From NCBI RefSeq assembly GCF_022539505.1, contig NC_061510.1:392690249-392754248 (forward strand): 64,000 bases of DNA. Reading direction: 5' to 3'. Made by a program: the position numbers and the translations under genes. Below the pieces are notes generated by a model that worked only from the letters and a program-made list of their open reading frames with translations, was not told the DNA's origin and did no database searches. Positions within the stretch are counted from its first letter, which is position 1. The number at the start of each line of letters is the position of its first letter. This DNA comes from Lolium rigidum. Lineage: Eukaryota > Streptophyta > Magnoliopsida > Poales > Poaceae. Positions 1 to 64,000 of this stretch are shown one piece after another.

Positions 1-2
1 AG

Positions 3-119
3 TTCAACCCCGACGCCGGCACGCCGGAGGAGCGCGCAGAGGTCGATAGGCTGCGTGAGGACTTCACCAAGCACCGGTTCACCAAGAAGGAGTCTCAGGA
101 TCTCCTCCTACGCTTGCAG
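3..119 (+). CDS. Oxidosqualene cyclase gene, exon 1 (3' part)
   Basis: This is the 3' end of the first exon of an oxidosqualene cyclase (cycloartenol or beta-amyrin synthase type). The enzyme folds 2,3-oxidosqualene into sterol or triterpene skeletons at the endoplasmic reticulum. The frame starting at base 3 encodes 39 residues with the family's N-terminal pattern [14 protein letters not shown], then FTKHRF, KKxSxDLLLRLQ. The exon ends in CAG at 119 and is followed by a GTATAT donor. Phase 0 is kept into the exon at 1959, whose first residues YAK are what family members have after LQ. The start codon lies before the window. Which product the enzyme makes cannot be told from this piece. Confidence 0.85.
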
Positions 120-1958
120 GTATATTCTTGTTTTCGAATGCATGAAACGAGTGCCAAAAGGCTAGTTTCAGTGGGACTAAATTATAGTAATAAATTTAAA
201 AATACATATGAACCCGGTAAGGTAATATATATGTATGCAGTGGCGGACGTAGAGCTAAAGTAACCCGCTGTCACTATAAAAAAAACCACGCATAATTCTC
301 ACCTCCAACTAGAGTGTCACAGACTAGGAAAGAATGCAGTTTTTACGCGTGTCCTGTGAGTCTGTGACCCCTCCTGGGTCCTGGCCTAAGCTGGGTACGC
401 CCTTGTATGCGTGTGATAACATAGGGATCTTTACCCGCAAAAAAAAAAAAAAAACATAGGGATCTTTATTTATATTATTTATGTAGTCAAATTTATTGGG
501 AGGCGCTATGTGATGATAACATTTTACGTTAGCATTTGTCTCTCTTCTTTATAATTACATGCCTTATCATATTTTTGCACTATGGGTAGTTTGAGTGCCA
601 GAGATTAGTGATCACCAATACCAAAGATTACACGTGGCAGGCTATTTCCTGAATGGACACAGCTCCTCTAGCGTAAGTCACCTTGCGTTGGGTCGCTGAC
701 GAGCACGTCCCAACTGGTACGTCGAAGGATCCAATCGTTCCAAAATATATAAAATAAACTAAATTTTTCCTTGGTATGATAATATGATTAATATGTAAAT
801 ACAGCTGTACCGAGCTTAGCTTTGGCAGTATTTCTATCAACTATGCAAATCATAATGAAGTTTTGCACACCAACACAAATATAAATTTAAGTTGAGGTTA
901 ATTAAGGCCTCCTTTGACTTGGAGAAACAATATATGAGCTTTGGAGGATCTAGATACTAAACGATATCTTACTTTGAATATATCCGACATAATGGATATT
1001 TTTTTCAGTCCAATTCCAAAAAAAAAGTTCTATGATGGCAGTATTCCACTAAGTATAGCCAAAGGTAAGGAATTCTTTAATCTAGATATGCCGCTTATAA
1101 TTAAAACTTATCTTTGGATAATTAACTTTTTGATAGAAAAAATAAATTATTTATGTCGTATTATGTACTTGTGTAATGTAGTATTCTACTAACTTAATTT
1201 AAGCTGACAAAAAATGCATGGAAATGTATTTTTTATTCTGTTTCATTTATCCATATTTTTACATGTTATATTAACTATAATATTTTAATAAATTGGTTTG
1301 AAGTTACCAAAAAATTAGAATGCATTTGTAACATGAAATTGAGGGAGTAACCGTTATATTGCTCTCAAGTTTGCATTTTTTTTTTACGCACGAGCTGTAC
1401 CAAACACATAGCGCACCAAACATGTTTTTAGTACTCCCTCTGGTCCTAAATATAAGCCATATAGTTTTTGGCACAGAAATTAAGAAACACATATTTAGGA
1501 AAAAATATACCATGTTTGGCTAGGATTAACCCTAGGTAATTGCCGTGAGCTAATATAGGACCTTGCATAAGATAAGTAAACCTAATCAAATCTCCAAAAA
1601 TATTGTCCATACAAGTAGAGCAATCCAATAAACCTTATATTCTGAAATTTTTCTCAAAAAACTATATGGCTTATATATAGGAACGGAGGGAGTAATTAAT
1701 ATTATATGTCTCAACTATAATTTTTTTGGTTTGAAGTCAGAACAAAAAAATTATAATGCATTGTATCACGGAAATGAGGCAGTAACTATTACATTGCTCT
1801 CAATTTTGTATTTTTTTATGCATGAGCAATACCGATCACATAGCGCACCAAACATGATTTTTGGTTATTAATATTATACAATAATACCTCTATGTCAATT
1901 TTTTCACATTGTTCATCACCCACTATAAAATACTGACAACACACCATTTTTATGTCAG
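120..1958 (+). other. Intron 1 of the oxidosqualene cyclase gene
   Basis: This 1839-bp AT-rich interval runs from a GTATAT donor to a TATGTCAG acceptor and joins two exons in phase 0. It holds a Stowaway MITE (1434-1692) flanked by a diverged direct duplication. About 1265-1432 and 1700-1870 share the order 'ggtttgaagt', 'aatgcat', 'ttgctctcaa' and 'cacatagcgcaccaaacatg'. No coding sequence was recognised; the short open frames look random. Confidence 0.75.
1434..1692. mobile_element. Stowaway (Tc1/Mariner) MITE
   Basis: This 259-bp element has terminal inverted repeats of about 40 bp. It starts CTCCCTCTGGTCCTAAATAT, ends in the inverse of CTCCCTCCGTTCCTATATAT, and both arms continue into AAGCCATATAGTTTTT. 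It is flanked by TA on both sides (1432-1433 and 1693-1694), the Tc1/Mariner target duplication. There is no coding capacity. The CTCCCTC terminus is the hallmark of grass Stowaway families. Confidence 0.92.
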
Positions 1959-2144
1959 TATGCAAAACTAAACCATCCTTCGGTGGAAGTTCCAATCATG
2001 AAGCTTGAAAACAGTACGGAACTAACGGAGGAGATTATATCTGTTCCATTGCGGCGGGCTCTAAATCAGTGGTTTATTCTACAAGCGCATGATGGGCATT
2101 GGCCCGGCGAATACACTGGCATTATGTTCATTATGCCTGTTATG
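1959..2144 (+). CDS. Oxidosqualene cyclase gene, exon 2
   Basis: This exon encodes 62 residues between a CAG acceptor (1956-1958) and a GTAAGT donor (2145). It carries the conserved segment LRRALNQWFILQAHDGHWPG, where QAxDGHWPG is a diagnostic N-terminal signature of plant oxidosqualene cyclases. The next residues EYTGIMFIMPVM replace the more usual DYGGPMFLMPGL, so the gene may be a diverged triterpene synthase rather than the sterol enzyme. Both ends are phase 0 and there are no internal stops. Later exons, including the DCTAE catalytic region, were not found in the window. The sequence after 2144 runs as intron into a gap and then transposons, so the gene is either very large, truncated or misassembled here. 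Confidence 0.85.
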
Positions 2145-3107
2145 GTAAGTATTTCATTTAAATAATATGAACTAGAAATTTTTCCATAAAGAAAGTATTA
2201 TTGATATTATCATATATTTTCAAGCGATTCATCCGTACAAAATATTGTCCACTCGCGCAGAGTGTATGGCCAAAATGAACAAGTCATGTATATTTTTAAA
2301 TGTTTTACAATTACTTTGTAAACTTAATAATATAAAAAATGTCTACAATAAAATTCTAGCATCCATTACATTTTTCAGAACTCTCATGAATATTTTTTTT
2401 GAACCCGAGATTATTTTTGAACAAGATATGTCATACTTTTCTTTGGAAACCATGAATATTTTTTAACATGAACGTTTTTTTAAATCCAGGAACATAGTTT
2501 GTCGTACCATAGAAAATTTCTTTAATATGTGAACATCCTTTTTATCGAACCCGTGAAGTCTTCTAAAATACAAACATATTTTTGAGATAAATGAGTATTT
2601 TAAATGTTCACGCCTCTCAAAAATTTGTTCATGTACCGATAATAAGATAAGAAAATTAGAAATTAAAATTAAAAGGAATCGATGGAGCATTTTTCAACTC
2701 GCATGAACTTTTTTGTAGCCTCGAACATTTTATGAATGTGGGAATGTACTTTTATCAATTAATATTATAATTTTCTGAATTCACGAGCATACTTTTTTCA
2801 AACTTGTGAACATATTTTTGAATTGGGTACGTAATTCTCAAACTCGCTGACATTTTTTTGAATTATTGAACGTTTTTTGGAACATTTTATAATAAACATA
2901 AACTTATTTTCGACATTTATGAATATTTATTACATGCTCACATATTTTAAAAAATATCAATGAATCCATGAAAAAAGTAAATACAAAATAGAAAATGAAA
3001 ATAAACATGAAAAGACAAACACAAAAATGGAATGAAAAAGTAAATGTTTGTGTATCATAAGAAATATTAATGTATTTATGGAAAAAAGTATAACAAAGGT
3101 GAAAGTC
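2145..3107. repeat. AT-rich degenerate repeats, putative intron 2
   Basis: Following the GTAAGT donor, this stretch is AT-rich and holds many loose copies of a motif such as 'atgaacattttttgaa' or 'cacgaacatttttt' (densest at about 2380-2930). This type of low-complexity sequence is common in Triticeae introns and intergenic DNA. No exon of the cyclase was recognised before the gap at 3108. Confidence 0.6.
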
Positions 3108-3207
3108 NNNNNNNNNNNNNNNNNNNNNNNNNNNNNNNNNNNNNNNNNNNNNNNNNNNNNNNNNNNNNNNNNNNNNNNNNNNNNNNNNNNNNNNNNNNNN
3201 NNNNNNN
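3108..3207. other. Assembly gap (100 N)
   Basis: A run of exactly 100 N, the usual placeholder for a scaffold join of unknown length. The DNA after it does not continue the sequence before it. Confidence 1.
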
Positions 3208-5421
3208 AGTTCACACAAGTGTTTGCTTCTTGAGGTGGAGAGAAATAGGTGAACTGACTCAACATTGAAAGTAAAAGAATGGTCCTCATAGAGGAAAAGC
3301 ATCGATTGCTATATTTGTGCTAGAGCTTTGATTTTGAAAACATGAAACAATTTTGTCAACGGTAGTAATAAAGCATATGCATCATGTAAATTATATCTTA
3401 TAAGTTGCAAGCCTCATGCATAGTGTACTAATAGTGCCCGCACCTTGTCCTAATTAGCTTGGACTACCTGGATTATCACCGCAATACATATGCTTTAACC
3501 AAGTATCACAAAGGGGTACCTCTATGCCGCCTGTACAAAGGTCTAAGGAGAAAGCTCGCATTTGGATTTCTCGCTTTTGATTATTCTCAACTTAGACATC
3601 CATACCGGGACAACATAGACAACGAGATAATGGACTCCTCTTTTAATGCTTTAAGCATTCAACAACAATTAATTCTTTTCTCATTAGAGATTTGAGGATG
3701 TTTGTCCAAAGCTGAAACTTCCACCATGGAACATGGCTTTAGTTAGCGGCCCAATGTTCTTCTCTCACAATATGCATGCTCAAACCATTCAACTCGGTGT
3801 AGATCGCCCTTACTTCGGACAAGACGAACATGCATAGCAACTCACATGAAATTCAACAATGAGTTGATGGCGTTCCCCGATAAACATGGTTATCGCACAA
3901 CAAGCAACTTAATAAGAGATAAAGTGCATAATTACATATTCAATACCACAATAGTTTTTAAGCTATTTGTCCCATGAGCTATATATTGCAAAGGTGAATG
4001 ATGGAATTTTAAAGGTAGCACTCAAGCAATTTACTTTGGAATGGCTGGAAAATACCATGTAGTAGGTAGGTATGGTGGACACAAATGGCATAGTGGTTGG
4101 CTCAAGTATTTTGGATGCATGAGAAGTATTCCCTCTCGATACAAGGTTTAGGCTAGCAAGGCTTGTTAGAAACAAACACAAGGATGAACCGGTGCAGCAA
4201 AACTCACATAAAAGACATATTGAAAACATTATAAAACTCTACACCGTCTTCCTTGTTGTTCAAACTCAATACTAGAAATTATCTAGACCTTAGAGAAACC
4301 AATTATGCAAACCAAATTTTAGCATGCTCTATGTATTTCTTCATTAATGGGTGCAAAGCATATGATGCAAGAGCTTAAACATGAGCACAACAATTGCCAA
4401 GTATCACATTACCCAAGACATTATAGCAATTACTACATGTATCATTTTCCAATTCCAACCATATAACAATTTAACGAAGGAGAAACTTCGCCATGAATAC
4501 TATGAGTAGAAACCAAGGACATACTTGTCCATATGCTACAGCGGAGCGTGTATCTCTCCCATAAAGTGAATGCTAGGATCCATTTTATTCAAACAAAACA
4601 AAAACAAAAACAAACCGACGCTCCAAGAAAAAGCACATAAGATGTGATGGAATAAAAATATAGTTTCGGGGAGGAACCTGATAATGTTGTCGATGAAGAA
4701 GGGGATGCCTTGGGCATCCCCAAGCTTAGACGCTTGAGTCTTCTTGATATATGCAGGGGTGAACCACCGGGTGCATCCCCAAGCTTAGAGCTTTCACTCT
4801 CCTTGATCATGTTGCATCATACTCCTCTCTTGATCCTTGAAAACTTCCTCCACACCAAACTCGAAACAACTCATTAGAGGGTTAGTGCACAATATAAATT
4901 GACATATTCAGAGGTGACACAATCATTCTTAACACTTCTGGACATTGCATAATGCTACTGGACATTAGTGGATCAAAGAAATTCATCCAACATAGCGAAA
5001 GAGGCAATGCGAAATAAAAGGCAGAATCTGTCAAAACAGAACAGTTCGTATTGACGAATTTTAAAATGGCACCAGACTTGCTCAAATGAAAATGCTCAAA
5101 TTGAATGAAAGTTGCGTACATATCTGAGGATCATGCACGTAAATTGGCATAATTTTCTGAGCTTCCTGCAGGGCAGTGGGCTCAGATTCGTGACAGCAAA
5201 GAAATCTGGAACTGCGCAGTAATCCAAATCTAGTACTTACTTTTCTATCAACGGCTTAACTTGGCACAACAAAACTCAAAACTAAGATAAGGAGAGGTTG
5301 CTACAGTAGTAAACAACTTCCAAGACACAAAATAAAAACAAAGTACTGTAGGTAAAAACATGGGTTGTCTCCCATAAGCGCTTTTCTTTAACGCCTTTCA
5401 GCTAGGCGCGGAAAGTGTGTA
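3208..5421 (-). repeat. Non-coding 3' internal region of the Sabrina-like element
   Basis: About 2.2 kb without a credible gene, lying 3' of the protease in element orientation. It is paralogous to 58050-60200 in the second element. It contains two copies of GCATCCCCAAGCTTAG (4714-4729 and 4773-4788), identical to the polypurine-tract region that abuts the LTR of the second element. The first 215 bases (3208-3422) are the reverse complement of 33252-33466. Confidence 0.8.
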
Positions 5422-6132
5422 TCAAGTAACATCGAGAGATGAAGCATCAACATCATAATTTGTTCTAATAATAGAATCATAAGGTACCTTCATTCTCTTT
5501 CTAGGGAAGTGTTCCATACCTTTCTTGAGAGGAAATTGATATTTTATATTTCCTTCCCTCATATCAATAATAGCACCAACGAGTTCGAAGAAAAGGTCTT
5601 CCCAATATAATTGGACAAGATGCATTGCATTCAATATCCAAGACAACAAAATCAACGGGAACAAGGTTATTGTTAACGGTAATGCGAACATTATCAACTT
5701 TACCCAAAGGTTTCTTTGTAGAATGATCGGCAAGATTAACATCCAAATAACAATTTTTCGGCGGTGGCAAGTCAAGCATATTATAAATTTTCTTCGGCAT
5801 AACGAAATACTTGCACCAAGATCACATAAAGCATTACAATCAAAATCTTTAACCTTCATCTTAATGATGGGCTCCCAACCATCTTCTAGCTTTTTAGGAA
5901 TAGAGGCTTCGCGCTCTAGTTTCTCTTCTCTAGCTTTTATGAGAGCATTTGTAATATGATGCGTGAAAGCCAAATTTATAGCACTAGCATTAGGACTTTT
6001 AGCAAGTTTTTGCAAGAACTTTATAACTTCAGAGATGTGGCAATCATCAAAATTCAAACCATTATAATCTAAAGCAATGGGATCATCATCCCCAATGTTG
6101 GAAAAAATTTCAGCGAGCTTTATCACGGGCAA
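5422..6132 (-). pseudogene. Retropepsin-like domain of the Sabrina-like element
   Basis: The minus-strand frame encodes a gag-protease linker and an aspartic-protease-like fold. The active-site region reads CDLGASIS rather than the canonical DTGAS, as in plant Gypsy relatives of this type. Further on, VPVDFVVLDIECN and PIILGRPFLRT mark the second half of the retropepsin domain. These two halves lie in different frames (the second is at 5564-5800), so there is a frameshift and the protein is broken. It ends with VDASSLDVT before a stop, and no RT follows. Confidence 0.75.
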
Positions 6133-6144
6133 TTTCAGCGGTTT

Positions 6145-7543
6145 TAGCGGTTTCGAGGCAGTTTTTCGCGCTTTGCATTAGAAGTGGAAACATTGCTAAC
6201 ACCAATTCTTTTATTAGTATGAGTAGGAGGTGCAGCAACATGTGTAGCATTAGCATTACTAGTGGTGGTAATAGTCCAAACTTTAGCTATATTCTTCTCT
6301 TTAGCTAGTTTTTCATTTTCTTCTCTATCCCACCTAGCACGCAGTTCAGCCATTAATCTTATATTCTCATTAATTCTAACTTGAATGGCATTTGCTGTAG
6401 TAGCAATCTTATTATGATGATTCTCATTAGGCAAAACTTTTGATTTCAAAAGATCAACATCGGCAGACAAGACTATCGACTTTAGAAGCAAGTATATCAA
6501 TTTTCCCAAGCTTTTCTTCAACGAGATTTGTTAAAAGCAGTTTGTGTACCAATAAATTCTTTAAGCATGGCTTCAAGTCCAGGGGGTGAGTTCCTATTAT
6601 TGTTGTAAGAATTTCCATAAGAATTACCATAGCCGTTGCCATTATTATAAGGATATGGCCTATAGTTGTTACTAGAATTGTTCGGTAAGCATTGTTGTTG
6701 AAATTATTATTTTTAATGAAGTTTACATCAACATGTTCTTCTTGTGCAACCAATGAAGCTAACGGAACATTATTAGGATCAATATTAGTCCTATCATTCA
6801 CAAGCATAGACATAATAACATCAATCTTATCACTCAAGGAAGAGGTTTCTTCGACGGAATTTACCTTCTTACCTTGTGGAGCTCTTTCCGTGTGCCATTC
6901 AGAGTAGTTGATCATCATATTATCAAGAAGCTTTGTTGCTTCACCAAGAGTGATGGACATAAAGGTACCTCCAGCAGCTGAATCCAATAAATTCCGTGAA
7001 GAAAAATTTAGTCCTGCATAGAAGGTTTGGATGATCATCCAAGTAGTCGAGTCCATGGGTTGGGCAATTTTTAACCGAGAGATTTCATTCTTTCCCAAGC
7101 TTGAGCAACATGTTCAGTATCTAATTGTTTAAAATTCATTATGCTACTCCTCAAAGATATAATTTTAGCAGGGGGATAATATCTACCAATAAAAGCATCC
7201 TTGCATTTAGTCCATGAATCAATACTATTCTTAGGCGAGAGATAGCAACCAATCTTTAGCTCTTCCTCTTAATGAGAAAGGGAACAATTTTAGTTTAATA
7301 ATATCACCATCTACATCTTTATATTTTTGCATTTCGCATAGTTCAACAAAATTATTAAGATGGGCAGCAGCATCATCAGAACTAATTCCGAGAAAATTGA
7401 TCTTTCATGACAAGATTCGGTAAAGCAGGTTTAATTTCAAAGAATTCTGCTGTAGTAGCAGGTGGAGCAATAGGTGTGCATAAGAAATCATTATTATTTG
7501 TGGTTGTGAAGTCACACAACTTAGTATTTTCAGCGTTGGCCAT
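6145..7543 (-). pseudogene. Degraded gag of the Sabrina-like element
   Basis: The likely start is the ATG complementary to 7541-7543 (MANAENTKLCDF...), about 230 bp from the primer site. The frame breaks after roughly 50 codons. Gag resumes around 7098-6454 with TTWMIIQTFYAGLNFSSRNL and GEATKLLDNMM, typical of the capsid region of plant Gypsy elements. A C-terminal part follows at 6521-6144 in another frame. The 7100-7400 part shows gag coding in scattered frames. Multiple frameshifts and stops make this a dead copy. Confidence 0.75.
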
Positions 7544-7771
7544 TTTAGCAACAGTAAATAAAGCAAACTAGATAAAGTAAATGCAAGTAAACTAATTTTT
7601 TTGTGTTTTCGATATAGCAAACAAGATAGCAAATAAAGTAAAACTAGCAACTAATTTTTTTGTATTATTTTGATTTAGTGCAGCAAACAAAGTAGTAAAT
7701 AAAATAAAGCAAGACAAAAACAAAGTAAAGAGATTGAGAAGTGGAGACTCCCCTTGCGGCGTGTCTTGATC

Positions 7772-7789
7772 TCCCCGGCAACGGCGCCA
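7772..7789 (-). other. Primer binding site, tRNA-Asp type
   Basis: On the minus strand this reads TGGCGCCGTTGCCGGGGA, complementary to the 3' end of plant tRNA-Asp (ending CCCCGGCAACGGCGCCA). It lies 11 bases from the LTR edge at 7801 and identifies this LTR as the 5' one, so the internal region runs toward lower coordinates. Confidence 0.93.
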
Positions 7790-7800
7790 GAAAAAGAGCT

Positions 7801-9394
7801 TGATGGCGTGTATTTCACACGTTCGTTGGGCAACCCCAAGAGGAAGGTATGATGCGCACAGCAGCAAGTTTTCCCTCGAGAAAGAAACCAAGGTTTATCG
7901 AACCGAGGAGGAGCCAAGAAGCACGTTGAAGGTTGATGGCGGCGGGATGTAGTGCGGCGCAACACCGGGGATTCGGCGCCAACGTGGAACCTGCACAACA
8001 CAACCAAACTACTTTGCCCCAACGAAACGGTGAGGTTGTCAATCTCACCGGCTTGCTTGTAACAAAGGATTAACCGTATTGTGTGGAAGATGATTGTTTG
8101 CGAGAAAACGGTAGAACAAGTATTGCGGTAGATTGTATTTCGGTAAAGAGAATTGGACCGGGGTCCACGGTTCACTAGAGGTGTCTCTCCCATAAGACGA
8201 ACGGCATGTTGGGTGAACAAATTACGGTTGGGCAATTGACAAATAAAGAGAGCATGACAATGCACATACATATCATGATGAGTATAGTGAGATTTAATTG
8301 GGCATTACGACAAAGTACATAGACCGCCATCCAAGCTGCATCTATGCCTAAAAAGTCCACCTTCGGGTTATCATCCGAACCCCCTCCGGTATTAAGTTGC
8401 AAGCAACGAGACAATTGCATTAAGTATGGTGCGTAATGTAATCAACAACTACATCCTTAGACATAGCATCAATGTTTTATCCCTAGTGGCAACGACACAA
8501 CACAACCTTAGAACTTTACGTCACTTGTCCCGGGTGTCAATGCGGGCATGAACCCACTATCGAGCATAAGTACTCCCTCTTGGAGTTAAAAGTAAAAACT
8601 TGGCCAGAGCCTCTACTAGAAACGGAGAGCATGCAAGATCATAAACAACACATGTATAACTTTGATAATCAACATAACAAGTATTCTCTATTCATCGGAT
8701 CCCAACAAACGCAACATATAGAATTACATATAGATGATCTTGATCATGATAGGCAGCTCACAAGATCCGACAATGATAGCACAATGGGGAGAAGACAACC
8801 ATCTAGCTACTGCTATGGACCCATAGTCCGGGGGTAGACTACTCACACATCACACCGGAGGCGACCATGGCGGCGTAGAGTCCTCCGGGAGATGAATCCC
8901 CTCTCCGGCGGGGTGCCGGAGGCGATCTCTGGATCCCCGAGATGGGATCGGCGGCGACGGCGTCTCAGTAATGTTTTCGGTATCGTGGCTCTCGGTACGG
9001 GGGGTTTCGTCACGGAGGCTATTTGTAGGCGGAAGGGCAGGTCGAGAGGCGGCACGGGGGGCCCACACCACAGGGCCGCGCGGCCAAGGGGGGGCCACGC
9101 CGCCCTAGGGTTTGGCTCCCCCGTGGCCCCTCTTCGTCTCGTCTTCGGTCTTCTGGAAGCTTCGTGAGAAAATAGGCCTCTGGGCTTTTATTTCGTCCAA
9201 TTCCGAGAATATTTCTTTACTAGGATTTCTGAAACCAAAAACAGCGAAAACGACAAGCGGCACTTCGGCATCTTGTTAATAGGTTAGTTCCAGAAAATGC
9301 ACGAATATGATATAAAGTGTGCATAAAACATGTAGATAACATCAATAATGTGGCATGGAACACAAGAAATTATCGATACGTTGGAGACGTATCA
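7801..9394 (-). repeat. 5' LTR of the Sabrina-like element
   Basis: A 1594-bp LTR on the minus strand, beginning TGATACGTCTCCAACGTATC and ending CACGCCATCA. It is exactly as long as the plus-strand LTR at 33855-35448 and clearly homologous throughout. The CTACAAATAGCC-type stretch near 9020-9035 is a plausible core-promoter region. No coding function; open frames inside it are incidental. Confidence 0.93.
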
Positions 9395-11217
9395 GTCAGC
9401 CATGACATTAGCTTTGCCTGGAGTGTAGCTGATAGACAGATCAAAGTCCTTGATGGTTTCCATCCATCTCGTTTGACGGAGGTTCAAGTTGGGTTGGGTG
9501 AAGATGTATTTGAGACTCTTGTGGTCGGTGAAGATCTCACATTTGTTGCCCAACAAGTATTGGCGCCATGTTATTAAAGCATGTAACACGGCTGCAAGCT
9601 CGAGATCATGTGTGGGATAGTTGAGTTCATGCTTTTTCAACTGACGAGAAGCATACGCCACAACTTGACGTTCTTGCATGAGGACAGCACCTAGTCCATG
9701 AAGAGAGGCATCACAGAATATCTGGAAAGGTTTAGAAGTATCTGGAAGAACCAGGACAGGTGTGGAAGTGAGCTTCTGCTTGAGGAGATCAAAGCTTTCT
9801 TGGCATTGAGGAGACCAAAGGAACTTCTTGTCTTTCTTCAGGAGATCGGTAAGAGGCTTGGCGATCTTGGAGAAATTCTCAACAAAGCGGCGGCGATAAC
9901 TTGCCAAACCGAGGAAACTTCTCACTTGCTTGACATTCTTCGGAGGAAGCCATTCAACGATCGCCTTGACGGTTTCAGGATTGACAGCAATGCCTTTTCC
10001 CGAAATGACATGGCCAAGATAGACGACTTGAGGAAACCAAAATTCACACTTGGAGAACTTGGCATAGAGACGGTGTTCACGAAGCTTCATGAGGATGAGG
10101 CGAAGATGCTCTTCATGCTCCTCATTGGACTTGGAGTAGACAAGGATATCATCAAGATAGACTACCACAAACTTGTCGATGTACTCCATGAAAATGTAGT
10201 TCATCAACCGAGAGAAAATGGCAGGAGCATTAATGAGGCCAAAGGACATGACGGTGTATTCGTAGAGACCATAACGAGTTTTGAAGGCTGTCTTGGGTAC
10301 ATCCTCCTTACGGATTTTAATTTGGTGATAACCACTTCTCAAATCCATCTTAGAGAACACAGTTGCACCCGCAAGCTGATCAAAGAGCTCATTGATGCGA
10401 GGAAGAGGATATGTATTCTTGACCGTTTTCTCATTGAGAGGGCGGTAATCAACCACCAATCGATCAGTTTTATCCTTTTTCTTCACGAAGATGGTAGGAC
10501 ATCCCCATGGAGAAGTGCTTGGCTGAATGAAACCAAGTTTTTGCAACTCATCAAGCTGCTTCTTGAGTTCAGCCAACTCATTTGGACCCATTTTGTATGG
10601 CCGCTTTGAGATAGGAGCTGTTCCAGGCTCTAGTTCAATGACGAACTCAACAGCCCTGTCAGGTGGCATACCTGGAAGTTCTTCAGGAAAGACATCAGGA
10701 AAGTCGCAAACCACCGGTATAGAATCAAGCTCCGGAAGAGAACTAGGATTCAAAGCAAAGAGCTGAACGGAAGGTGTTTGAGAAGGTGTATAGATCAAGG
10801 TTCCTGACGAAGTAGGAAGAGAAACTGAATGCTCAGCGCAATCAATGACAACTTTGTTGGCCTTCAATCCATGCCAAGGATGACATTAAAGCCGGAACTA
10901 AGAAGAAGAAAGAGGAAAACCTCAAACAACAAGTTAAAACTTTGATAGATGAAAGAATGTGACGCTCCGGTATCAAATAGAACTATAGCTGAAAAACGGT
11001 TGATAGGAAGGACGAGGAACCATTTGTCTTGTAAACCTGAAACATAACTTTTGTTGAACTTGAGATCTGCGTGGAACAGAAAGAGGGGTGGGAGGGCGGG
11101 AAACAAAACCTTCGGACGAGGCACGTAGGTGGGTTGCGCCGGAACAAAAAGATCAACACATTTATCGAATTTAACAAAACCCAATATTAGTGCTAGCGAG
11201 AACTTCAAAGGAAACAT
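9395..11217 (-). pseudogene. Gypsy polyprotein: protease, reverse transcriptase, RNase H
   Basis: The minus-strand reading starts with a retropepsin (FDTGASHSFI near 10985-10955, then NVILGMD at about 10870) and continues after a frame change near 10865 into a 491-codon open frame. The RT core is clear: [35 protein letters not shown] and the catalytic YLDDILVYS. RNase H follows with [13 protein letters not shown] and [11 protein letters not shown], ending at GKANVMAD. At that point the Sabrina-like LTR begins. The next residues of this polyprotein (ALSRKS...) occur at 35454 on the plus strand, so the gene is split by that insertion. Gag was not recognised upstream. It belongs to the Gypsy element nested in the CACTA transposon. 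Confidence 0.9.
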
Positions 11218-12259
11218 GAATATGACAAGATATCTTCAAGGTACAAGAATTCAAGTACACGAGAGGTAGCCATAACATGTCAAAGATTAGAATGATAGCA
11301 GCAACAGTACTTCACAAAGATACCTTGCGAGGTTTATGAAGTGCAGCTATACAGAAGTTTTTGCAATAGCAAGTGTCAATAACATGGGTCGTGTTGACAC
11401 TAGTTATGCATATTGGAAGGGAAACAACAAGGTATGATCTTGGCGAAAACAACTCCGGGGAAGGAAAGTTGATATATGCACCGGAACAAAAAGTGGTCAA
11501 GATAGCATCGGATCAAAGGAGAACAACATGTTCGTATGAAAATACCAACATGTCAAAGGAACAGATTATATGTGGAGATTGACAAAGGATGATAATGAAG
11601 CAACCATAGTACAGAATATTTTCAAAACACTTTTCCCTATGTCACTATGGTTTCCCACAAACACGTCCAAGCCTAGATGAAACAAGATAAGAATAGAGTA
11701 AAACCGTTGCTCTTCCTTACCAGAGGGTGGGTGGGTGGGGTAAGAAATAAAAGCAGAATTCCTACTCTCGCGCACAATTTTCCTATGTAGCTACTAAAAT
11801 ATGAGTTTCTAGACACAACTTCGTCCGCTGCAAGGGGCTCCTAAAGGCGATCCTGCTCGATACCAAGTCCGTAAGCCCCAGGAGTAGGAAAACCCAGAGC
11901 GCGCAGGTAAGAGGGGTTTATGTGCATGAGGTCACTACAAAGGATCGTGAGGTCGCCTCGCATTCCCAAGAATATGGGTAGGCCAAGCAACAGCTCGACA
12001 CGCCCATGCACACAACACCCACCTCAAAGGCTCACGATAGGCTTTCCAAGCCTGAGTGCTTCACCTTCCTGTGCACTTCACACATACACACACTGTGCAC
12101 AGGTTACGAGGGTAGAATACAGCTTGAATATCACAACATGACTATGTATGACACAAAAGATGGAAATAAGGTTCATATATATAGCAACGCTCTAATGAGC
12201 AAGGTCCAAATGACACTCAGAGGACACCTGTTCCAACATTACATCATACATAAGATAGC
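11218..12259 (-). other. Internal or LTR-type DNA of the Gypsy element, no gene seen
   Basis: About 1 kb upstream of the protease reading frame. No gag domain, zinc knuckle or long open frame is visible on the minus strand. The stretch between 11820 and 12100 (ggctcctaaaggcgatcctg and following) looks like LTR sequence of Triticeae Gypsy families, but I cannot place an LTR border. Confidence 0.45.
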
Positions 12260-13070
12260 CAAATAGTCTGGGTACAGACAAGAACCAAATGGGACTAAGA
12301 GTCCTGAAGATAATCAAGCGGTGTTCCCATAACCAACATGCCACGAGCTGCTGCCTTAGGAACGATCCTGCTACGCAACGAAGTCGTCGTCCGTGAACTC
12401 GACAAAGTAGCCACCTGCGTACTGCTCATCATCTGTCGTACATGTTTGTCGAAAAGCGGGTTCCGGAAAAAGAGGAAGAAAAACGAGGGTAAGTACCGTT
12501 GGCACGTACTTGCGAGACAAGACCAGCTATGCTCGCTGGTGGGCGGTGTAAACTTCGCCCGGCTTTATGTGGAGTTTAGCGGCAGCAAAGCACTATCCAA
12601 TAGAGACACGCTACAACTTCCGTCTAATAGAGAAGGTGAGAGAGCGCATAATCTAGCAGTTCTATACTCTGCAAACAACAACCCAGCCAAATGCGATCCC
12701 CCTTAGCCAAGAGGTACTAACAAGGCACTCACACAGTTGACAATTTTATATCCATTCCATTATAATAGGGCTAACTTACTACGCAAGTAATTAGCAAGTT
12801 ATTAGCGACAACTTTAGGTGTAAGTTGTTCTATGATCGAGTTAAACAGCTCCAAGTCGTCCATAACCGCGGACACGGCTTATCGATAAGATTTACCCTGC
12901 GAGGGTGCACCAATGTTACCATACACGCATGCTCGAACCCGCGTAGACAAGCGCGGAGTCTCACAACAAGACCGTTCCCAAATCAACAAGAATGCCTAGG
13001 GGGGCCACCCGACTAAGCTACCCGAAACGAAGTTCGGCCGTACTCCGATGCGGACTCAGGGTTTGCGTCG
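12260..13070 (+). repeat. LTR-like arm, inverted relative to 18160-18860
   Basis: Read on the plus strand this shares an ordered series of blocks with the minus strand of 18860-18160. Examples are 'ggactaagagtcctgaagat', 'agagaaggtgagagagcgca', 'gttctatactctgcaaac', 'ccaagtcgtccataaccgcg' and 'cttatcgataagatt'. The copies differ by many substitutions and indels, so they are related LTR subfamilies rather than a recent duplication. Confidence 0.8.
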
Positions 13071-14343
13071 GCGGCTAGGCGTGCAAACCACATGCTTCGC
13101 TAAACGTCCCGCGGGGTACAGTACAGAAGTAAACACCCGAAGGCAACAGTAATAAACACCCGAAGGCAACAGTAGTAAAGCATGGCATACATGGCATACA
13201 TGGCATAGGCAAATAAAACCAAGGTTGTGGCCCCCTTTTCAACAGACTTGAGAAATGGTAATGGGTGATGGGGGGTCCCGATAAATCCTCCCACGAGTGG
13301 TTAGCGCGCTCAGTCTTAGAAACAGATAACAAGAACTCGGATCCTAGGGGACACAAGCGAGACAAAAATCCGATGCTTTCGCAAAGGGGCTCACCGATGC
13401 CTCTGCAATATTATAACCCTTAGCAATTTTAAGTTGTAGCAAAAGTTATCATCATCATTTTGAAAAGGTAGTACATGTGTCAACATCCCAACAAGATATC
13501 CCGAACATTTCGAGATATCAACAAAAATCCTAAACTCGCCTACGACTCGCAAAGCTGGCGAACAACAAACAATAGGTAGGACGAGGAGGTGTATCTCGGA
13601 CATATGGGTAACAGGTGGATAGGACACGTGACACAACAGAATCGCAACATAAGGATAGCAATAGATCAAAAGAGCATGTAAAAGTAAAATAGGTGAAGGG
13701 GTGGGCTCGCCTGTCGGATCAGAGGTAGAAGCACCGACACGATCCTCCAGAGGGAACTCGTACTCCTGCTCGTACTGCTCTGCGTCGGCGTCTACTCGAG
13801 AAGAAGCAAATAGCACATACAAGAAAGTATAGCACAAATCAATACAAGTAGATGCAATGCGCAATATGATGCATGATGACATGGCTAGATGATTTGTGCA
13901 TGGCAAAATTAAGTGGGGTGCTCATAATTCTCATGGAATGATAATCACCCTCACATAACATTTAGTTGTAGTTGCAATTTCAATTATTTCGAACCAGGGA
14001 TGATGCCAATGATGCATGGGAATGTCAGATTTGAATTCCTCTTACTTTTCTGAAGAAAAAGGATATATAATATGCACAATTTGGATTTGTAATTTGAGAG
14101 ATATGAATTATGCCATAATACTTATTTTAATTCAGATTTTAGTTATGTCCAAATTTTATTTGTCCAAAACCCAAAACAAAGTTCATAGTTAGATAGAGCA
14201 TGAAAAAAACTGATCAATGTGGATATCTCATTTGTCAAATTTGGATTTGTAGAAGTGCAATTTTAAAATATTTGAAAAACTAGTCAGGGGGCAAAAAAAA
14301 AAATAATGAACAGCAGTTTTTCAAAAAGTTGGTTCAGGGTCCT

Positions 14344-14406
14344 GCGCCGGCCAGGATTCGAACTCGGGTCTCCACGGGAGAGGATCAGGGTGGTAGCCAG
14401 TGGGCT
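14344..14406 (-). repeat. tRNA-like B-box segment
   Basis: On the minus strand, GAGTTCGAATCCTGGCC fits the RNA polymerase III B box (GTTCGANTCC), with a weak A-box candidate (CACTGGCTACCACC) about 35 bp upstream. It cannot fold as a complete tRNA that I can see. It lies inside the left LTR-like arm, antisense to it. Confidence 0.4.
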
Positions 14407-16627
14407 GCTGTATCGGAATTGTATGAATACAGGTTATTTAGAAAAATGTGGTATTGTCTCAGTTAACTGAAGAAATGACAGTGACGAGCTGAAAACTGAC
14501 ACTGCCAGACAGTCTCTGCACGAGTTTTAAAGCGTCGAGAACTCGAGATCTGGGCAGCCATTTGAGGATCTCTCAACGAGTTGAGTAAGTAGACTGTGCC
14601 GAGATTCATATGGAGGTGGTTTGGGTGGATTTGGAGCACGGTGGAGGCAAAGGTGATCGTCGGAAGTCGTGCCCGCGTCACAGAGACTAAGAAAAGCAAA
14701 AACAGAAAACCCTCTCTGGTCTCATCTTCGATCGATGATGGCGACGTAACCACGCATCCTCTTGGAGAAGTTCCAACAGCAAAAGTGTAGATCTATGTCT
14801 CAGCTTTACAACGGTGTATGGATCTAGCGCTGAGGTGAAGCGGTTCGCCGGATAGATCGCCGGAAAGGACGTCGGAAAACGTGGCAGAGACACGGCAAAA
14901 CTGAAAAACGAGACGAGATCTGTTTCTGTCCAAACTTTGGAAGAAGGTGGCGTCGTGTACAGGCCTCGAAATTAGGTGCTTCCAAAGCGAAAATTATAGC
15001 CCTTCGTCTCAGCTTTCCAAAGGTGTGAAGAACGCGTGCTGGCGTGGCTTATGCTGGCAGTGAGATGCGTCGAAAGATGGCCCCGCGAAGCAGCAAAAAC
15101 TGGGCGACCAGATTTCGGTTTTGGGGTTTTGCTTCTCAGAACTCGTTTCGAATTCGATCTCCACTGCGTTTCTTCCTCGGATCTGATAGCATGGCATGCA
15201 GGGGAGGTGTAGGAGGTGTGGTGCTGCTCACCCAGGAGGTCGTCGATGAGGTGGAGGTAGCTGCGGAGGCTGCCGGCGTAGAGGAAGAAGAAGGTGGCCA
15301 GGGGTAGATGACGTCGGTGAAGAAGGTCTTGGCGAACCTTGACGTCCTTGAATCTCCGGGAAGAAGCCCAGGCCGAGGAGGAGACGACGTGGTCCTTCTC
15401 CTCGCTCAGGTCACTGCGAGGAAAACCATGGCGATGGTGGTGGCCGGCGGCGAGGTGTTAGTTGCGGGTGGAGTTTTGCTCCCGGGAGGAGAGGATGGTG
15501 GCGGCTGGCTGTTTTGGAGGAGGAGGAAGAGGGGTAGGGTTTGGAGCTGGGCTGTTGGTGTTGCTTAAGAGAGGGGCATGGTGGCCGGTGGATGAAGAGG
15601 AGAGGAGACGTGGATCTCAGCCGAGCTCCATTACCAGATATAGCCATTATCTCCTCACGTGTAAAGTGAGAGAGATGGTGCTACATGGCTATTTTTGGTG
15701 AAAGGAGATGGTGGCCGGTGGGTTTTGGTTTGGGCCAAGGTGAGAAAAGAGAGAGGAAAAAGGAGAGATTAGATGCCCGGTTAGGTTTAGGTAGATAGGG
15801 TTTAGCTAGTGTTTCTTTTATTTTTCTTTCTTCTTTTATTTACTGTTTTTATTTTCTTTTTCAAAACTCAAACTGTTTTTGGAATTGACAAAAAGGAAAG
15901 AGGGGAAAGAGTATGAGGAGACTCCACCATATCACATACGATGGTAAGAGAAAAATAAAAGAAGGGTTGCACATAGGGTTTGAAAAGAAGAGATGGCTTG
16001 AGGTGACACCAAATTATAGAAAAATTTGGCATGACCTATGTGTATAAGGTTAAAGAGGAAGAAAGATGGAGTTGTGCTTTTCTTGGAACATCACAAGAGG
16101 AGGGGATGAACCAAGAAGATAAAGGAGGGAGAACAACAAGCAAGGCAACATAAGATCAAAGCCAAAACCAAATGCAATTTATAAAAACCAAGGTGGTGAT
16201 ATGCATGAATGCAACATGATGGCATGAACAAAATGCAAGAAAGGTTTTGTTCTTCGAATTCCGTCCGTCTCCGACCTCCTCCTCCCTCTTCGAGGTTCTC
16301 CTCGCGTTCCTGGTGAGCTTGTGCCTCTCCTGGACCTCTTCCCCTTCTGATTCCCTTGCTCAGCCACCCCGCCGGTGTTGACCACCGTGTTTCTTCGCAG
16401 GTCCTCGTCGCCGGCGAGCTTCCAGTGATGCTCCGGCACCACGAGCGCCACATTCTGGTCACCAAGTTCCCCCGCATCGAGTGCACCCTCGCGCCGTTCC
16501 GTCTGGTCCGTCCCCGTCGTCTCTGTGCTCGGTTTGCTTCCCCGCCATGGCTGTTTTTCGTGCCAGATCTCCGCATCTCTTTGTGTCAAAAGGTCACGCG
16601 CATCGTCCTAATCAACAACAGACACAG

Positions 16628-16697
16628 TAGTCCAGTGGTTGGTTCCTTTGGCTTTGATCTGCAGGTCCTGTGTTCAAATCTCCAATCTGGCTAATTA
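16628..16697 (+). repeat. tRNA-like segment with A and B boxes
   Basis: TAGTCCAGTGGTTGG resembles an A box (TRGYNNARNGG), and about 40 bp later GTGTTCAAATCTCC resembles a B box. The position inside the right LTR-like arm mirrors the one at 14344-14406, again antisense to the LTR. It is probably a decayed tRNA-derived insertion in an ancestral LTR, not a working tRNA gene. Confidence 0.4.
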
Positions 16698-18159
16698 AGC
16701 CGAACTTTTTGTCTCTAATTCTTGAATCAGATCTGGCGCCCAACGGGCCTCGGCCCAGATTTTCCTTGCTCCGCGCGTCCAGCAGCTTCGCGGTGCCGGC
16801 CCAGCTCTTTCCGACGCAGCATCAGGCCAGATCCGGCCCAGTACAGCGCAGGTCCATCCCCAGCCTGTTTCCTTTTCTTTTTGCAAAAACATGTTAAATT
16901 CATATCTCCTAATCTATAACCCGAAATAAAAAGTGTTATATATGAAAATTGATCAGAAAAATATAAGGAACATGATTATGCCATCCATTCATCTGTTTGC
17001 ATCTCGCATCATGTCGCATCGTGATAGTTTGTGCATATCACCTAGCATAATATGCGGAGTATTTTGGATTTCCAATTAGGGATTCCCCGCTCCGTTTAAT
17101 ATTGAAAGTAGCGCACCCCTGCCATGTTGTACCATGCTAATCCACCCTTAAATTTGACGATAGAAAATGCAACTCCAACATAATTTGTGTGTTCGGGGTT
17201 CCGACTCCGATTAAATTGGATAAGATGCATTGCACCATCTTTGCCATGTCATACATATCATTTTGATCATGCTGGATCTTCTTTATCCGTAGTAGTAAGA
17301 TTGCATCCGTTGTGTGTTCCAGCATTTGCTTCTTCCTGGATAGGATCGCGAAGTGATGTTGTGAGATACGACAAGTTCTCCGGATGTCCCTCGGCAAGCT
17401 CTAACAGGCATGCATTTCCCCTATACTCCTGTCCCTGCAGAAGTCGCTCACCTATTTTATTTTGCTTTCTCCCTCATGCTATCCTTAAGTTACGTTCTTG
17501 TCACGTGCCCCTTCCACTTGTTACCTCAAGCAGCCCATATTGCCACCACCACCTCCTACGGCTATTGTTTGGTTATCGAGTCTGCCATTGCGAGTCATAG
17601 TGCATGCTAGTGCTGTTTTATCTCGTTACCGTTACTGCTATCTTATCGGGTTGTATGCTGGGAAGAATCATGGTAACTTTAGTTGTTGATAATTGTTTAG
17701 CGGAGGCATCGGTGGGTCAGCTGCTCGTTTTGTGACGGCTCACTTGTGTTTCCTAAATAACTTAGGACCCGAGTTCCGTTATACGTTCCGAGGCCGAGCG
17801 CTCTATCCACACGTGGGTATGCTTACGGGTCTCCCCTCGACCCACTGCCGGAATCTACGGCTTTGTCCGGTGGCCACAACTAGTTTGAATGTTTGTTTTG
17901 TTTCTTCCGGGCGTGCAAGCTTGTTTCTTTGTGGTCAGATGATATGATGTTACTTTTGGGGAAGCCATGTTGCCTTGTAACCCCGTTGCCTCTTGCACGT
18001 CCGTAGGTGCGGCACGTATTGTTAAGAGGTCATCCTCTAATGGGCTCTGATCCTCTTAGCCGTTCTCGCAACAGCTAGGTCCGCGTCAGAGTTCCGATCG
18101 GGCTCTGAAACGGGTTAAACTTAGTTAGGTGGCTTCCTGGACATTGTTGTGGTGAAGGA

Positions 18160-19095
18160 GAGTGCGTGTCGTGATATCCACCGTCGTAAGTGGGTTGATC
18201 GTGCGTGTGGGCACATTTGGGCACCCTGCGAGGGTTACAATCTTATCGATAAGCCGCGTCCGCGGTTATGGACGACTTGGAGCTGTATGACTCGACCATA
18301 GACAACTTACACCTGTTGTTTATTAATAATAACTTGCTTAGTAAGTTAGCACAACTTCACTAATAAATGGTTAAAACTTGACAACCGTGTGAGTGCCTTT
18401 GTAAGTACTTCCTTGCGAGGGGGGAAAGCGTCGGCTGTGTTATGTTTGCAGAGTATAGAACTGTTAGTTGTGCGCTCTCTCACCTTCTCTGATTAGACGA
18501 AAGTTGTAGAGTGTCTCTATAGGTTTTTAGTGCTTGCGCGTTGCCTCTTAACCCCACCATATTGCCTATGACGTTCCTCTTGCGTCCTCTAAGTCCCCTG
18601 CGTGCCTCAAGTACAAAGGACGGCGGTTGACGAATGCTTATACGTCTTGAAGTCTTGTTAAGTACGGACCCGTACTTATTGCTGCTTCTACGGGATATAA
18701 CCGGGCAGGTATGAAGATATGTTCGATGAAGACGACGTTAGCAAGGTTACCCTTCCGGCTTGGCCTGGGCAGGGTTATGGACGCCACTTGATTATCTTCA
18801 GGACTCTTAGTCCAATTGTATCTTGTCCGTACTCGGACGTATTCGATCTTCTGTATGATTTGGATCTTTGTATTGTATATTTGTATCTTGACTCGTGGAG
18901 TCGTTGTTGTAATATATATGTTTCTTGTGGGCTCTATTGTAACCCTGTTGTAATGTTACTACTCGTGGTAATTCCTCTGGCATCACGTGTGTGATTCGTC
19001 GCGCACATCGTGTCGGAGGGCGTCTCAGAATCGATATCGTGCGGATTTCGGCGGGATCGCTGGAATCCTCATGGTACCGGTTCCGGGGCGTCACA
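18160..19095 (-). repeat. LTR start of the Gypsy element nested in CACTA
   Basis: The minus strand begins TGTGACGCCCCGGAACCGG at 19095, a standard LTR start of Triticeae Gypsy elements. The five bases outside it (19096-19100) read GTACT on the minus strand and pair with GTACG at 36958-36962 as a target-site duplication with one change. The adjoining sequence is CACTA transposase, interrupted after the residues LGFLGVY. Confidence 0.85.
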
Positions 19096-20867
19096 AGTAC
19101 ACACCCAGAAAGCCTAGCAGGTTCACGCAAAGATTCTTCGTCACGTGCATCACATCGATTGAAGAGCGGACTTCTAAGACTTTCCAATATTCTAGCTCCC
19201 AAAAAATAGATTTCTTCTTCCACATGGGCGCGTGTCCGGCGGCGTCATTCGGAACGGACCGTCCGCCGGGACCCTTTCCAAATATTACATCTAGATCCTT
19301 GACCATACCAAATATATCAACACCATCACGATGGGGAGGCTTCCTCCGGTGATCAGCCTCACCGTCGTAATGCTTGCCTTTCTTTCTTACGGGATGGGTA
19401 ATCCTAAGAAATCGACGATGCCCCGGGTACACGACCTTCGACCTTTTTCCAAATAATCACCTTCGAGCTCATGTAAACGAGTGTGTGCATGCATTGTATC
19501 CCTTGTTTGATTGTCCCGAAATGTTACCAAGAGCAGGCCGGTCATTGATGGTTACGAAAAGCATCGCTCTTAGGTCAAATTCCTCCTCGCTTGTGCTCGT
19601 CCCACACACGTACACCTGCTAGGGACCACAGCCGTAGAAGTTCTTCGACTAATGGCTTCGGTACACATCAATGTCGTTCCCGGGTTGCTTCGGGCCTTGT
19701 ATGAGCAACGGCATCATAATAAACTTCCGCTTCATGCACAACCAAGGAGGAAGGTTATATATACAAAGAGTCACGGAGCCGGGTGCTATGGCTGCGGCTA
19801 CTGCTCTCCAAAAGGATTCATGCCATCCGTACTTAGACCAAACCTTAAGTTCCTTTGCATCTGTGCAAAGTTTGGGAACTCTCTATCGATTTTTCTCCAT
19901 TGGGATCCATCGGCGAGGTGCCTCAACATCACGTCTTTCTTACGGTCTTCTTTGTGCCATCGCAACAACCTAGCGTGCTCTTTATTCCTGAACAAGCGTT
20001 TCAGCCAGTGGTATTATAGGAGCATACCACATAACCTTGGCGGGAACCCTCTTCTTGGGGCACTCGCCCTCAACATCACCGAGGGTCATCTCGTCCGATC
20101 TTATACCGCAATGCGAGTGCACACCGGACATGCATCCAAATTCTCGTACTCACCGCGGTAGAGGATGCGGTCATTAATGCATGCATGTATCTTATGCACA
20201 TCTAATCCTAGAGGGCGAGACAATCTTCTTCGCTTCGTACGTACTGGCGGGCAATTCGTTACCCCTTGGAAGCTTCCTCTTAATTATTGTCGGCAACTTT
20301 CCAAATCCTGAGTCGGTGACACCGTTCTCTCGCCTTCCATTGCAACAATTCCGGCGTGTCGCCTAGCTTTTTATGGCCATCTTCGCAAGTTGGGTATAAA
20401 AATTTGTTGTGATCTTCTATCATCTTGTCGAAGGCCAACCTTTCCTTTTCGGTTTCACATTCTCTCCTTGCATCGGCAATGGCCCGACCAAGATCATCAT
20501 CGGCGAGGCTCATCCGGTGCCTCTTGATCTTCTACTTCATTGTCTTCATTGCCTTCTGCGGTATCATCGTATTCGGGGAAATTGGGATAACCGTCATCAT
20601 CCTCTTCCTCTTCTTCATTGTCTTCCATCATAACCCCTCTTTCTCCGTGATTGGTCCAACAATAGTAGCCGGGCATGAAACCGGATCGCGAGAAGGTGGT
20701 CGTGAATGAGACTCGAGTGAGCGTAATTTACGGTATTCTTGCGGTTCGAGACATGGACAATACATGAAGCCACCATGTTTGTTTGCCTCCGCCACGGCCA
20801 TAAAATTATCCAGGCCCGAAGTGAACTCGTCAAACCGTCGGTCAATGTATATCCATTGCCGATTCAT
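19096..20867 (-). pseudogene. CACTA transposase TNP2, N-terminal half
   Basis: The minus-strand reading starts at MNRQWIYIDRR (20867), the transposase-associated domain, with AVAEANKHGGFMYCPC. Further blocks lie in several frames: a DUF-like stretch with RRECETEKERLAFDKM (about 20470-20430), RLLRWHKEDRK and the TNP2 signature FGLSTDGMNPFG (about 19980-19800). The last is FWELEYWKVLEV and DVMHVTKNLCVNLLGFLGVY (19230-19100). The frame shifts between blocks, so this copy is dead. TNP2 is the DDE-type transposase that cuts CACTA ends. The C-terminal half resumes at 36958 on the plus strand with GKTKHTPEARE. Confidence 0.9.
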
Positions 20868-21129
20868 ACGCATGATATAATTTAGCCGATCAAAATCATT
20901 ACGGAACATCACGATGTATATATACACATGCATTTTATCAATTACGGATGAAAATGATAAAGTTGTTAACCTCGATGAAGAAGAAAAAATCAAGTGGCAA
21001 ATCCTCTTAAGCATTTCATCAAACACCTCTTGTGCATGTGAAGAAGAGAGGAGAGCAATACACCCTCTTGTGAAGAAAGTGAAAAAATGGCCAAGTGTGG
21101 CTCACACTTGGGCAGGGCAAGGTAATATA

Positions 21130-21432
21130 GCCAGATTGGGGACCTTGTCCCGGTTTGTAACACAAACCGGGTCCATAGGGGGGGCCTTTGGACCCGGTTT
21201 GTATTACAAACCGGGACTAAAGGTTTCCCACGCCTGACACCGCCTGCCGCGCCTGCCGTGGACCCTTTAGTCCGGTTTGTATTACAAACCGGGTCCAAAG
21301 CCACTACCGGATAAGCTCCGGCGTGTGGGGTCGTCCCAGGCGAAACGAACCGGGACCAATGCCACCATTGGACCCGGTTTGGTTCAGCACTGGGACATTT
21401 GCTTGGGACCAAAGGCCTCTTCTCCACTAGTG
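21130..21432 (-). repeat. CACTA terminal and subterminal repeats (transposase side)
   Basis: On the minus strand the element begins CACTAGTGGAGAAGAGGCC at 21432. Inside it are several palindromic subterminal blocks of the type CCCGGTTTGT ... ACAAACCGGG (around 21150-21175, 21199-21225 and 21269-21295). Such blocks bind the element-encoded TNPA-type protein in En/Spm. The three bases outside (21433-21435) read CTG on the minus strand, matching CTG at 47773-47775 beside the other terminus. Confidence 0.9.
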
Positions 21433-22779
21433 CAGAGAGTCTGAGTTGCTTTCGTGTGGGTAGCTAAATTATCTTATTTCAGCACTTAGCTTAATCTTTG
21501 CGACAACCCGTGACTTTTGTGCCCTGTGCATCACTGCATCTTGTGTCTACTACAGCAAACAAAATGAACCAAGGCACCCAAATCCATGAGAAAAAAAAAG
21601 GATCAGTTTTCAGGTTCAGACTTAGTGGAGTCCTCGTGCGAGGCGAGAACGGCGCTGCTCCATCACCTGCCCACCGGCCGAGCCGTTGTACGCCGGATCC
21701 AGCAACCCCGTCCTCTCCCCCCCGCCCCTAACGTCCGCCCTTGTTTCTCTGCTGGAGCCCCACGAGAGAGCGGCAGCGGCAGCCTCCATGGCCAAGGCCG
21801 CCTCCACGCTCGCCGCAGACGATGAACAGCCTGCACAGCTACGCGTCCATGTCCATGTTCTCAGCGCCTGCGCACTCCGGGGCAAGTCGCGCCTCCCTCC
21901 GACAACCGCCGCCCTCTCCTGAGCAAATATCTTCTCAGGTCGGGAAAGGAGGCCCTCGAAGGGTCGCTGCCAGAGGTGATTGTCGACGTTGACCAACACC
22001 AGTAGTCCCTCCAGGTTCCCGCCTCCATCCTCTTGACCTGCCGGCGCTCCAACCGCCCATCACTGGACCGACGGCGCCCCGCAGGTTTGTGCGGATCGCA
22101 TGGACCCGGCATCTATCCGCCCCTCTGCAGCGACCCAGCAGTGATCTGCCTCACGCCGATCAAGCGACGCCTAACCTTTCCCGTAGTCACACGAATCATG
22201 CGAGCAGGGGATTTTGGTGGAGATCTACAGGGCTGGAGCTCGGGGCTTGGAACGGCTTGTGTTCTGCTCTGGAGGAAGGAATAGCTCGGGGATACACCGA
22301 ACCGGTATTAGGGGCAATAAAAAGGAACAATAATTCAAATGTTTTTCACTTATAGGTGGCATTGGTGGGTAATTTTGTCCCAACTTTGAGGGCAGTTTTA
22401 AGTTGAGCGAACGACCGAGGGAGAAACCAAATATCATTAACCAGTTGTACTACTCAATGAGACTAAGCAAAAAATGAATTTAATTACATGCAATTGCTAA
22501 AGTCCAAGAGGAAATCGTGGCCACAGCTAGGAACAGTAGACGTAAAAAAAAATCAGAAATAAGTAGTACTATGTATACTGGTTATTTTCTAGTACACAAG
22601 CAATTTCAAGATCCGGTAGCACATTAGCTGGTGTAAGCAACATGAAATACCTACCTCCGGCCGAGTTGTGGCGACAATAATAAGATATTTCGTGGCTAGC
22701 TATTGCTTCATGACGGCCGGTGGATTATATTGTACATTTGTACCTCTCTTGCGAGCACCTTACACGCATAGATATCAAA
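21433..22779. other. CACTA flank: intron-like and GC-rich sequence, no known gene
   Basis: The bases next to the CACTA end look like ordinary low-copy AT-rich DNA. 21600-22300 is GC-rich with several overlapping open frames on both strands (for example minus 21999-21622 and plus 21586-21825), none with a domain I recognise. A segment ending 'gaccgagggagaaacc' near 22425 recurs near 24510 and may mark the ends of a small unidentified element. Confidence 0.35.
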
Positions 22780-24088
22780 GCGAGGGTCCTCTGATGAATA
22801 CAACAGGTAAATAGCAATTACAAACTTTAATGAATATATGCACATAGATTATACATACGCGTGTGCTTGCCATTGCGTCCAAAGAGCTCGCTTGTGTGCT
22901 TCGTACATCATGATATACGCCCGTCAACTTCATCTGAATCATTGTGTCATCGGTTTGTGCCACCTGACTACACGAGTAACATCAGCGGCGTGAAAAATCC
23001 AATTCGGCCAAGAACATATCGGAAGCTCGCCACCAGGATTTAACTGCCGCCCATGCCTAGCGAGCAAACCGAAACCTGATACTCATGAGTGAGCGTGACG
23101 ATGCGACCATGGAATCTAGAGCTCCTTTCGTCAGATTCAATCTATAATTTTTTATACGTGCTCACCTGGCGGAAGTGCGATGGTGGAGATCATATCGTAG
23201 TTAAAGCTAGCCCCGCCGATGGCTTCCCGCCGGTGCTCATGTTGGCAAGCAGACCAAGCGGCTAGTCTCGATTTCGTGTTCGGAGTTCCGCAGGCCTTTC
23301 TTTTCATGACGGTGCGTGCACATCGGCAAGTCGACCGGCTGTCCCTCCTCAACGAGATCATGCTGTCCCGATGAAATCAGCAGACGAGGAAGAGGACGGA
23401 CCCGCACGTCCCTGTCCTCACAGACGCATGACTGCATGAGAGAGGCCATCCTCTCGTTTCTGTCGATCGATCCGTTCTTCTGTACTGCGGCGGCGGGTAC
23501 CAGCAGAAGCAGCACGTCACGTACGGGCGGAGGCAAGTGCAGCCGTGTACGGAGGCGCGCGGTGCCGTTGTATCAGACATAGCACGCCAGCCTAACATAT
23601 GCTCAGCTCCGTTGATGGCACCAAGTCCCTAGCTTGGTCCGCGGAATCACGAATACGCTGCAGCCATGAGAACATGCACCACTTTCCGATGCGATCTACT
23701 CCGTAAAAGGCAACCTTGTGGTCTTGCTGGCCACGCAGCCTAGGCGGGTTACGCGTGTCTTTCTTCTCCGCGTGGTCGTCACCGTCGACCTGGCTGGCAT
23801 CCGAGACGCGCTCCGGCGACCAGCTGCCATCGTCGTTATTGGTAGCAGTGCGAGCGCGGAATCTAGGAGAATTCCTTGTTCTAACAAAATCTGGATTTTC
23901 TCTGTCGCAGCTACGTGCACTCGATCGACTCCCATTGAAGGAAAACTCTCCTGACAGCGGCGCCATGCCAAGATCGCGTCGCTCTTTGCCAGAGGATCTC
24001 GCCGCGCGTTTTCGGAGAGTCTAGCCACACGATTCCGGTCGTTCCGGCGCTTGCTCGCAATGTGGACAGGAACGATCTCATGATTCAT
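22780..24088 (-). pseudogene. Possible low-copy gene remnant, unrecognised
   Basis: The minus strand has exon-like pieces with plausible splice sites. One reads through HEHRREAIGGASFNYDMIS and stops at a GTGAGC donor near 23168. A second follows GTAGTCAG at about 22966 (VAQTDDTMIQMKLTG...) and ends at a GTATGT donor near 22859. A third starts after TTCATCAG near 22793 and reads EDPRFDIYACKVLAREVQM to a stop. Longer frames also lie at 23966-23592 and 24088-23696. I do not recognise the family and the parts do not form a clean model. It could be chance, a gene fragment, or non-coding RNA. Confidence 0.2.
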
Positions 24089-25089
24089 GGAACCGTATAA
24101 GTTAGACGGGGGTGGCTTGGCTTATATCTACCCTATTGTATCGATCAGAGTCCGTGAGGATGTCCTGTTCGTGCTCGAGTCGATCTGTTTTGCTGTGGAC
24201 GTACTTGTTATGGGCTCATGGATCCATTCCACTGAGAGGCTTAGTTCGTATAGGTTGATGGTCCGGCAGGAACGGGCGGCAGAAATCCAGGCCAAGGCCC
24301 ATCATGGCGACAGAAGAACCAAACCACGCACCACCAATCGACGGGGATACAGACATACGAATCAGGCACCACCAATCGGCGGGGAGACAGACATACAAAG
24401 CGTGTTTTCATTGAAACGTTTTTTAACTTATTGGTGTCAGCAGTGGTAATACTATTTTGGTGGGAGGGCAAATCGGTCTAAAGAAAAGGTGGCTGACGAC
24501 TGAGGGAGAAACCCTTTTACTTTTATTATTAGGTATAGATATAGATATAGATTATATATATTATATATATTATATATATATATATATAGTGGAGATGGAG
24601 ATGGAGATAAATTAGTAGCAACACACAGGTACGTGTGACAACTTTTGGTGTGAGAAATTCTTTTTACGTCTTTGTAAAATACTCTTTTCGCTGCAACGAC
24701 ACGAACATGTTTTCTAGTCTTTTGCTAAATCCTTAAAAGCGTAGTTGCGCTCGTTAGACAAGACAAGCACATGGCACTTCACATGCCACAACGGCACACC
24801 ATATTTTTCTTGAGCATTCCCACCAAAAAAGAAATCCTCGATCCACTATGGACCCTTCAGGGTGGTTACCGAATCCGTACAAGTTTTGGTGAAGCTCTAC
24901 AAATTAATTGGAGGCTCTCAAGTAAACTCCACGAAGGTCACAAGTTTAAGAAAAAACTCCGCTATTATTTGAGGCTCCAAAGTAATTTCCACCAAGGCCA
25001 CAAACCTATAAAAGGCCACACATCCACAAAGCCCCCGATGCCACAAAGTCCAACAAGCTGTCTAGGGTTCCAAGATCCAAAGAGGGACA
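24089..25089. repeat. Repetitive DNA with TA and GA microsatellite
   Basis: This interval holds a roughly 38-bp motif in two tandem copies (accaccaatcg[ac/gc]gggga, about 24328-24400). The block 'ttattattaggtatagatatagat' runs into a TATA microsatellite (24533-24590) and a GGAGAT repeat. The remainder to 25089 is AT-rich with one weak plus-strand frame of 162 codons (24771-25259) that lacks any known domain. Confidence 0.45.
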
Positions 25090-27848
25090 CGCTTCGTTTA
25101 CAAGCACCCAAGAGCAATCACCCAAAAACTCTCACTTCATCGAATATCCCTAGAGAACTCAAACCGACGCACCTTATGCCATGGCAAGAACACAAGTGTT
25201 CAAATCCTTCGCTCCCAAATGTTAACAAAGTTACAAAAACTTACAGAGGGCGTCACTAAGAGAATGTTTTGATTGGTGGAGTAGTAGACCTAGATATCCT
25301 CTCTTTTTTCTCTCAAAATGATTATAAAATTATGGGAGGAATTAGGAGATAGGAAAAGATCTTCAAGGTCAATAATGAAGGAGGGAAACTGAGATGAACT
25401 ATAGCCCATGAGGAAGACATAAGGGGCTTAAATAGGTCCTCACGAAATCTTGTTGTTATGTGCAGATTCGTGCACGAATGATACTACCGCTAGGGAAAGC
25501 GGTAGTACGGATCCGGGTGTTAGTCCTTGTCAACGCGTGCGGCTACCGGTACAAGTACTGGTCGAGATACCACGACGTTTTATGCGAGTTTCGTGTCCCC
25601 GACAGTACATGAGCGGTACCAAGCTCGGTACTTCCGCGATCTTGTGAGACCACTAAGTGGAACAATGGCTGGTACTACCACGAGCCATGTAGAACATGTC
25701 CCAGTGGTACTTACGGACCAGGTACCGCCCAGGGTACAAAACCAACTTGACCATCGGGACAGAACCGGAGTTGTATCGTGGACGGTACTATTGCTCCTAG
25801 AGGAGCAGTGATAGTACCACAGTAGCGGTTCCAATATCTGGGTACGAGATGGATGGGTAGAGGTAGTACCTCCTCCGTGGAGACAATGGTACTACTGGTG
25901 ACCGAACCGGTACTACCATCCATAGCAAAACTGCAGAAACATAAATGTAATGTCTTGATATAGGAAATCAAATTTAGGTGAAACCAATTTTGTTGGAAAG
26001 AGGACGAGAAACCTGAAAGTGCATGGAGCCCCCATGTGTAGTTTTGGTAATTAATGACAATTCCTGTGGAGTAATGTTTGAAGTGAGTTATATACATGTG
26101 TAGGAGTTGTCCATAGGAAATTCTTGAACCATATGGTGGCTTCAAGGTTGCAATAAGAAGAAATTGATGAAGAATATCAAGTGACAAGTATGTATTAAGA
26201 ATAAGTTTGAGTGAGCTCTCATGTGTATGTTCAAGACATCAACAAGATAAAGAAAGAAGAAATGGTGTGCAAGTTCAAGATGAGCCCTCTCGAAGAGATA
26301 ATAAGCTTGAAGCTTTTCATCCATATGGTGATCATGGATATGTGAAGATGCGCCGAAGAAGCTTCCCCATAGAGGAGTATTGTGGGAGCAATCTGCAAGA
26401 CTTCATCAAGCAAGTACAATCAATAAAAGGTGTTCTATCTGGTTGCAGTCAAAATCTTCATCATCAAACTCAAGTGGAATGCACAAGGTTAAGGTTTTTC
26501 TTGATAGGGTTTCTTTCTTACCGGTCTCGTGGTTTAGTTGGAGAACGATTGACAGGATAGTTGCCGTACTATCAAGAGGGCTCCCGAGTGAGTAACTCGA
26601 TCGTATCGTTCGGAAAGAGCTCAAAACTTTGCATCCTTGCATCATCTTTCTTGGTTGTTATTTGGATCTTATCCATGTGGTGTTTTAGAGCTTGTGGTTA
26701 TTTTCATGACAAGCTCTAGTTCATCGAGAACGGATTTCCCATGTTTTACTAGTTGCATTTTCGATATTGGATTTTTTTCTCGGTTTCTCGTTTTGAGAGG
26801 TTTCACTCTAAAATTCATATAAAATAGTCCCCTACTTGTTTTCATATATTCAACAAAATTGGTGAGGGTAGCTCTTGTCGCCCTCTTTCCAATAAAATTG
26901 GTTTTGTCTCGATTGGAGTTCCCAAACTCTAGAGATTGAGGTTCTAAGTTTGCATTCTATTTGGTTTAAAAGAAAATTAAAACATGTTGGCTGCCTATGA
27001 GCTGGCCGACATTACCGCCCTTGTCGGGCCGGCTCTACCACCCAACCCATGCCGGCACTTCCAGCTCCCGCGCACGGTACTGCCGGGCATCTTAGGCCAG
27101 CGATACCGGGCCACCCAACCCGGAACTACTGGGCCGCCCAGCTCCTTGTGCTCCCCCCCCGCTCCAGGCCGCCTCCCACTCCCGCCCGCTCGTCACTCTC
27201 CCGCCTAGCCCCAATCCCCTGCGCGTTCGGTGCTCTCTCGCGCGCCTGCCTTGCTGTTGTTGTTGTTTGTCATGCAGGGGGTAGTACCGCCTTAGATCGC
27301 TGGTACTATGGGCCCATGCTGGATATGGCTAGTCCAACAGGCAGAAAAACTGTGTGCATATTTAACGCCTCTCTTCTCTCTCTAATGCATTAATTCTTCT
27401 TTCTCCCCAAGCTCTCGTCCACTATTGACATTTGAGAACTTCCTCTCCCTCAAATCTCTCCATGATTCTTGCTCATATTTGAGGAAAAGATAGAGGAGAT
27501 CTAGATCTCTGTTTCCACCAATCAAATTCCCCTCTTTATGAGGGAATCCCTAGATCTAGTTCTTGGAGAGAAATTTGGTTCCTCTTCCTAATTTGTTCTT
27601 CCTCTCTTATTCCCCCAATATCCTTTGTAGCTTTGTTGGAATTTGAGCGAGAAGGATTTGAGCACCTTTGTGGTGTTATAGACATGGCATTTGGTGCATT
27701 GATTTGAGTTCTCCGCGGTGATACGTGGATGTGATAGTTTGTGAGATTTTCCTTCGGCATATGATGAAAGGCATGCAAGGATTTGAGCTCTCTCTGAAGG
27801 ATACGATCAATTTTATCATTCGAGAGCCTTCTTGATAGTACGGCCAAC
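25090..27848. mobile_element. Unclassified repeat with inverted arms
   Basis: Two inverted pairs are visible. About 25110-25330 (plus) matches 27740-27510 (minus) around 'gagaactcaaa', 'tgccatg' and 'ctcaaatcctt'. 26560-26646 (plus) matches 27847-27759 (minus) around 'ccgtactatcaaga' and 'gatcgtatc'. Between them are many GGTAGTACC/GGTACTACC-type motifs (25490-25920 and 27285-27310). A start TGAAAGTGCATGGAGCCCCC lies at 26014, a sequence that recurs in Triticeae genomes. There is no transposase or reverse transcriptase, so the class is left open. Confidence 0.5.
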
Positions 27849-28062
27849 TATTCTAAAATCTGGTCTCCCAACAACAACAAGTGACCGGTAAAAGAGAAAG
27901 TCTATTCGTGTCCTCGGGTCCTTAGTTGTGCTCAGTTTTCCCCAACCGCTTAGTTCTTCCTCAGTTTTGCCAAAGCCCTTGTCTGAAACCCTCACAAGTG
28001 CTGGAACGGCCAGTTGCTCGACGGGTCAACAACTTTGACCGTTATCTGCTGACTAGTGGGGC

Positions 28063-29254
28063 CACGTAGAGCCCGCCAAAGACACGTCAGACCATCCATC
28101 TTTTTTTGACCGTAAGCATCGCCGTATCCCTGACCAAAACGCGGACGAGTGGGGATTTGGCATATCGAATGATAAGTGGGGCCATGATGTTGATACAAGG
28201 GGCAATACACGTGTAGGATTAGATTTTTTAAACAGAGCTCTACAGTGATGGCACGGAGGAGGTGGCCTGCGGGGTGCCGAGATGAGATCGACGTCCACGA
28301 AGAACTGCATGAGGCGAGACCAGACATATTAGATAGATATGAACTAGATGCGTTTAACCATGCAAAGAAGAGAAGAAATGGTCAAGGAAATCGACGACTA
28401 CCTCAACACTTTGACTAACGGTGTCGGACACGAACGCGAGCAATGTAGAGAAAACTACTGTCTCTCCTTTCTGGCGTGTATAGATGGGTGCTAGGGAAGT
28501 GTGGTGGCGAAGGGAAAGATCTCGCGGTGGTCTGTGGCGTCCAGCATAGCGGGGCGGCGTGGCCGTGCCCACAGCGGCATGCATGTTCGGCATTGGCATC
28601 AGCATGTACGTTCGGCATTGGCCTCGGCGGTATCTCTGGTGTGTCAGTGATCGAATGAGGGGACGGGATTGAGGGTGCATCCCGATGGTGACCTAGCAGT
28701 GACGGCAAACATAGCCGTTCTGACCATGCCGATATCGGCATCGACATCGTTCGGAGGCTGTGGTGCTCGAATCAAGGTGGGATTTGTTTCTTGTACGCCA
28801 AAATGAATTTGAAATAAGTTTCCTGTTGAAGGTTAGGTAAAATACGAAAGTTTGTAACTAAAAATTTTACTGGCACTATCGTGAGGTTCTTTTTGATAGA
28901 GATATACGGTTCAACAATTTTTTTGACACTTTTTAGATATTCCTTGTTGTTACAGGTATGGCATCATGTATGCCAAACTTGGGGTCATTTGGAGATGTTC
29001 GAAAAATCACTTTGCTTAAGCGCATGTCGTGTGGTCTCACTGAAACCAGCTTTTGTAACAGGTTAGGTTTTTTCGACCTTCTCTAAATGACCTCAAAAAT
29101 CATACAGATGATCTTCTATACAGATGGAAATCCCACAAATATGTATATCTCATGTTTATAGCAAAATTATACCACTTTAGGGACGTTCAAATAACCAAAA
29201 ATATATCCCAAACTATATTCCCTAAAATAAAACAGAAAACCAAAACTGATCATG
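28063..29254. other. Interior of the Mutator-like element, no gene seen
   Basis: 28063-28800 is moderately GC-rich with small overlapping frames on the minus strand and no domain. 28800-29250 is AT-rich. A partial copy of the tandem unit described at 29628 lies at about 29135-29240. Confidence 0.4.
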
Positions 29255-29616
29255 GGTGCATATGCACCTGGTATGTATAAAACATATTTCAAAAAGTAAA
29301 AAAAATTAGGAAAAAAATTTAGCATGTAGAGGGACATGTTCTATGTGTACACATAAAGTTTCATGTAAAACCAACAATTTTTGTACCATGTGTAAAAAAG
29401 ACAAATAATGCCTCGAGAAATAGACTATTTTAACACCAAAAATTTGTCTTTTTAGTACAGGGCACAAAACATATCGGTTTTTGCTGAAACAACTTTGTGA
29501 ACATGTAACATGTCAAGGTATACACGAGGCATTTTTGTTTTTTTTTTAACATTTGGAAATATGTTTAATATGCATTTCAAATAAAGGGTGCATATGCACC
29601 CGGGTGCAGAAACACC
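29255..29616. mobile_element. MITE-like insertion with GGTGCATATGCACC ends
   Basis: About 360 bp bounded by 'gggtgcatatgcacctgg' (29265) and 'gggtgcatatgcacccggg' (29586). Beside them, on the inner sides, are 'aaaacatatttcaaa' and 'ggaaatatgtttaat'. Each end is itself a palindrome. It interrupts the sequence homologous to the tandem repeat on either side. The superfamily is unknown. Confidence 0.45.
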
Positions 29617-29627
29617 ATGTCCAAAAT

Positions 29628-30245
29628 AAAAAGGAATGCTAAAGAAAGTTCATAATTGGTAGCGGGGTGATAAATAATCCATTCACCGAAATCCCCCAAA
29701 TATGCCAAATATGTATGTCTCATGTTTCTACCAAAATTATACCACTTTTGGGCCATTTCAAATTACCAAAACTATATTCCCTAAAAGAAAAGGAATGCTA
29801 AAGATAGTTGATAATTGTTAGAGGGGTGATAAATAATCCATTCACCGAAATCCCTCAAATATGTATGCATCATGTTTATACCAAAATTATACCACTTTTG
29901 GGCCGTTTCAAATTACCAAAACTATATCCCAAACTATATTCCCTAAAAGAAAAGGAATGTTAAAGAGAGGGTTGATAATTGTTAGAGGGGTGATAAATAC
30001 TCCATTCACCGAAATCTCTCAAATATGTATGGCTCATGTTTATACCAAAATAATACCACTTTCGGCCCGTTCAAATTACCAAACTTATATCCCAAACAAT
30101 ATTTCCTAAAAGAAAAGAAATGCTAAAGAGAGTTGATAATTGTTAGAGTGGTGACAAATAATGCATTCACGGAAATCCGCAAATATGTATGTCTCTTTTT
30201 TACACCAAAATTATACCACTTTTTAGTTTAACATTTTTAGATCGT
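29628..30245 (+). repeat. Tandem array, about 163-bp unit, four copies
   Basis: Units start near 29628, 29791, 29951 and 30115. Each contains 'aggaatgctaaag', 'ttgataattgttagaggggt', 'ataaataatccattcaccga', 'accaaaattataccactttt' and 'caaattaccaaa'. The last unit is truncated. Copies differ by a few substitutions and a 12-bp 'atcccaaactat' insertion. Confidence 0.9.
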
Positions 30246-30327
30246 GGAAAATAATGCATAAATAGAGGGAATATAGTTACATGGCAAACTCGTTATTGCA
30301 CATAAATAGAGGGGTGGCATTATCCAC

Positions 30328-30415
30328 CAACAGAGAGAGAGAGAGAGGTGGCCACGAAGAGAGAGAGAGAGAGAGGGAGAGAGAGAGAGAGAGGTGGCCA
30401 CGAAGAGACGGAGAG
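30328..30415 (+). repeat. GA microsatellite with embedded duplicate
   Basis: Runs of GAGAGA are interrupted by two copies of 'gaggtggccacgaagaga' (about 30345-30362 and 30391-30408). This suggests slippage or a short tandem duplication. Confidence 0.85.
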
Positions 30416-31293
30416 GGGTATACTGCCCGCTAGATCAGTGGATCAACGGTTGGTGGAGTCGATCCGTGTAACAACGGCTCAACCAATCATGATAAGTTTG
30501 GGCTTCTGTGAGTATTTGTGACAGTACTTGAGAGCAAAACTGAGTAGTACTAAGAAATCAAGGGCACGTAAATAGTAAATAGACTAAGTGATTCAAACAA
30601 AAGAATTACAAAATGAAAAATGCGGGTTTTGTACAATATAATTCATATTGGGCTACATCAAATTATTTGCAATTCAAATATGCATGAGTGTGACAATTAT
30701 GGCCTCATTTAGACAAACTATGTTTTGGGGAAGATGTTTTGCAAAGGGGTTTGAGTGGAAAACCATGCATCTTCATAGCTACTAGTGATTCTGAGAAGTG
30801 GTAATTTGTGGTAAAACTTGATTTATCTATGTTTGTTAAGGTTTGCTAGGTGGCAGGTTGTGTAGGAAGACTCCATGAGTAGGTGCCACTATGTTTTTTT
30901 TTTTGGATTTTTTGCGCATGAAATGACTCAATTAGCTATGTTAATCTTATTTGTTGACTCTCTGTTTACCAGCTACTTGAGGGTAAAACTGAGTATATTG
31001 CACTTGCCAGTCTAAGTACTCGAGGGGAAAACTGAGTACAAATAAAATTTCCGTATAAGGCCCGAGGTTATAACTGAGTACACCAAACGTCCTAGGGTTA
31101 GCCTCGTGTCGCGGTGCACGCTGCAGCCGTGCATAACGGACGCGTGTTGCGGTACACGCCACCTTCGTCTTTATAGAGCCCCTCTTTCTCTCCCCCGACA
31201 CTCGCCCACTCTCTCATTCTCACTGCAACCGCCTCTTCTATCCCATCATCTTCTCCACAACCGAAGAAAAAACCCCGAGGAAAACCGCCGGCG
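30416..31293 (+). promoter_or_regulatory. Upstream region of the captured zf-XS gene
   Basis: About 880 bp without a gene. It holds direct echoes of the right inverted arm ('gagcaaaactgagtagtactaag' type at 30525-30590, 'aggggaaaactgagtac' at about 31022). Just before the putative start codon are a CTTTATAGAGCC box (about 31169) and a CT-rich stretch at 31182-31250 that could act as a TATA region and leader. Confidence 0.4.
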
Positions 31294-31321
31294 ATGGAGA
31301 AGAATGAGATGCCCATTGTCG

Positions 31322-31560
31322 ACGCTTCCGACGTAGCCGTCGCCGCATCAACCACCGGCGCATCGGCCGCAGCACCCATCCAGGCCCCGTAGCTGCTTCC
31401 AACGTAGCCGCCAGCGCATCGGCCGCCGCCCCCGTCCAGGCCCCGTCGCTGCTTCCAACGTAGCCGCTGGCGCATCGACCGCCGCCCCCGTCCAGGCCCC
31501 CGTCGCTGCTTCCAACGTAGCCGCCGGTGCATCGGCCGCTGCCCCCGTCCAGGCCCCCTT
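31322..31560 (+). repeat. 57-bp coding minisatellite, four copies
   Basis: Successive units encode approximately VAASNVAAGASAAAPVQAP. Units are near 31322, 31388, 31445 and 31503, with one-base losses at the junctions 'ggccccgtag' and 'ggccccgtcg' that break the frame. Confidence 0.85.
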
Positions 31561-31669
31561 CGCTTGGGAACCGCACGAACCAGTGCCGTAAGTTGCGCTG
31601 GAGAACCCCTACGACACCAGCATCGTCGACGACGAGCCGGAGGTAACCCTTTGTTCCCTTGTTCTTATC

Positions 31670-31850
31670 TCATTTCAATCCTTTTGTGTTAGATCTAGCG
31701 TTATTAGGGTTCGTATGTTCCTAGTTCAATCCTTTTGTGTTAGATCTTGCGTTATTAGGGTTCGTCTATTCCTAGTTTAATCCTTTTGTGTTAGATCTTG
31801 CATTATTAGGGTTCGTCTGTTCCTAATTCTAGATCTTGCATTATTAGTGT
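31670..31850 (+). repeat. 52-bp tandem repeat in the intron
   Basis: Three full copies and one partial copy of 'tcctttttgtgttagatct', 'gcgttattagggttcgt', 'tgttcctagtt' follow directly after the GTAACC donor. Confidence 0.85.
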
Positions 31851-32532
31851 TTGTGATTTGCTTCTGTTTAAGATTCGGTTAACTTATCTGAGTAATCAAT
31901 CCCATCCGGTTAATTTGTGCCGATGATGATGAATATTTGGGCACAAATTGAATCAGGGTTTGGTCAGTGAACAATTGGTGTGTACAAATTTGTTGTGCAT
32001 GATCTTTGGTCCACTGACTTAAATCCTAGATATAAGTGTGTCCAATGTAACTGATGCTACCTGTTTTTTTCGTGCCCATATTATCATGCATGATCTTTTG
32101 TTCACTCTCTGTTCCATCATCGTTCAATTGACTCCGTGTTTTTTGCACGATCTTTGGTGCTACGTGGCAGGTGCAGAGCAGCGACATCGACAGCAACGAC
32201 GAGTCCTTCCACACCAAGACTCGTCACGTACTCAGGAGGCTGCAGTCCGGGCATTACGATGGCCACTTTGCTCGAGGCGTTTACAGGTGCCCCTTCTGCA
32301 ACAGGAAACTCCGCGCCACCAACTTCAACTGCCTGGTGAACCATGCTGAATCCATTGGCAGATGCGGCCTAGAGTTGGAATGACCATGAACGTGCATGCG
32401 TTCATGGCCCAACACAAAGCACTTGGGATTCACCTGCGCAGCCTCCAAGCGAGTCACATGCGCTACCTGGAGGCGTTGAACGTGCCTACTGCACTCTCTG
32501 TATGTGACTGCTCTTTCTGTAGAGCAGCTTAA

Positions 32533-33009
32533 ATTCATGTAAAATGTAGCTTATGTTGGATCTATCGGTAGTACTATTGGATCTATCGTGAATATATCTA
32601 TGCTATGTTGGCTGTTGTATGCAGCTTATCCTATATTTTCTCTGGATTTGTGCCGTAGATTTCCTACCAGATTGGGTAAAAACGAAGGCATAAAGAAATG
32701 AATGTCATTGAAAAACAGAAGAGAAGCTGCTTTAGATTTGTTACCAATTTGGCAATCAAGAATGAATGAGATGAGTGAGAGAGAGGAAAAATGTGCATTG
32801 AAAACTGCTAATCTGGGCGAAAGAGACAGAAACCACTCGTGCCCATGTCCCGGACCCACACGGCTCCACACGCTACGGCCCCACACGCTACGGCCCCCGC
32901 TCCGCTCGTATGACCAAACACGATTTTGTCTTGTTCCACGCGGTCCCTTTCTACCAGCCCCACACGACGCGGCCCCACTCATCAGCACGGAACGGTCAAC
33001 TGAACGGGA
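32533..33009 (-). other. 3' flank inside the Mutator-like element
   Basis: No gene recognised. It includes a small direct repeat ('ggatctatcg' at about 32560 and 32580) and a duplicated 'ccacacgctacggcccc' (about 32875-32898). It then merges into the right inverted arm. Confidence 0.4.
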
Positions 33010-33151
33010 TTCCTCCCGTCCGAGCTCTTTCCGAGGGTTTCAGACAAGGTCTTGGGGAAAACTGAGGAAAAACTAAGGAGCTGGGGAAAACTGAGTACAA
33101 CTAAGGACCCGAGGGCACGAAAATAGAAATCCCAAAAAACAAACCTTGATC

Positions 33152-33251
33152 NNNNNNNNNNNNNNNNNNNNNNNNNNNNNNNNNNNNNNNNNNNNNNNNN
33201 NNNNNNNNNNNNNNNNNNNNNNNNNNNNNNNNNNNNNNNNNNNNNNNNNNN
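33152..33251. other. Assembly gap (100 N)
   Basis: Exactly 100 N. The sequence after it (33252-33466) is the reverse complement of 3208-3422, next to the other gap. Confidence 1.
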
Positions 33252-35448
33252 TATGCATGAGGCTTGCAACTTATAAGATATAATTTACATGATGCATATG
33301 CTTTATTACTACCGTTGACAAAATTGTTTCATGTTTTCAAAATCAAAGCTCTAGCACAAATATAGCAATCGATGCTTTTCCTCTATGAGGACCATTCTTT
33401 TACTTTCAATGTTGAGTCGGTTCACCTATTTCTCTCCACCTCAAGAAGCAAACACTTGTGTGAACTGTGCATTGATTCCTACATATTCGCTTATTGCACT
33501 TATTATATTACTCTATGTTGACAATATCCATGAGATATACATGTTACAAGTTGAAAGCAACCGCTGAAACTTAATCTTCTTTTGTGTTGCTTCAATACCT
33601 TTACTTTGAATTATTGCTTTATGAGTTAACTCTTATGCAAAACTTATTGATGCTTGTCTTGAAGTGCTATTCATGAAAAGTCTTTGCTTTATGATTCACT
33701 TGTTTACTCATGTCATCACCATTGTTTTGATCGCTGCATTCTCTACATATGCTTTACAAATAGTATGATCAAGTTTATGATGGCATGTCACTCCGAAATT
33801 ATCTTTGTTATCGTTTTACCCGCTCGGGACGAGCGGAACTAAGCTTAGGGATGCTGATACGTCTCCAACGTATCGATAATTTCTTGTGTTCCATGCCACA
33901 TTATTGATGTTATCTACATGTTTTATGCACACTTTATATCATATTCGTGCATTTTACGGAACTAACCTATTAACAAGATGCCGAAGTGCCGGTTCTTTGT
34001 TTTCTAGCTGTTTTTGGTTTCAGAAATCCTAGTAAAGAAATATTCTCGGAATTGGACGAAATAAAAGCCCGGAGGCCTATTTTCTCACGAAGCTTCCGGA
34101 AGACCGAAGACGAGACGAAGAGGGGCCACGGGGAGCCAAACCCTAGGGCGGCGCGGCCCCCCTTGGCCGCGCGGCCCTGTGGTGTGGGCCCCCGTGCCGC
34201 CTCTCGACCTGCCCTTCCGCCTACAAATAGCCTCCGTGACGAAACCCCCGGTGCCGAGAGCCACGATACGGAAAACATTGCGAGACGCCGTCGCCGCCGA
34301 TCCCATCTCGGGGGATCCAGGAGATCGCCTCCGGCACCCTGCCGGAGAGGGGATTCATCTCCCGGAGGACTCTACGCCGCCATGGTCGCCTCCGGTGTGA
34401 TGTGTGAGTAGTCTACCCCTGGACTATGGGTCCATAGCAGTAGCTAGATGGTTGTCTTCTCCCCATTGTGCTATCATTGTCGGATCTTGTGAGCTGCCTA
34501 TCATGATCAAGATCATCTATATGTAATTCTATATGTTGCGTTTGTTGGGATCCGATGAATAGAGAATACTTGTTATGTTGATTATCAAAGTTATACATGT
34601 GTTGTTTATGATCTTGCATGCTCTCCGTTTCTAGTAGAGGCTATGGCCAAGTTTTTACTTTTAACTCCAAGAGGGAGTACTTATGCTCGATAGTGGGTTC
34701 ATGCCGCATTGACACACAGGACGATGACGAGAAAGTTCTAAGGTTGTGTTGTCTTGTTGCCACTAGGGATAAAACATTGATGCTATGTCTAAGGATGTAG
34801 TTGTTGATTACATTACGCACCATACTTAATGCAATTGTCACGTTGCTTGCAACTTAATACTGGAGGGGTTCGGATGATAACTCTGAAGGTGGACTTTTTA
34901 GGCATAGATGCGGTTGGATGGCGGTCTATGTACTTTGTCGTAATGCCCAATTAAATCTCACTATACTCATCATGATATGTATGTGCATTGTCATGCTCTC
35001 TTTATTTGTCAATTGCCCAAGCTGTAATTTGTTCACCCAACATGCTGTTCGTCTTATGGGAGAGACACCTCTAGTGAACTGTGGACCCCGGTCCAATTCT
35101 CTTTATCGAAATACAATCTACTGCAATACTTGTTCTACTTGTTTTCTCGCAAACAATCATCTTCCACACAATACGGTTAATCCTTTGTTACAGCAAGCCG
35201 GTGAGATTGACAACCTCATCTGTTTCGTTGGGGCAAAGTAGTTTGGTTGTGTTGTGCAGGTTCCACGTTGGCGCCGGAATCCCTGGTGTTGCGCCGCACT
35301 ACATCCCGCCGCCATCAACCTTCAACGTGCTTCTTGGCTCCTCCTGGTTCGATAAACCTTGGTTTCTTTCTGAGGGAAAACTTGCTGCTGTGCGCATCAT
35401 ACCTTCCTCTTGGGGTTGCCCAACGAACGTGTGAAATACACGCCATCA
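33252..35448 (+). mobile_element. Sabrina-like Gypsy element, 3' part
   Basis: This is the 3' internal region (33252-33854) and 3' LTR of the same family as 3208-9394, now on the plus strand. A degenerate polypurine tract CTAAGCTTAGGGATGC abuts the LTR at 33855. The element ends inside the Gypsy polyprotein exactly where the left copy begins. Both LTRs are 1594 bp, and the flanks CTGAC and CCGAC form a near-perfect target-site duplication. I read the two parts as one element separated by an inverted contig. Confidence 0.9.
33855..35448 (+). repeat. 3' LTR of the Sabrina-like element
   Basis: A 1594-bp LTR from TGATACGTCTCCAACGTATC to CACGCCATCA. It matches the minus-strand LTR at 7801-9394 along its whole length, with scattered substitutions that point to an insertion that is not very recent. 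Confidence 0.93.
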
Positions 35449-36709
35449 CCGACGCCCTTAGTCGCAAATCCTATTGCAACAACCTCATGATTCAAGAAAG
35501 TCAACCTGCTCTTTATGAAGAATTCAGGAAATTGAATCTTGAGCTTGTTCCCCAAGGCTACCTTGCAAACTTGGTGATCACGCAAACTCTTGAAGATAAG
35601 ATCCGAAAAGGACAGTTGCGAGATATTTGCAGCAAGAATATCAAAGAGAATATGCACAAGCCCAAGTACAAGTCTTTCTCTCTCGGTGATCAAGGAACTC
35701 TCTTCTTCCAAGGTCGTTTTTTGTTCCAAATGATCCAGACCTGAGAAATCTCATTCTCAAAGAAGCTCACGACACTCCTCTTTCTATCCATCCTGGCAGC
35801 ACAAAGATGTATCTCGATATCAAGTCTACCTATTGGTGGACTAGGATGAAAAGGGATGTTGCTCGCTATGTCTCAGAATGTGATGTCTGTCGCCGTGTCA
35901 AAGCAGAACATCAAAGACCTGCCGGTGTCCTCCAACCCCTGAAGATTCCAGAGTGGAAATGGGATAAGATCGAGATGGACTTTGTAACTGGTTTTCCTAA
36001 GTCTCGGAAAGGCAATGATGCTATCTTCGTTGTGATCGACCGTCTTTCCAAGGTTGCTCACTTCCTTCCTGTCAAAGAAACAATATCTGCTAGTCAGTTG
36101 GCTGAGCTCTACACCGCAAAGATCGTCTCTCTTCATGGTGTTCCCTTGGAAATAAGCTCTGATCGCGGAAGCATCTTCACTTCCAAGTTTTGGGCAAGCT
36201 TTCAGAAAGCTATGGGAACTAATCTGCTCTTCAGCACAGCTTACCATCCTCAAACGAGTGGACAAGTCGAAAGAGTCAATCAGATTCTCGAGGACATGCT
36301 CCGTGCACGTGTTATCTCCTTCGACATGAAATGGGAAGAATGCCTTCCATTCGCTGAGTTCTCTTACAACAACAGCTATCAAGCCGGCTTGGGCATGGCA
36401 CCCTTCGAAGCTCTCTATGGTCGCAAATGCGAACACCTCTCGAACTGGTCCGAAACCGGTGAAAGGCAAATCTTTGGCCCCGATGTCATCAACGAGGCTG
36501 AAGAAAAGGTGCGAATCATTCGTGACAATCTGAAGATAGCACAATCTCGGCAGAAAAGCTATTATGATAGCAAGCACCGTGATATGTTATATCATCCTGG
36601 TGATCAAGCCTACCTTCGTGTTACTCCTATGAGGGGCACTCATCGCTTCGGTATCAAAGGCAAGCTGGCGCCAAGATACATTGGTAGAACAAAACTAGTT
36701 TTATTTTAA
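35449..36709 (+). pseudogene. Gypsy integrase region
   Basis: The reading resumes with TDALSRKSYCNNL, which continues the ...NVMAD end at 9395 on the other strand. A frameshift lies near 35717. The following 300 codons carry the zinc-binding CDVCRRVK and the integrase core. First acidic residue: in DKIEMDFVTGFP. Second: in ISSDRGSIFTS. Third: in TSGQVERVNQ. The protein breaks off at GKLAPRYIG, where the C-terminal domain should begin, and runs into LTR-like DNA. Integrase inserts the element cDNA into host DNA; this copy is dead through truncation, frameshift and the nested insertion. Confidence 0.9.
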
Positions 36710-36957
36710 AGTAGAAAAATATCTGAAGGTATTTTATTTTGGTTAGTAGTTTTGGTTTTTGGGTTTTGTTTTAAAATAAAAGGCATGGGGATGGTTTATT
36801 ATAGAAACCATATGAGAGGGGGGAAAACAAAATATTTTATTCAAAGTAATTTTTATTTGTTAAAAATCTTGTGGATGATATGATGCATAATGCATGATGA
36901 TGCATAAAAGAAAAAGAACAAGCAAATCTAATAGGGGTGCTACCCGGGGCCGTTACA
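36710..36957 (+). repeat. Remnant of the Gypsy 3' LTR
   Basis: About 250 bp of AT-rich DNA ending GGGGTGCTACCCGGGGCCGTTACA in the style of a Triticeae LTR end. It is followed by the target duplication GTACG and the second half of the CACTA transposase. Since the pol frame stops short and the opposite end has a much longer LTR, most of the 3' LTR seems deleted. Confidence 0.65.
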
Positions 36958-38441
36958 GTACGGGAAGACAAAACATACACCAGAAGCACGGGAGGACCAG
37001 CAACGTTGGAAAGACCCCAAAAATCTGCATGAGAGAGTTAAAGGACGTCATTTATCTAGCTACGCTCTTACAAAAGCAGAGAAGGAAATATTTTTTGAAT
37101 GTCTTAGCGAGTATCAAGGTCCCGTCCGGCTTCTCCTCCAATATAAAGGGAATAATAAATATGGAGAAGAAAACATTCCAGTAACCCGAAGTCTCATGAC
37201 CGTCACGTGATAATGACACGGTTGCTTCCGATTGCATTGAGGGGCTTCTACCGGAAAATGTTCGACTCGCCCATTGTGAAGCTATGTGCATTCCTCAATG
37301 CAATTTCTCGGAAGGTAATAAACCCAGAAATTCTACCGAGGTTGCGGAATGATGTGGTCCAATGTCTCGTTAGTTTTGAGCTGGTGTTCCCACCATCCTT
37401 CTTCAATATTATGACACATCTCCTCGTTCACCCGGTCGATGAGATTTCCATTCTCGGTCCCGTGTTTCTACACAATATGTTCCCCTTCGAGAGGTTCATG
37501 GGAGTCTTGAAGAAATATGTTCATAACCGTGCTAGGCCGGAAGGAAGCATCTCCAAGGGCTATGGAACGAGAGGAGGTCATTGAATTCTCGTGTTGACTT
37601 TATTCCTGACCTTAAGCCGATTGGTGTTCCCGAATCGCGGCATGAAGGGAGACTAAGTGGAAAAGGCACGCTAGGAAGGAAATCAATGATATGTAGGGAC
37701 GGGATTTCTTTGACTCAAGCACACTACACGGTTCTACAAAGTTCCACCATGGTGGCTCCGTATATCGGTGAGCACAAGAACTTTCTACGCTCCCGGAACC
37801 CGGGCGGTCGAACGATTGGATTAGACGTGAACACATGTCGACTTTCGGCGGTTGGTTGCAAAAACATCTCCTGAATAACGAAGATATTGAAGATCAGTCG
37901 TACTTGCTGGCCCGGACACCATCTTCGACCGTAGTGACTTTCCAAGGGTACGAGATAAATGGGAATACATTTTACACGATCGCCCAAGATAAAAAGAGCA
38001 CCAACCAAAACAAGTGGTGTCCGCTTTGATGCAATAATGAATGAAGGCCCAAATGACACATATTATGGTTACATAGAGGATATCCGGGAACTTGAGTATG
38101 GACCTTCTTTTAAGGTCCCTTTGTTTAGGTGCAAATGGGTCAACAAAACAGGAGGCGGGGTTCATGTAGACAAGTTGTATGGAATGACAACAGTGGATCT
38201 CAACAATCTTGGGTATAGAGACGAACCATTCGTCCTAGCCAAGGATGTGGCCCAGGTTTTCTATGTGAAGGATATGTCTAGCAAACCAAGAAAAAGGAAA
38301 CATAAGGAAACAAATACATCAAACGATGAGCCAAAGCGCCACATAGTTCTTTCCGGAAAAAGAAACATCGTGGGAGTGGAGGACAAGACGGACATGTCGG
38401 AAGATTATAATAAGTTTGATGAAATTCCACCCTTCGAGTGA
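36958..38441 (+). pseudogene. CACTA transposase TNP2, C-terminal half
   Basis: The reading continues the minus-strand piece that ends at 19096: YGKTKHTPEARE, then (with frameshifts near 37030-37250) VPSGFSSNIKGIINM, PIVKLCAFLNAISRKV and LVHPVDEISILGPVFLHNMF. After 37580 come the C-terminal blocks VDFIPDLKPIGVPESRHEGR, TVLQSSTMVAPYI, FQGYEINGNTFYTIAQD and GYIEDIRELEYGPSFKVPLF. The tail has KHKETNTSN and SGKRNIVGVEDKTDMSEDY. These are the standard order in plant TNP2 (with DUF4218/DUF4216-type regions). Several frame changes show it is non-functional. Confidence 0.9.
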
Positions 38442-39526
38442 ACATTGATCCAAGCATCAAGTTAAATGATGAAGATGCTCCATGGTTAAGGCCGAAGAAG
38501 ATTAAATGATGAAGATGCTCCATGGCACAAATGAGTATCTCAACATGGCAATCAATTTCCCATTTATTTTTGTGTAATCATTTAACTGTATGTAAGATAT
38601 GAAAAGTGGAGATGCGCCACGGGAGATTTCCCAACCCTTTCCCCAACACTCTGTTAGATGAGATGTAGTCGTTCGAGGGGCTTGCAGGGAAAAAATTCCA
38701 AGGCGCAGCTTTACGGAAGATGTCGTAGGGCGTGTGCACCAACGACATCTTCGAGAAACCGCGCCACGGGAGATTTCCCAACCCTTTCCCCAACACTCGT
38801 TAGATGAGATGTAGTCGTTTAGGGGCTTGCAGGGAAAAATTCCGAGGAGCAGCTTCCGAAGATGTCGTAGGGCGTGTGCACCAACGACATCTTCGAGAAG
38901 CTGCGCCACGGGAGATTTCCCAACCCTTCCCTTCATCCATGGGAATGAAACTCGCTTGGCTTGTTGATCGGCTTGGCAAGGCGTATCGATGCTCCTTTTA
39001 TAGGCACGGCACCTCTTCTACTTTGTCTTGTTCCTTCGACAGGGCGTCGTGCGCTACATGCTTTATCTCATCGAGCAGTGCGTCCACCCATGCGTTCTTA
39101 TCCTGCCGACATCTTTAGTCCCGGTTGTACCCACCAGCCGGGACTAAAGGTTACCCACACGTCCTTATCCCACCGACAGTTTTGTTAGATGACACAAAAA
39201 AGGATCTTTAGTCCCGGTTGTACCCACCAGCCGGGACTAAAGGTTACCCACACGTCCTTATCCCACCGACAGCTTTGTTAGATGACACAAAAAGGATCTT
39301 TAGTCCCGGTTGTACCCACCAGCCGGGACTAAAGGTTACCCACACGTCCTTATCCCACCGACAGTTTTTGGCGCCACCTGCGTTCCCGCCTATTTTTCTT
39401 CCCGCGCTTTCCACTTGCTTCCCGCCTCCGTCCTCCCGCCATTTTTTCACTATATATATGTTGGCTTGGCCTCCATTTACATATCACATCTAGACTCATA
39501 TCTCGCAAACCTCATCACCAGGTCAC
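38442..39526 (+). repeat. CACTA spacer with two tandem arrays
   Basis: 38609-38935 holds about 2.2 copies of a 146-bp unit (gcgccacgggagatttccca ... cgacatcttcgagaa). 39114-39365 holds three copies of a 92-93-bp unit. From 39366 to the ATG at 39527 lies a GC-rich upstream region with a TATATATA box near 39453, a candidate promoter for the gene that follows. Confidence 0.8.
39114..39365 (+). repeat. Hairpin tandem array, 92-93-bp unit
   Basis: Units start at 39114, 39207 and 39299. Each opens with the inverted repeat TTTAGTCCCGG ... CCGGGACTAAA separated by 13 bases, followed by 'ttacccacacgtccttatcc'. The hairpin arms resemble the CACTA subterminal repeats at both ends of the element. Confidence 0.92.
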
Positions 39527-40054
39527 ATGGCTTCCATCGTATCTCTAACCCTCCGGGAGGCGGAGGCGCTTTGCGCGTCGAACTACCCCTGCCCGCCGGG
39601 CTACCGCGTCCCTACCGGCTGGTTGCTGAGCGTCGGAGGGGTACCGGTCCCTCCTGTCCCTCTAGGTGTGGCGCGCGAGATGGCCATCACGAACCACTAC
39701 TACTTCGAGCTCACGCCAGAGCAGCGGAGGAATCCCCAGTGGCATCCCGACTACAGCCCGACTTGGGAAAGCTTCTTCATCAATCGGCGTGAGAGGGCGC
39801 TCGCCGAGCACGAGGAGGGCGGCCCGCCTCCTTCGAACTTCAACGAGGCCGGCCGTCGGCTGTGGTGGTGCGGCCGGACTCTCCAGGGCGTCATGGCCTA
39901 CCGTGGCCCCCGCCTGCGCTACCCTCAGTCCCAGCCCACGCGTGCTCTCCCGTCGAGGTTCGACTACCGCGACCCCGATGCCAGCGACGATGATGACGGC
40001 GACTACGACGACTACAATGGCGAGTACTATAGGGCTAGGCACGAGTATGACTGA
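39527..40054 (+). CDS. Hypothetical protein carried by CACTA
   Basis: An intact 175-codon frame, MASIVSLTLREAEALCASNY onward, with a Pro/Gly-rich middle (PPGYRVPTGWLL), an aromatic region (WHPDYSPTWESFFINRRER) and an acidic, Tyr-rich tail (DASDDDDGDYDDYNGEYY). No known domain, signal peptide or membrane segment is visible. I recall near-identical proteins being very numerous in Triticeae annotation and lying in CACTA elements. A TATATATA box lies about 75 bp upstream and the base composition is typical of an expressed grass gene (GC-rich). It is paired head-out with the AP2 gene on the other strand 260 bp downstream. Function unknown. Confidence 0.65.
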   Translation: MASIVSLTLREAEALCASNYPCPPGYRVPTGWLLSVGGVPVPPVPLGVAREMAITNHYYFELTPEQRRNPQWHPDYSPTWESFFINRRERALAEHEEGGPPPSNFNEAGRRLWWCGRTLQGVMAYRGPRLRYPQSQPTRALPSRFDYRDPDASDDDDGDYDDYNGEYYRARHEYD

Positions 40055-40315
40055 ATGACTAGAACAGTCGAATCTGGCGATGTATCTTAATTAATTTTCA
40101 GTTGAGCTCGTACTTTAATTCCATGTATGTGGCGGGAAACTTTTCTCCGAGGAGCTCTGTACTTTAATTTCAGTTCAATCGTAATAAATTTCGTGTCAAC
40201 CACTTTATTGAACAAAACCAACCGACATCGACTTTATAAACTAAATTTAAACTAATAGAACCGACAACGACTTTATTGAAATTACAATAAAATAGATAAA
40301 TTACTAGTCTAGTCT

Positions 40316-40840
40316 CTACTCGTCGTCGGAGGTTGTTTCCGTCCAAATGTCCTCCCACCGAGGGTCGTTTTCGGTCCAAGTTGTATTCGGGTTCTCGAGC
40401 TCGAAGGCGGCGACGGCCCGACGGTGGCGCCTGTCGGACCTGCGTTGTGCCCTAAGGTTAGCAAAGAACGCGTCGGTGTTGTCGGCATCGTTGGGGAACT
40501 GCGCCCTCCACTGGCGCATCAACTGCTCGTCGCGCTCGGTGATGGCGATCCTGCGCTGCACATGGCGGTGCCGGCGACGGTCCTCGTCGTCGACGAGGCA
40601 CGGCGGCGGCGCGAGGAACTCCGCCTCCTCTAGCGATTCAACATCCGGGAAGTTCATGTCTCGCCCTGGCCGCCGAAAGCGCCACGCCGCCGCGTCGTAA
40701 GCGCGCGCCGCCAGCTCCGGCGTGTTGTACGTGCCGAGGGTGAGGCGGAAGCCAGCGGCGCGTATCTCGGCGGTGAACCTACCGCTCGGACGCACTCGAA
40801 CGCCACGGAAACCGGACGCCCCTCGACGACGTGGAGGCAT
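40316..40840 (-). CDS. AP2/ERF-domain protein carried by CACTA
   Basis: A minus-strand frame of 174 codons from ATG at 40840 (MPPRRRGASGFRGVRV). An upstream in-frame ATG at 40936 exists but the MPPRRRG start is the usual one. Residues about 10-67 are an AP2 DNA-binding domain: FRGVRVRPSGRFTAEIR (strands), LTLGTYNTPELAARAYDAAA (third strand and helix) and MNFPD at the end. The rest is basic and rich in Arg (RRRHRHVQRRIAITERDEQ), then an acidic Trp-containing tail (WTENDPRWEDIWTET). It has no stop or frameshift. It lies inside the CACTA element, so it is transposon cargo rather than a host regulator; whether it is expressed or acts on the element is unknown. Confidence 0.75.
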   Translation of the reverse strand: MPPRRRGASGFRGVRVRPSGRFTAEIRAAGFRLTLGTYNTPELAARAYDAAAWRFRRPGRDMNFPDVESLEEAEFLAPPPCLVDDEDRRRHRHVQRRIAITERDEQLMRQWRAQFPNDADNTDAFFANLRAQRRSDRRHRRAVAAFELENPNTTWTENDPRWEDIWTETTSDDE

Positions 40841-41690
40841 CCTGGAGATGAATGAGCGGAGGCGGTGGCGACGTGTGGTTGCGCCCGCACTCGTCGCTCT
40901 ATATAGCGCACGCGGGGCATGGCACGTGTAAGCCACGGCTACACACGTCGCACGCCGGCGTCGGCGGGGCGAGGCACGTGGAAGCGGTGGCTACACGTCG
41001 CACGACGGCGTCGACGGGTAAGCGACACGTGTGGCACGGCGGAGGGACACGTGGCACGGGGAAGGGACACGTGTGGCACGGCGGCGGTGGCCAGTACATG
41101 GCGGTGACGGTGGTGGCCAGTACACGGCGGTGGCGGTGGCGGCGGTGGCCGGTACACGGCGGTGGCGGTGGCCGGTACACGGCGGTGGTGGCGGTACGGC
41201 GGCGGTGGCCGGTACACGGCGGTGGCGGTGGCCGGTACATGGCGGCGGCGGCGGTGGACACGTGTGGCACGGTGGTGGCGGTGGCGCAGTGGCCGTACAC
41301 TGCGGTGACGGTGGTGGCGGTGGCCGGTACACGGCGGTGGCGGTGGCGGCGGTGGCCGGTACACGGCGGTGGCGGTGGCGGCGGTGGCCAGTACATGACG
41401 GCGTCGACGGGTAAGCGACACGTGTGGCACGGCGGAGGGACACGTGGCACGGGGAAGGGACACGTGTGGCACGGCGGCGGTGGCCAGTACATGGCGGTGA
41501 TGGTGGTGGCCAGTACACGGCGGTGGCGGTGGCCAGTACACGGCGGTGACGGTGGCCAGTACACGGCGGTGACGGTGGCCAGTACACGGCGGTGGCGGTG
41601 GCGGCGGTGGCCAGTACACGGCGGTGGCGGTGGCCAGTACATGCATGGCGCGGGCGGCGGTGGACACGTGTCGCAGTGCGGTGGCTTTTT
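40841..41690. repeat. GGCGGTGGCC minisatellite block
   Basis: About 41000-41690 is built from imperfect 18-30-bp units around 'ggtggccagtacacggcggt' or 'ggccggtacacggcggtggc', with two copies of a longer block 'cgacgggtaagcgacacgtg' (about 41008 and 41409). All six frames stay open by composition alone, so they are not genes. The block lies upstream of the AP2 gene. Between them (40841-41000) are several CACGTG E-box-like motifs. Confidence 0.9.
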
Positions 41691-41734
41691 TTCATTTGAA
41701 ATAAGGCGGGAATGAAACTTTTTTAAAAAGTGGA

Positions 41735-41890
41735 CTTTGGACCCGGTTTGTATTACAAACCGGGACTAAATGCCTTTTTGCGCGCGTAGCGAAAACGCAG
41801 CAAAAAGACCTTTAGTCCCGGTTTGTATTACAAACCGGGACCAAAGGGGCCTTTGGTCCCGGTTGGTGCCACGAACCGGGACCAAAGGGG
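41735..41890. repeat. Internal CACTA-type palindromes
   Basis: Three palindromic blocks: GGACCCGGTTTGT...ACAAACCGGGACTAAA (about 41738-41768), its near inverse copy (about 41813-41845) and a variant with CCCGGTTGGTGCCACGAACC (about 41857-41884). They match the subterminal repeats at 21150-21295 and 47565-47720. Confidence 0.85.
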
Positions 41891-42971
41891 GAGTATAAGT
41901 GCAACCGCTTCGTCTCCGCGGAGATCAATCCCGCGGAGACGAAGCCGCGGACGCGCGACGAAGCCGCCGAGCTGCTGCTCCGCCGCGCGCCCACGCCGCC
42001 GCCGCCCAACTCCCGCGCCCGCGCCGTAGCCACCGCCGTTCGCCGCCACCGACGCCGTCCTCCGCCGCCGCCGACGCCACCTCCCCCTCCTGCCGCCGCG
42101 CGCGCGCCCGGCCTCGTCCGCGTCGCCCGCCGCCGCCCGCCGCCTCGTGCCGCCGTCGGCGCCCTCCGCCGCCGCCCGTCGCCTTCCTCTCCACCGCGCC
42201 GCCGTCGCCGCCGCGCGCCGTCGCCTGCCTCTCCACCGCGCCGCCGTCGACGTCCTCGATCTCCGCCGCGCCAAGCAAGGTGAGCCCCCGGCCACACCCT
42301 TTTTTTAAGTTTTTTAGATTGTTAGATTATTGTTAGTATTAGATATATTGTTAGATTTATTAGATTTTTAGAAATTTTGGATTATTGTTAGTATTAGAAA
42401 TTGTTAGATTTTTAGAAATTGTTAGATTATTTTTAGTATTAGGTGTGTTAGTAAAATTAGTTAATGTGTTAGGTGCTAGTAAAATTAGTGTGTTAGTAAA
42501 ATTAGTTAATGTGTTAGGTGTTAGTAAAATTAGTTAGTGTGTTAATTAGTTAGTTAGTGTTAGTACAATTAGTTAGAGAAAAGTTAGAAAATTAGTTAGT
42601 TAGTGTTAGTAAAATTAGTTAGAAAAAAGTTAGTAAAATTAGTTAGAAAAAAGTTAGATAATAGATTCATTAGTGTCGGCGCCGCTCGCGTGCCGACGCT
42701 TAGCCGTGGCGGTGCCGAGTCCGTAGCGTGCGCCGCGACATAGACTTAGGTCGCGATAGAGAAGAGCGGCGAGGAGGTGCCGAGTCCGTGGCGTCGGTGC
42801 CGGCGCCCTGCCGGCGCCCCCAAAACAGGGTCATCAATCGTAGTGCCGTGCGCCCCCAAACGGTCGATGCCGGCGCCGACGTTAGTACAAAAGTAGTGAA
42901 GTTTTTTATTTAGCACAATATCATGTTTTTTATTTATATTAGTACATATATGATTTGTTTTCGTAGCTACG
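41891..42971 (+). other. GC-rich leader, TTAG-rich intron-like tract and spacer
   Basis: 41900-42285 is extremely GC-rich, with open frames in all phases and a GGTGAG donor-like end at 42280, reminiscent of a 5' non-coding exon. 42300-42665 is made of TTAGT/TTAGA units (attagttagtgttagtaaaa), unlike plant telomere repeat TTTAGGG. 42670-42970 is spacer with two related GC blocks ('gtgccgagtccgt' at about 42712 and 42778). The whole may be the 5' leader and first intron of the next gene. Confidence 0.5.
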
Positions 42972-43394
42972 ATGCCGCGACAGCCGCCGCGCCGTGGTCT
43001 GACTCTTCTAGAGGAGATGGAGCAGATGGGGGAGGTCCGGGACTGGGCTCCGCCGGGGTGGCACTGGGAGGTCTTAGCTTCCGGGTCGCGCACCTTGGTG
43101 CGGAATCCGGGTCCCGTTGTCGACCCGGATATTCTTTGGTGGAGGTCTTATGGGCCACGGTCGTTTCAGAGGGAGCCGGCCCCGCCGGAGGAGGTAGCTC
43201 AGCGCATTGAAGCGGAGGACCAGCACGTTCGCCGTTACATGTACGCGTTAGACAACATGTATAGGACCGGATGGAGCGTTATGCGGGGATCTCATGTTAG
43301 CTATGCTCCCGTTGTTGTTCCGTGGCTTTGGGGGTACACCCAGCGCGGCTCGGGACCCGGTCGGCGCCCTCTAGGACCCGGTCTGCGCGGTTGA
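42972..43394 (+). CDS. Hypothetical protein carried by CACTA (MPRQPPRRG type)
   Basis: An intact 140-codon frame beginning MPRQPPRRGLTLLEEMEQMG and continuing DWAPPGWHWEVLASGSRTLV, then a Glu/Arg-rich middle and a Gly/Pro/Arg tail. It is recognised only as a recurrent CACTA-borne reading frame in Triticeae, with no assigned domain. It follows a CGTAGCTACG acceptor-like context and may be the first coding exon of the TNPA-like gene; the stop at 43392 argues for a separate product or a decayed exon. Confidence 0.5.
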   Translation: MPRQPPRRGLTLLEEMEQMGEVRDWAPPGWHWEVLASGSRTLVRNPGPVVDPDILWWRSYGPRSFQREPAPPEEVAQRIEAEDQHVRRYMYALDNMYRTGWSVMRGSHVSYAPVVVPWLWGYTQRGSGPGRRPLGPGLRG

Positions 43395-43589
43395 GTGGTT
43401 GTAGTAGTGATTGATATGTATTAGGGTTAAATAAACATGAACCCGATCTATGTATGCATGTAACTGCACTATCTGCTTTCAGCACTATATTATCGATCCT
43501 TAGTTAAGAACTACATATGTAACTCCATTTTCAGTTTTCTGCATTATCCTTAATTTGATCATATGATGGTTCCTATGTATAGCTTGCAG

Positions 43590-45671
43590 GTCGTTGTAGA
43601 AAGCATGGACGAGAGATGAATTTGAAGAAAATTTCATGGAGAACCTCATAGCAAACGGTACTCTGGATGATCGCGACGACGACGTTATTCCAGATGATGG
43701 CGGTGACGATGTCACCGCAACTTATTTGAATGACTCCGGTGAGGGAGCGGAGAATATTGAGGAAGAAGATCCTAGTGGCGCCGGTGAGGAACAAGATCAT
43801 CATAATGGCTCCCGAACTGTAGTTATCACCGAGGTATATAAACTAATTAAGCCGCTGTTGATCGACTAGATGCATTAACTAATTAAATTGTACTGACTAT
43901 GAATTATTTCTTTTTTAGCCCTCCGGATCGAGCACTTCTTCCGTAAAGTCGAGGAAGCGAGGCCCGGCCAAAAGTTGGATGACGGTGTTAGGCACGACAT
44001 CACCCACATCGAAAAGGATGGTAAACCGATTGCTCCGGAGAAAGGTGCAAAGGCATTTATAGCTCAATGCGGAGTGCTTGTTAGGGACCACGTCCCGATC
44101 ACCGTTCGAGAATGGCACAAGCCGAAGGGACTAGTGCTGTCTGCAGAGGAAGAAGGTCAAGGTCTTTATATCGATGATGTAGCCAAAAACAGCATTATGG
44201 ACAAGCTCATGTCACATTTCAACATAGTACCCGAAGAGGGGGTGACGCTGAAAAGGCCAAGATGGAGCAGGCCCTCCGCGAGTTTGGCAAGAAGAAGATG
44301 GCCGAACTATTCAAGAGCCACAAGAAAAGATTGCGCCGCCTTATCAAGATAAAGAAGACTCCGGACAATGAGAAGGTAAAAACTCACCGGGAAGAATTCG
44401 TGAAGTACAACACGGAGTCAGAAGAATTTAAGAGAAGGTCGGAAATAAATAAGGCAAATGCTGCGTTGAAGCTATATCACCAAATTCTGGGTCCAGGTGG
44501 ATACGGGGCTAACCGTCCTAAGTGGCAAGCAGCTGAGGCGGAACCGACCGATAAAGGGATCAGATTAGGGACACACGGTTGGATCGAACGGTGCAAGGAG
44601 TGGTTCTACGGGATTGGGGGAACGTTGGATCCAGAAACAGGGAAGTGCATCTATAAGAAAGCTCATCCGAAGGTTCCCATTGATGCCCCGGAAAGAGCAC
44701 ATAGGGACGTGGAGGCGGGGTTGTTCCAGCCCGAAAGAGAGAACGATGAGCTGACACGCGCCCTTGGGAACAAAGAACACGGCGGACGAACACGAGGCAC
44801 AGAAGGCTCCGTTCCGTGGAAGTATGGCTTTCCTGCGGAAAGGAAGAGATTTCCTGATAAAAGCCATGAGAGGAGGAAGGCAAGGGAAACAGACCGCCTG
44901 GCTAACTTAGAGGAGGGTATGAGCACCATGAAAGCCCAATTAACCATGGTAACCCAAGTACTTACATCTCAGATGGCTCGGGGGCAGGCTGTAGATCCTG
45001 CATTGCTCAATGCCCTCGCCCCGCTGCAATCTCAACCACACCGGAAAAGCAGCGTGGCTTCCTCTCGGCAGGTGGATAATGATGATGATGATGACCAGGT
45101 GGTCGAGCCTCCTCGCTACCCCCCGTGGATGATCTCACCGAGAGCCGTCCTTGTGAGCTGCATGTTAAAGTTTTCAACCTATCCTTCAAGGCGGCGGTCG
45201 GCATCCTCTTACCTACAAGGTCTTACCATTGCCGTTCGGTCCAAGACGACTTTGCTTGTTGTGATGGTGGATGAAGTGTTGAGAGATTATGAGGGGTTGG
45301 TGCTTGAGCACCCTGCAGGTGAAGATGGGGAAATCAAAGAACTGGGAGAAGCCCGTAGAACCACCGTGCAATGGCGGAAGGAGAACATTGTGTTTCCAGG
45401 TGAGAAGCCAACAAGCATGCCACCTCCGCCTCCTCCGCCACCTGTGCAGTCTCCTCCGCGTGATGATTCTCCTGTGCGCGATGATGATTCCCCTATCCAT
45501 GACCAGTCTGCTCCGCGTGAAAATACTCCGCCGCCTCCTCCTCCTCCTCGTCAGGAGACTCCGCCGCCTCCACTTAAGCAAAAGAGGAAGCTGTCCGCGG
45601 CACCTCCTACAGCTCCGAAGAGATCATCAACTCCAATGAGGGCACGAGACTCCGGAGTTGTTACCACATGA
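43590..45671 (+). pseudogene. CACTA TNPA-like protein (Ptta/En/Spm type)
   Basis: The first exon (43590-43833, after GCTTGCAG and before a GTATAT donor) gives FEENFMENLIANGTLDD and an acidic stretch. The second (43919 onward) contains DDGVRHDITHIEKDG, HVPITVREWHKP and the transposase_24-type region WYKHKK-like FKSHKKRLRRLIKIKK. It continues with NAALKLYHQILGPGGYG, GTHGWIERCKEWFYGIG, a coiled-coil-like DRLANLEEGMSTMKAQL and a Pro-rich tail. The frame changes at about 43968 and 44242, and the C-terminal part after 45140 looks shifted relative to relatives. TNPA-type proteins bind the subterminal repeats and help bring the ends together. This copy is broken. Confidence 0.8.
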
Positions 45672-47340
45672 GCAGATCGAAGAGCAAAAGGCGTTTCTTG
45701 CGCCGAAGAAGATGTTTATTCGACCGCAGAACGGTGAAGCACTTTGCCGAGACGAGAATGAAGAGACCTGAGCTGAGAGCTGATTATGACCGCTCTCTTG
45801 GACAGTCCTCTAGAGCGAGCAAAGAAGCAAAAAAGTCGCCCAGCTTGGACAGCAGGACATTCGGGCCGCACCCCACTTCATCGTGGAGCCATATCATGAT
45901 CCGGAGACGGCATCGATGATCGAACGGGCGGCTAGAGCTCGGGGAGCATCAGTTGAGTACGAAGATTACTATCCAACGGCTCAAGTGGTAAACACGTATA
46001 GATACGGAAAAGATCTCGTCAAACCCGGCGAGCTCGCGCGTCTAGGGACTCGGATGCGAAGGTTGCATGAATGGTACCTGAAAGCCTGTCGAAGAAGTGA
46101 AAGCTACCTCACGGTGTATCTTAGAGATGAGCATTACTTCCGGGGGGAAGACGAGATAAACATTGAGTTAGATGAACTGTTTCAGTTATTCAATCAAGAC
46201 GCCCTCGACAAAGCTGTCATCAGTTGCTACTGCCTGTAAGTGATTTATTTGTGTAATTAAGTTTGTAGCTCATTCATTTGCACTAACAATTATCCTCATT
46301 ATATTCTTTGTGTACGCTATACATTTAATTATGCAGAATGAAGAAGCTGGAATACAAAAGAGGCAAGCTCCTACCGCTGGGGTTCATAGACCCAAACACG
46401 AGTTCATGAAGTTACGGTTCAAGACTTCGCCAAGGACACGAGAGGACAACATCGTAATGTTTTTAGAGAAGCAAGCAGACAAAGAGGATATATTCTTTCC
46501 CTACAACTTCAAGTGAGTGTTATATATAACATACATTATGCTTGTGCACCTTCCACTTTATTCTCGTAATCATTGAGCTATGCTTGTGCAGTTTCCACTT
46601 TATTCTCCTAATCATTGATCTTCCCCTTGGAGTCGTAAAAGTCATGGACTCGAAACGTAAAGAATATGCGGAATGGGCGGACATGGCTGCCATCCTCCAG
46701 AGGTAGTTTCAATCAATTTCGTATTGGCATCTTCATCTGTTCTAATTCGAAGATATCATCAACTAATCAATTACTCATTTACTCATTATTTTTTGCCGGG
46801 CAGGGCTTGGAAACGGTTCATCAATACTGTTCCGGGTAAATGGAAACCGGAGCTTACATTTGAAGATTACCCTGTAAGTAGTACTATATATATAGCTATG
46901 TCCGTGAAACTTTATATATGATATTTACTTTCAATACGATGCTTGATTATTAGTTTGATCGAACTATTTTTTCGTAAAGTGTATGAGGCAGGAACAAGGG
47001 AATAACTTATGTGGATACTACGTCCGCACCTTCATGCGTGACATGGCCTGTCCCAAGGGTGGGGATGCCCGTATACACCACACTCGTGTACGATAACAAA
47101 ATTTCACAATTAATCTTAATTAGTACCATCTATTGTATTGAGTTCCATTCATATATTGATCTCCCTTTTTAAATATAGATGACACGCCTGCGGAACACTC
47201 TCATAACGGAGGATCAAATAAAAGCAATTCAAGAGGAAATCGCGGGATTCTTTATTACCGAGGCCCTTACCCCAGGTGGAGAGCACTATCGGCGGATCGT
47301 GACGGGGGATGAAATCCGTCGAGGAGATGTTGTATTGTAA
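45672..47340 (+). CDS. Ulp1-type (C48) cysteine protease module of CACTA
   Basis: A multi-exon region following the TNPA-like part. Exons with good GT-AG borders: about 45883-46235 (ends CYC), 46337-46512, 46592-46702, 46804-46873, 46980-47085 and 47179-47340 (stop TAA). Blocks in order: DEHYFRGEDEINIELDELFQ, FQLFNQDALDKAVIS, then the protease core. The core holds a His in FHFILLII, an Asp in VMDSKRKE, and a Cys in NNLCGYYV, which fit the His-Asp-Cys arrangement of Ulp1/SENP deSUMOylating proteases. The core exons have no stops. The 5' part (45672-45882) is in a different frame and may be damaged. The role in the CACTA element is not established; it could remove SUMO-like tags from transposase or host proteins. 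Confidence 0.7.
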
Positions 47341-47772
47341 ATATGCATGCATTACGTGTACTGTTGACGATGTCGTGTACTGTTGACGATGTCTATATAT
47401 ATTCATGACGATTTTTTGTGGTTTCTTGAATGATATATATGCATTGCTGAAACTCTGCCGCGGCAGAGAAACGCCCTGTTTCTCTGCCGCGGCAGAGAAA
47501 CGCTGGTACAGCCTAAACCTGTGCCGCGGCAGAGAAATAGCAATTCTCTGCCGCGGCAGAGAACCCCAGGCCCGGTTCGTAACACGAACCGGGACCAAAG
47601 GCCATCCACCGCGAGCTCCCTGGCCGCACCACGTGTCGAGGCCTTTAGGCCCGGTTCAACTTTGAACCGGGACTAAAGGGTACCCCTTTAGTCCCGCCCA
47701 GTTGGTCCCGGTTTGGGAACCGGGTCTGAAGGCCCAAATGGACCGGGCCTACTGCCCCTTTTTCTACTAGTG
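47341..47772 (+). repeat. CACTA subterminal palindromes and right terminus
   Basis: Perfect palindromes CTCTGCCGCGGCAGAG lie at 47453-47468, 47482-47497 and 47546-47561, with a degraded copy at 47522-47534. Next come CCCGGTTCGT ... ACGAACCGGG (47571-47593) and further CCCGGTT/AACCGGG pairs. The element ends TTTTTCTACTAGTG at 47772. Its inverse CACTAGTAGAAAAAGGGG pairs with CACTAGTGGAGAAGAGG at 21432. The next three bases are CTG, the target-site duplication. Confidence 0.92.
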
Positions 47773-48446
47773 CTGGCTACATTTTCCTAAAGCACCGTCA
47801 GTTACCTGCTGCGAATTCTACCAAGTTTCTTTATTTGCACAACGGTAGGTTGTAGGTATGCAGCTTCTTTTCTTTGTTTCTACATTCCAAAATTAGTGTT
47901 CAATCTGATGTAATATGTAATTTTTTAAACTTAGAAAATTCAACCCTGATGTTCAAGATGATGTTGAAGTTGGGGATTTCAGGTTGGAGTGGTAGGTCCG
48001 AAGATGGTGTCACACGAGCGGAAGAAAAGATTGAGGATACTGCATGCAGCAGCGTTGGCGATGAAGCAAACCACGATAATTTTCTTTAGCTTGTGATTGG
48101 CGGTGTTCTTCAAAACCAGGTACTAACCTGTACTATGCTCCAGATTAATATCTGGTGATTATTAGGAGACACTCTATTGATTAATCATGTGTGCAAGCGT
48201 GCAAGGATCCCATGTGCATCGCGGAACTCACATTGCTACCATCGATAGAACATCAACGATACAGAAACAAAAAAAAAAACTTCAGACGAACATATCATGT
48301 CGTGCCTTGAATACCCTAGGCAGCTGCAGAAGGAGGATGGGGTCTGACAATAAGAACGATGACAAACAAGATGGTTTGCAATGGTACTAACTGCTTACCA
48401 TCGAATTCAGCAATAGTAAGTGGCATTGATAATCCAGCTAGCAATG
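47773..48446. other. CACTA flank, no gene recognised
   Basis: Moderate AT content. A short frame with GISGWSGRSEDGVTRAEEKI (about 47965-48089) and a second at 48187-48390 match no family I know. In the corrected order this DNA was originally joined to the flank at 21433 and beyond. Confidence 0.35.
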
Positions 48447-48937
48447 CTCAAAAAATCGCTAATCTTAACTTATCGACCAGCCTTAAAATAGAGATTAATC
48501 GCCTATCGGCCGATTAATCGATTTTACCGGTTGCCCATTTATCGGCTTATTTTTTTGTGAATCCAAATTTTCAGCACTAAATTTCTATAATATGATATTA
48601 AAAATAATATTGGAGTATTGAGTAGAAGTCTTGCCTTGATTCTTTGCATTTGAATCAATAAAAATAAAAATTTTGAGTTAATGCATAGTTCTATAAGATC
48701 ATAGGATGAAAATATCGATTTCCATACAAAATTTCAGCGAAATTTCACTGGCAATCGGCCGAAATATCGGTCACCAGAGTGAAAATCGGATGAAATATCG
48801 GCCCTGAGACAGAAAATCGGCCGAAATATCGGTGTCGTGATAAATTAGCCGATATGCTGAAATCTTATCGGTTACCACCCGATTCACGATAAATCGGCCG
48901 ATAAATAGGTATCTCGGCCGATTTTTTGAACAATATA
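48447..48937. mobile_element. MITE-like element rich in ATCGGCCGA
   Basis: The left end 'tgctcaaaaaatcg' and the inverse of the right end 'ttgttcaaaaaatcggccga' form inverted repeats over about 45 bp. Inside are many copies of 'atcggccgaaatatcgg' and 'ttatcggc'. There is no coding sequence. The target duplication is unclear and the superfamily is unassigned (a hAT- or Mutator-type MITE is possible). Confidence 0.55.
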
Positions 48938-49306
48938 GTATATATGTGGTTTGTGTTGGTGTTTTTCCATTCAAATATAAGTTTTGTACCTTCCCCACCG
49001 ACACCAACGTGTATATTGATGATTGATGAGGAACTGATTAATTATTATACGGAGTCGATAACTATAATTTTCATAGGCATAGAGAATGTAATTTAAACAT
49101 TTATTTTATTTGAACATTTTATAAAATATGGAAATTTTGAAAATTTTCACAATTTTCGTTTTTTAAATATTTTAAATCTGAATTTTTTTATTCGAAGATT
49201 TTTTTTCTTAAAAGCCTAAATTTGTTGAAATCTATGTTTTTTTGCTGAAGCCACGGGGAGAAGCAGTGGCAGTGTGTGGGGATGTGATGCACATTTTTTT
49301 TTATCT
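48938..49306. other. AT-rich DNA, no feature
   Basis: Low-complexity AT-rich stretch with 'aaaattttgaaaattttcac'-type runs. It may be the 3' body of the Helitron whose end is at 49336. Confidence 0.4.
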
Positions 49307-49336
49307 CCCGTCGCAACGCACGGGCATTTTTACTAG
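49307..49336 (+). mobile_element. Helitron 3' terminus candidate
   Basis: CCCGTCGCAACGCACGGG can form a short hairpin (CCCGT/ACGGG stem). It is followed after nine bases by CTAG and then T, the layout of a Helitron 3' end (hairpin, then CTRR, inserted before T). The matching 5' TC end could not be placed. Confidence 0.5.
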
Positions 49337-52300
49337 TATAATATAATATATTAATATTAATATTAATATAATATAAAAAGGGAGAGAGGGGCAGATCCAA
49401 CAGATCTCAACCATTCAACCCCGTCGATTTAACGATCAAGATCGCCCCCGTGTTGAGCAGCAAACACGTTGAGGTTAATGGCCTGCCTAATTCCTTAGTC
49501 CTTACGCTGATTGGACCCCGGAACCTTCCCTTTCCTCCAACTGCCTAATTCCTTTCCTCCACGATCCACGATCCAGTTGCTGAAATCACGCCGACGTCCC
49601 CAAAGCCCGCATTGCCCTGCCCTGCGCCTCCACCTCCACGTCTGCGCTGCCCTACCTGCGCCGCCGCCTCCCCGGACCCATGGGCCGGCACTGCCCACAT
49701 CGGCACCTCCCCGAGCCCGACGACACTGCAGTGCTCTTCACTGCTCCATCGTCCCAACGTCACCTCCCCGAAGCCGCCGTCGTGGACTACGCCGCCTGTG
49801 CTTTACCCGTCCAGAACGCGAGCCCACCCCCGTTGCGCCCGCTGCCGTCATGTAACCTGCACCCGCCCGTGCCAAGCTCGACGACAAGGTCCCGATCCGA
49901 GCCACGCAGTAGCGCCGGATCCCGGCCTGCACACGGAACACAACACCAGAATTGAAGGTGTGTTTTCTGAATTTTTTACGCATACTGAAAGAACCAAGTT
50001 TGTGTCAACTTCACAACAAAAGCATGTATATTATAATGTAAGCCAACAGCTTACTGAGTGTAATTTTATTAAAAACAGATAAATTATGGCTTGCGGTGAT
50101 CACCTGGGGAGCTAATTCGAGTTCGTATCAAGCCTGCTTGGTATTCCTACTCTCCGAGCTCCTGTACAGGTTTTACATTAATTGTCCCTTAGTACAAAGC
50201 ATTGGTATGCTCACTATGTTTTGCTCCAGCTGACATCTATTCGGATTAAATAGCTAACACAATGTTAGTCTATCTGGAGATGGAGTTAATCAGTGACTTA
50301 CTTTTTAATTAATCAATTATGTGTTAGATGACGATTTTCTCACTTCTCACTAAAGAGGTGATTGCATTTGTATTGTGCTGAGGGCAATGCCACCAAAGGG
50401 CATTTACAATCTGAAGGGTGAAACAAAGATTTCATAGTGTTCATGGCAAGAGGTAACCAAGGTTTATGATGTGCATAGCGGTTCACTAAGCAAACTGGTC
50501 AAACTGAATAGCGGTACTGTTACGGCAGCTTTGAATATTGAATACAGTTTTTGGTTCTTATGTCATTGCCGACCGTGTTGAAGTAATGGTTAAATTTAAG
50601 GAGTTGTTTGGATAGCTATTGTGCCATGTATTTTATGATAGACCTTTGTTGCTCATTATTATGGTTCTGAAGCTCAATTTTGAGGAAAATCCCTACAACG
50701 CAAGAAACCATCATTTCTCTTTAGACTTGATTCCGGTGACTGACAACAATTTGGGCATTACATTTTATTTACCTATAATTTTTGGATGCTCTGAATACTA
50801 AACCATTAGCGCCTGCACATAACAATGCGGCGACACTGAACGAGGGCATGGTTCCAGCGAGCGCACGCATCATCCATTGCGTTATTCTTGCACATACAAG
50901 GTGTGATAGCGCTCCATCGCTTTTCACATATGAGCAGACGGTCTTGACATGCAAATCCCTTGATAGAGGTTAGTTCATTTTCAGTCTATTTTCTTTTTAT
51001 GGTCGTCCATTGATTTCATATGGTTTTGAAGTTTACACCGGTCAGAAATCTATATCAAATGGCCTCTCAGTTTAGGCCTGAGTGCAAGTCAATGTTCTCT
51101 CAACTGAACTCTACATGCTACAATTAACAATGGAACAGTATAGTCCAAGGCACAAAGTCAAGAATTACATAATGAGTAGTCCAAACCTTTGCCATTTTTA
51201 ATTTTCTTTTGTATATTTGAAGATCATATATATACTGAGTGCTAAACTTCGGTTGTATAAAACATTGTTTTCCCACATGTTTGCATTTTTTATGTAGAAC
51301 ACATGAGGGTGTAATTTGTCATTTGATCTGTTTTCAATAGAGATCAACATCTGGTAGCATGTTTCATGTAGCCAGGTGGAAATTGATTATCTATGTAGTT
51401 TATCATTTCAGCGGTATTTCCAGTCTTCCCATTACCTATACATGCACTAAGTACCTCTTTGTGTCTATTCCATGTATAAATGTACCAATGTACTCTCAAG
51501 TTAATGTAACAATTCCATCAAATTTAATTGTTTTATGTCCTTACAGTCATTATGATCTTGTGTATTTCATCAAGACATGCATTCCACATTGCTCATTGCC
51601 TTGCTAGGTCTTTTTTCCAAATCTGGTGGAGGTCATGGTGGACACAAGAAATCGTGTTCCCATTGCTTTCATTATCAGCACAACTTACTGGGAATCAATT
51701 TCTTTCCAGATGTAAGAAAATATTTGCTCTTTGTAGGACACTACATAGCTATTTCAAGGCAACACATTTTAAAAAAAAAGTTTGCTTGGAGGTACTCAAA
51801 GGACGTGAACTTGAAGATCTATTTATTTTCCTTGCTGGCTGAATGAACTTTGGGGTGAAAACCTGAACTTGAGGCAGCAAACAAGCATTAATTTTGTATT
51901 GTCAGCAATGTTAGTGGACGAGTGCAAACATTTTACATTGTATATTTCTTTTGTTTTCAGTATCATGATTTTAGTTGCATTAGTATTGTCTTATAGAACA
52001 AATGCATCATCCTGCTTTTAGCAGAATAGCAGAGATCTGATCATGCCTACATATCTTGCTTGGTTTGATTCTAATCTCTGTTTTACTATTCTATGTCTCA
52101 TGAACGAAGTGCATATATGAAGGAAAGGCTCCAAGGAGAAAGAGAAATCATGTAATTAGATGCTGCTTATGGAAAGGCTCGGTTCTCAATGATGTCATTG
52201 GGTAGTACTGCTCTTTCCTTGAAAAGTTTTTTTTTCTTGAAAAGGCTCTCTATGATGTCATTTTGCCTATTTTACTTGTAGAAATTTAAATTGGTGTACT

Positions 52301-53532
52301 AATGGCCAATTGACCATTGCAAATCTATAGATGTTTTGAACTTTTCTGTTGATTGATATATTTTTTTGTCACAACCTCATAAGATTTTCAGCCTTTTCTT
52401 TGAAGGTATGATCTTCCTCCTAATAGTTATAGTTGTGGCTGTTATCCTCTACAGGGAATTAAATTGTGAGTTATGGTGATTCCCTAATAATTTCTGCTTA
52501 CACGCTGTTGCTAATTTGTAGTGAGGACAGTAAATATACTGACTTGAGATAATTATTATGTACGTTAGTTTCTTCAGGTCTTGCATTTGTCCTTGTTTCT
52601 ATTCTGATATTTTTCTTAAATTGTGTGTAGTTGCAGTATCCATTTCGGAGACACTTGGAATAAACTGGTAGACTGCTTTGCGGAATCAGTATTTACTATT
52701 TAAGATAGCAACAAAGCTTCCAATGTTGAATGTGGAGTGCAATTTCAGTTTTTATTTGGTAAAATGTTTTTTGCCGCACAATTGTCTATGATGTATTCAA
52801 CATCCTTGAATCAGTTTAGGAGGTGAGCAGGGGTATCGCCCGGGCTTGACGGTGGTGCAACACCATATACCGAGTGTTTGGTTACGTATTTTAAAGAAAA
52901 AATAGCATCCTAAGCAGTGTGACCTGTTCAGAAATTAAGCAGATGTTGGTTTGGATGATATTCTGATGTAGTAGGATATGTATGCTAATACAAGTAACGG
53001 GTTCTTTGGTATCACTGTATTGATCATTTTTAGACTAGAGTTTGTTGGAAAATATATAATGGAACTACTAGCTGGGATGAAAAATATTTTAATTGCACAT
53101 AAATGGATAACAAAAACTTCTTCCATCAGTTACCACAGCCAAATTACCATATATTTGCTTACTGCAAGGAAACTCATAACTTGTGTTCCGAATAGCTCCA
53201 GGCCTATCACCATGGAAAAAATACTTCAGCATGGTTCCATTAGTATTTTACATTGTTCTCTTTTCTGTGCATTGTTATTTTTGCCAATAGAAGGTTCAAG
53301 CATGGTTAAAATTTTGTTATATGTCTTATGAAATAGTAATGAAGATTTTTGTCTAAGTTTGGAGTTTCATACAAATGACAGTAATGAAGTAGCTTATGTA
53401 ACATTATGGATAGTACCATTGTTCGTGCATATCCAAAAAAAAAGTTTGAAAAATTTACAGTATATCTATAATTTCTTACTGAAAGTAACTTTTTAGTGTA
53501 AGGACATTACAAAGGATTGTAAATTTAATAAT
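49337..53532 (+). other. Helitron-like cargo region, unidentified transcription unit
   Basis: A GC-rich first-exon-like part (49500-49960) with Pro/Arg/Ala-rich frames is followed by about 3.5 kb of AT-rich, intron-like DNA. Small frames lie at 50782-50973 (LNTKPLAPAHNNAATLNEG) and 51577-51846 (SKSGGGHGGHKKSCSHCFHY). None matches a known domain. The layout suggests a gene fragment carried by a Helitron or a non-coding RNA locus; no function is claimed. Confidence 0.3.
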
Positions 53533-53563
53533 GAGACGTGCGTTGTACGTGCACACTTACTAG
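53533..53563 (+). mobile_element. Second Helitron 3' terminus candidate
   Basis: GACGTGCGTTGTACGTGCAC (GTGC/GCAC stem) is followed by ACTTACTAG and T, similar in layout to 49307-49336. The two ends lie 4.2 kb apart in the same orientation, so the second may close a Helitron inserted next to the first. Confidence 0.45.
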
Positions 53564-54039
53564 TCGTAGTAAATATGTGTTAGTCACGGGGTGTTTACTC
53601 GGTGGAATCAGAAAACAATATAATGTTTAAATCATGAAATTTTATGTACCCTAAAAAGTCATCGTGCTAAGACATACGCAGTAGTTATTTAAACAAACCT
53701 ACATTCCACAATTTAACCAAGCTTGGTAAATGAATTTGCACCTGACAGACCGTGTATTAGTAAGTGGTTATATGTTGTTGGTAAATTATATTGGACATAT
53801 TATGAATCCGTCAATCTACTCTTCGTAAGGTAGGTTCCTACATTTCTTCCACAGATCAGAGTCCTTACCTAAATCAGTAAATCAGGGTTATGTGTTGTCG
53901 AAGGTAGTCTAAAAAACAAGAAGTGTAAATATTTGTAGAAGTGAACTTGTTAAATGTCGTTCTGAACATTCAGATGAGATTATTAATTACCTCTTTCCCT
54001 ATAAAAGCTTGGTATTTTGACATGTCTAGAAAGCTTTTG
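53564..54039. other. AT-rich spacer
   Basis: About 480 bp with no gene, repeat unit or terminal motif that I can support. Confidence 0.5.
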
Positions 54040-54320
54040 GACAAGTAAAGAGTGTGGTTGTACCTCAAGGCTATTAGAGTTCAAACCACAAGTTTAACAT
54101 CTGTGTGTCTCATAAAGGCGGAATATTTATTTAGTAGGAAGCGATATTTTCATCGACAACGAGGCGTTTGTGATGGCTTCATCAATTTCAAGATTTAATC
54201 CGTTGGCTCTGTTTTCCGAAGGTGCTCGTAGAGGTAGGTTGTGCGTGTGCGCGTTCATAGGGTGAGTGTATGTGCATGTATGTAAACGCATGCGTACATA
54301 CGATATTTTTTTTTTAAAAA
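54040..54320 (+). mobile_element. tRNA-derived SINE, degraded
   Basis: A B-box-like GAGTTCAAACCACA (54077) is followed by a body with 'ggcggaatatttatttagtaggaagcgat', 'cgacaacgaggcgtttgtgatggcttcatc' and the tail 'gtgcgtgtgcgcgttcatagg' type. It then ends 'tgagtgtatgtgcatgtatg' and a T/A-rich tail. This order matches a common Triticeae SINE whose sequence I recall. The 5' A-box part is decayed. Confidence 0.65.
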
Positions 54321-54596
54321 AAACTACTTTTTTGCACTTCCAAAACTATACTTCACCACTCAAAATTTAGAGTCCAAGATGCAGCCCACCGGGAGAGTTC
54401 TGAGCAGCCTGCAAGAAGAGATGACTTGCCGGGCCAATTCTTATCCTAGGCTGTGGGCAGGCCAAGTTAGTTAGGCAGGTTACGCAATTGCAAAGAAAAA
54501 TAGTGTCGATTGACCGATTGCAAATCGAGCTAGCTTTGCTTTGCTCGTTCAGGCCGGCTGACGTCCTCCTATGTACTCCAACGTCTTGCAAACATA
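54321..54596. other. Spacer before the Harbinger-like end
   Basis: No gene seen. It ends just before GGGCGCGTTTGGTAGCC. Confidence 0.5.
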
Positions 54597-54976
54597 GGGC
54601 GCGTTTGGTAGCCTACATACTTCTCGGTTCACATCGGGTCAGTAATTTTGGCTCGTTTTGCCAGGATCGAGTCGAGTTCTTGCACGAACAGCTTCTCAAA
54701 GCAGCGTCGGGACAGGCTCTGGAGGAACGTTCGGTTCGGTAGTTTCCAGCGGTGCAGGAAAATCTCCACGCCGACTGATGCAAAAGGGAATCTTCGGCGC
54801 ACGCGTGGAGACGAGAATAGAGATGGTAGTAGCTGTGGCGCGCATCGGCGAAAAGCGAAAAGGGGGCGGGAAGGATTCCGTCACCTCCGGCCGCGCCCCA
54901 TGGCCTATTTCTACCCCTCCTCCACTGTCCCCCCCCCCCAAATTTCGAGCTCCTCCTCCCATCGGCAAGCAGGTAA

Positions 54977-55087
54977 ATGGCGCACGCATCTCCGGTCGGC
55001 GACGGTTGCAGCAGCGGTGGCGGCGAGTGCATCTGGGCTGCTTCATCTACTTCCTGGTGCAGCGCAACTTCACCTCCGGCGATGACT
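54977..55087 (+). CDS. Myb/SANT-like gene, putative exon 1
   Basis: ATG at 54977 opens 37 codons (MAHASPVGDGCSSGGGECIW...) and ends in phase 0 at a GTAAGG donor (55088). The next exon begins in phase 0 at 55406 after TTTGTAG. The Ser/Gly-rich start is typical of low-complexity first exons of this family. Start choice is uncertain because the upstream GC-rich part is open in other frames. Confidence 0.45.
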
Positions 55088-55405
55088 GTAAGGCATCCCT
55101 TATCCTGGTACCGCGGTAATGTTTAGATCTAGATTAGGAATAGTAAGATCTTGTCTAGGGTTTGGTTTTGTAGCAGGGGTTAGTTCGAATTGTGGTGAGC
55201 TATCATGATCTAGCTAGGGTTCGACATTTCCGGTTGCTACTTTATCCCAAATGTGCTCACCTACCATGATCTTGCAAGGGTTTATGCTATTCACAGTTGC
55301 AATGAACTGATTATTTGATTTAGGATGATTGTTGATATGGTTTGTGTTATTCACATGTCTTTGCGTCCAAGTAGATTCATGTTGTATGTACTACGATGTT
55401 TGTAG

Positions 55406-55942
55406 GACTCCTTCTATGATGACTTTAGCCAGACGCTTGTCTGCGTTGGGGACTCTCAGATCCCTTCGCAAGTTCCCGATTCACAGCCCATCTATGACTC
55501 CAAGGTGGCGGTCACCCCTATGCATGTGTCTGACCTAGTGGCTCAGGTAGCGGTAGAGGTCGCAGCTAGGTTGGCCACCACAAAGAAGAACAAGAACCGT
55601 AGGGAAGCGAAAAGCGCCTTGAAGACCGGGCAGAAAGGGACTGCCACTATGAAATGGCTTCCATTCATGTCCAACTTCGTGTTGGAGAAGATGTGCGGCT
55701 TGATCTAGAGTGGAGTGAGAACTGACAAAGGATTCAAGGAAGTCCATCTAAATGATGTGGCGAAGGGCCTTTTTGACCACTGTGGTGTCTCCGTGTGCTC
55801 CACTCAGGTGTACAACCACCTAAGGAAGTGGAGCCAGAAGTGTCTCACCATTAGTAGGCTCCGCGATCTAAGCGGGGCTCAATGGTGTGAGGATACCAAA
55901 TGCATCATCCTTGAGGGTGAGCACTACTGCGGGCACGTCGCA
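55406..55942 (+). pseudogene. Myb/SANT-like (PIF/Harbinger ORF1) gene, exon 2
   Basis: A 179-codon exon from GAC at 55406 to GCA at 55942. It reads DSFYDDFSQTL, TPMHVSDLVAQVAVEVAAR, a Lys-rich patch, and then a Myb/SANT-like DNA-binding domain: KWLPFMSNFVLEKMCGLI, VRTDKGFKEVHLNDVAKGLF, STQVYNHLRKWSQKC and ISRLRDLSGAQWCED. One in-frame TAG (55706-55708) replaces what is Gln in relatives; the frame is otherwise open. ORF1 proteins of Harbinger elements bind DNA and help import the transposase. The exon ends at a GTGAG donor that is also the target duplication of an LTR element. Confidence 0.75.
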
Positions 55943-55947
55943 GTGAG

Positions 55948-57674
55948 TGATGTCTACGGGTGCTTCTATTCTTGTAGACAGTGTTGGGCCTCCAAGAGCA
56001 GAGGTTTGTAGAACAACATCAAGTTTCCCTTAAGTGGATCACCCAAGGTTTATCGAACTCAGGGAGGAAGAGGTCAAAGATATCCCTCTCAAGCAACCCT
56101 GCAACCACAAAGCAAGAAGTCTCTTGTGTCCCCAACACACCTAATAGGTGCACTAGTTCGGCGAAGAGGTAGTGAAATACAGGTGGTATGAATAAGTATG
56201 AGCGGTAGCAATGGCACCGAGAAAAGTGCTTTGCTGTCCAGGAGCGGCGTGTGGTTGATGGTGGTAATATTGCAGGCAGTATAAATGCAGTAAAACGAGT
56301 AAACAAGCAGCGATAGCGATATTTAGGAACAAGGCCTAGGGATCATACTTTCACTAGTGGACACTCTCAACATTGATCACATAACAGAATAAATAGATAG
56401 ATGCTAGACTCTACACCCTCTTGTTGGATGATGAACACCACTAAGCGTGTAGGATTACACGAACCCTCAATGCCGGAGTTAACAAGCTCCACAATATTCA
56501 ATGTTCATATTTAAATAACCTTAGAGTGCATAACGAGATCAACATAACCAAACCAAGTACTAACATAGCATGCACTACTCGTCACCTTCACACTACGAAA
56601 GGAGGAATATATCACATCAATACTATCATAGCAATAGATAACTTCATAATCTACAAGAGATCACAATCATAGCCTACGCCAAGTACTACACGATGCACAC
56701 ACTCGTCACCATTACACCGTGCGGGAGGAATAAACTACTTTAATAACATCACTAGAGTAGCACACGGATATATTGTGATACAAAACACATTGCAATCATA
56801 AAGAGATATAAATAAGCACTTCACTATGTCATTCATAACAGTGAATAAGTATTACGTGAAATATAGCCTAAGAGACCCATACGGTGCACACACTTGTCAC
56901 CTTTACACACGTGGGACAAGGAGTCTCCGGAGATCACATAAGTAAAATCCACTTGACTAGCATAATGACATCTAGATTACAAGCATCATCATATGAATCT
57001 CAATCATGTAAGGCAGCTCATGAGATTATTGTATTGAAGCACATAGGAGAGAGATTAACCACATAGCTACCGGTACAGCCCCGAGCCTCGATGGAGAACT
57101 ACTCCCTCCTCATGGGAGACAGCAGCGTTGATGGAGATGGCGGTGGTGTCGATGGAGGAGCCTTCCGGGGGCACTTCCCCGTCCCGGCGGCATGCCGGAA
57201 CAGAGACTCCTGTCCCCCAGATCTTGGCTTCGCGATGGCGGCGGCTCTGGAAGGTTTTCTCTAGTTTCGTCGAACGTCATAGGGTTTTCGCGATGGAGAC
57301 CTTAAGTAGGCGGAAGGGCGGCCTCGGAAGGGGCCTGGTGGGCCCACACTAGGGGGGCGCGGCCCCCCTCTGGCCGTGCCAGGGTGTTGTGTGGGGCCCC
57401 CAGGGCTCCCCTCTGGCGGCTCACGGGTGTTCTGGAAGCTTCGTCCAATTATAAGACTCTGGGCGTTGATTTCGTCCAATTCCGAGAATATTTCCTTACT
57501 AGGATTTCTGAAACCAAAAACAGCAGAAAACAGGAATTGGTACTTCGGCATCTCGTCAATAGGTTAGTTCCGGAAAACGCATAATAATGACATATAATGT
57601 GTATAAAACATGTGAGTATCATCAATAATGTGGCATGGAACATAAGAAATTATCGATACGTCGGAGACGTATCA
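55948..57674 (-). repeat. 3' LTR of the non-autonomous element
   Basis: 1727 bp, minus-strand start TGATACGTCTCCGACGTATC at 57674, end CCCGTAGACATCA at 55948. It carries a GC-rich block near 57150-57440 and a 'taagtaggcggaaggg' promoter-proximal motif. Confidence 0.95.
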
Positions 57675-60434
57675 GCATCCCCAAGCTTAGTTCCTGCTCG
57701 TCCCGAGCAGGTAAACGATAACAAAGATAATTTCTGAAGTGACATGCCATCATAACCTTGATCATACTATTGTAAACATATGTAACAAATGCAGCGATCA
57801 AAACAATGGTAATGACATGAGTAAACAAATGAATCATAAAGCAAAGACTTTTCATTAATAGTACTTTCAAGACAAGCATCAATAAGTCTTGCATAAGAGT
57901 TAACTCATAAAGCAATAAATCAAAGTAAAGGCATTGAAGCAACACAATGGAAGATTAAGTTTCAGCGGTTGCTTTCAACTTGTAACATGTATATCTCATG
58001 GATAGTTTTTCAATGCAAAGCAATATAACAAGTGCAATAAGCAAGTATGTAAGAATCAATGCACAGTTAACACAAGTGTTTGCTTCCAAGACAGAGAGAA
58101 ATGGGTAAACTGACTCAACATAAAAGTAGAAGAATGGCCCTTCGCAGAGGGAAGCATTGATTGCTATATTTGTGCTAGAGCTTTGGTTTTGAAAGCAAGA
58201 AACAATTTTTTCAACGGTAGTAATAAATCATATGTATCATGTAAATTATATCCTACAAGTTGCAAGCCTCATGCATAGTATACTAATAGTGTCCGCACCT
58301 TGTCCTAATTAGCTCGGATTACCGGGATTATCATCGCAATACATATGTTTTAACCAAGTGTCACAAAGGGGTACCTCTATGCCGCTTTGTACAAAGGTCT
58401 AAGGAGAAAGCTCGCATTGGATTTCTCGCTTTTGATTATTCTCAACTTAGACATCCATACCGGGTCAACATAGACAACATATAATGGACTCCTCTTTAAT
58501 GCATAAGCATTTAGCAACAATTAATGTTCTCATATGAGATTGAGGATATTTGTTCAAAACTAAAACTTCCACCATGAATCATGGCTTTAGTTAGCGGCCC
58601 AATGTTCTTCTCTAACATTATGCATGCTCTAACCATTAAATAAGTGGTAAATCTCCCTTACTTCAGACAAGACGGACATGCATAGCAACTCACATGATAT
58701 TCAACAAAGAGAGTTGATGGCGTCCCCAGGAACATGGTTATCGCACAACAAGCAACTTAATAAGAAATAAAGTGCATAAGTACATATTCAATACCACAAT
58801 AGTTTTTAGGCTATTTGTCCCATGAGCTATATATTGTAAAGGTAGAGGATAGAAATTTAAAGGTAGCACTCAAGCAATTTACTTTGGAATGGCGGAGAAA
58901 TACCATGTAGTAGGTAGGTATGGTGGACACAAATGGCATAGTGGTTGGATCAAGGATTTTGGATGCATGAGAAGTATTCCCTCTCGATACAAGGCTTAGG
59001 CTAGCAAGGCTATTTGAAACAAACACAAGGATGAACCGGTGCAGCAAAACTCACATAAAATACATATTGTAAACATTATAAGACTCTACACTGTCTTCCT
59101 TGTTGTTCAAACTCTTTACTAGAAATTATCTAGACCTTAGAGAGACCAATTATGCAAACCAAATTTTAGCAAGCTCTATGTATTTATTCATGAATAGGTG
59201 CAAAGTATATGATGCAAGAGCTTAAACATGAGCACAAAAATTGCCAAGTATCACATTATTCAAGACATTTTACCAATTACTACATGTAGCATTTTCCGTT
59301 TCCAACCATATAACAATGAACGAAGCAGTTTCAACCTTCGCCATGAACACTAAAAGATAAAGCGAAGAACACAAGTGTTCATATGAACCAGCGGAGCATG
59401 TCTCTCTCCCACACAAGCATTTATTCAAACAAAAACAAAAACAAAAACAAACAGACGCTCCAAGTAAAGTACATAAGATGTGACCGAATAAAAATATAGT
59501 TTCAAGGGAGGAACCTGATAAATTTGTCGATGAAGAAGGGGATGCCTTGGGCACCCCCAAGCTTAGATGCTTGAGTCTTCTTGAAATATGCAGGGATGAA
59601 CCACGGGGGCATCCCCAAGCTTAGACTTTTCACTCTTCTTGATCGTAGTATATCATCCTCCTCTCTTGACCCTTGAAAACTTCCTTCACACCAAACTCGA
59701 AACAAACTCATTAGAGGGTTAGTGCATAATCAAAAATTCACATGTTCAGAGGTGACACAATCATTCTTAACACTTCTGGACATTGCACAAAGCTACTGGA
59801 AGTTAATGGAACAAACAAATCCATCCAACACAGCAAAAGAGGCAATGCGAAATAAAAGGCAGAATCTGTCAAAACAGAACAGTCCGTAAAGACGAATTTT
59901 ATTGAGGCACCAGACTTGCTCAAATGAAAATGCACAAATTGAATGAAAGTTGCGTACATATCTGAGGATCACGCACGTAAATTGGCAGATTTTTCTGAGT
60001 TACCTACAGAGATGCAGATCGAAATTCGTGACAGCAAGAAATCTGTTTCTGCGCAGTAATCCAAATCTAGTATTGACTTTACTATCAAAGACTTTTCTTG
60101 GCACAACAATGCAATAAAATAAATATAAGAAGAGGTTGCTACAGTAATAACAACTTCCAAGACTCAAATATAAAACAAAAGTACTGTAGTAAAATAAACA
60201 CATGGGTTATCTCCCAAGAAGTTCTTTCTTTATAGCCATTAAGATGGGCTCAGCAGTTTTAATGATGCACTCGCAAGAAATAGTAGTTGAAGCAAAAGAG
60301 AGCATCAAGAAGCAAATTCAAAACAAATTTAAGCCTAACATGCTTCCTATGCATAGGAATCTTGTAAATAAACAAATTCATGAAGCATAATGCAACAAGC
60401 ATAGAATGATAAAACAAGTGCAGCTTCAAGATTT
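57675..60434 (-). repeat. Non-coding internal region of the element
   Basis: About 2.8 kb related to 3208-5421. The polypurine box GCATCCCCAAGCTTAG (plus-strand form) is next to the LTR at 57675-57690. Further copies are at 59551-59566 (one change) and 59609-59624. No coding sequence is supported. Confidence 0.85.
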
Positions 60435-60983
60435 TCAGCAAAAGAGAGGTGTTTTAGTAACATGAAAATTTCTACAACCATATTTTCCTCTCTCATAATA
60501 ATATCCAGTAGCATCATGAGCAAACTCAACAATATAACTATCAAATAAAACATTCTTATCATGAGTCTCATGCATAAAATTATTACTCTCCACATAAGCA
60601 TAATCAATTTTATTAGTTGTAGTGGGAGTAAATTCAACAAAGTAGCTATCATTATTATTCTCATCATCAAATATAGGAGGCATATTGTAATCATAATCAA
60701 ATTTATCCTCCAAAACAGGCGGTACTAAAAGACTACTATCATTATAATCATCATAAATAGGAGGCAAAGTATCATCAAAGTAAATTTCCTCCTCAATGCT
60801 TGGTGGACTAAAAAGATCATGCTCATCAAAACCAGCTTCCCCAAGCTTAGAATTTTCCATATCATTAGCAACAATGGTGTTCAAAGCGTTCATACTAATA
60901 TGTTCCATAGGTTTTTTAATTTTCGCATCAAACCATCCATGTCTTAAATCAGGAAATAGAATAAGAAGCTCATTGTTGTCCAT
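60435..60983 (-). CDS. Short acidic ORF of the non-autonomous element
   Basis: 182 codons, starting MDNNELLILFPDLRHGWFDA about 135 bp after the primer site, so it is the first frame in the transcript. The middle is very acidic, with repeats such as EEEIYFDDTLPPIYDDYND and DYNMPPIFDDENNND, and ends NFHVTKTPLFC. It has no capsid, zinc knuckle or enzyme motif. Its place suggests a gag remnant or a protein special to this non-autonomous family; function unknown. Confidence 0.6.
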   Translation of the reverse strand: MDNNELLILFPDLRHGWFDAKIKKPMEHISMNALNTIVANDMENSKLGEAGFDEHDLFSPPSIEEEIYFDDTLPPIYDDYNDSSLLVPPVLEDKFDYDYNMPPIFDDENNNDSYFVEFTPTTTNKIDYAYVESNNFMHETHDKNVLFDSYIVEFAHDATGYYYERGKYGCRNFHVTKTPLFC

Positions 60984-61118
60984 TATGCCTAACTAGTGTA
61001 AACAAGAAACAAAAAGATGCAATTGCAAGATATAAAGGAAATAGCTTCGAGCACACACACAACGGCGCCAGAAAAGTACTTTACCTGGAACCGGAGTATG
61101 AGTGCCTTTTACCTTTCC

Positions 61119-61136
61119 TCCCCGGCAACGGCGCCA
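61119..61136 (-). other. Primer binding site, tRNA-Asp type
   Basis: Minus-strand TGGCGCCGTTGCCGGGGA, 10 bases inside the 5' LTR edge at 61147. A partial second copy, 'aacggcgccagaaaagtact', lies at about 61061-61080. Confidence 0.93.
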
Positions 61137-61146
61137 GAAAAGTGCT

Positions 61147-62867
61147 TGATGTCTACGGGTGCTTCTATTCTTGTAGACAGTGTTGGGCCTCCAAGAGCAG
61201 AGGTTTGTAGAACAGCGGCAAGTTTCCCTTAAGTGGATCACCCAAGGTTTATCGAACTCGGGGAGGAAGAGGTCAAAGATATCCCTCTCAAGCAACCCTG
61301 CAACCACAAAGCAAGAAGTCTCTTGTTTCCCCAACACACCTAATAGGTGCACTAGTTCGGCGAAGAGATAGTGAAATACAGGTGGTATGAATAAGTATGA
61401 GCAATAGCAATGGCACCAGAAAAGTGCTTTGCTGTCCAGGACTAGCGTGTGGTTGATGGTGGTAATATTGCAGGCAGTATAAATGCAGTAAAACAGTAAA
61501 CAAGCAGCGATAGCAGTATTTAGGAACAAGGCCTAGGGATCATACTTTCACTAGTGGACACTCTCAACATTGATCACATAACAGAATAAATAGATAGATG
61601 CTAGACTCTACACCCTCTTGTTGGATGATGAACACCACTAAGCGTGTAGGATTACACAAACCCTCAATGCCGGAGTTAACAAGCTCCACAATATTCAATG
61701 TTCATATTTAAATAACCTTAGAGTGCATAACAGATCAACATAACCAAACCAAGTACTAACATAGCATGCACACTGTCACCTTCACACTACGAAAGGAGGA
61801 ATAGATCACATCAATACTACCATAGCAATAGATAACTTCATAATCTACAAGAGATCACAATCATAGCCTACGCCAAGTACTACGCGATGCACACACTGTC
61901 ACCATTACACCGTGCAGGAGGAATAAACTACTTTAATAACATCACTAGAGTAGCACACAGATATATTGTGATACAAAACACATTGCAATCATAAAGAGAT
62001 ATAAATAAGAACTTCACTATGCCATTCATAACGGTGAATAAGTATTCACGTGAAATATAGCCTAAGAGACCCACACGGTGCACACACTGTCACCTTTACA
62101 CACGTGGGACAAGGAGTCTCCGGAGATCACATAAGTAAAATCCACTTGACTAGCATAATGACATCTAGATTACAAGCATCATCATATGAATCTCAATCAT
62201 GTAAGGCAGCTCATGAGATTATTGTATTGAAGCACATAGGAGAGAGACTAACCACATAGCTACCGGTACAGCCCCGAGCCTCGATGGAGAACTACTCCCT
62301 CCTCATGGGAGACAGCAGCGTTGATGGAGATGGCGGTGGTGTCGATGGAGGAGCCTTCGGGGGCACTTCCCCGTCCCGGCGGCGTGCCGGAACAGAGACT
62401 CCTGTCCCCCAGATCTTGGCTTCGCGATGGCGGCGGCTCTGGAAGGTTTTCTCTGGTTTCGTCGAACGTCATAGGGTTTTCGCGACGGAGACCTTAAGTA
62501 GGCGGAAGGGTAGCCTCGGAGGGGGCCTGGTGGGCCCACACTAGGGGGGCGCGGCCCCCCCTCTGGCCGCGCCAGGGTTTTGTGTGGGGCCCCCAGGGCT
62601 CCCCTCTGGCGGCTCACGGGTGTTCTGGAAGCTTCGTCCAATTATAAGACTCTGGGCGTTGATTTCGTCCAATTCCGAGAATATTTCCTTACTAGGATTT
62701 ACGAAACCAAAAACAGCAGAAAACAGGAACTGGCACTTCGGCATCTCGTCAATAGGTTAGTTCCGGAAAACGCATAATAATGACATATAACGTGTATAAA
62801 ACATGTGAGTATCATCAATAATGTGGCATGGAATATAAGAAATTATCGATACGTCGGAGACGTATCA
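61147..62867 (-). repeat. 5' LTR of the non-autonomous element
   Basis: 1721 bp, homologous to 55948-57674 with few differences. The minus-strand start is TGATACGTCTCCGACGTATC at 62867. Confidence 0.95.
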
Positions 62868-62954
62868 GTGAGCACCTCACAAACTCAGTCCACCTCACTA
62901 ACTCTTTTGATCAGCCACTAGGAGAACTAACATCATTGTCCCTTCGTATCGTAG
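62868..62954 (+). other. Remainder of the interrupted intron
   Basis: GTGAGCACCTCACAAACTC to a TATCGTAG acceptor. With the retrotransposon removed, the intron would be 87 bp. With it, the intron runs from 55943 to 62954. Confidence 0.7.
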
Positions 62955-63181
62955 GATCACCCAAAGGACGCGGAGTTCCTGAATGTGCCCATTGCCAACT
63001 ACGACGAGATGCATACCATCTTCTCTTTCGGCCTCGCCACCGGCAAGTACGCCATGGGATCCAGTGAGCCCCTAGGCTTGGCTACAGTAAATCCTGCACC
63101 TGAGGATGCTGAAACCCAGGAGTCCGACACAGTCAACCTCGATGCTGAGAAGGTTGCCGACGCGCCTGAGAAGGTGACCGC
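62955..63181 (+). pseudogene. Myb/SANT-like gene, exon 3, cut by an LTR
   Basis: The exon starts GATCACCCAAAGGAC after TCGTAG and keeps the frame of exon 2: DHPKDAEFLNVPIANYDEMH, FSFGLATGKYAMGSSEPLG, then an acidic Glu/Asp/Thr linker (DAETQESDTVNLDAEK). These are the residues that follow the Myb domain in relatives. Coding stops abruptly at 63181, where an LTR begins; the conserved C-terminal part is not in the window. Confidence 0.75.
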
Positions 63182-64000
63182 TGATACGTCTCCAACGTAC
63201 CTATAATTTCTGATGTTCCATGCTTGTTTTATGATAATACCTACATGTTTTGCTCGCACTTTATAATGTTTTCATGCATTTTCCAGAACTAACCTATTAA
63301 CAAGATGCCGAAGTGCCAGTTCCTGTTTTCTGCTGTTTTTGGTTCCAGAAAGGTTGTTCGGGCAGTATTCTCGGAATTCGACGAAACAAAGACCCAGTAT
63401 CTTATTTTTCCGGAAGGCTCCAGAACACCGAAGGGGAGTCGGAGGCGGGCCAGGGGGCCACCACACCATAAGGCGCCGCGGGCCCAGGCCTGGCCGCGCC
63501 AGCCTATGGTGAGGAGGCCCCAGGCGCCCTCCTGCGCCACCTCTTCGCCTATAAGACCCCTTTCGACCTAAAAACGCGATACCAATTGATGAAACTCCAA
63601 AAAGACTCCAGGGGCGCCGCCGCCATCGCGAAACTCCAATTCAGGGGACAGAATCTCTGTTCCGGCAAGCCGCCGGGACGGGGAAGTGCCCCCGGAAGCC
63701 ATCTCCATCATCGCCACCGCCTCCATCATGCTCCGTGAGTAGTTCCCCCATGGACTACGGGTTCTAGCTGTAGCTAGTTGGTACTCTCTCCCCATGTACT
63801 TCAATACAATGGTCTCATGAGGTGCCTTACATGATTGAGATTCATCTGATGTAATCGGTGTTGTGTTTGTTGGGATCCGATAGATTGTTACTATAAAGTT
63901 TATGAAGTTATTGTTGCTGCAATCTTGTTGTGTTTAATGCTTGTCACTAGGGCCCGAGTGGCATGATCTTAGATTTAAGCTCTATACTTATTGCTTAGAT
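63182..64000 (+). mobile_element. Gypsy LTR, plus strand, cut by the window end
   Basis: Starts TGATACGTCTCCAACGTACC at 63182 in the coding frame of the Myb gene. It is related to, but clearly diverged from, the other LTRs (shared 'aactaacctattaacaagat', 'gccgaagtgcc', 'tctcggaatt'). A CTATAAGACC box near 63550 is a plausible promoter. The left flank ACCGC would be the target duplication; the right end is outside the window. Confidence 0.9.

Follow-up and report, generated by a model that had tools for sequence, protein, structure and literature searches.

The window, by which we mean the whole 64,000-nucleotide stretch of DNA that was analysed, consists of three contigs, hereafter A, B and C, separated by two assembly gaps, with a short segment at the first bases of B recurring in inverted orientation at the first bases of C:

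1-3107, contig A
3108..3207, no strand, gap 1, 100 N, separating contigs A and B
3208..33151, minus strand, contig B, its orientation apparently wrong relative to contig C
33152..33251, no strand, gap 2, 100 N, separating contigs B and C
33252-64000, contig C, 30.7 kb of it within the window, continuing past it
3208..3422, minus strand, B copy of the terminal overlap, the reverse complement of 33252-33466, beginning at base 1 of contig B
33252..33466, plus strand, C copy of the terminal overlap, beginning at base 1 of contig C

Three transposons are divided between contigs B and C, and an uninterrupted element related to one of them lies further along contig C:

7801..9394, minus strand, 5′ LTR of the split LTR element, 1594 nt, with target flank CTGAC at 9395-9399 (minus strand)
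3208..7800, minus strand, internal region of the split LTR element, B half
33467..33854, plus strand, internal region of the split LTR element, C remainder
33855..35448, plus strand, 3′ LTR of the split LTR element, 1594 nt, with target flank CCGAC at 35449-35453
9395..11235, minus strand, Gypsy pol, first part: RVP_2, RVT_1 and RNase H, terminating in NVMAD
35451..36706, plus strand, Gypsy pol, second part: (D)ALSRKS, Integrase_H2C2 and rve
19096..21432, minus strand, CACTA transposon, first part: terminus CACTAGTGGAGAA at 21432, Transpos_assoc and Transposase_21, ending in LGFLGVY
21433-21435, minus strand, CTG, CACTA target duplication, first side
36958..47772, plus strand, CACTA transposon, second part: YGKTK..., DUF4218, DUF4216 and terminus (as reverse complement) CACTAGTAGAAAA at 47772
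47773-47775, CTG, CACTA target duplication, second side
55948..62867, minus strand, related LTR element, uninterrupted, in contig C, with LTRs at 55948-57674 and 61147-62867 and a perfect duplication GTGAG

The true locus would be a CACTA transposon with a Gypsy retrotransposon inside its transposase gene and, inserted within the latter between the parts coding for RNase H and integrase, a putatively Sabrina-like LTR element, a family name that is provisional, as are the others used for this locus. An earlier note on this DNA had described three independent split transposons; the split holds for all three, but their independence does not, since the elements are nested in one another and the evidence bears on one junction, between the start of B and the start of C, rather than on three.

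First, the innermost element displays the anatomy of an LTR retrotransposon, with near-identical LTRs (97.1% over 1584 gap-free columns in a MAFFT alignment; 96.6% by BLASTN), TG...CA ends that read TGATAC...CCATCA in both copies, and a 5-bp target duplication, CTGAC/CCGAC, that matches at 4/5, a level equalled by 1.6% of random 5-mer pairs. The two LTRs stand in the orientation of a pair only when B is turned; as assembled, the half carried at B's start has contig A as its neighbour, and the one at C's start has the far end of B. Searches of contig A and of 9401-33151 returned no match to this element family at E 1e-3.

Second, the protease, reverse transcriptase, RNase H and integrase order of Ty3/Gypsy elements is likewise obtained only with B turned, when the Pfam domains are read along the minus strand of B and then along the plus strand of C. 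Given the duplicated target codon, the last Gypsy residue in B and the first in C are predicted to coincide, and they fall on the same target residue in 80 of the 81 homologues that match both pieces (among 120 listed), the join being off by 20 in the lone discordant one. The second part of the polyprotein changes reading frame, passing from the frame at 35451-35741 to that at 35690-36706. An LTR pair was sought for this middle element, and no similarity was found between its two ends, which are perhaps degenerate or truncated; its outer limits are accordingly set by TG...CA ends and a 4/5 flank match, GTACT/GTACG.

Third, the outermost element carries a TNP2-type transposase, with Transposase_21, DUF4218 and DUF4216 above the Pfam cut-off and Transpos_assoc under it (23.9 vs 27.7 bits); these searches covered 30 open frames hand-picked from 80, 23 of which yielded no family at E 0.01. 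Its last residue in B and its first in C likewise fall on a single target residue in all 72 of the homologues that match both pieces (again among 120 listed). The terminus pattern occurs at exactly two sites in the window, 21432 and 47772. As the sequence is given, both lie on the minus strand and are hence not inverted, whereas turning B renders the termini inverted and flanked by CTG on either side. CACTAGTGGAGAA and CACTAGTAGAAAA are alike at 17 of their first 26 bases, and in 300 mononucleotide shuffles the pattern, which was composed after the sites had been seen, occurred 0.013 times on average. For the other two elements the target duplication matches at only 4/5.

The breaks in all three elements had been located before: the pairing of the Sabrina-like LTRs, the passage of the Gypsy polyprotein from NVMAD at 9395 to ALSRKS at 35454 and that of the CACTA transposase from LGFLGVY at 19096 to YGKTK at 36958 are confirmed by the LTR comparison and by the homologues. 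The further claim that turning 3208-33151 restores all three elements agrees with the LTR pairing and the protein joins, and also with the CACTA termini and their matching 3-bp duplication, which, together with the flush 215-nt overlap and the continuous related copy described next, are additions to that evidence.

The starts of contigs B and C are identical at 214/215 positions, in inverted orientation and flush with both contig ends. When the four contig ends (the end of A, the start and end of B, and the start of C; 1500 nt each) were compared, only this pair scored better than E 0.09, and the segment is absent from the end of A and from the far end of B, as an unmerged overlap predicts. 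The sole mismatch lies at 33419 in C, with its partner at 3255 in B; there the related uninterrupted element shares the base of B, not that of C, and the difference may be a base error, an allele or divergence. The same related element provides a yardstick for the junction as a whole: positions 33252-34248 of C align to its 58277-57282 and positions 3208-5407 of B to its 58065-60249, such that it runs unbroken across the turned B–C junction with an implied overlap of 213 nt. The 215-nt segment is ordinary internal sequence of the family, aligning colinearly with this related element, and very likely constitutes an unmerged contig-end overlap; overlapping contig ends have been used as physical evidence for joining contigs (PMC8519820).

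Abundant transposons could in principle produce such resemblance between contigs that are not neighbours, with B and C ending in different copies of the same families. Sabrina and the CACTA family Jorge are listed among the six most abundant transposon families of wheat (PMC6097303), and in a cereal host, if this is one, look-alike contig ends would come as no surprise. This reading nevertheless requires a flush overlap at 99.5% to have arisen by chance, whereas the related element further along C reaches no more than ~86-88% identity in the overlap region. It also has to contend with full-length LTRs at ~97% to each other, as against 74-77% over a best stretch of ~400-510 nt when either LTR is set against those of the related element. 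With the join points of two host elements matching as well, and the CACTA duplication besides, we regard it as very improbable.

Judged from the assembled letters, B and C are almost certainly misoriented with respect to each other, and it is very likely that a scaffolding orientation error lies at the B–C joint, with the first base of B belonging beside the first bases of C, a join that appears close to certain. The arrangement is apparently an assembly mistake rather than biology. The contigs would have broken inside the innermost LTR element, the 215-nt overlap would have stayed unmerged, and the scaffolder would have set the short contig B in its correct neighbourhood but reversed, with a gap of 100 N on each side.

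A recent and real inversion of ~30 kb offers a biological account of the same arrangement. Staggered breaks, one of them within the young LTR element, would have left the 215-nt inverted duplication and split the three nested transposons; inverted duplications at breakpoints serve as the mark of that mechanism (PMC5080602), and an inverted pair is present here at just those two places, each copy abutting an assembly gap. Nor do gaps and breakpoints need to be independent, because the repeat could itself break contigs. Like the inversions described there, the turned stretch bears a short inverted duplicate at both ends; here, however, each copy begins on the first base of its contig, beside a gap, and the outer contig ends lack the segment. 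The event would also have to postdate all three insertions and to have two gaps exactly at its ends, and its supposed duplication is ordinary internal sequence of the family, in line with the related element. An inversion of this kind is therefore highly unlikely. That the break points coincide exactly with the two gaps had been remarked in the earlier note and proves correct, the overlap starting at the first base past each gap; its judgement that a scaffolding error is likelier than a real inversion is sustained by the overlap, the related element, the LTRs, the proteins and the CACTA termini, all of which favour turning.

Which of the two contigs was turned is a separate matter. The simplest reading of the orientation error is that B was flipped in place, and we infer that B rather than C was turned, probably because a contig of 30 kb gives little long-range signal of its orientation. 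It is conceivable, though unlikely, that the error is of the same type but that C, or a block beginning with C, was reversed and should stand on the left side of B; such a reading is one form of the B–C error, and its probability is contained within that of the latter. The evidence at the B–C joint sets relative orientation only, and C turned and placed before B fits it equally well, gap 1 offering no sequence evidence. Neither an overlap nor a divided transposon was found to connect 3107 with 33151, which leaves the new A–B joint unsupported by the window's sequence, and between the end of contig A and either end of B or the start of C all matches are short and no better than E 0.09. Moving C, however, takes two changes, a reordering and a turn, rather than one, and C is likely the longer contig, since it extends past the window; orienting a contig from Hi-C contacts is described as more difficult the shorter it is (PMC7672694).

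A flip of B in place would resemble the misoriented short contig of that Hi-C work in lying in the right neighbourhood, the wrong way round, between gaps; there the error is known from contact maps, and here it is revealed by the structure of the transposons and by contig ends whose overlap went unmerged. Comparable cases appear in two further studies: where assemblies of wheat D and Aegilops tauschii disagree on how a segment is oriented, some of the differences were judged likely assembly errors (PMC12060248), and ~2.2-2.3 Mb of sequence changed orientation from one version to another of a maize region of 22 Mb (PMC2773423), which suggests that such changes are not rare. The nesting itself, an LTR element in a Gypsy element in a CACTA element, is that of known complexes in large grass genomes, whose superfamilies dominate the transposable fraction of wheat (PMC6097303), and nothing about it is unusual once B is turned.

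Until the orientation of B and C is corrected, inversion calls, gene order and transposon counts at this locus would be wrong. Contig-end overlaps and split nested transposons together can expose orientation errors without reads, and the combined test could be applied to every gap of such an assembly. Among the open-licence papers listed, judged by their titles and the opening of their abstracts, none plainly uses either against misoriented contigs, which is no proof of absence. The nearest of those listed is the LTR Assembly Index (PMC6265445), which reportedly scores assemblies by their intact LTR elements.

Near the end of contig B, at ~27900-33120, lies a Mutator-like element with inverted ends of 89 nt at 90%, which is apparently wholly within B and carries no information on contig A. 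Its target duplication is uncertain, the best of many offsets tried being AAAAGAGAAA/AAAATAGAAA, at 9/10.

Two gaps of 100 Ns part the window into three contigs, A, B and C (gap 1 between A and B, gap 2 between B and C), and three nested transposons, an LTR element within a Gypsy element within a CACTA transposon, are split between B and C as follows:

1-3107: contig A
3208-33151: contig B
33252-64000: contig C
Contig B, minus strand: Gypsy domains RVP_2, RVT_1 and RNase H
Contig C, plus strand: Gypsy domains Integrase_H2C2 and rve
Contig B, minus strand: CACTA domain Transposase_21
Contig C, plus strand: CACTA domains DUF4218 and DUF4216

The earlier note held that B sits inverted in the scaffold; the observation was right, and its interpretation is supported by a terminal overlap, a related intact element, an LTR pair, two protein joins and the CACTA ends. 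Because the elements are nested, all of these bear on one adjacency, that of B's start with C's start, which is close to certain.

First, a strand-blind comparison of the contigs aligned 33252-33466 with the reverse complement of 3208-3422 without gaps (214/215 identical), each arm beginning at base 1 of its own contig. When A's end, B's start, B's end and C's start were compared (1500 nt per end, word size 7), no other match scored better than E 0.09; for A's end, the matches to the other three were all short and at chance level. With B turned and set before C, the inverted pair looks like an unmerged terminal overlap. Inverted duplications at the breakpoints of a real inversion are an accepted mark of staggered breaks (PMC5080602), which the 215-nt pair resembles, and thus the pair alone is no proof of artefact. 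However, a real inversion is disfavoured because both copies start flush with a contig edge, neither of the facing contig ends carries the segment, and the inversion would have had to follow three insertions and to coincide precisely with a gap at each breakpoint.

Second, an uninterrupted related LTR element within C (55948-62867, minus strand; LTRs 97.6% identical, perfect 5-bp target duplication GTGAG/GTGAG) serves as a yardstick. C 33252-34248 maps to its 58277-57282 (84.7%) and B 3208-5407 to its 58065-60249 (87.7%), so that the halves join midway in an ordinary internal region; the implied overlap of 213 nt agrees with the 215 seen, and no sequence therefore appears to be missing between them. 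The yardstick carries B's base, not C's, at the sole overlap mismatch (3255/33419). Since A and 9401-33151 gave no match to its family at E 1e-3, both halves stop blind at gaps in the given order. The yardstick's internal part spans ~3.5 kb, against ~5 kb in the split element. Another LTR fragment of this group, more distantly related, lies at 63172-63881, oriented as LTR 33855-35448 and ~70-73% alike by BLASTN.

Third, the split element's LTRs (7801-9394 and 33855-35448; 1594 nt each) are 97.1% identical, with 29 transitions and 17 transversions in 1584 columns, and match the yardstick's LTRs at best partially (about 400-510 nt, 74-77%). They are oriented as a pair of LTRs should be only with B turned; the flanks, CTGAC/CCGAC, are 4/5 alike, a level reached by 1.6% of random pairs.

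Fourth, both interrupted proteins resume across the proposed junction. Among the best 120 of 7981 Gypsy matches, every one aligns with B's piece and 81 align with a C piece as well, the 39 without a C-piece match being uninformative for the join. In 80 of those 81, one target residue is shared by the last residue of B's piece and the first of C's, the latter being the D encoded by the target codon that was duplicated; in one they lie 20 apart. One listed homologue, P0013, matches the two pieces at 96% and 94%. The Gypsy outer flanks (GTACT/GTACG) are 4/5 alike; an LTR pair for this element was sought and none found. Inverted arms (12243-12940 and 18192-18859, 79-82% alike in two blocks), perhaps another nested element, lie in the interval from the Gypsy genes to the CACTA joint. 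For the CACTA protein, B's piece is matched by all of the best 120 of 807 matches and C's also by 72, and in all 72 both pieces place the tyrosine at the join on one target residue; the other 48, lacking a C-piece match at E 0.01, are uninformative. Transpos_assoc on B scored under the cut-off.

CACTA ends are expected to be inverted, a trait of the superfamily. The terminus pattern has exactly two sites in the window, 21432 and 47772, and in the given orientation both read on the minus strand (mean 0.013 in 300 mononucleotide shuffles, the pattern having been defined after both sites were seen). Turning B renders the termini inverted, with flanks CTG/CTG; 1.7% of random 3-mers agree.

The feature is an ordinary assembly artefact, useful as a caution and as an illustration of how a scaffold can be checked without reads. 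The window fits B turned in place or C turned and moved, gap 1 being silent; turning B is the single-step repair. The element features suggest that the host is a grass, probably of the wheat tribe. Hi-C orientation is described as harder for shorter contigs (PMC7672694); wheat D and Aegilops tauschii assemblies show 223 structural differences, of which 44 are large and concern orientation, some judged likely assembly errors (PMC12060248); and about 2.2-2.3 Mb of a 22-Mb maize region differs in orientation between two versions (PMC2773423).

Contig B further harbors a Mutator-like element at 27900-33120, with 89-nt inverted ends 90% alike and a doubtful 10-bp duplication (one mismatch), and, close to the contig's end at 29769-30223, a 164-nt unit in 2.8 tandem copies.
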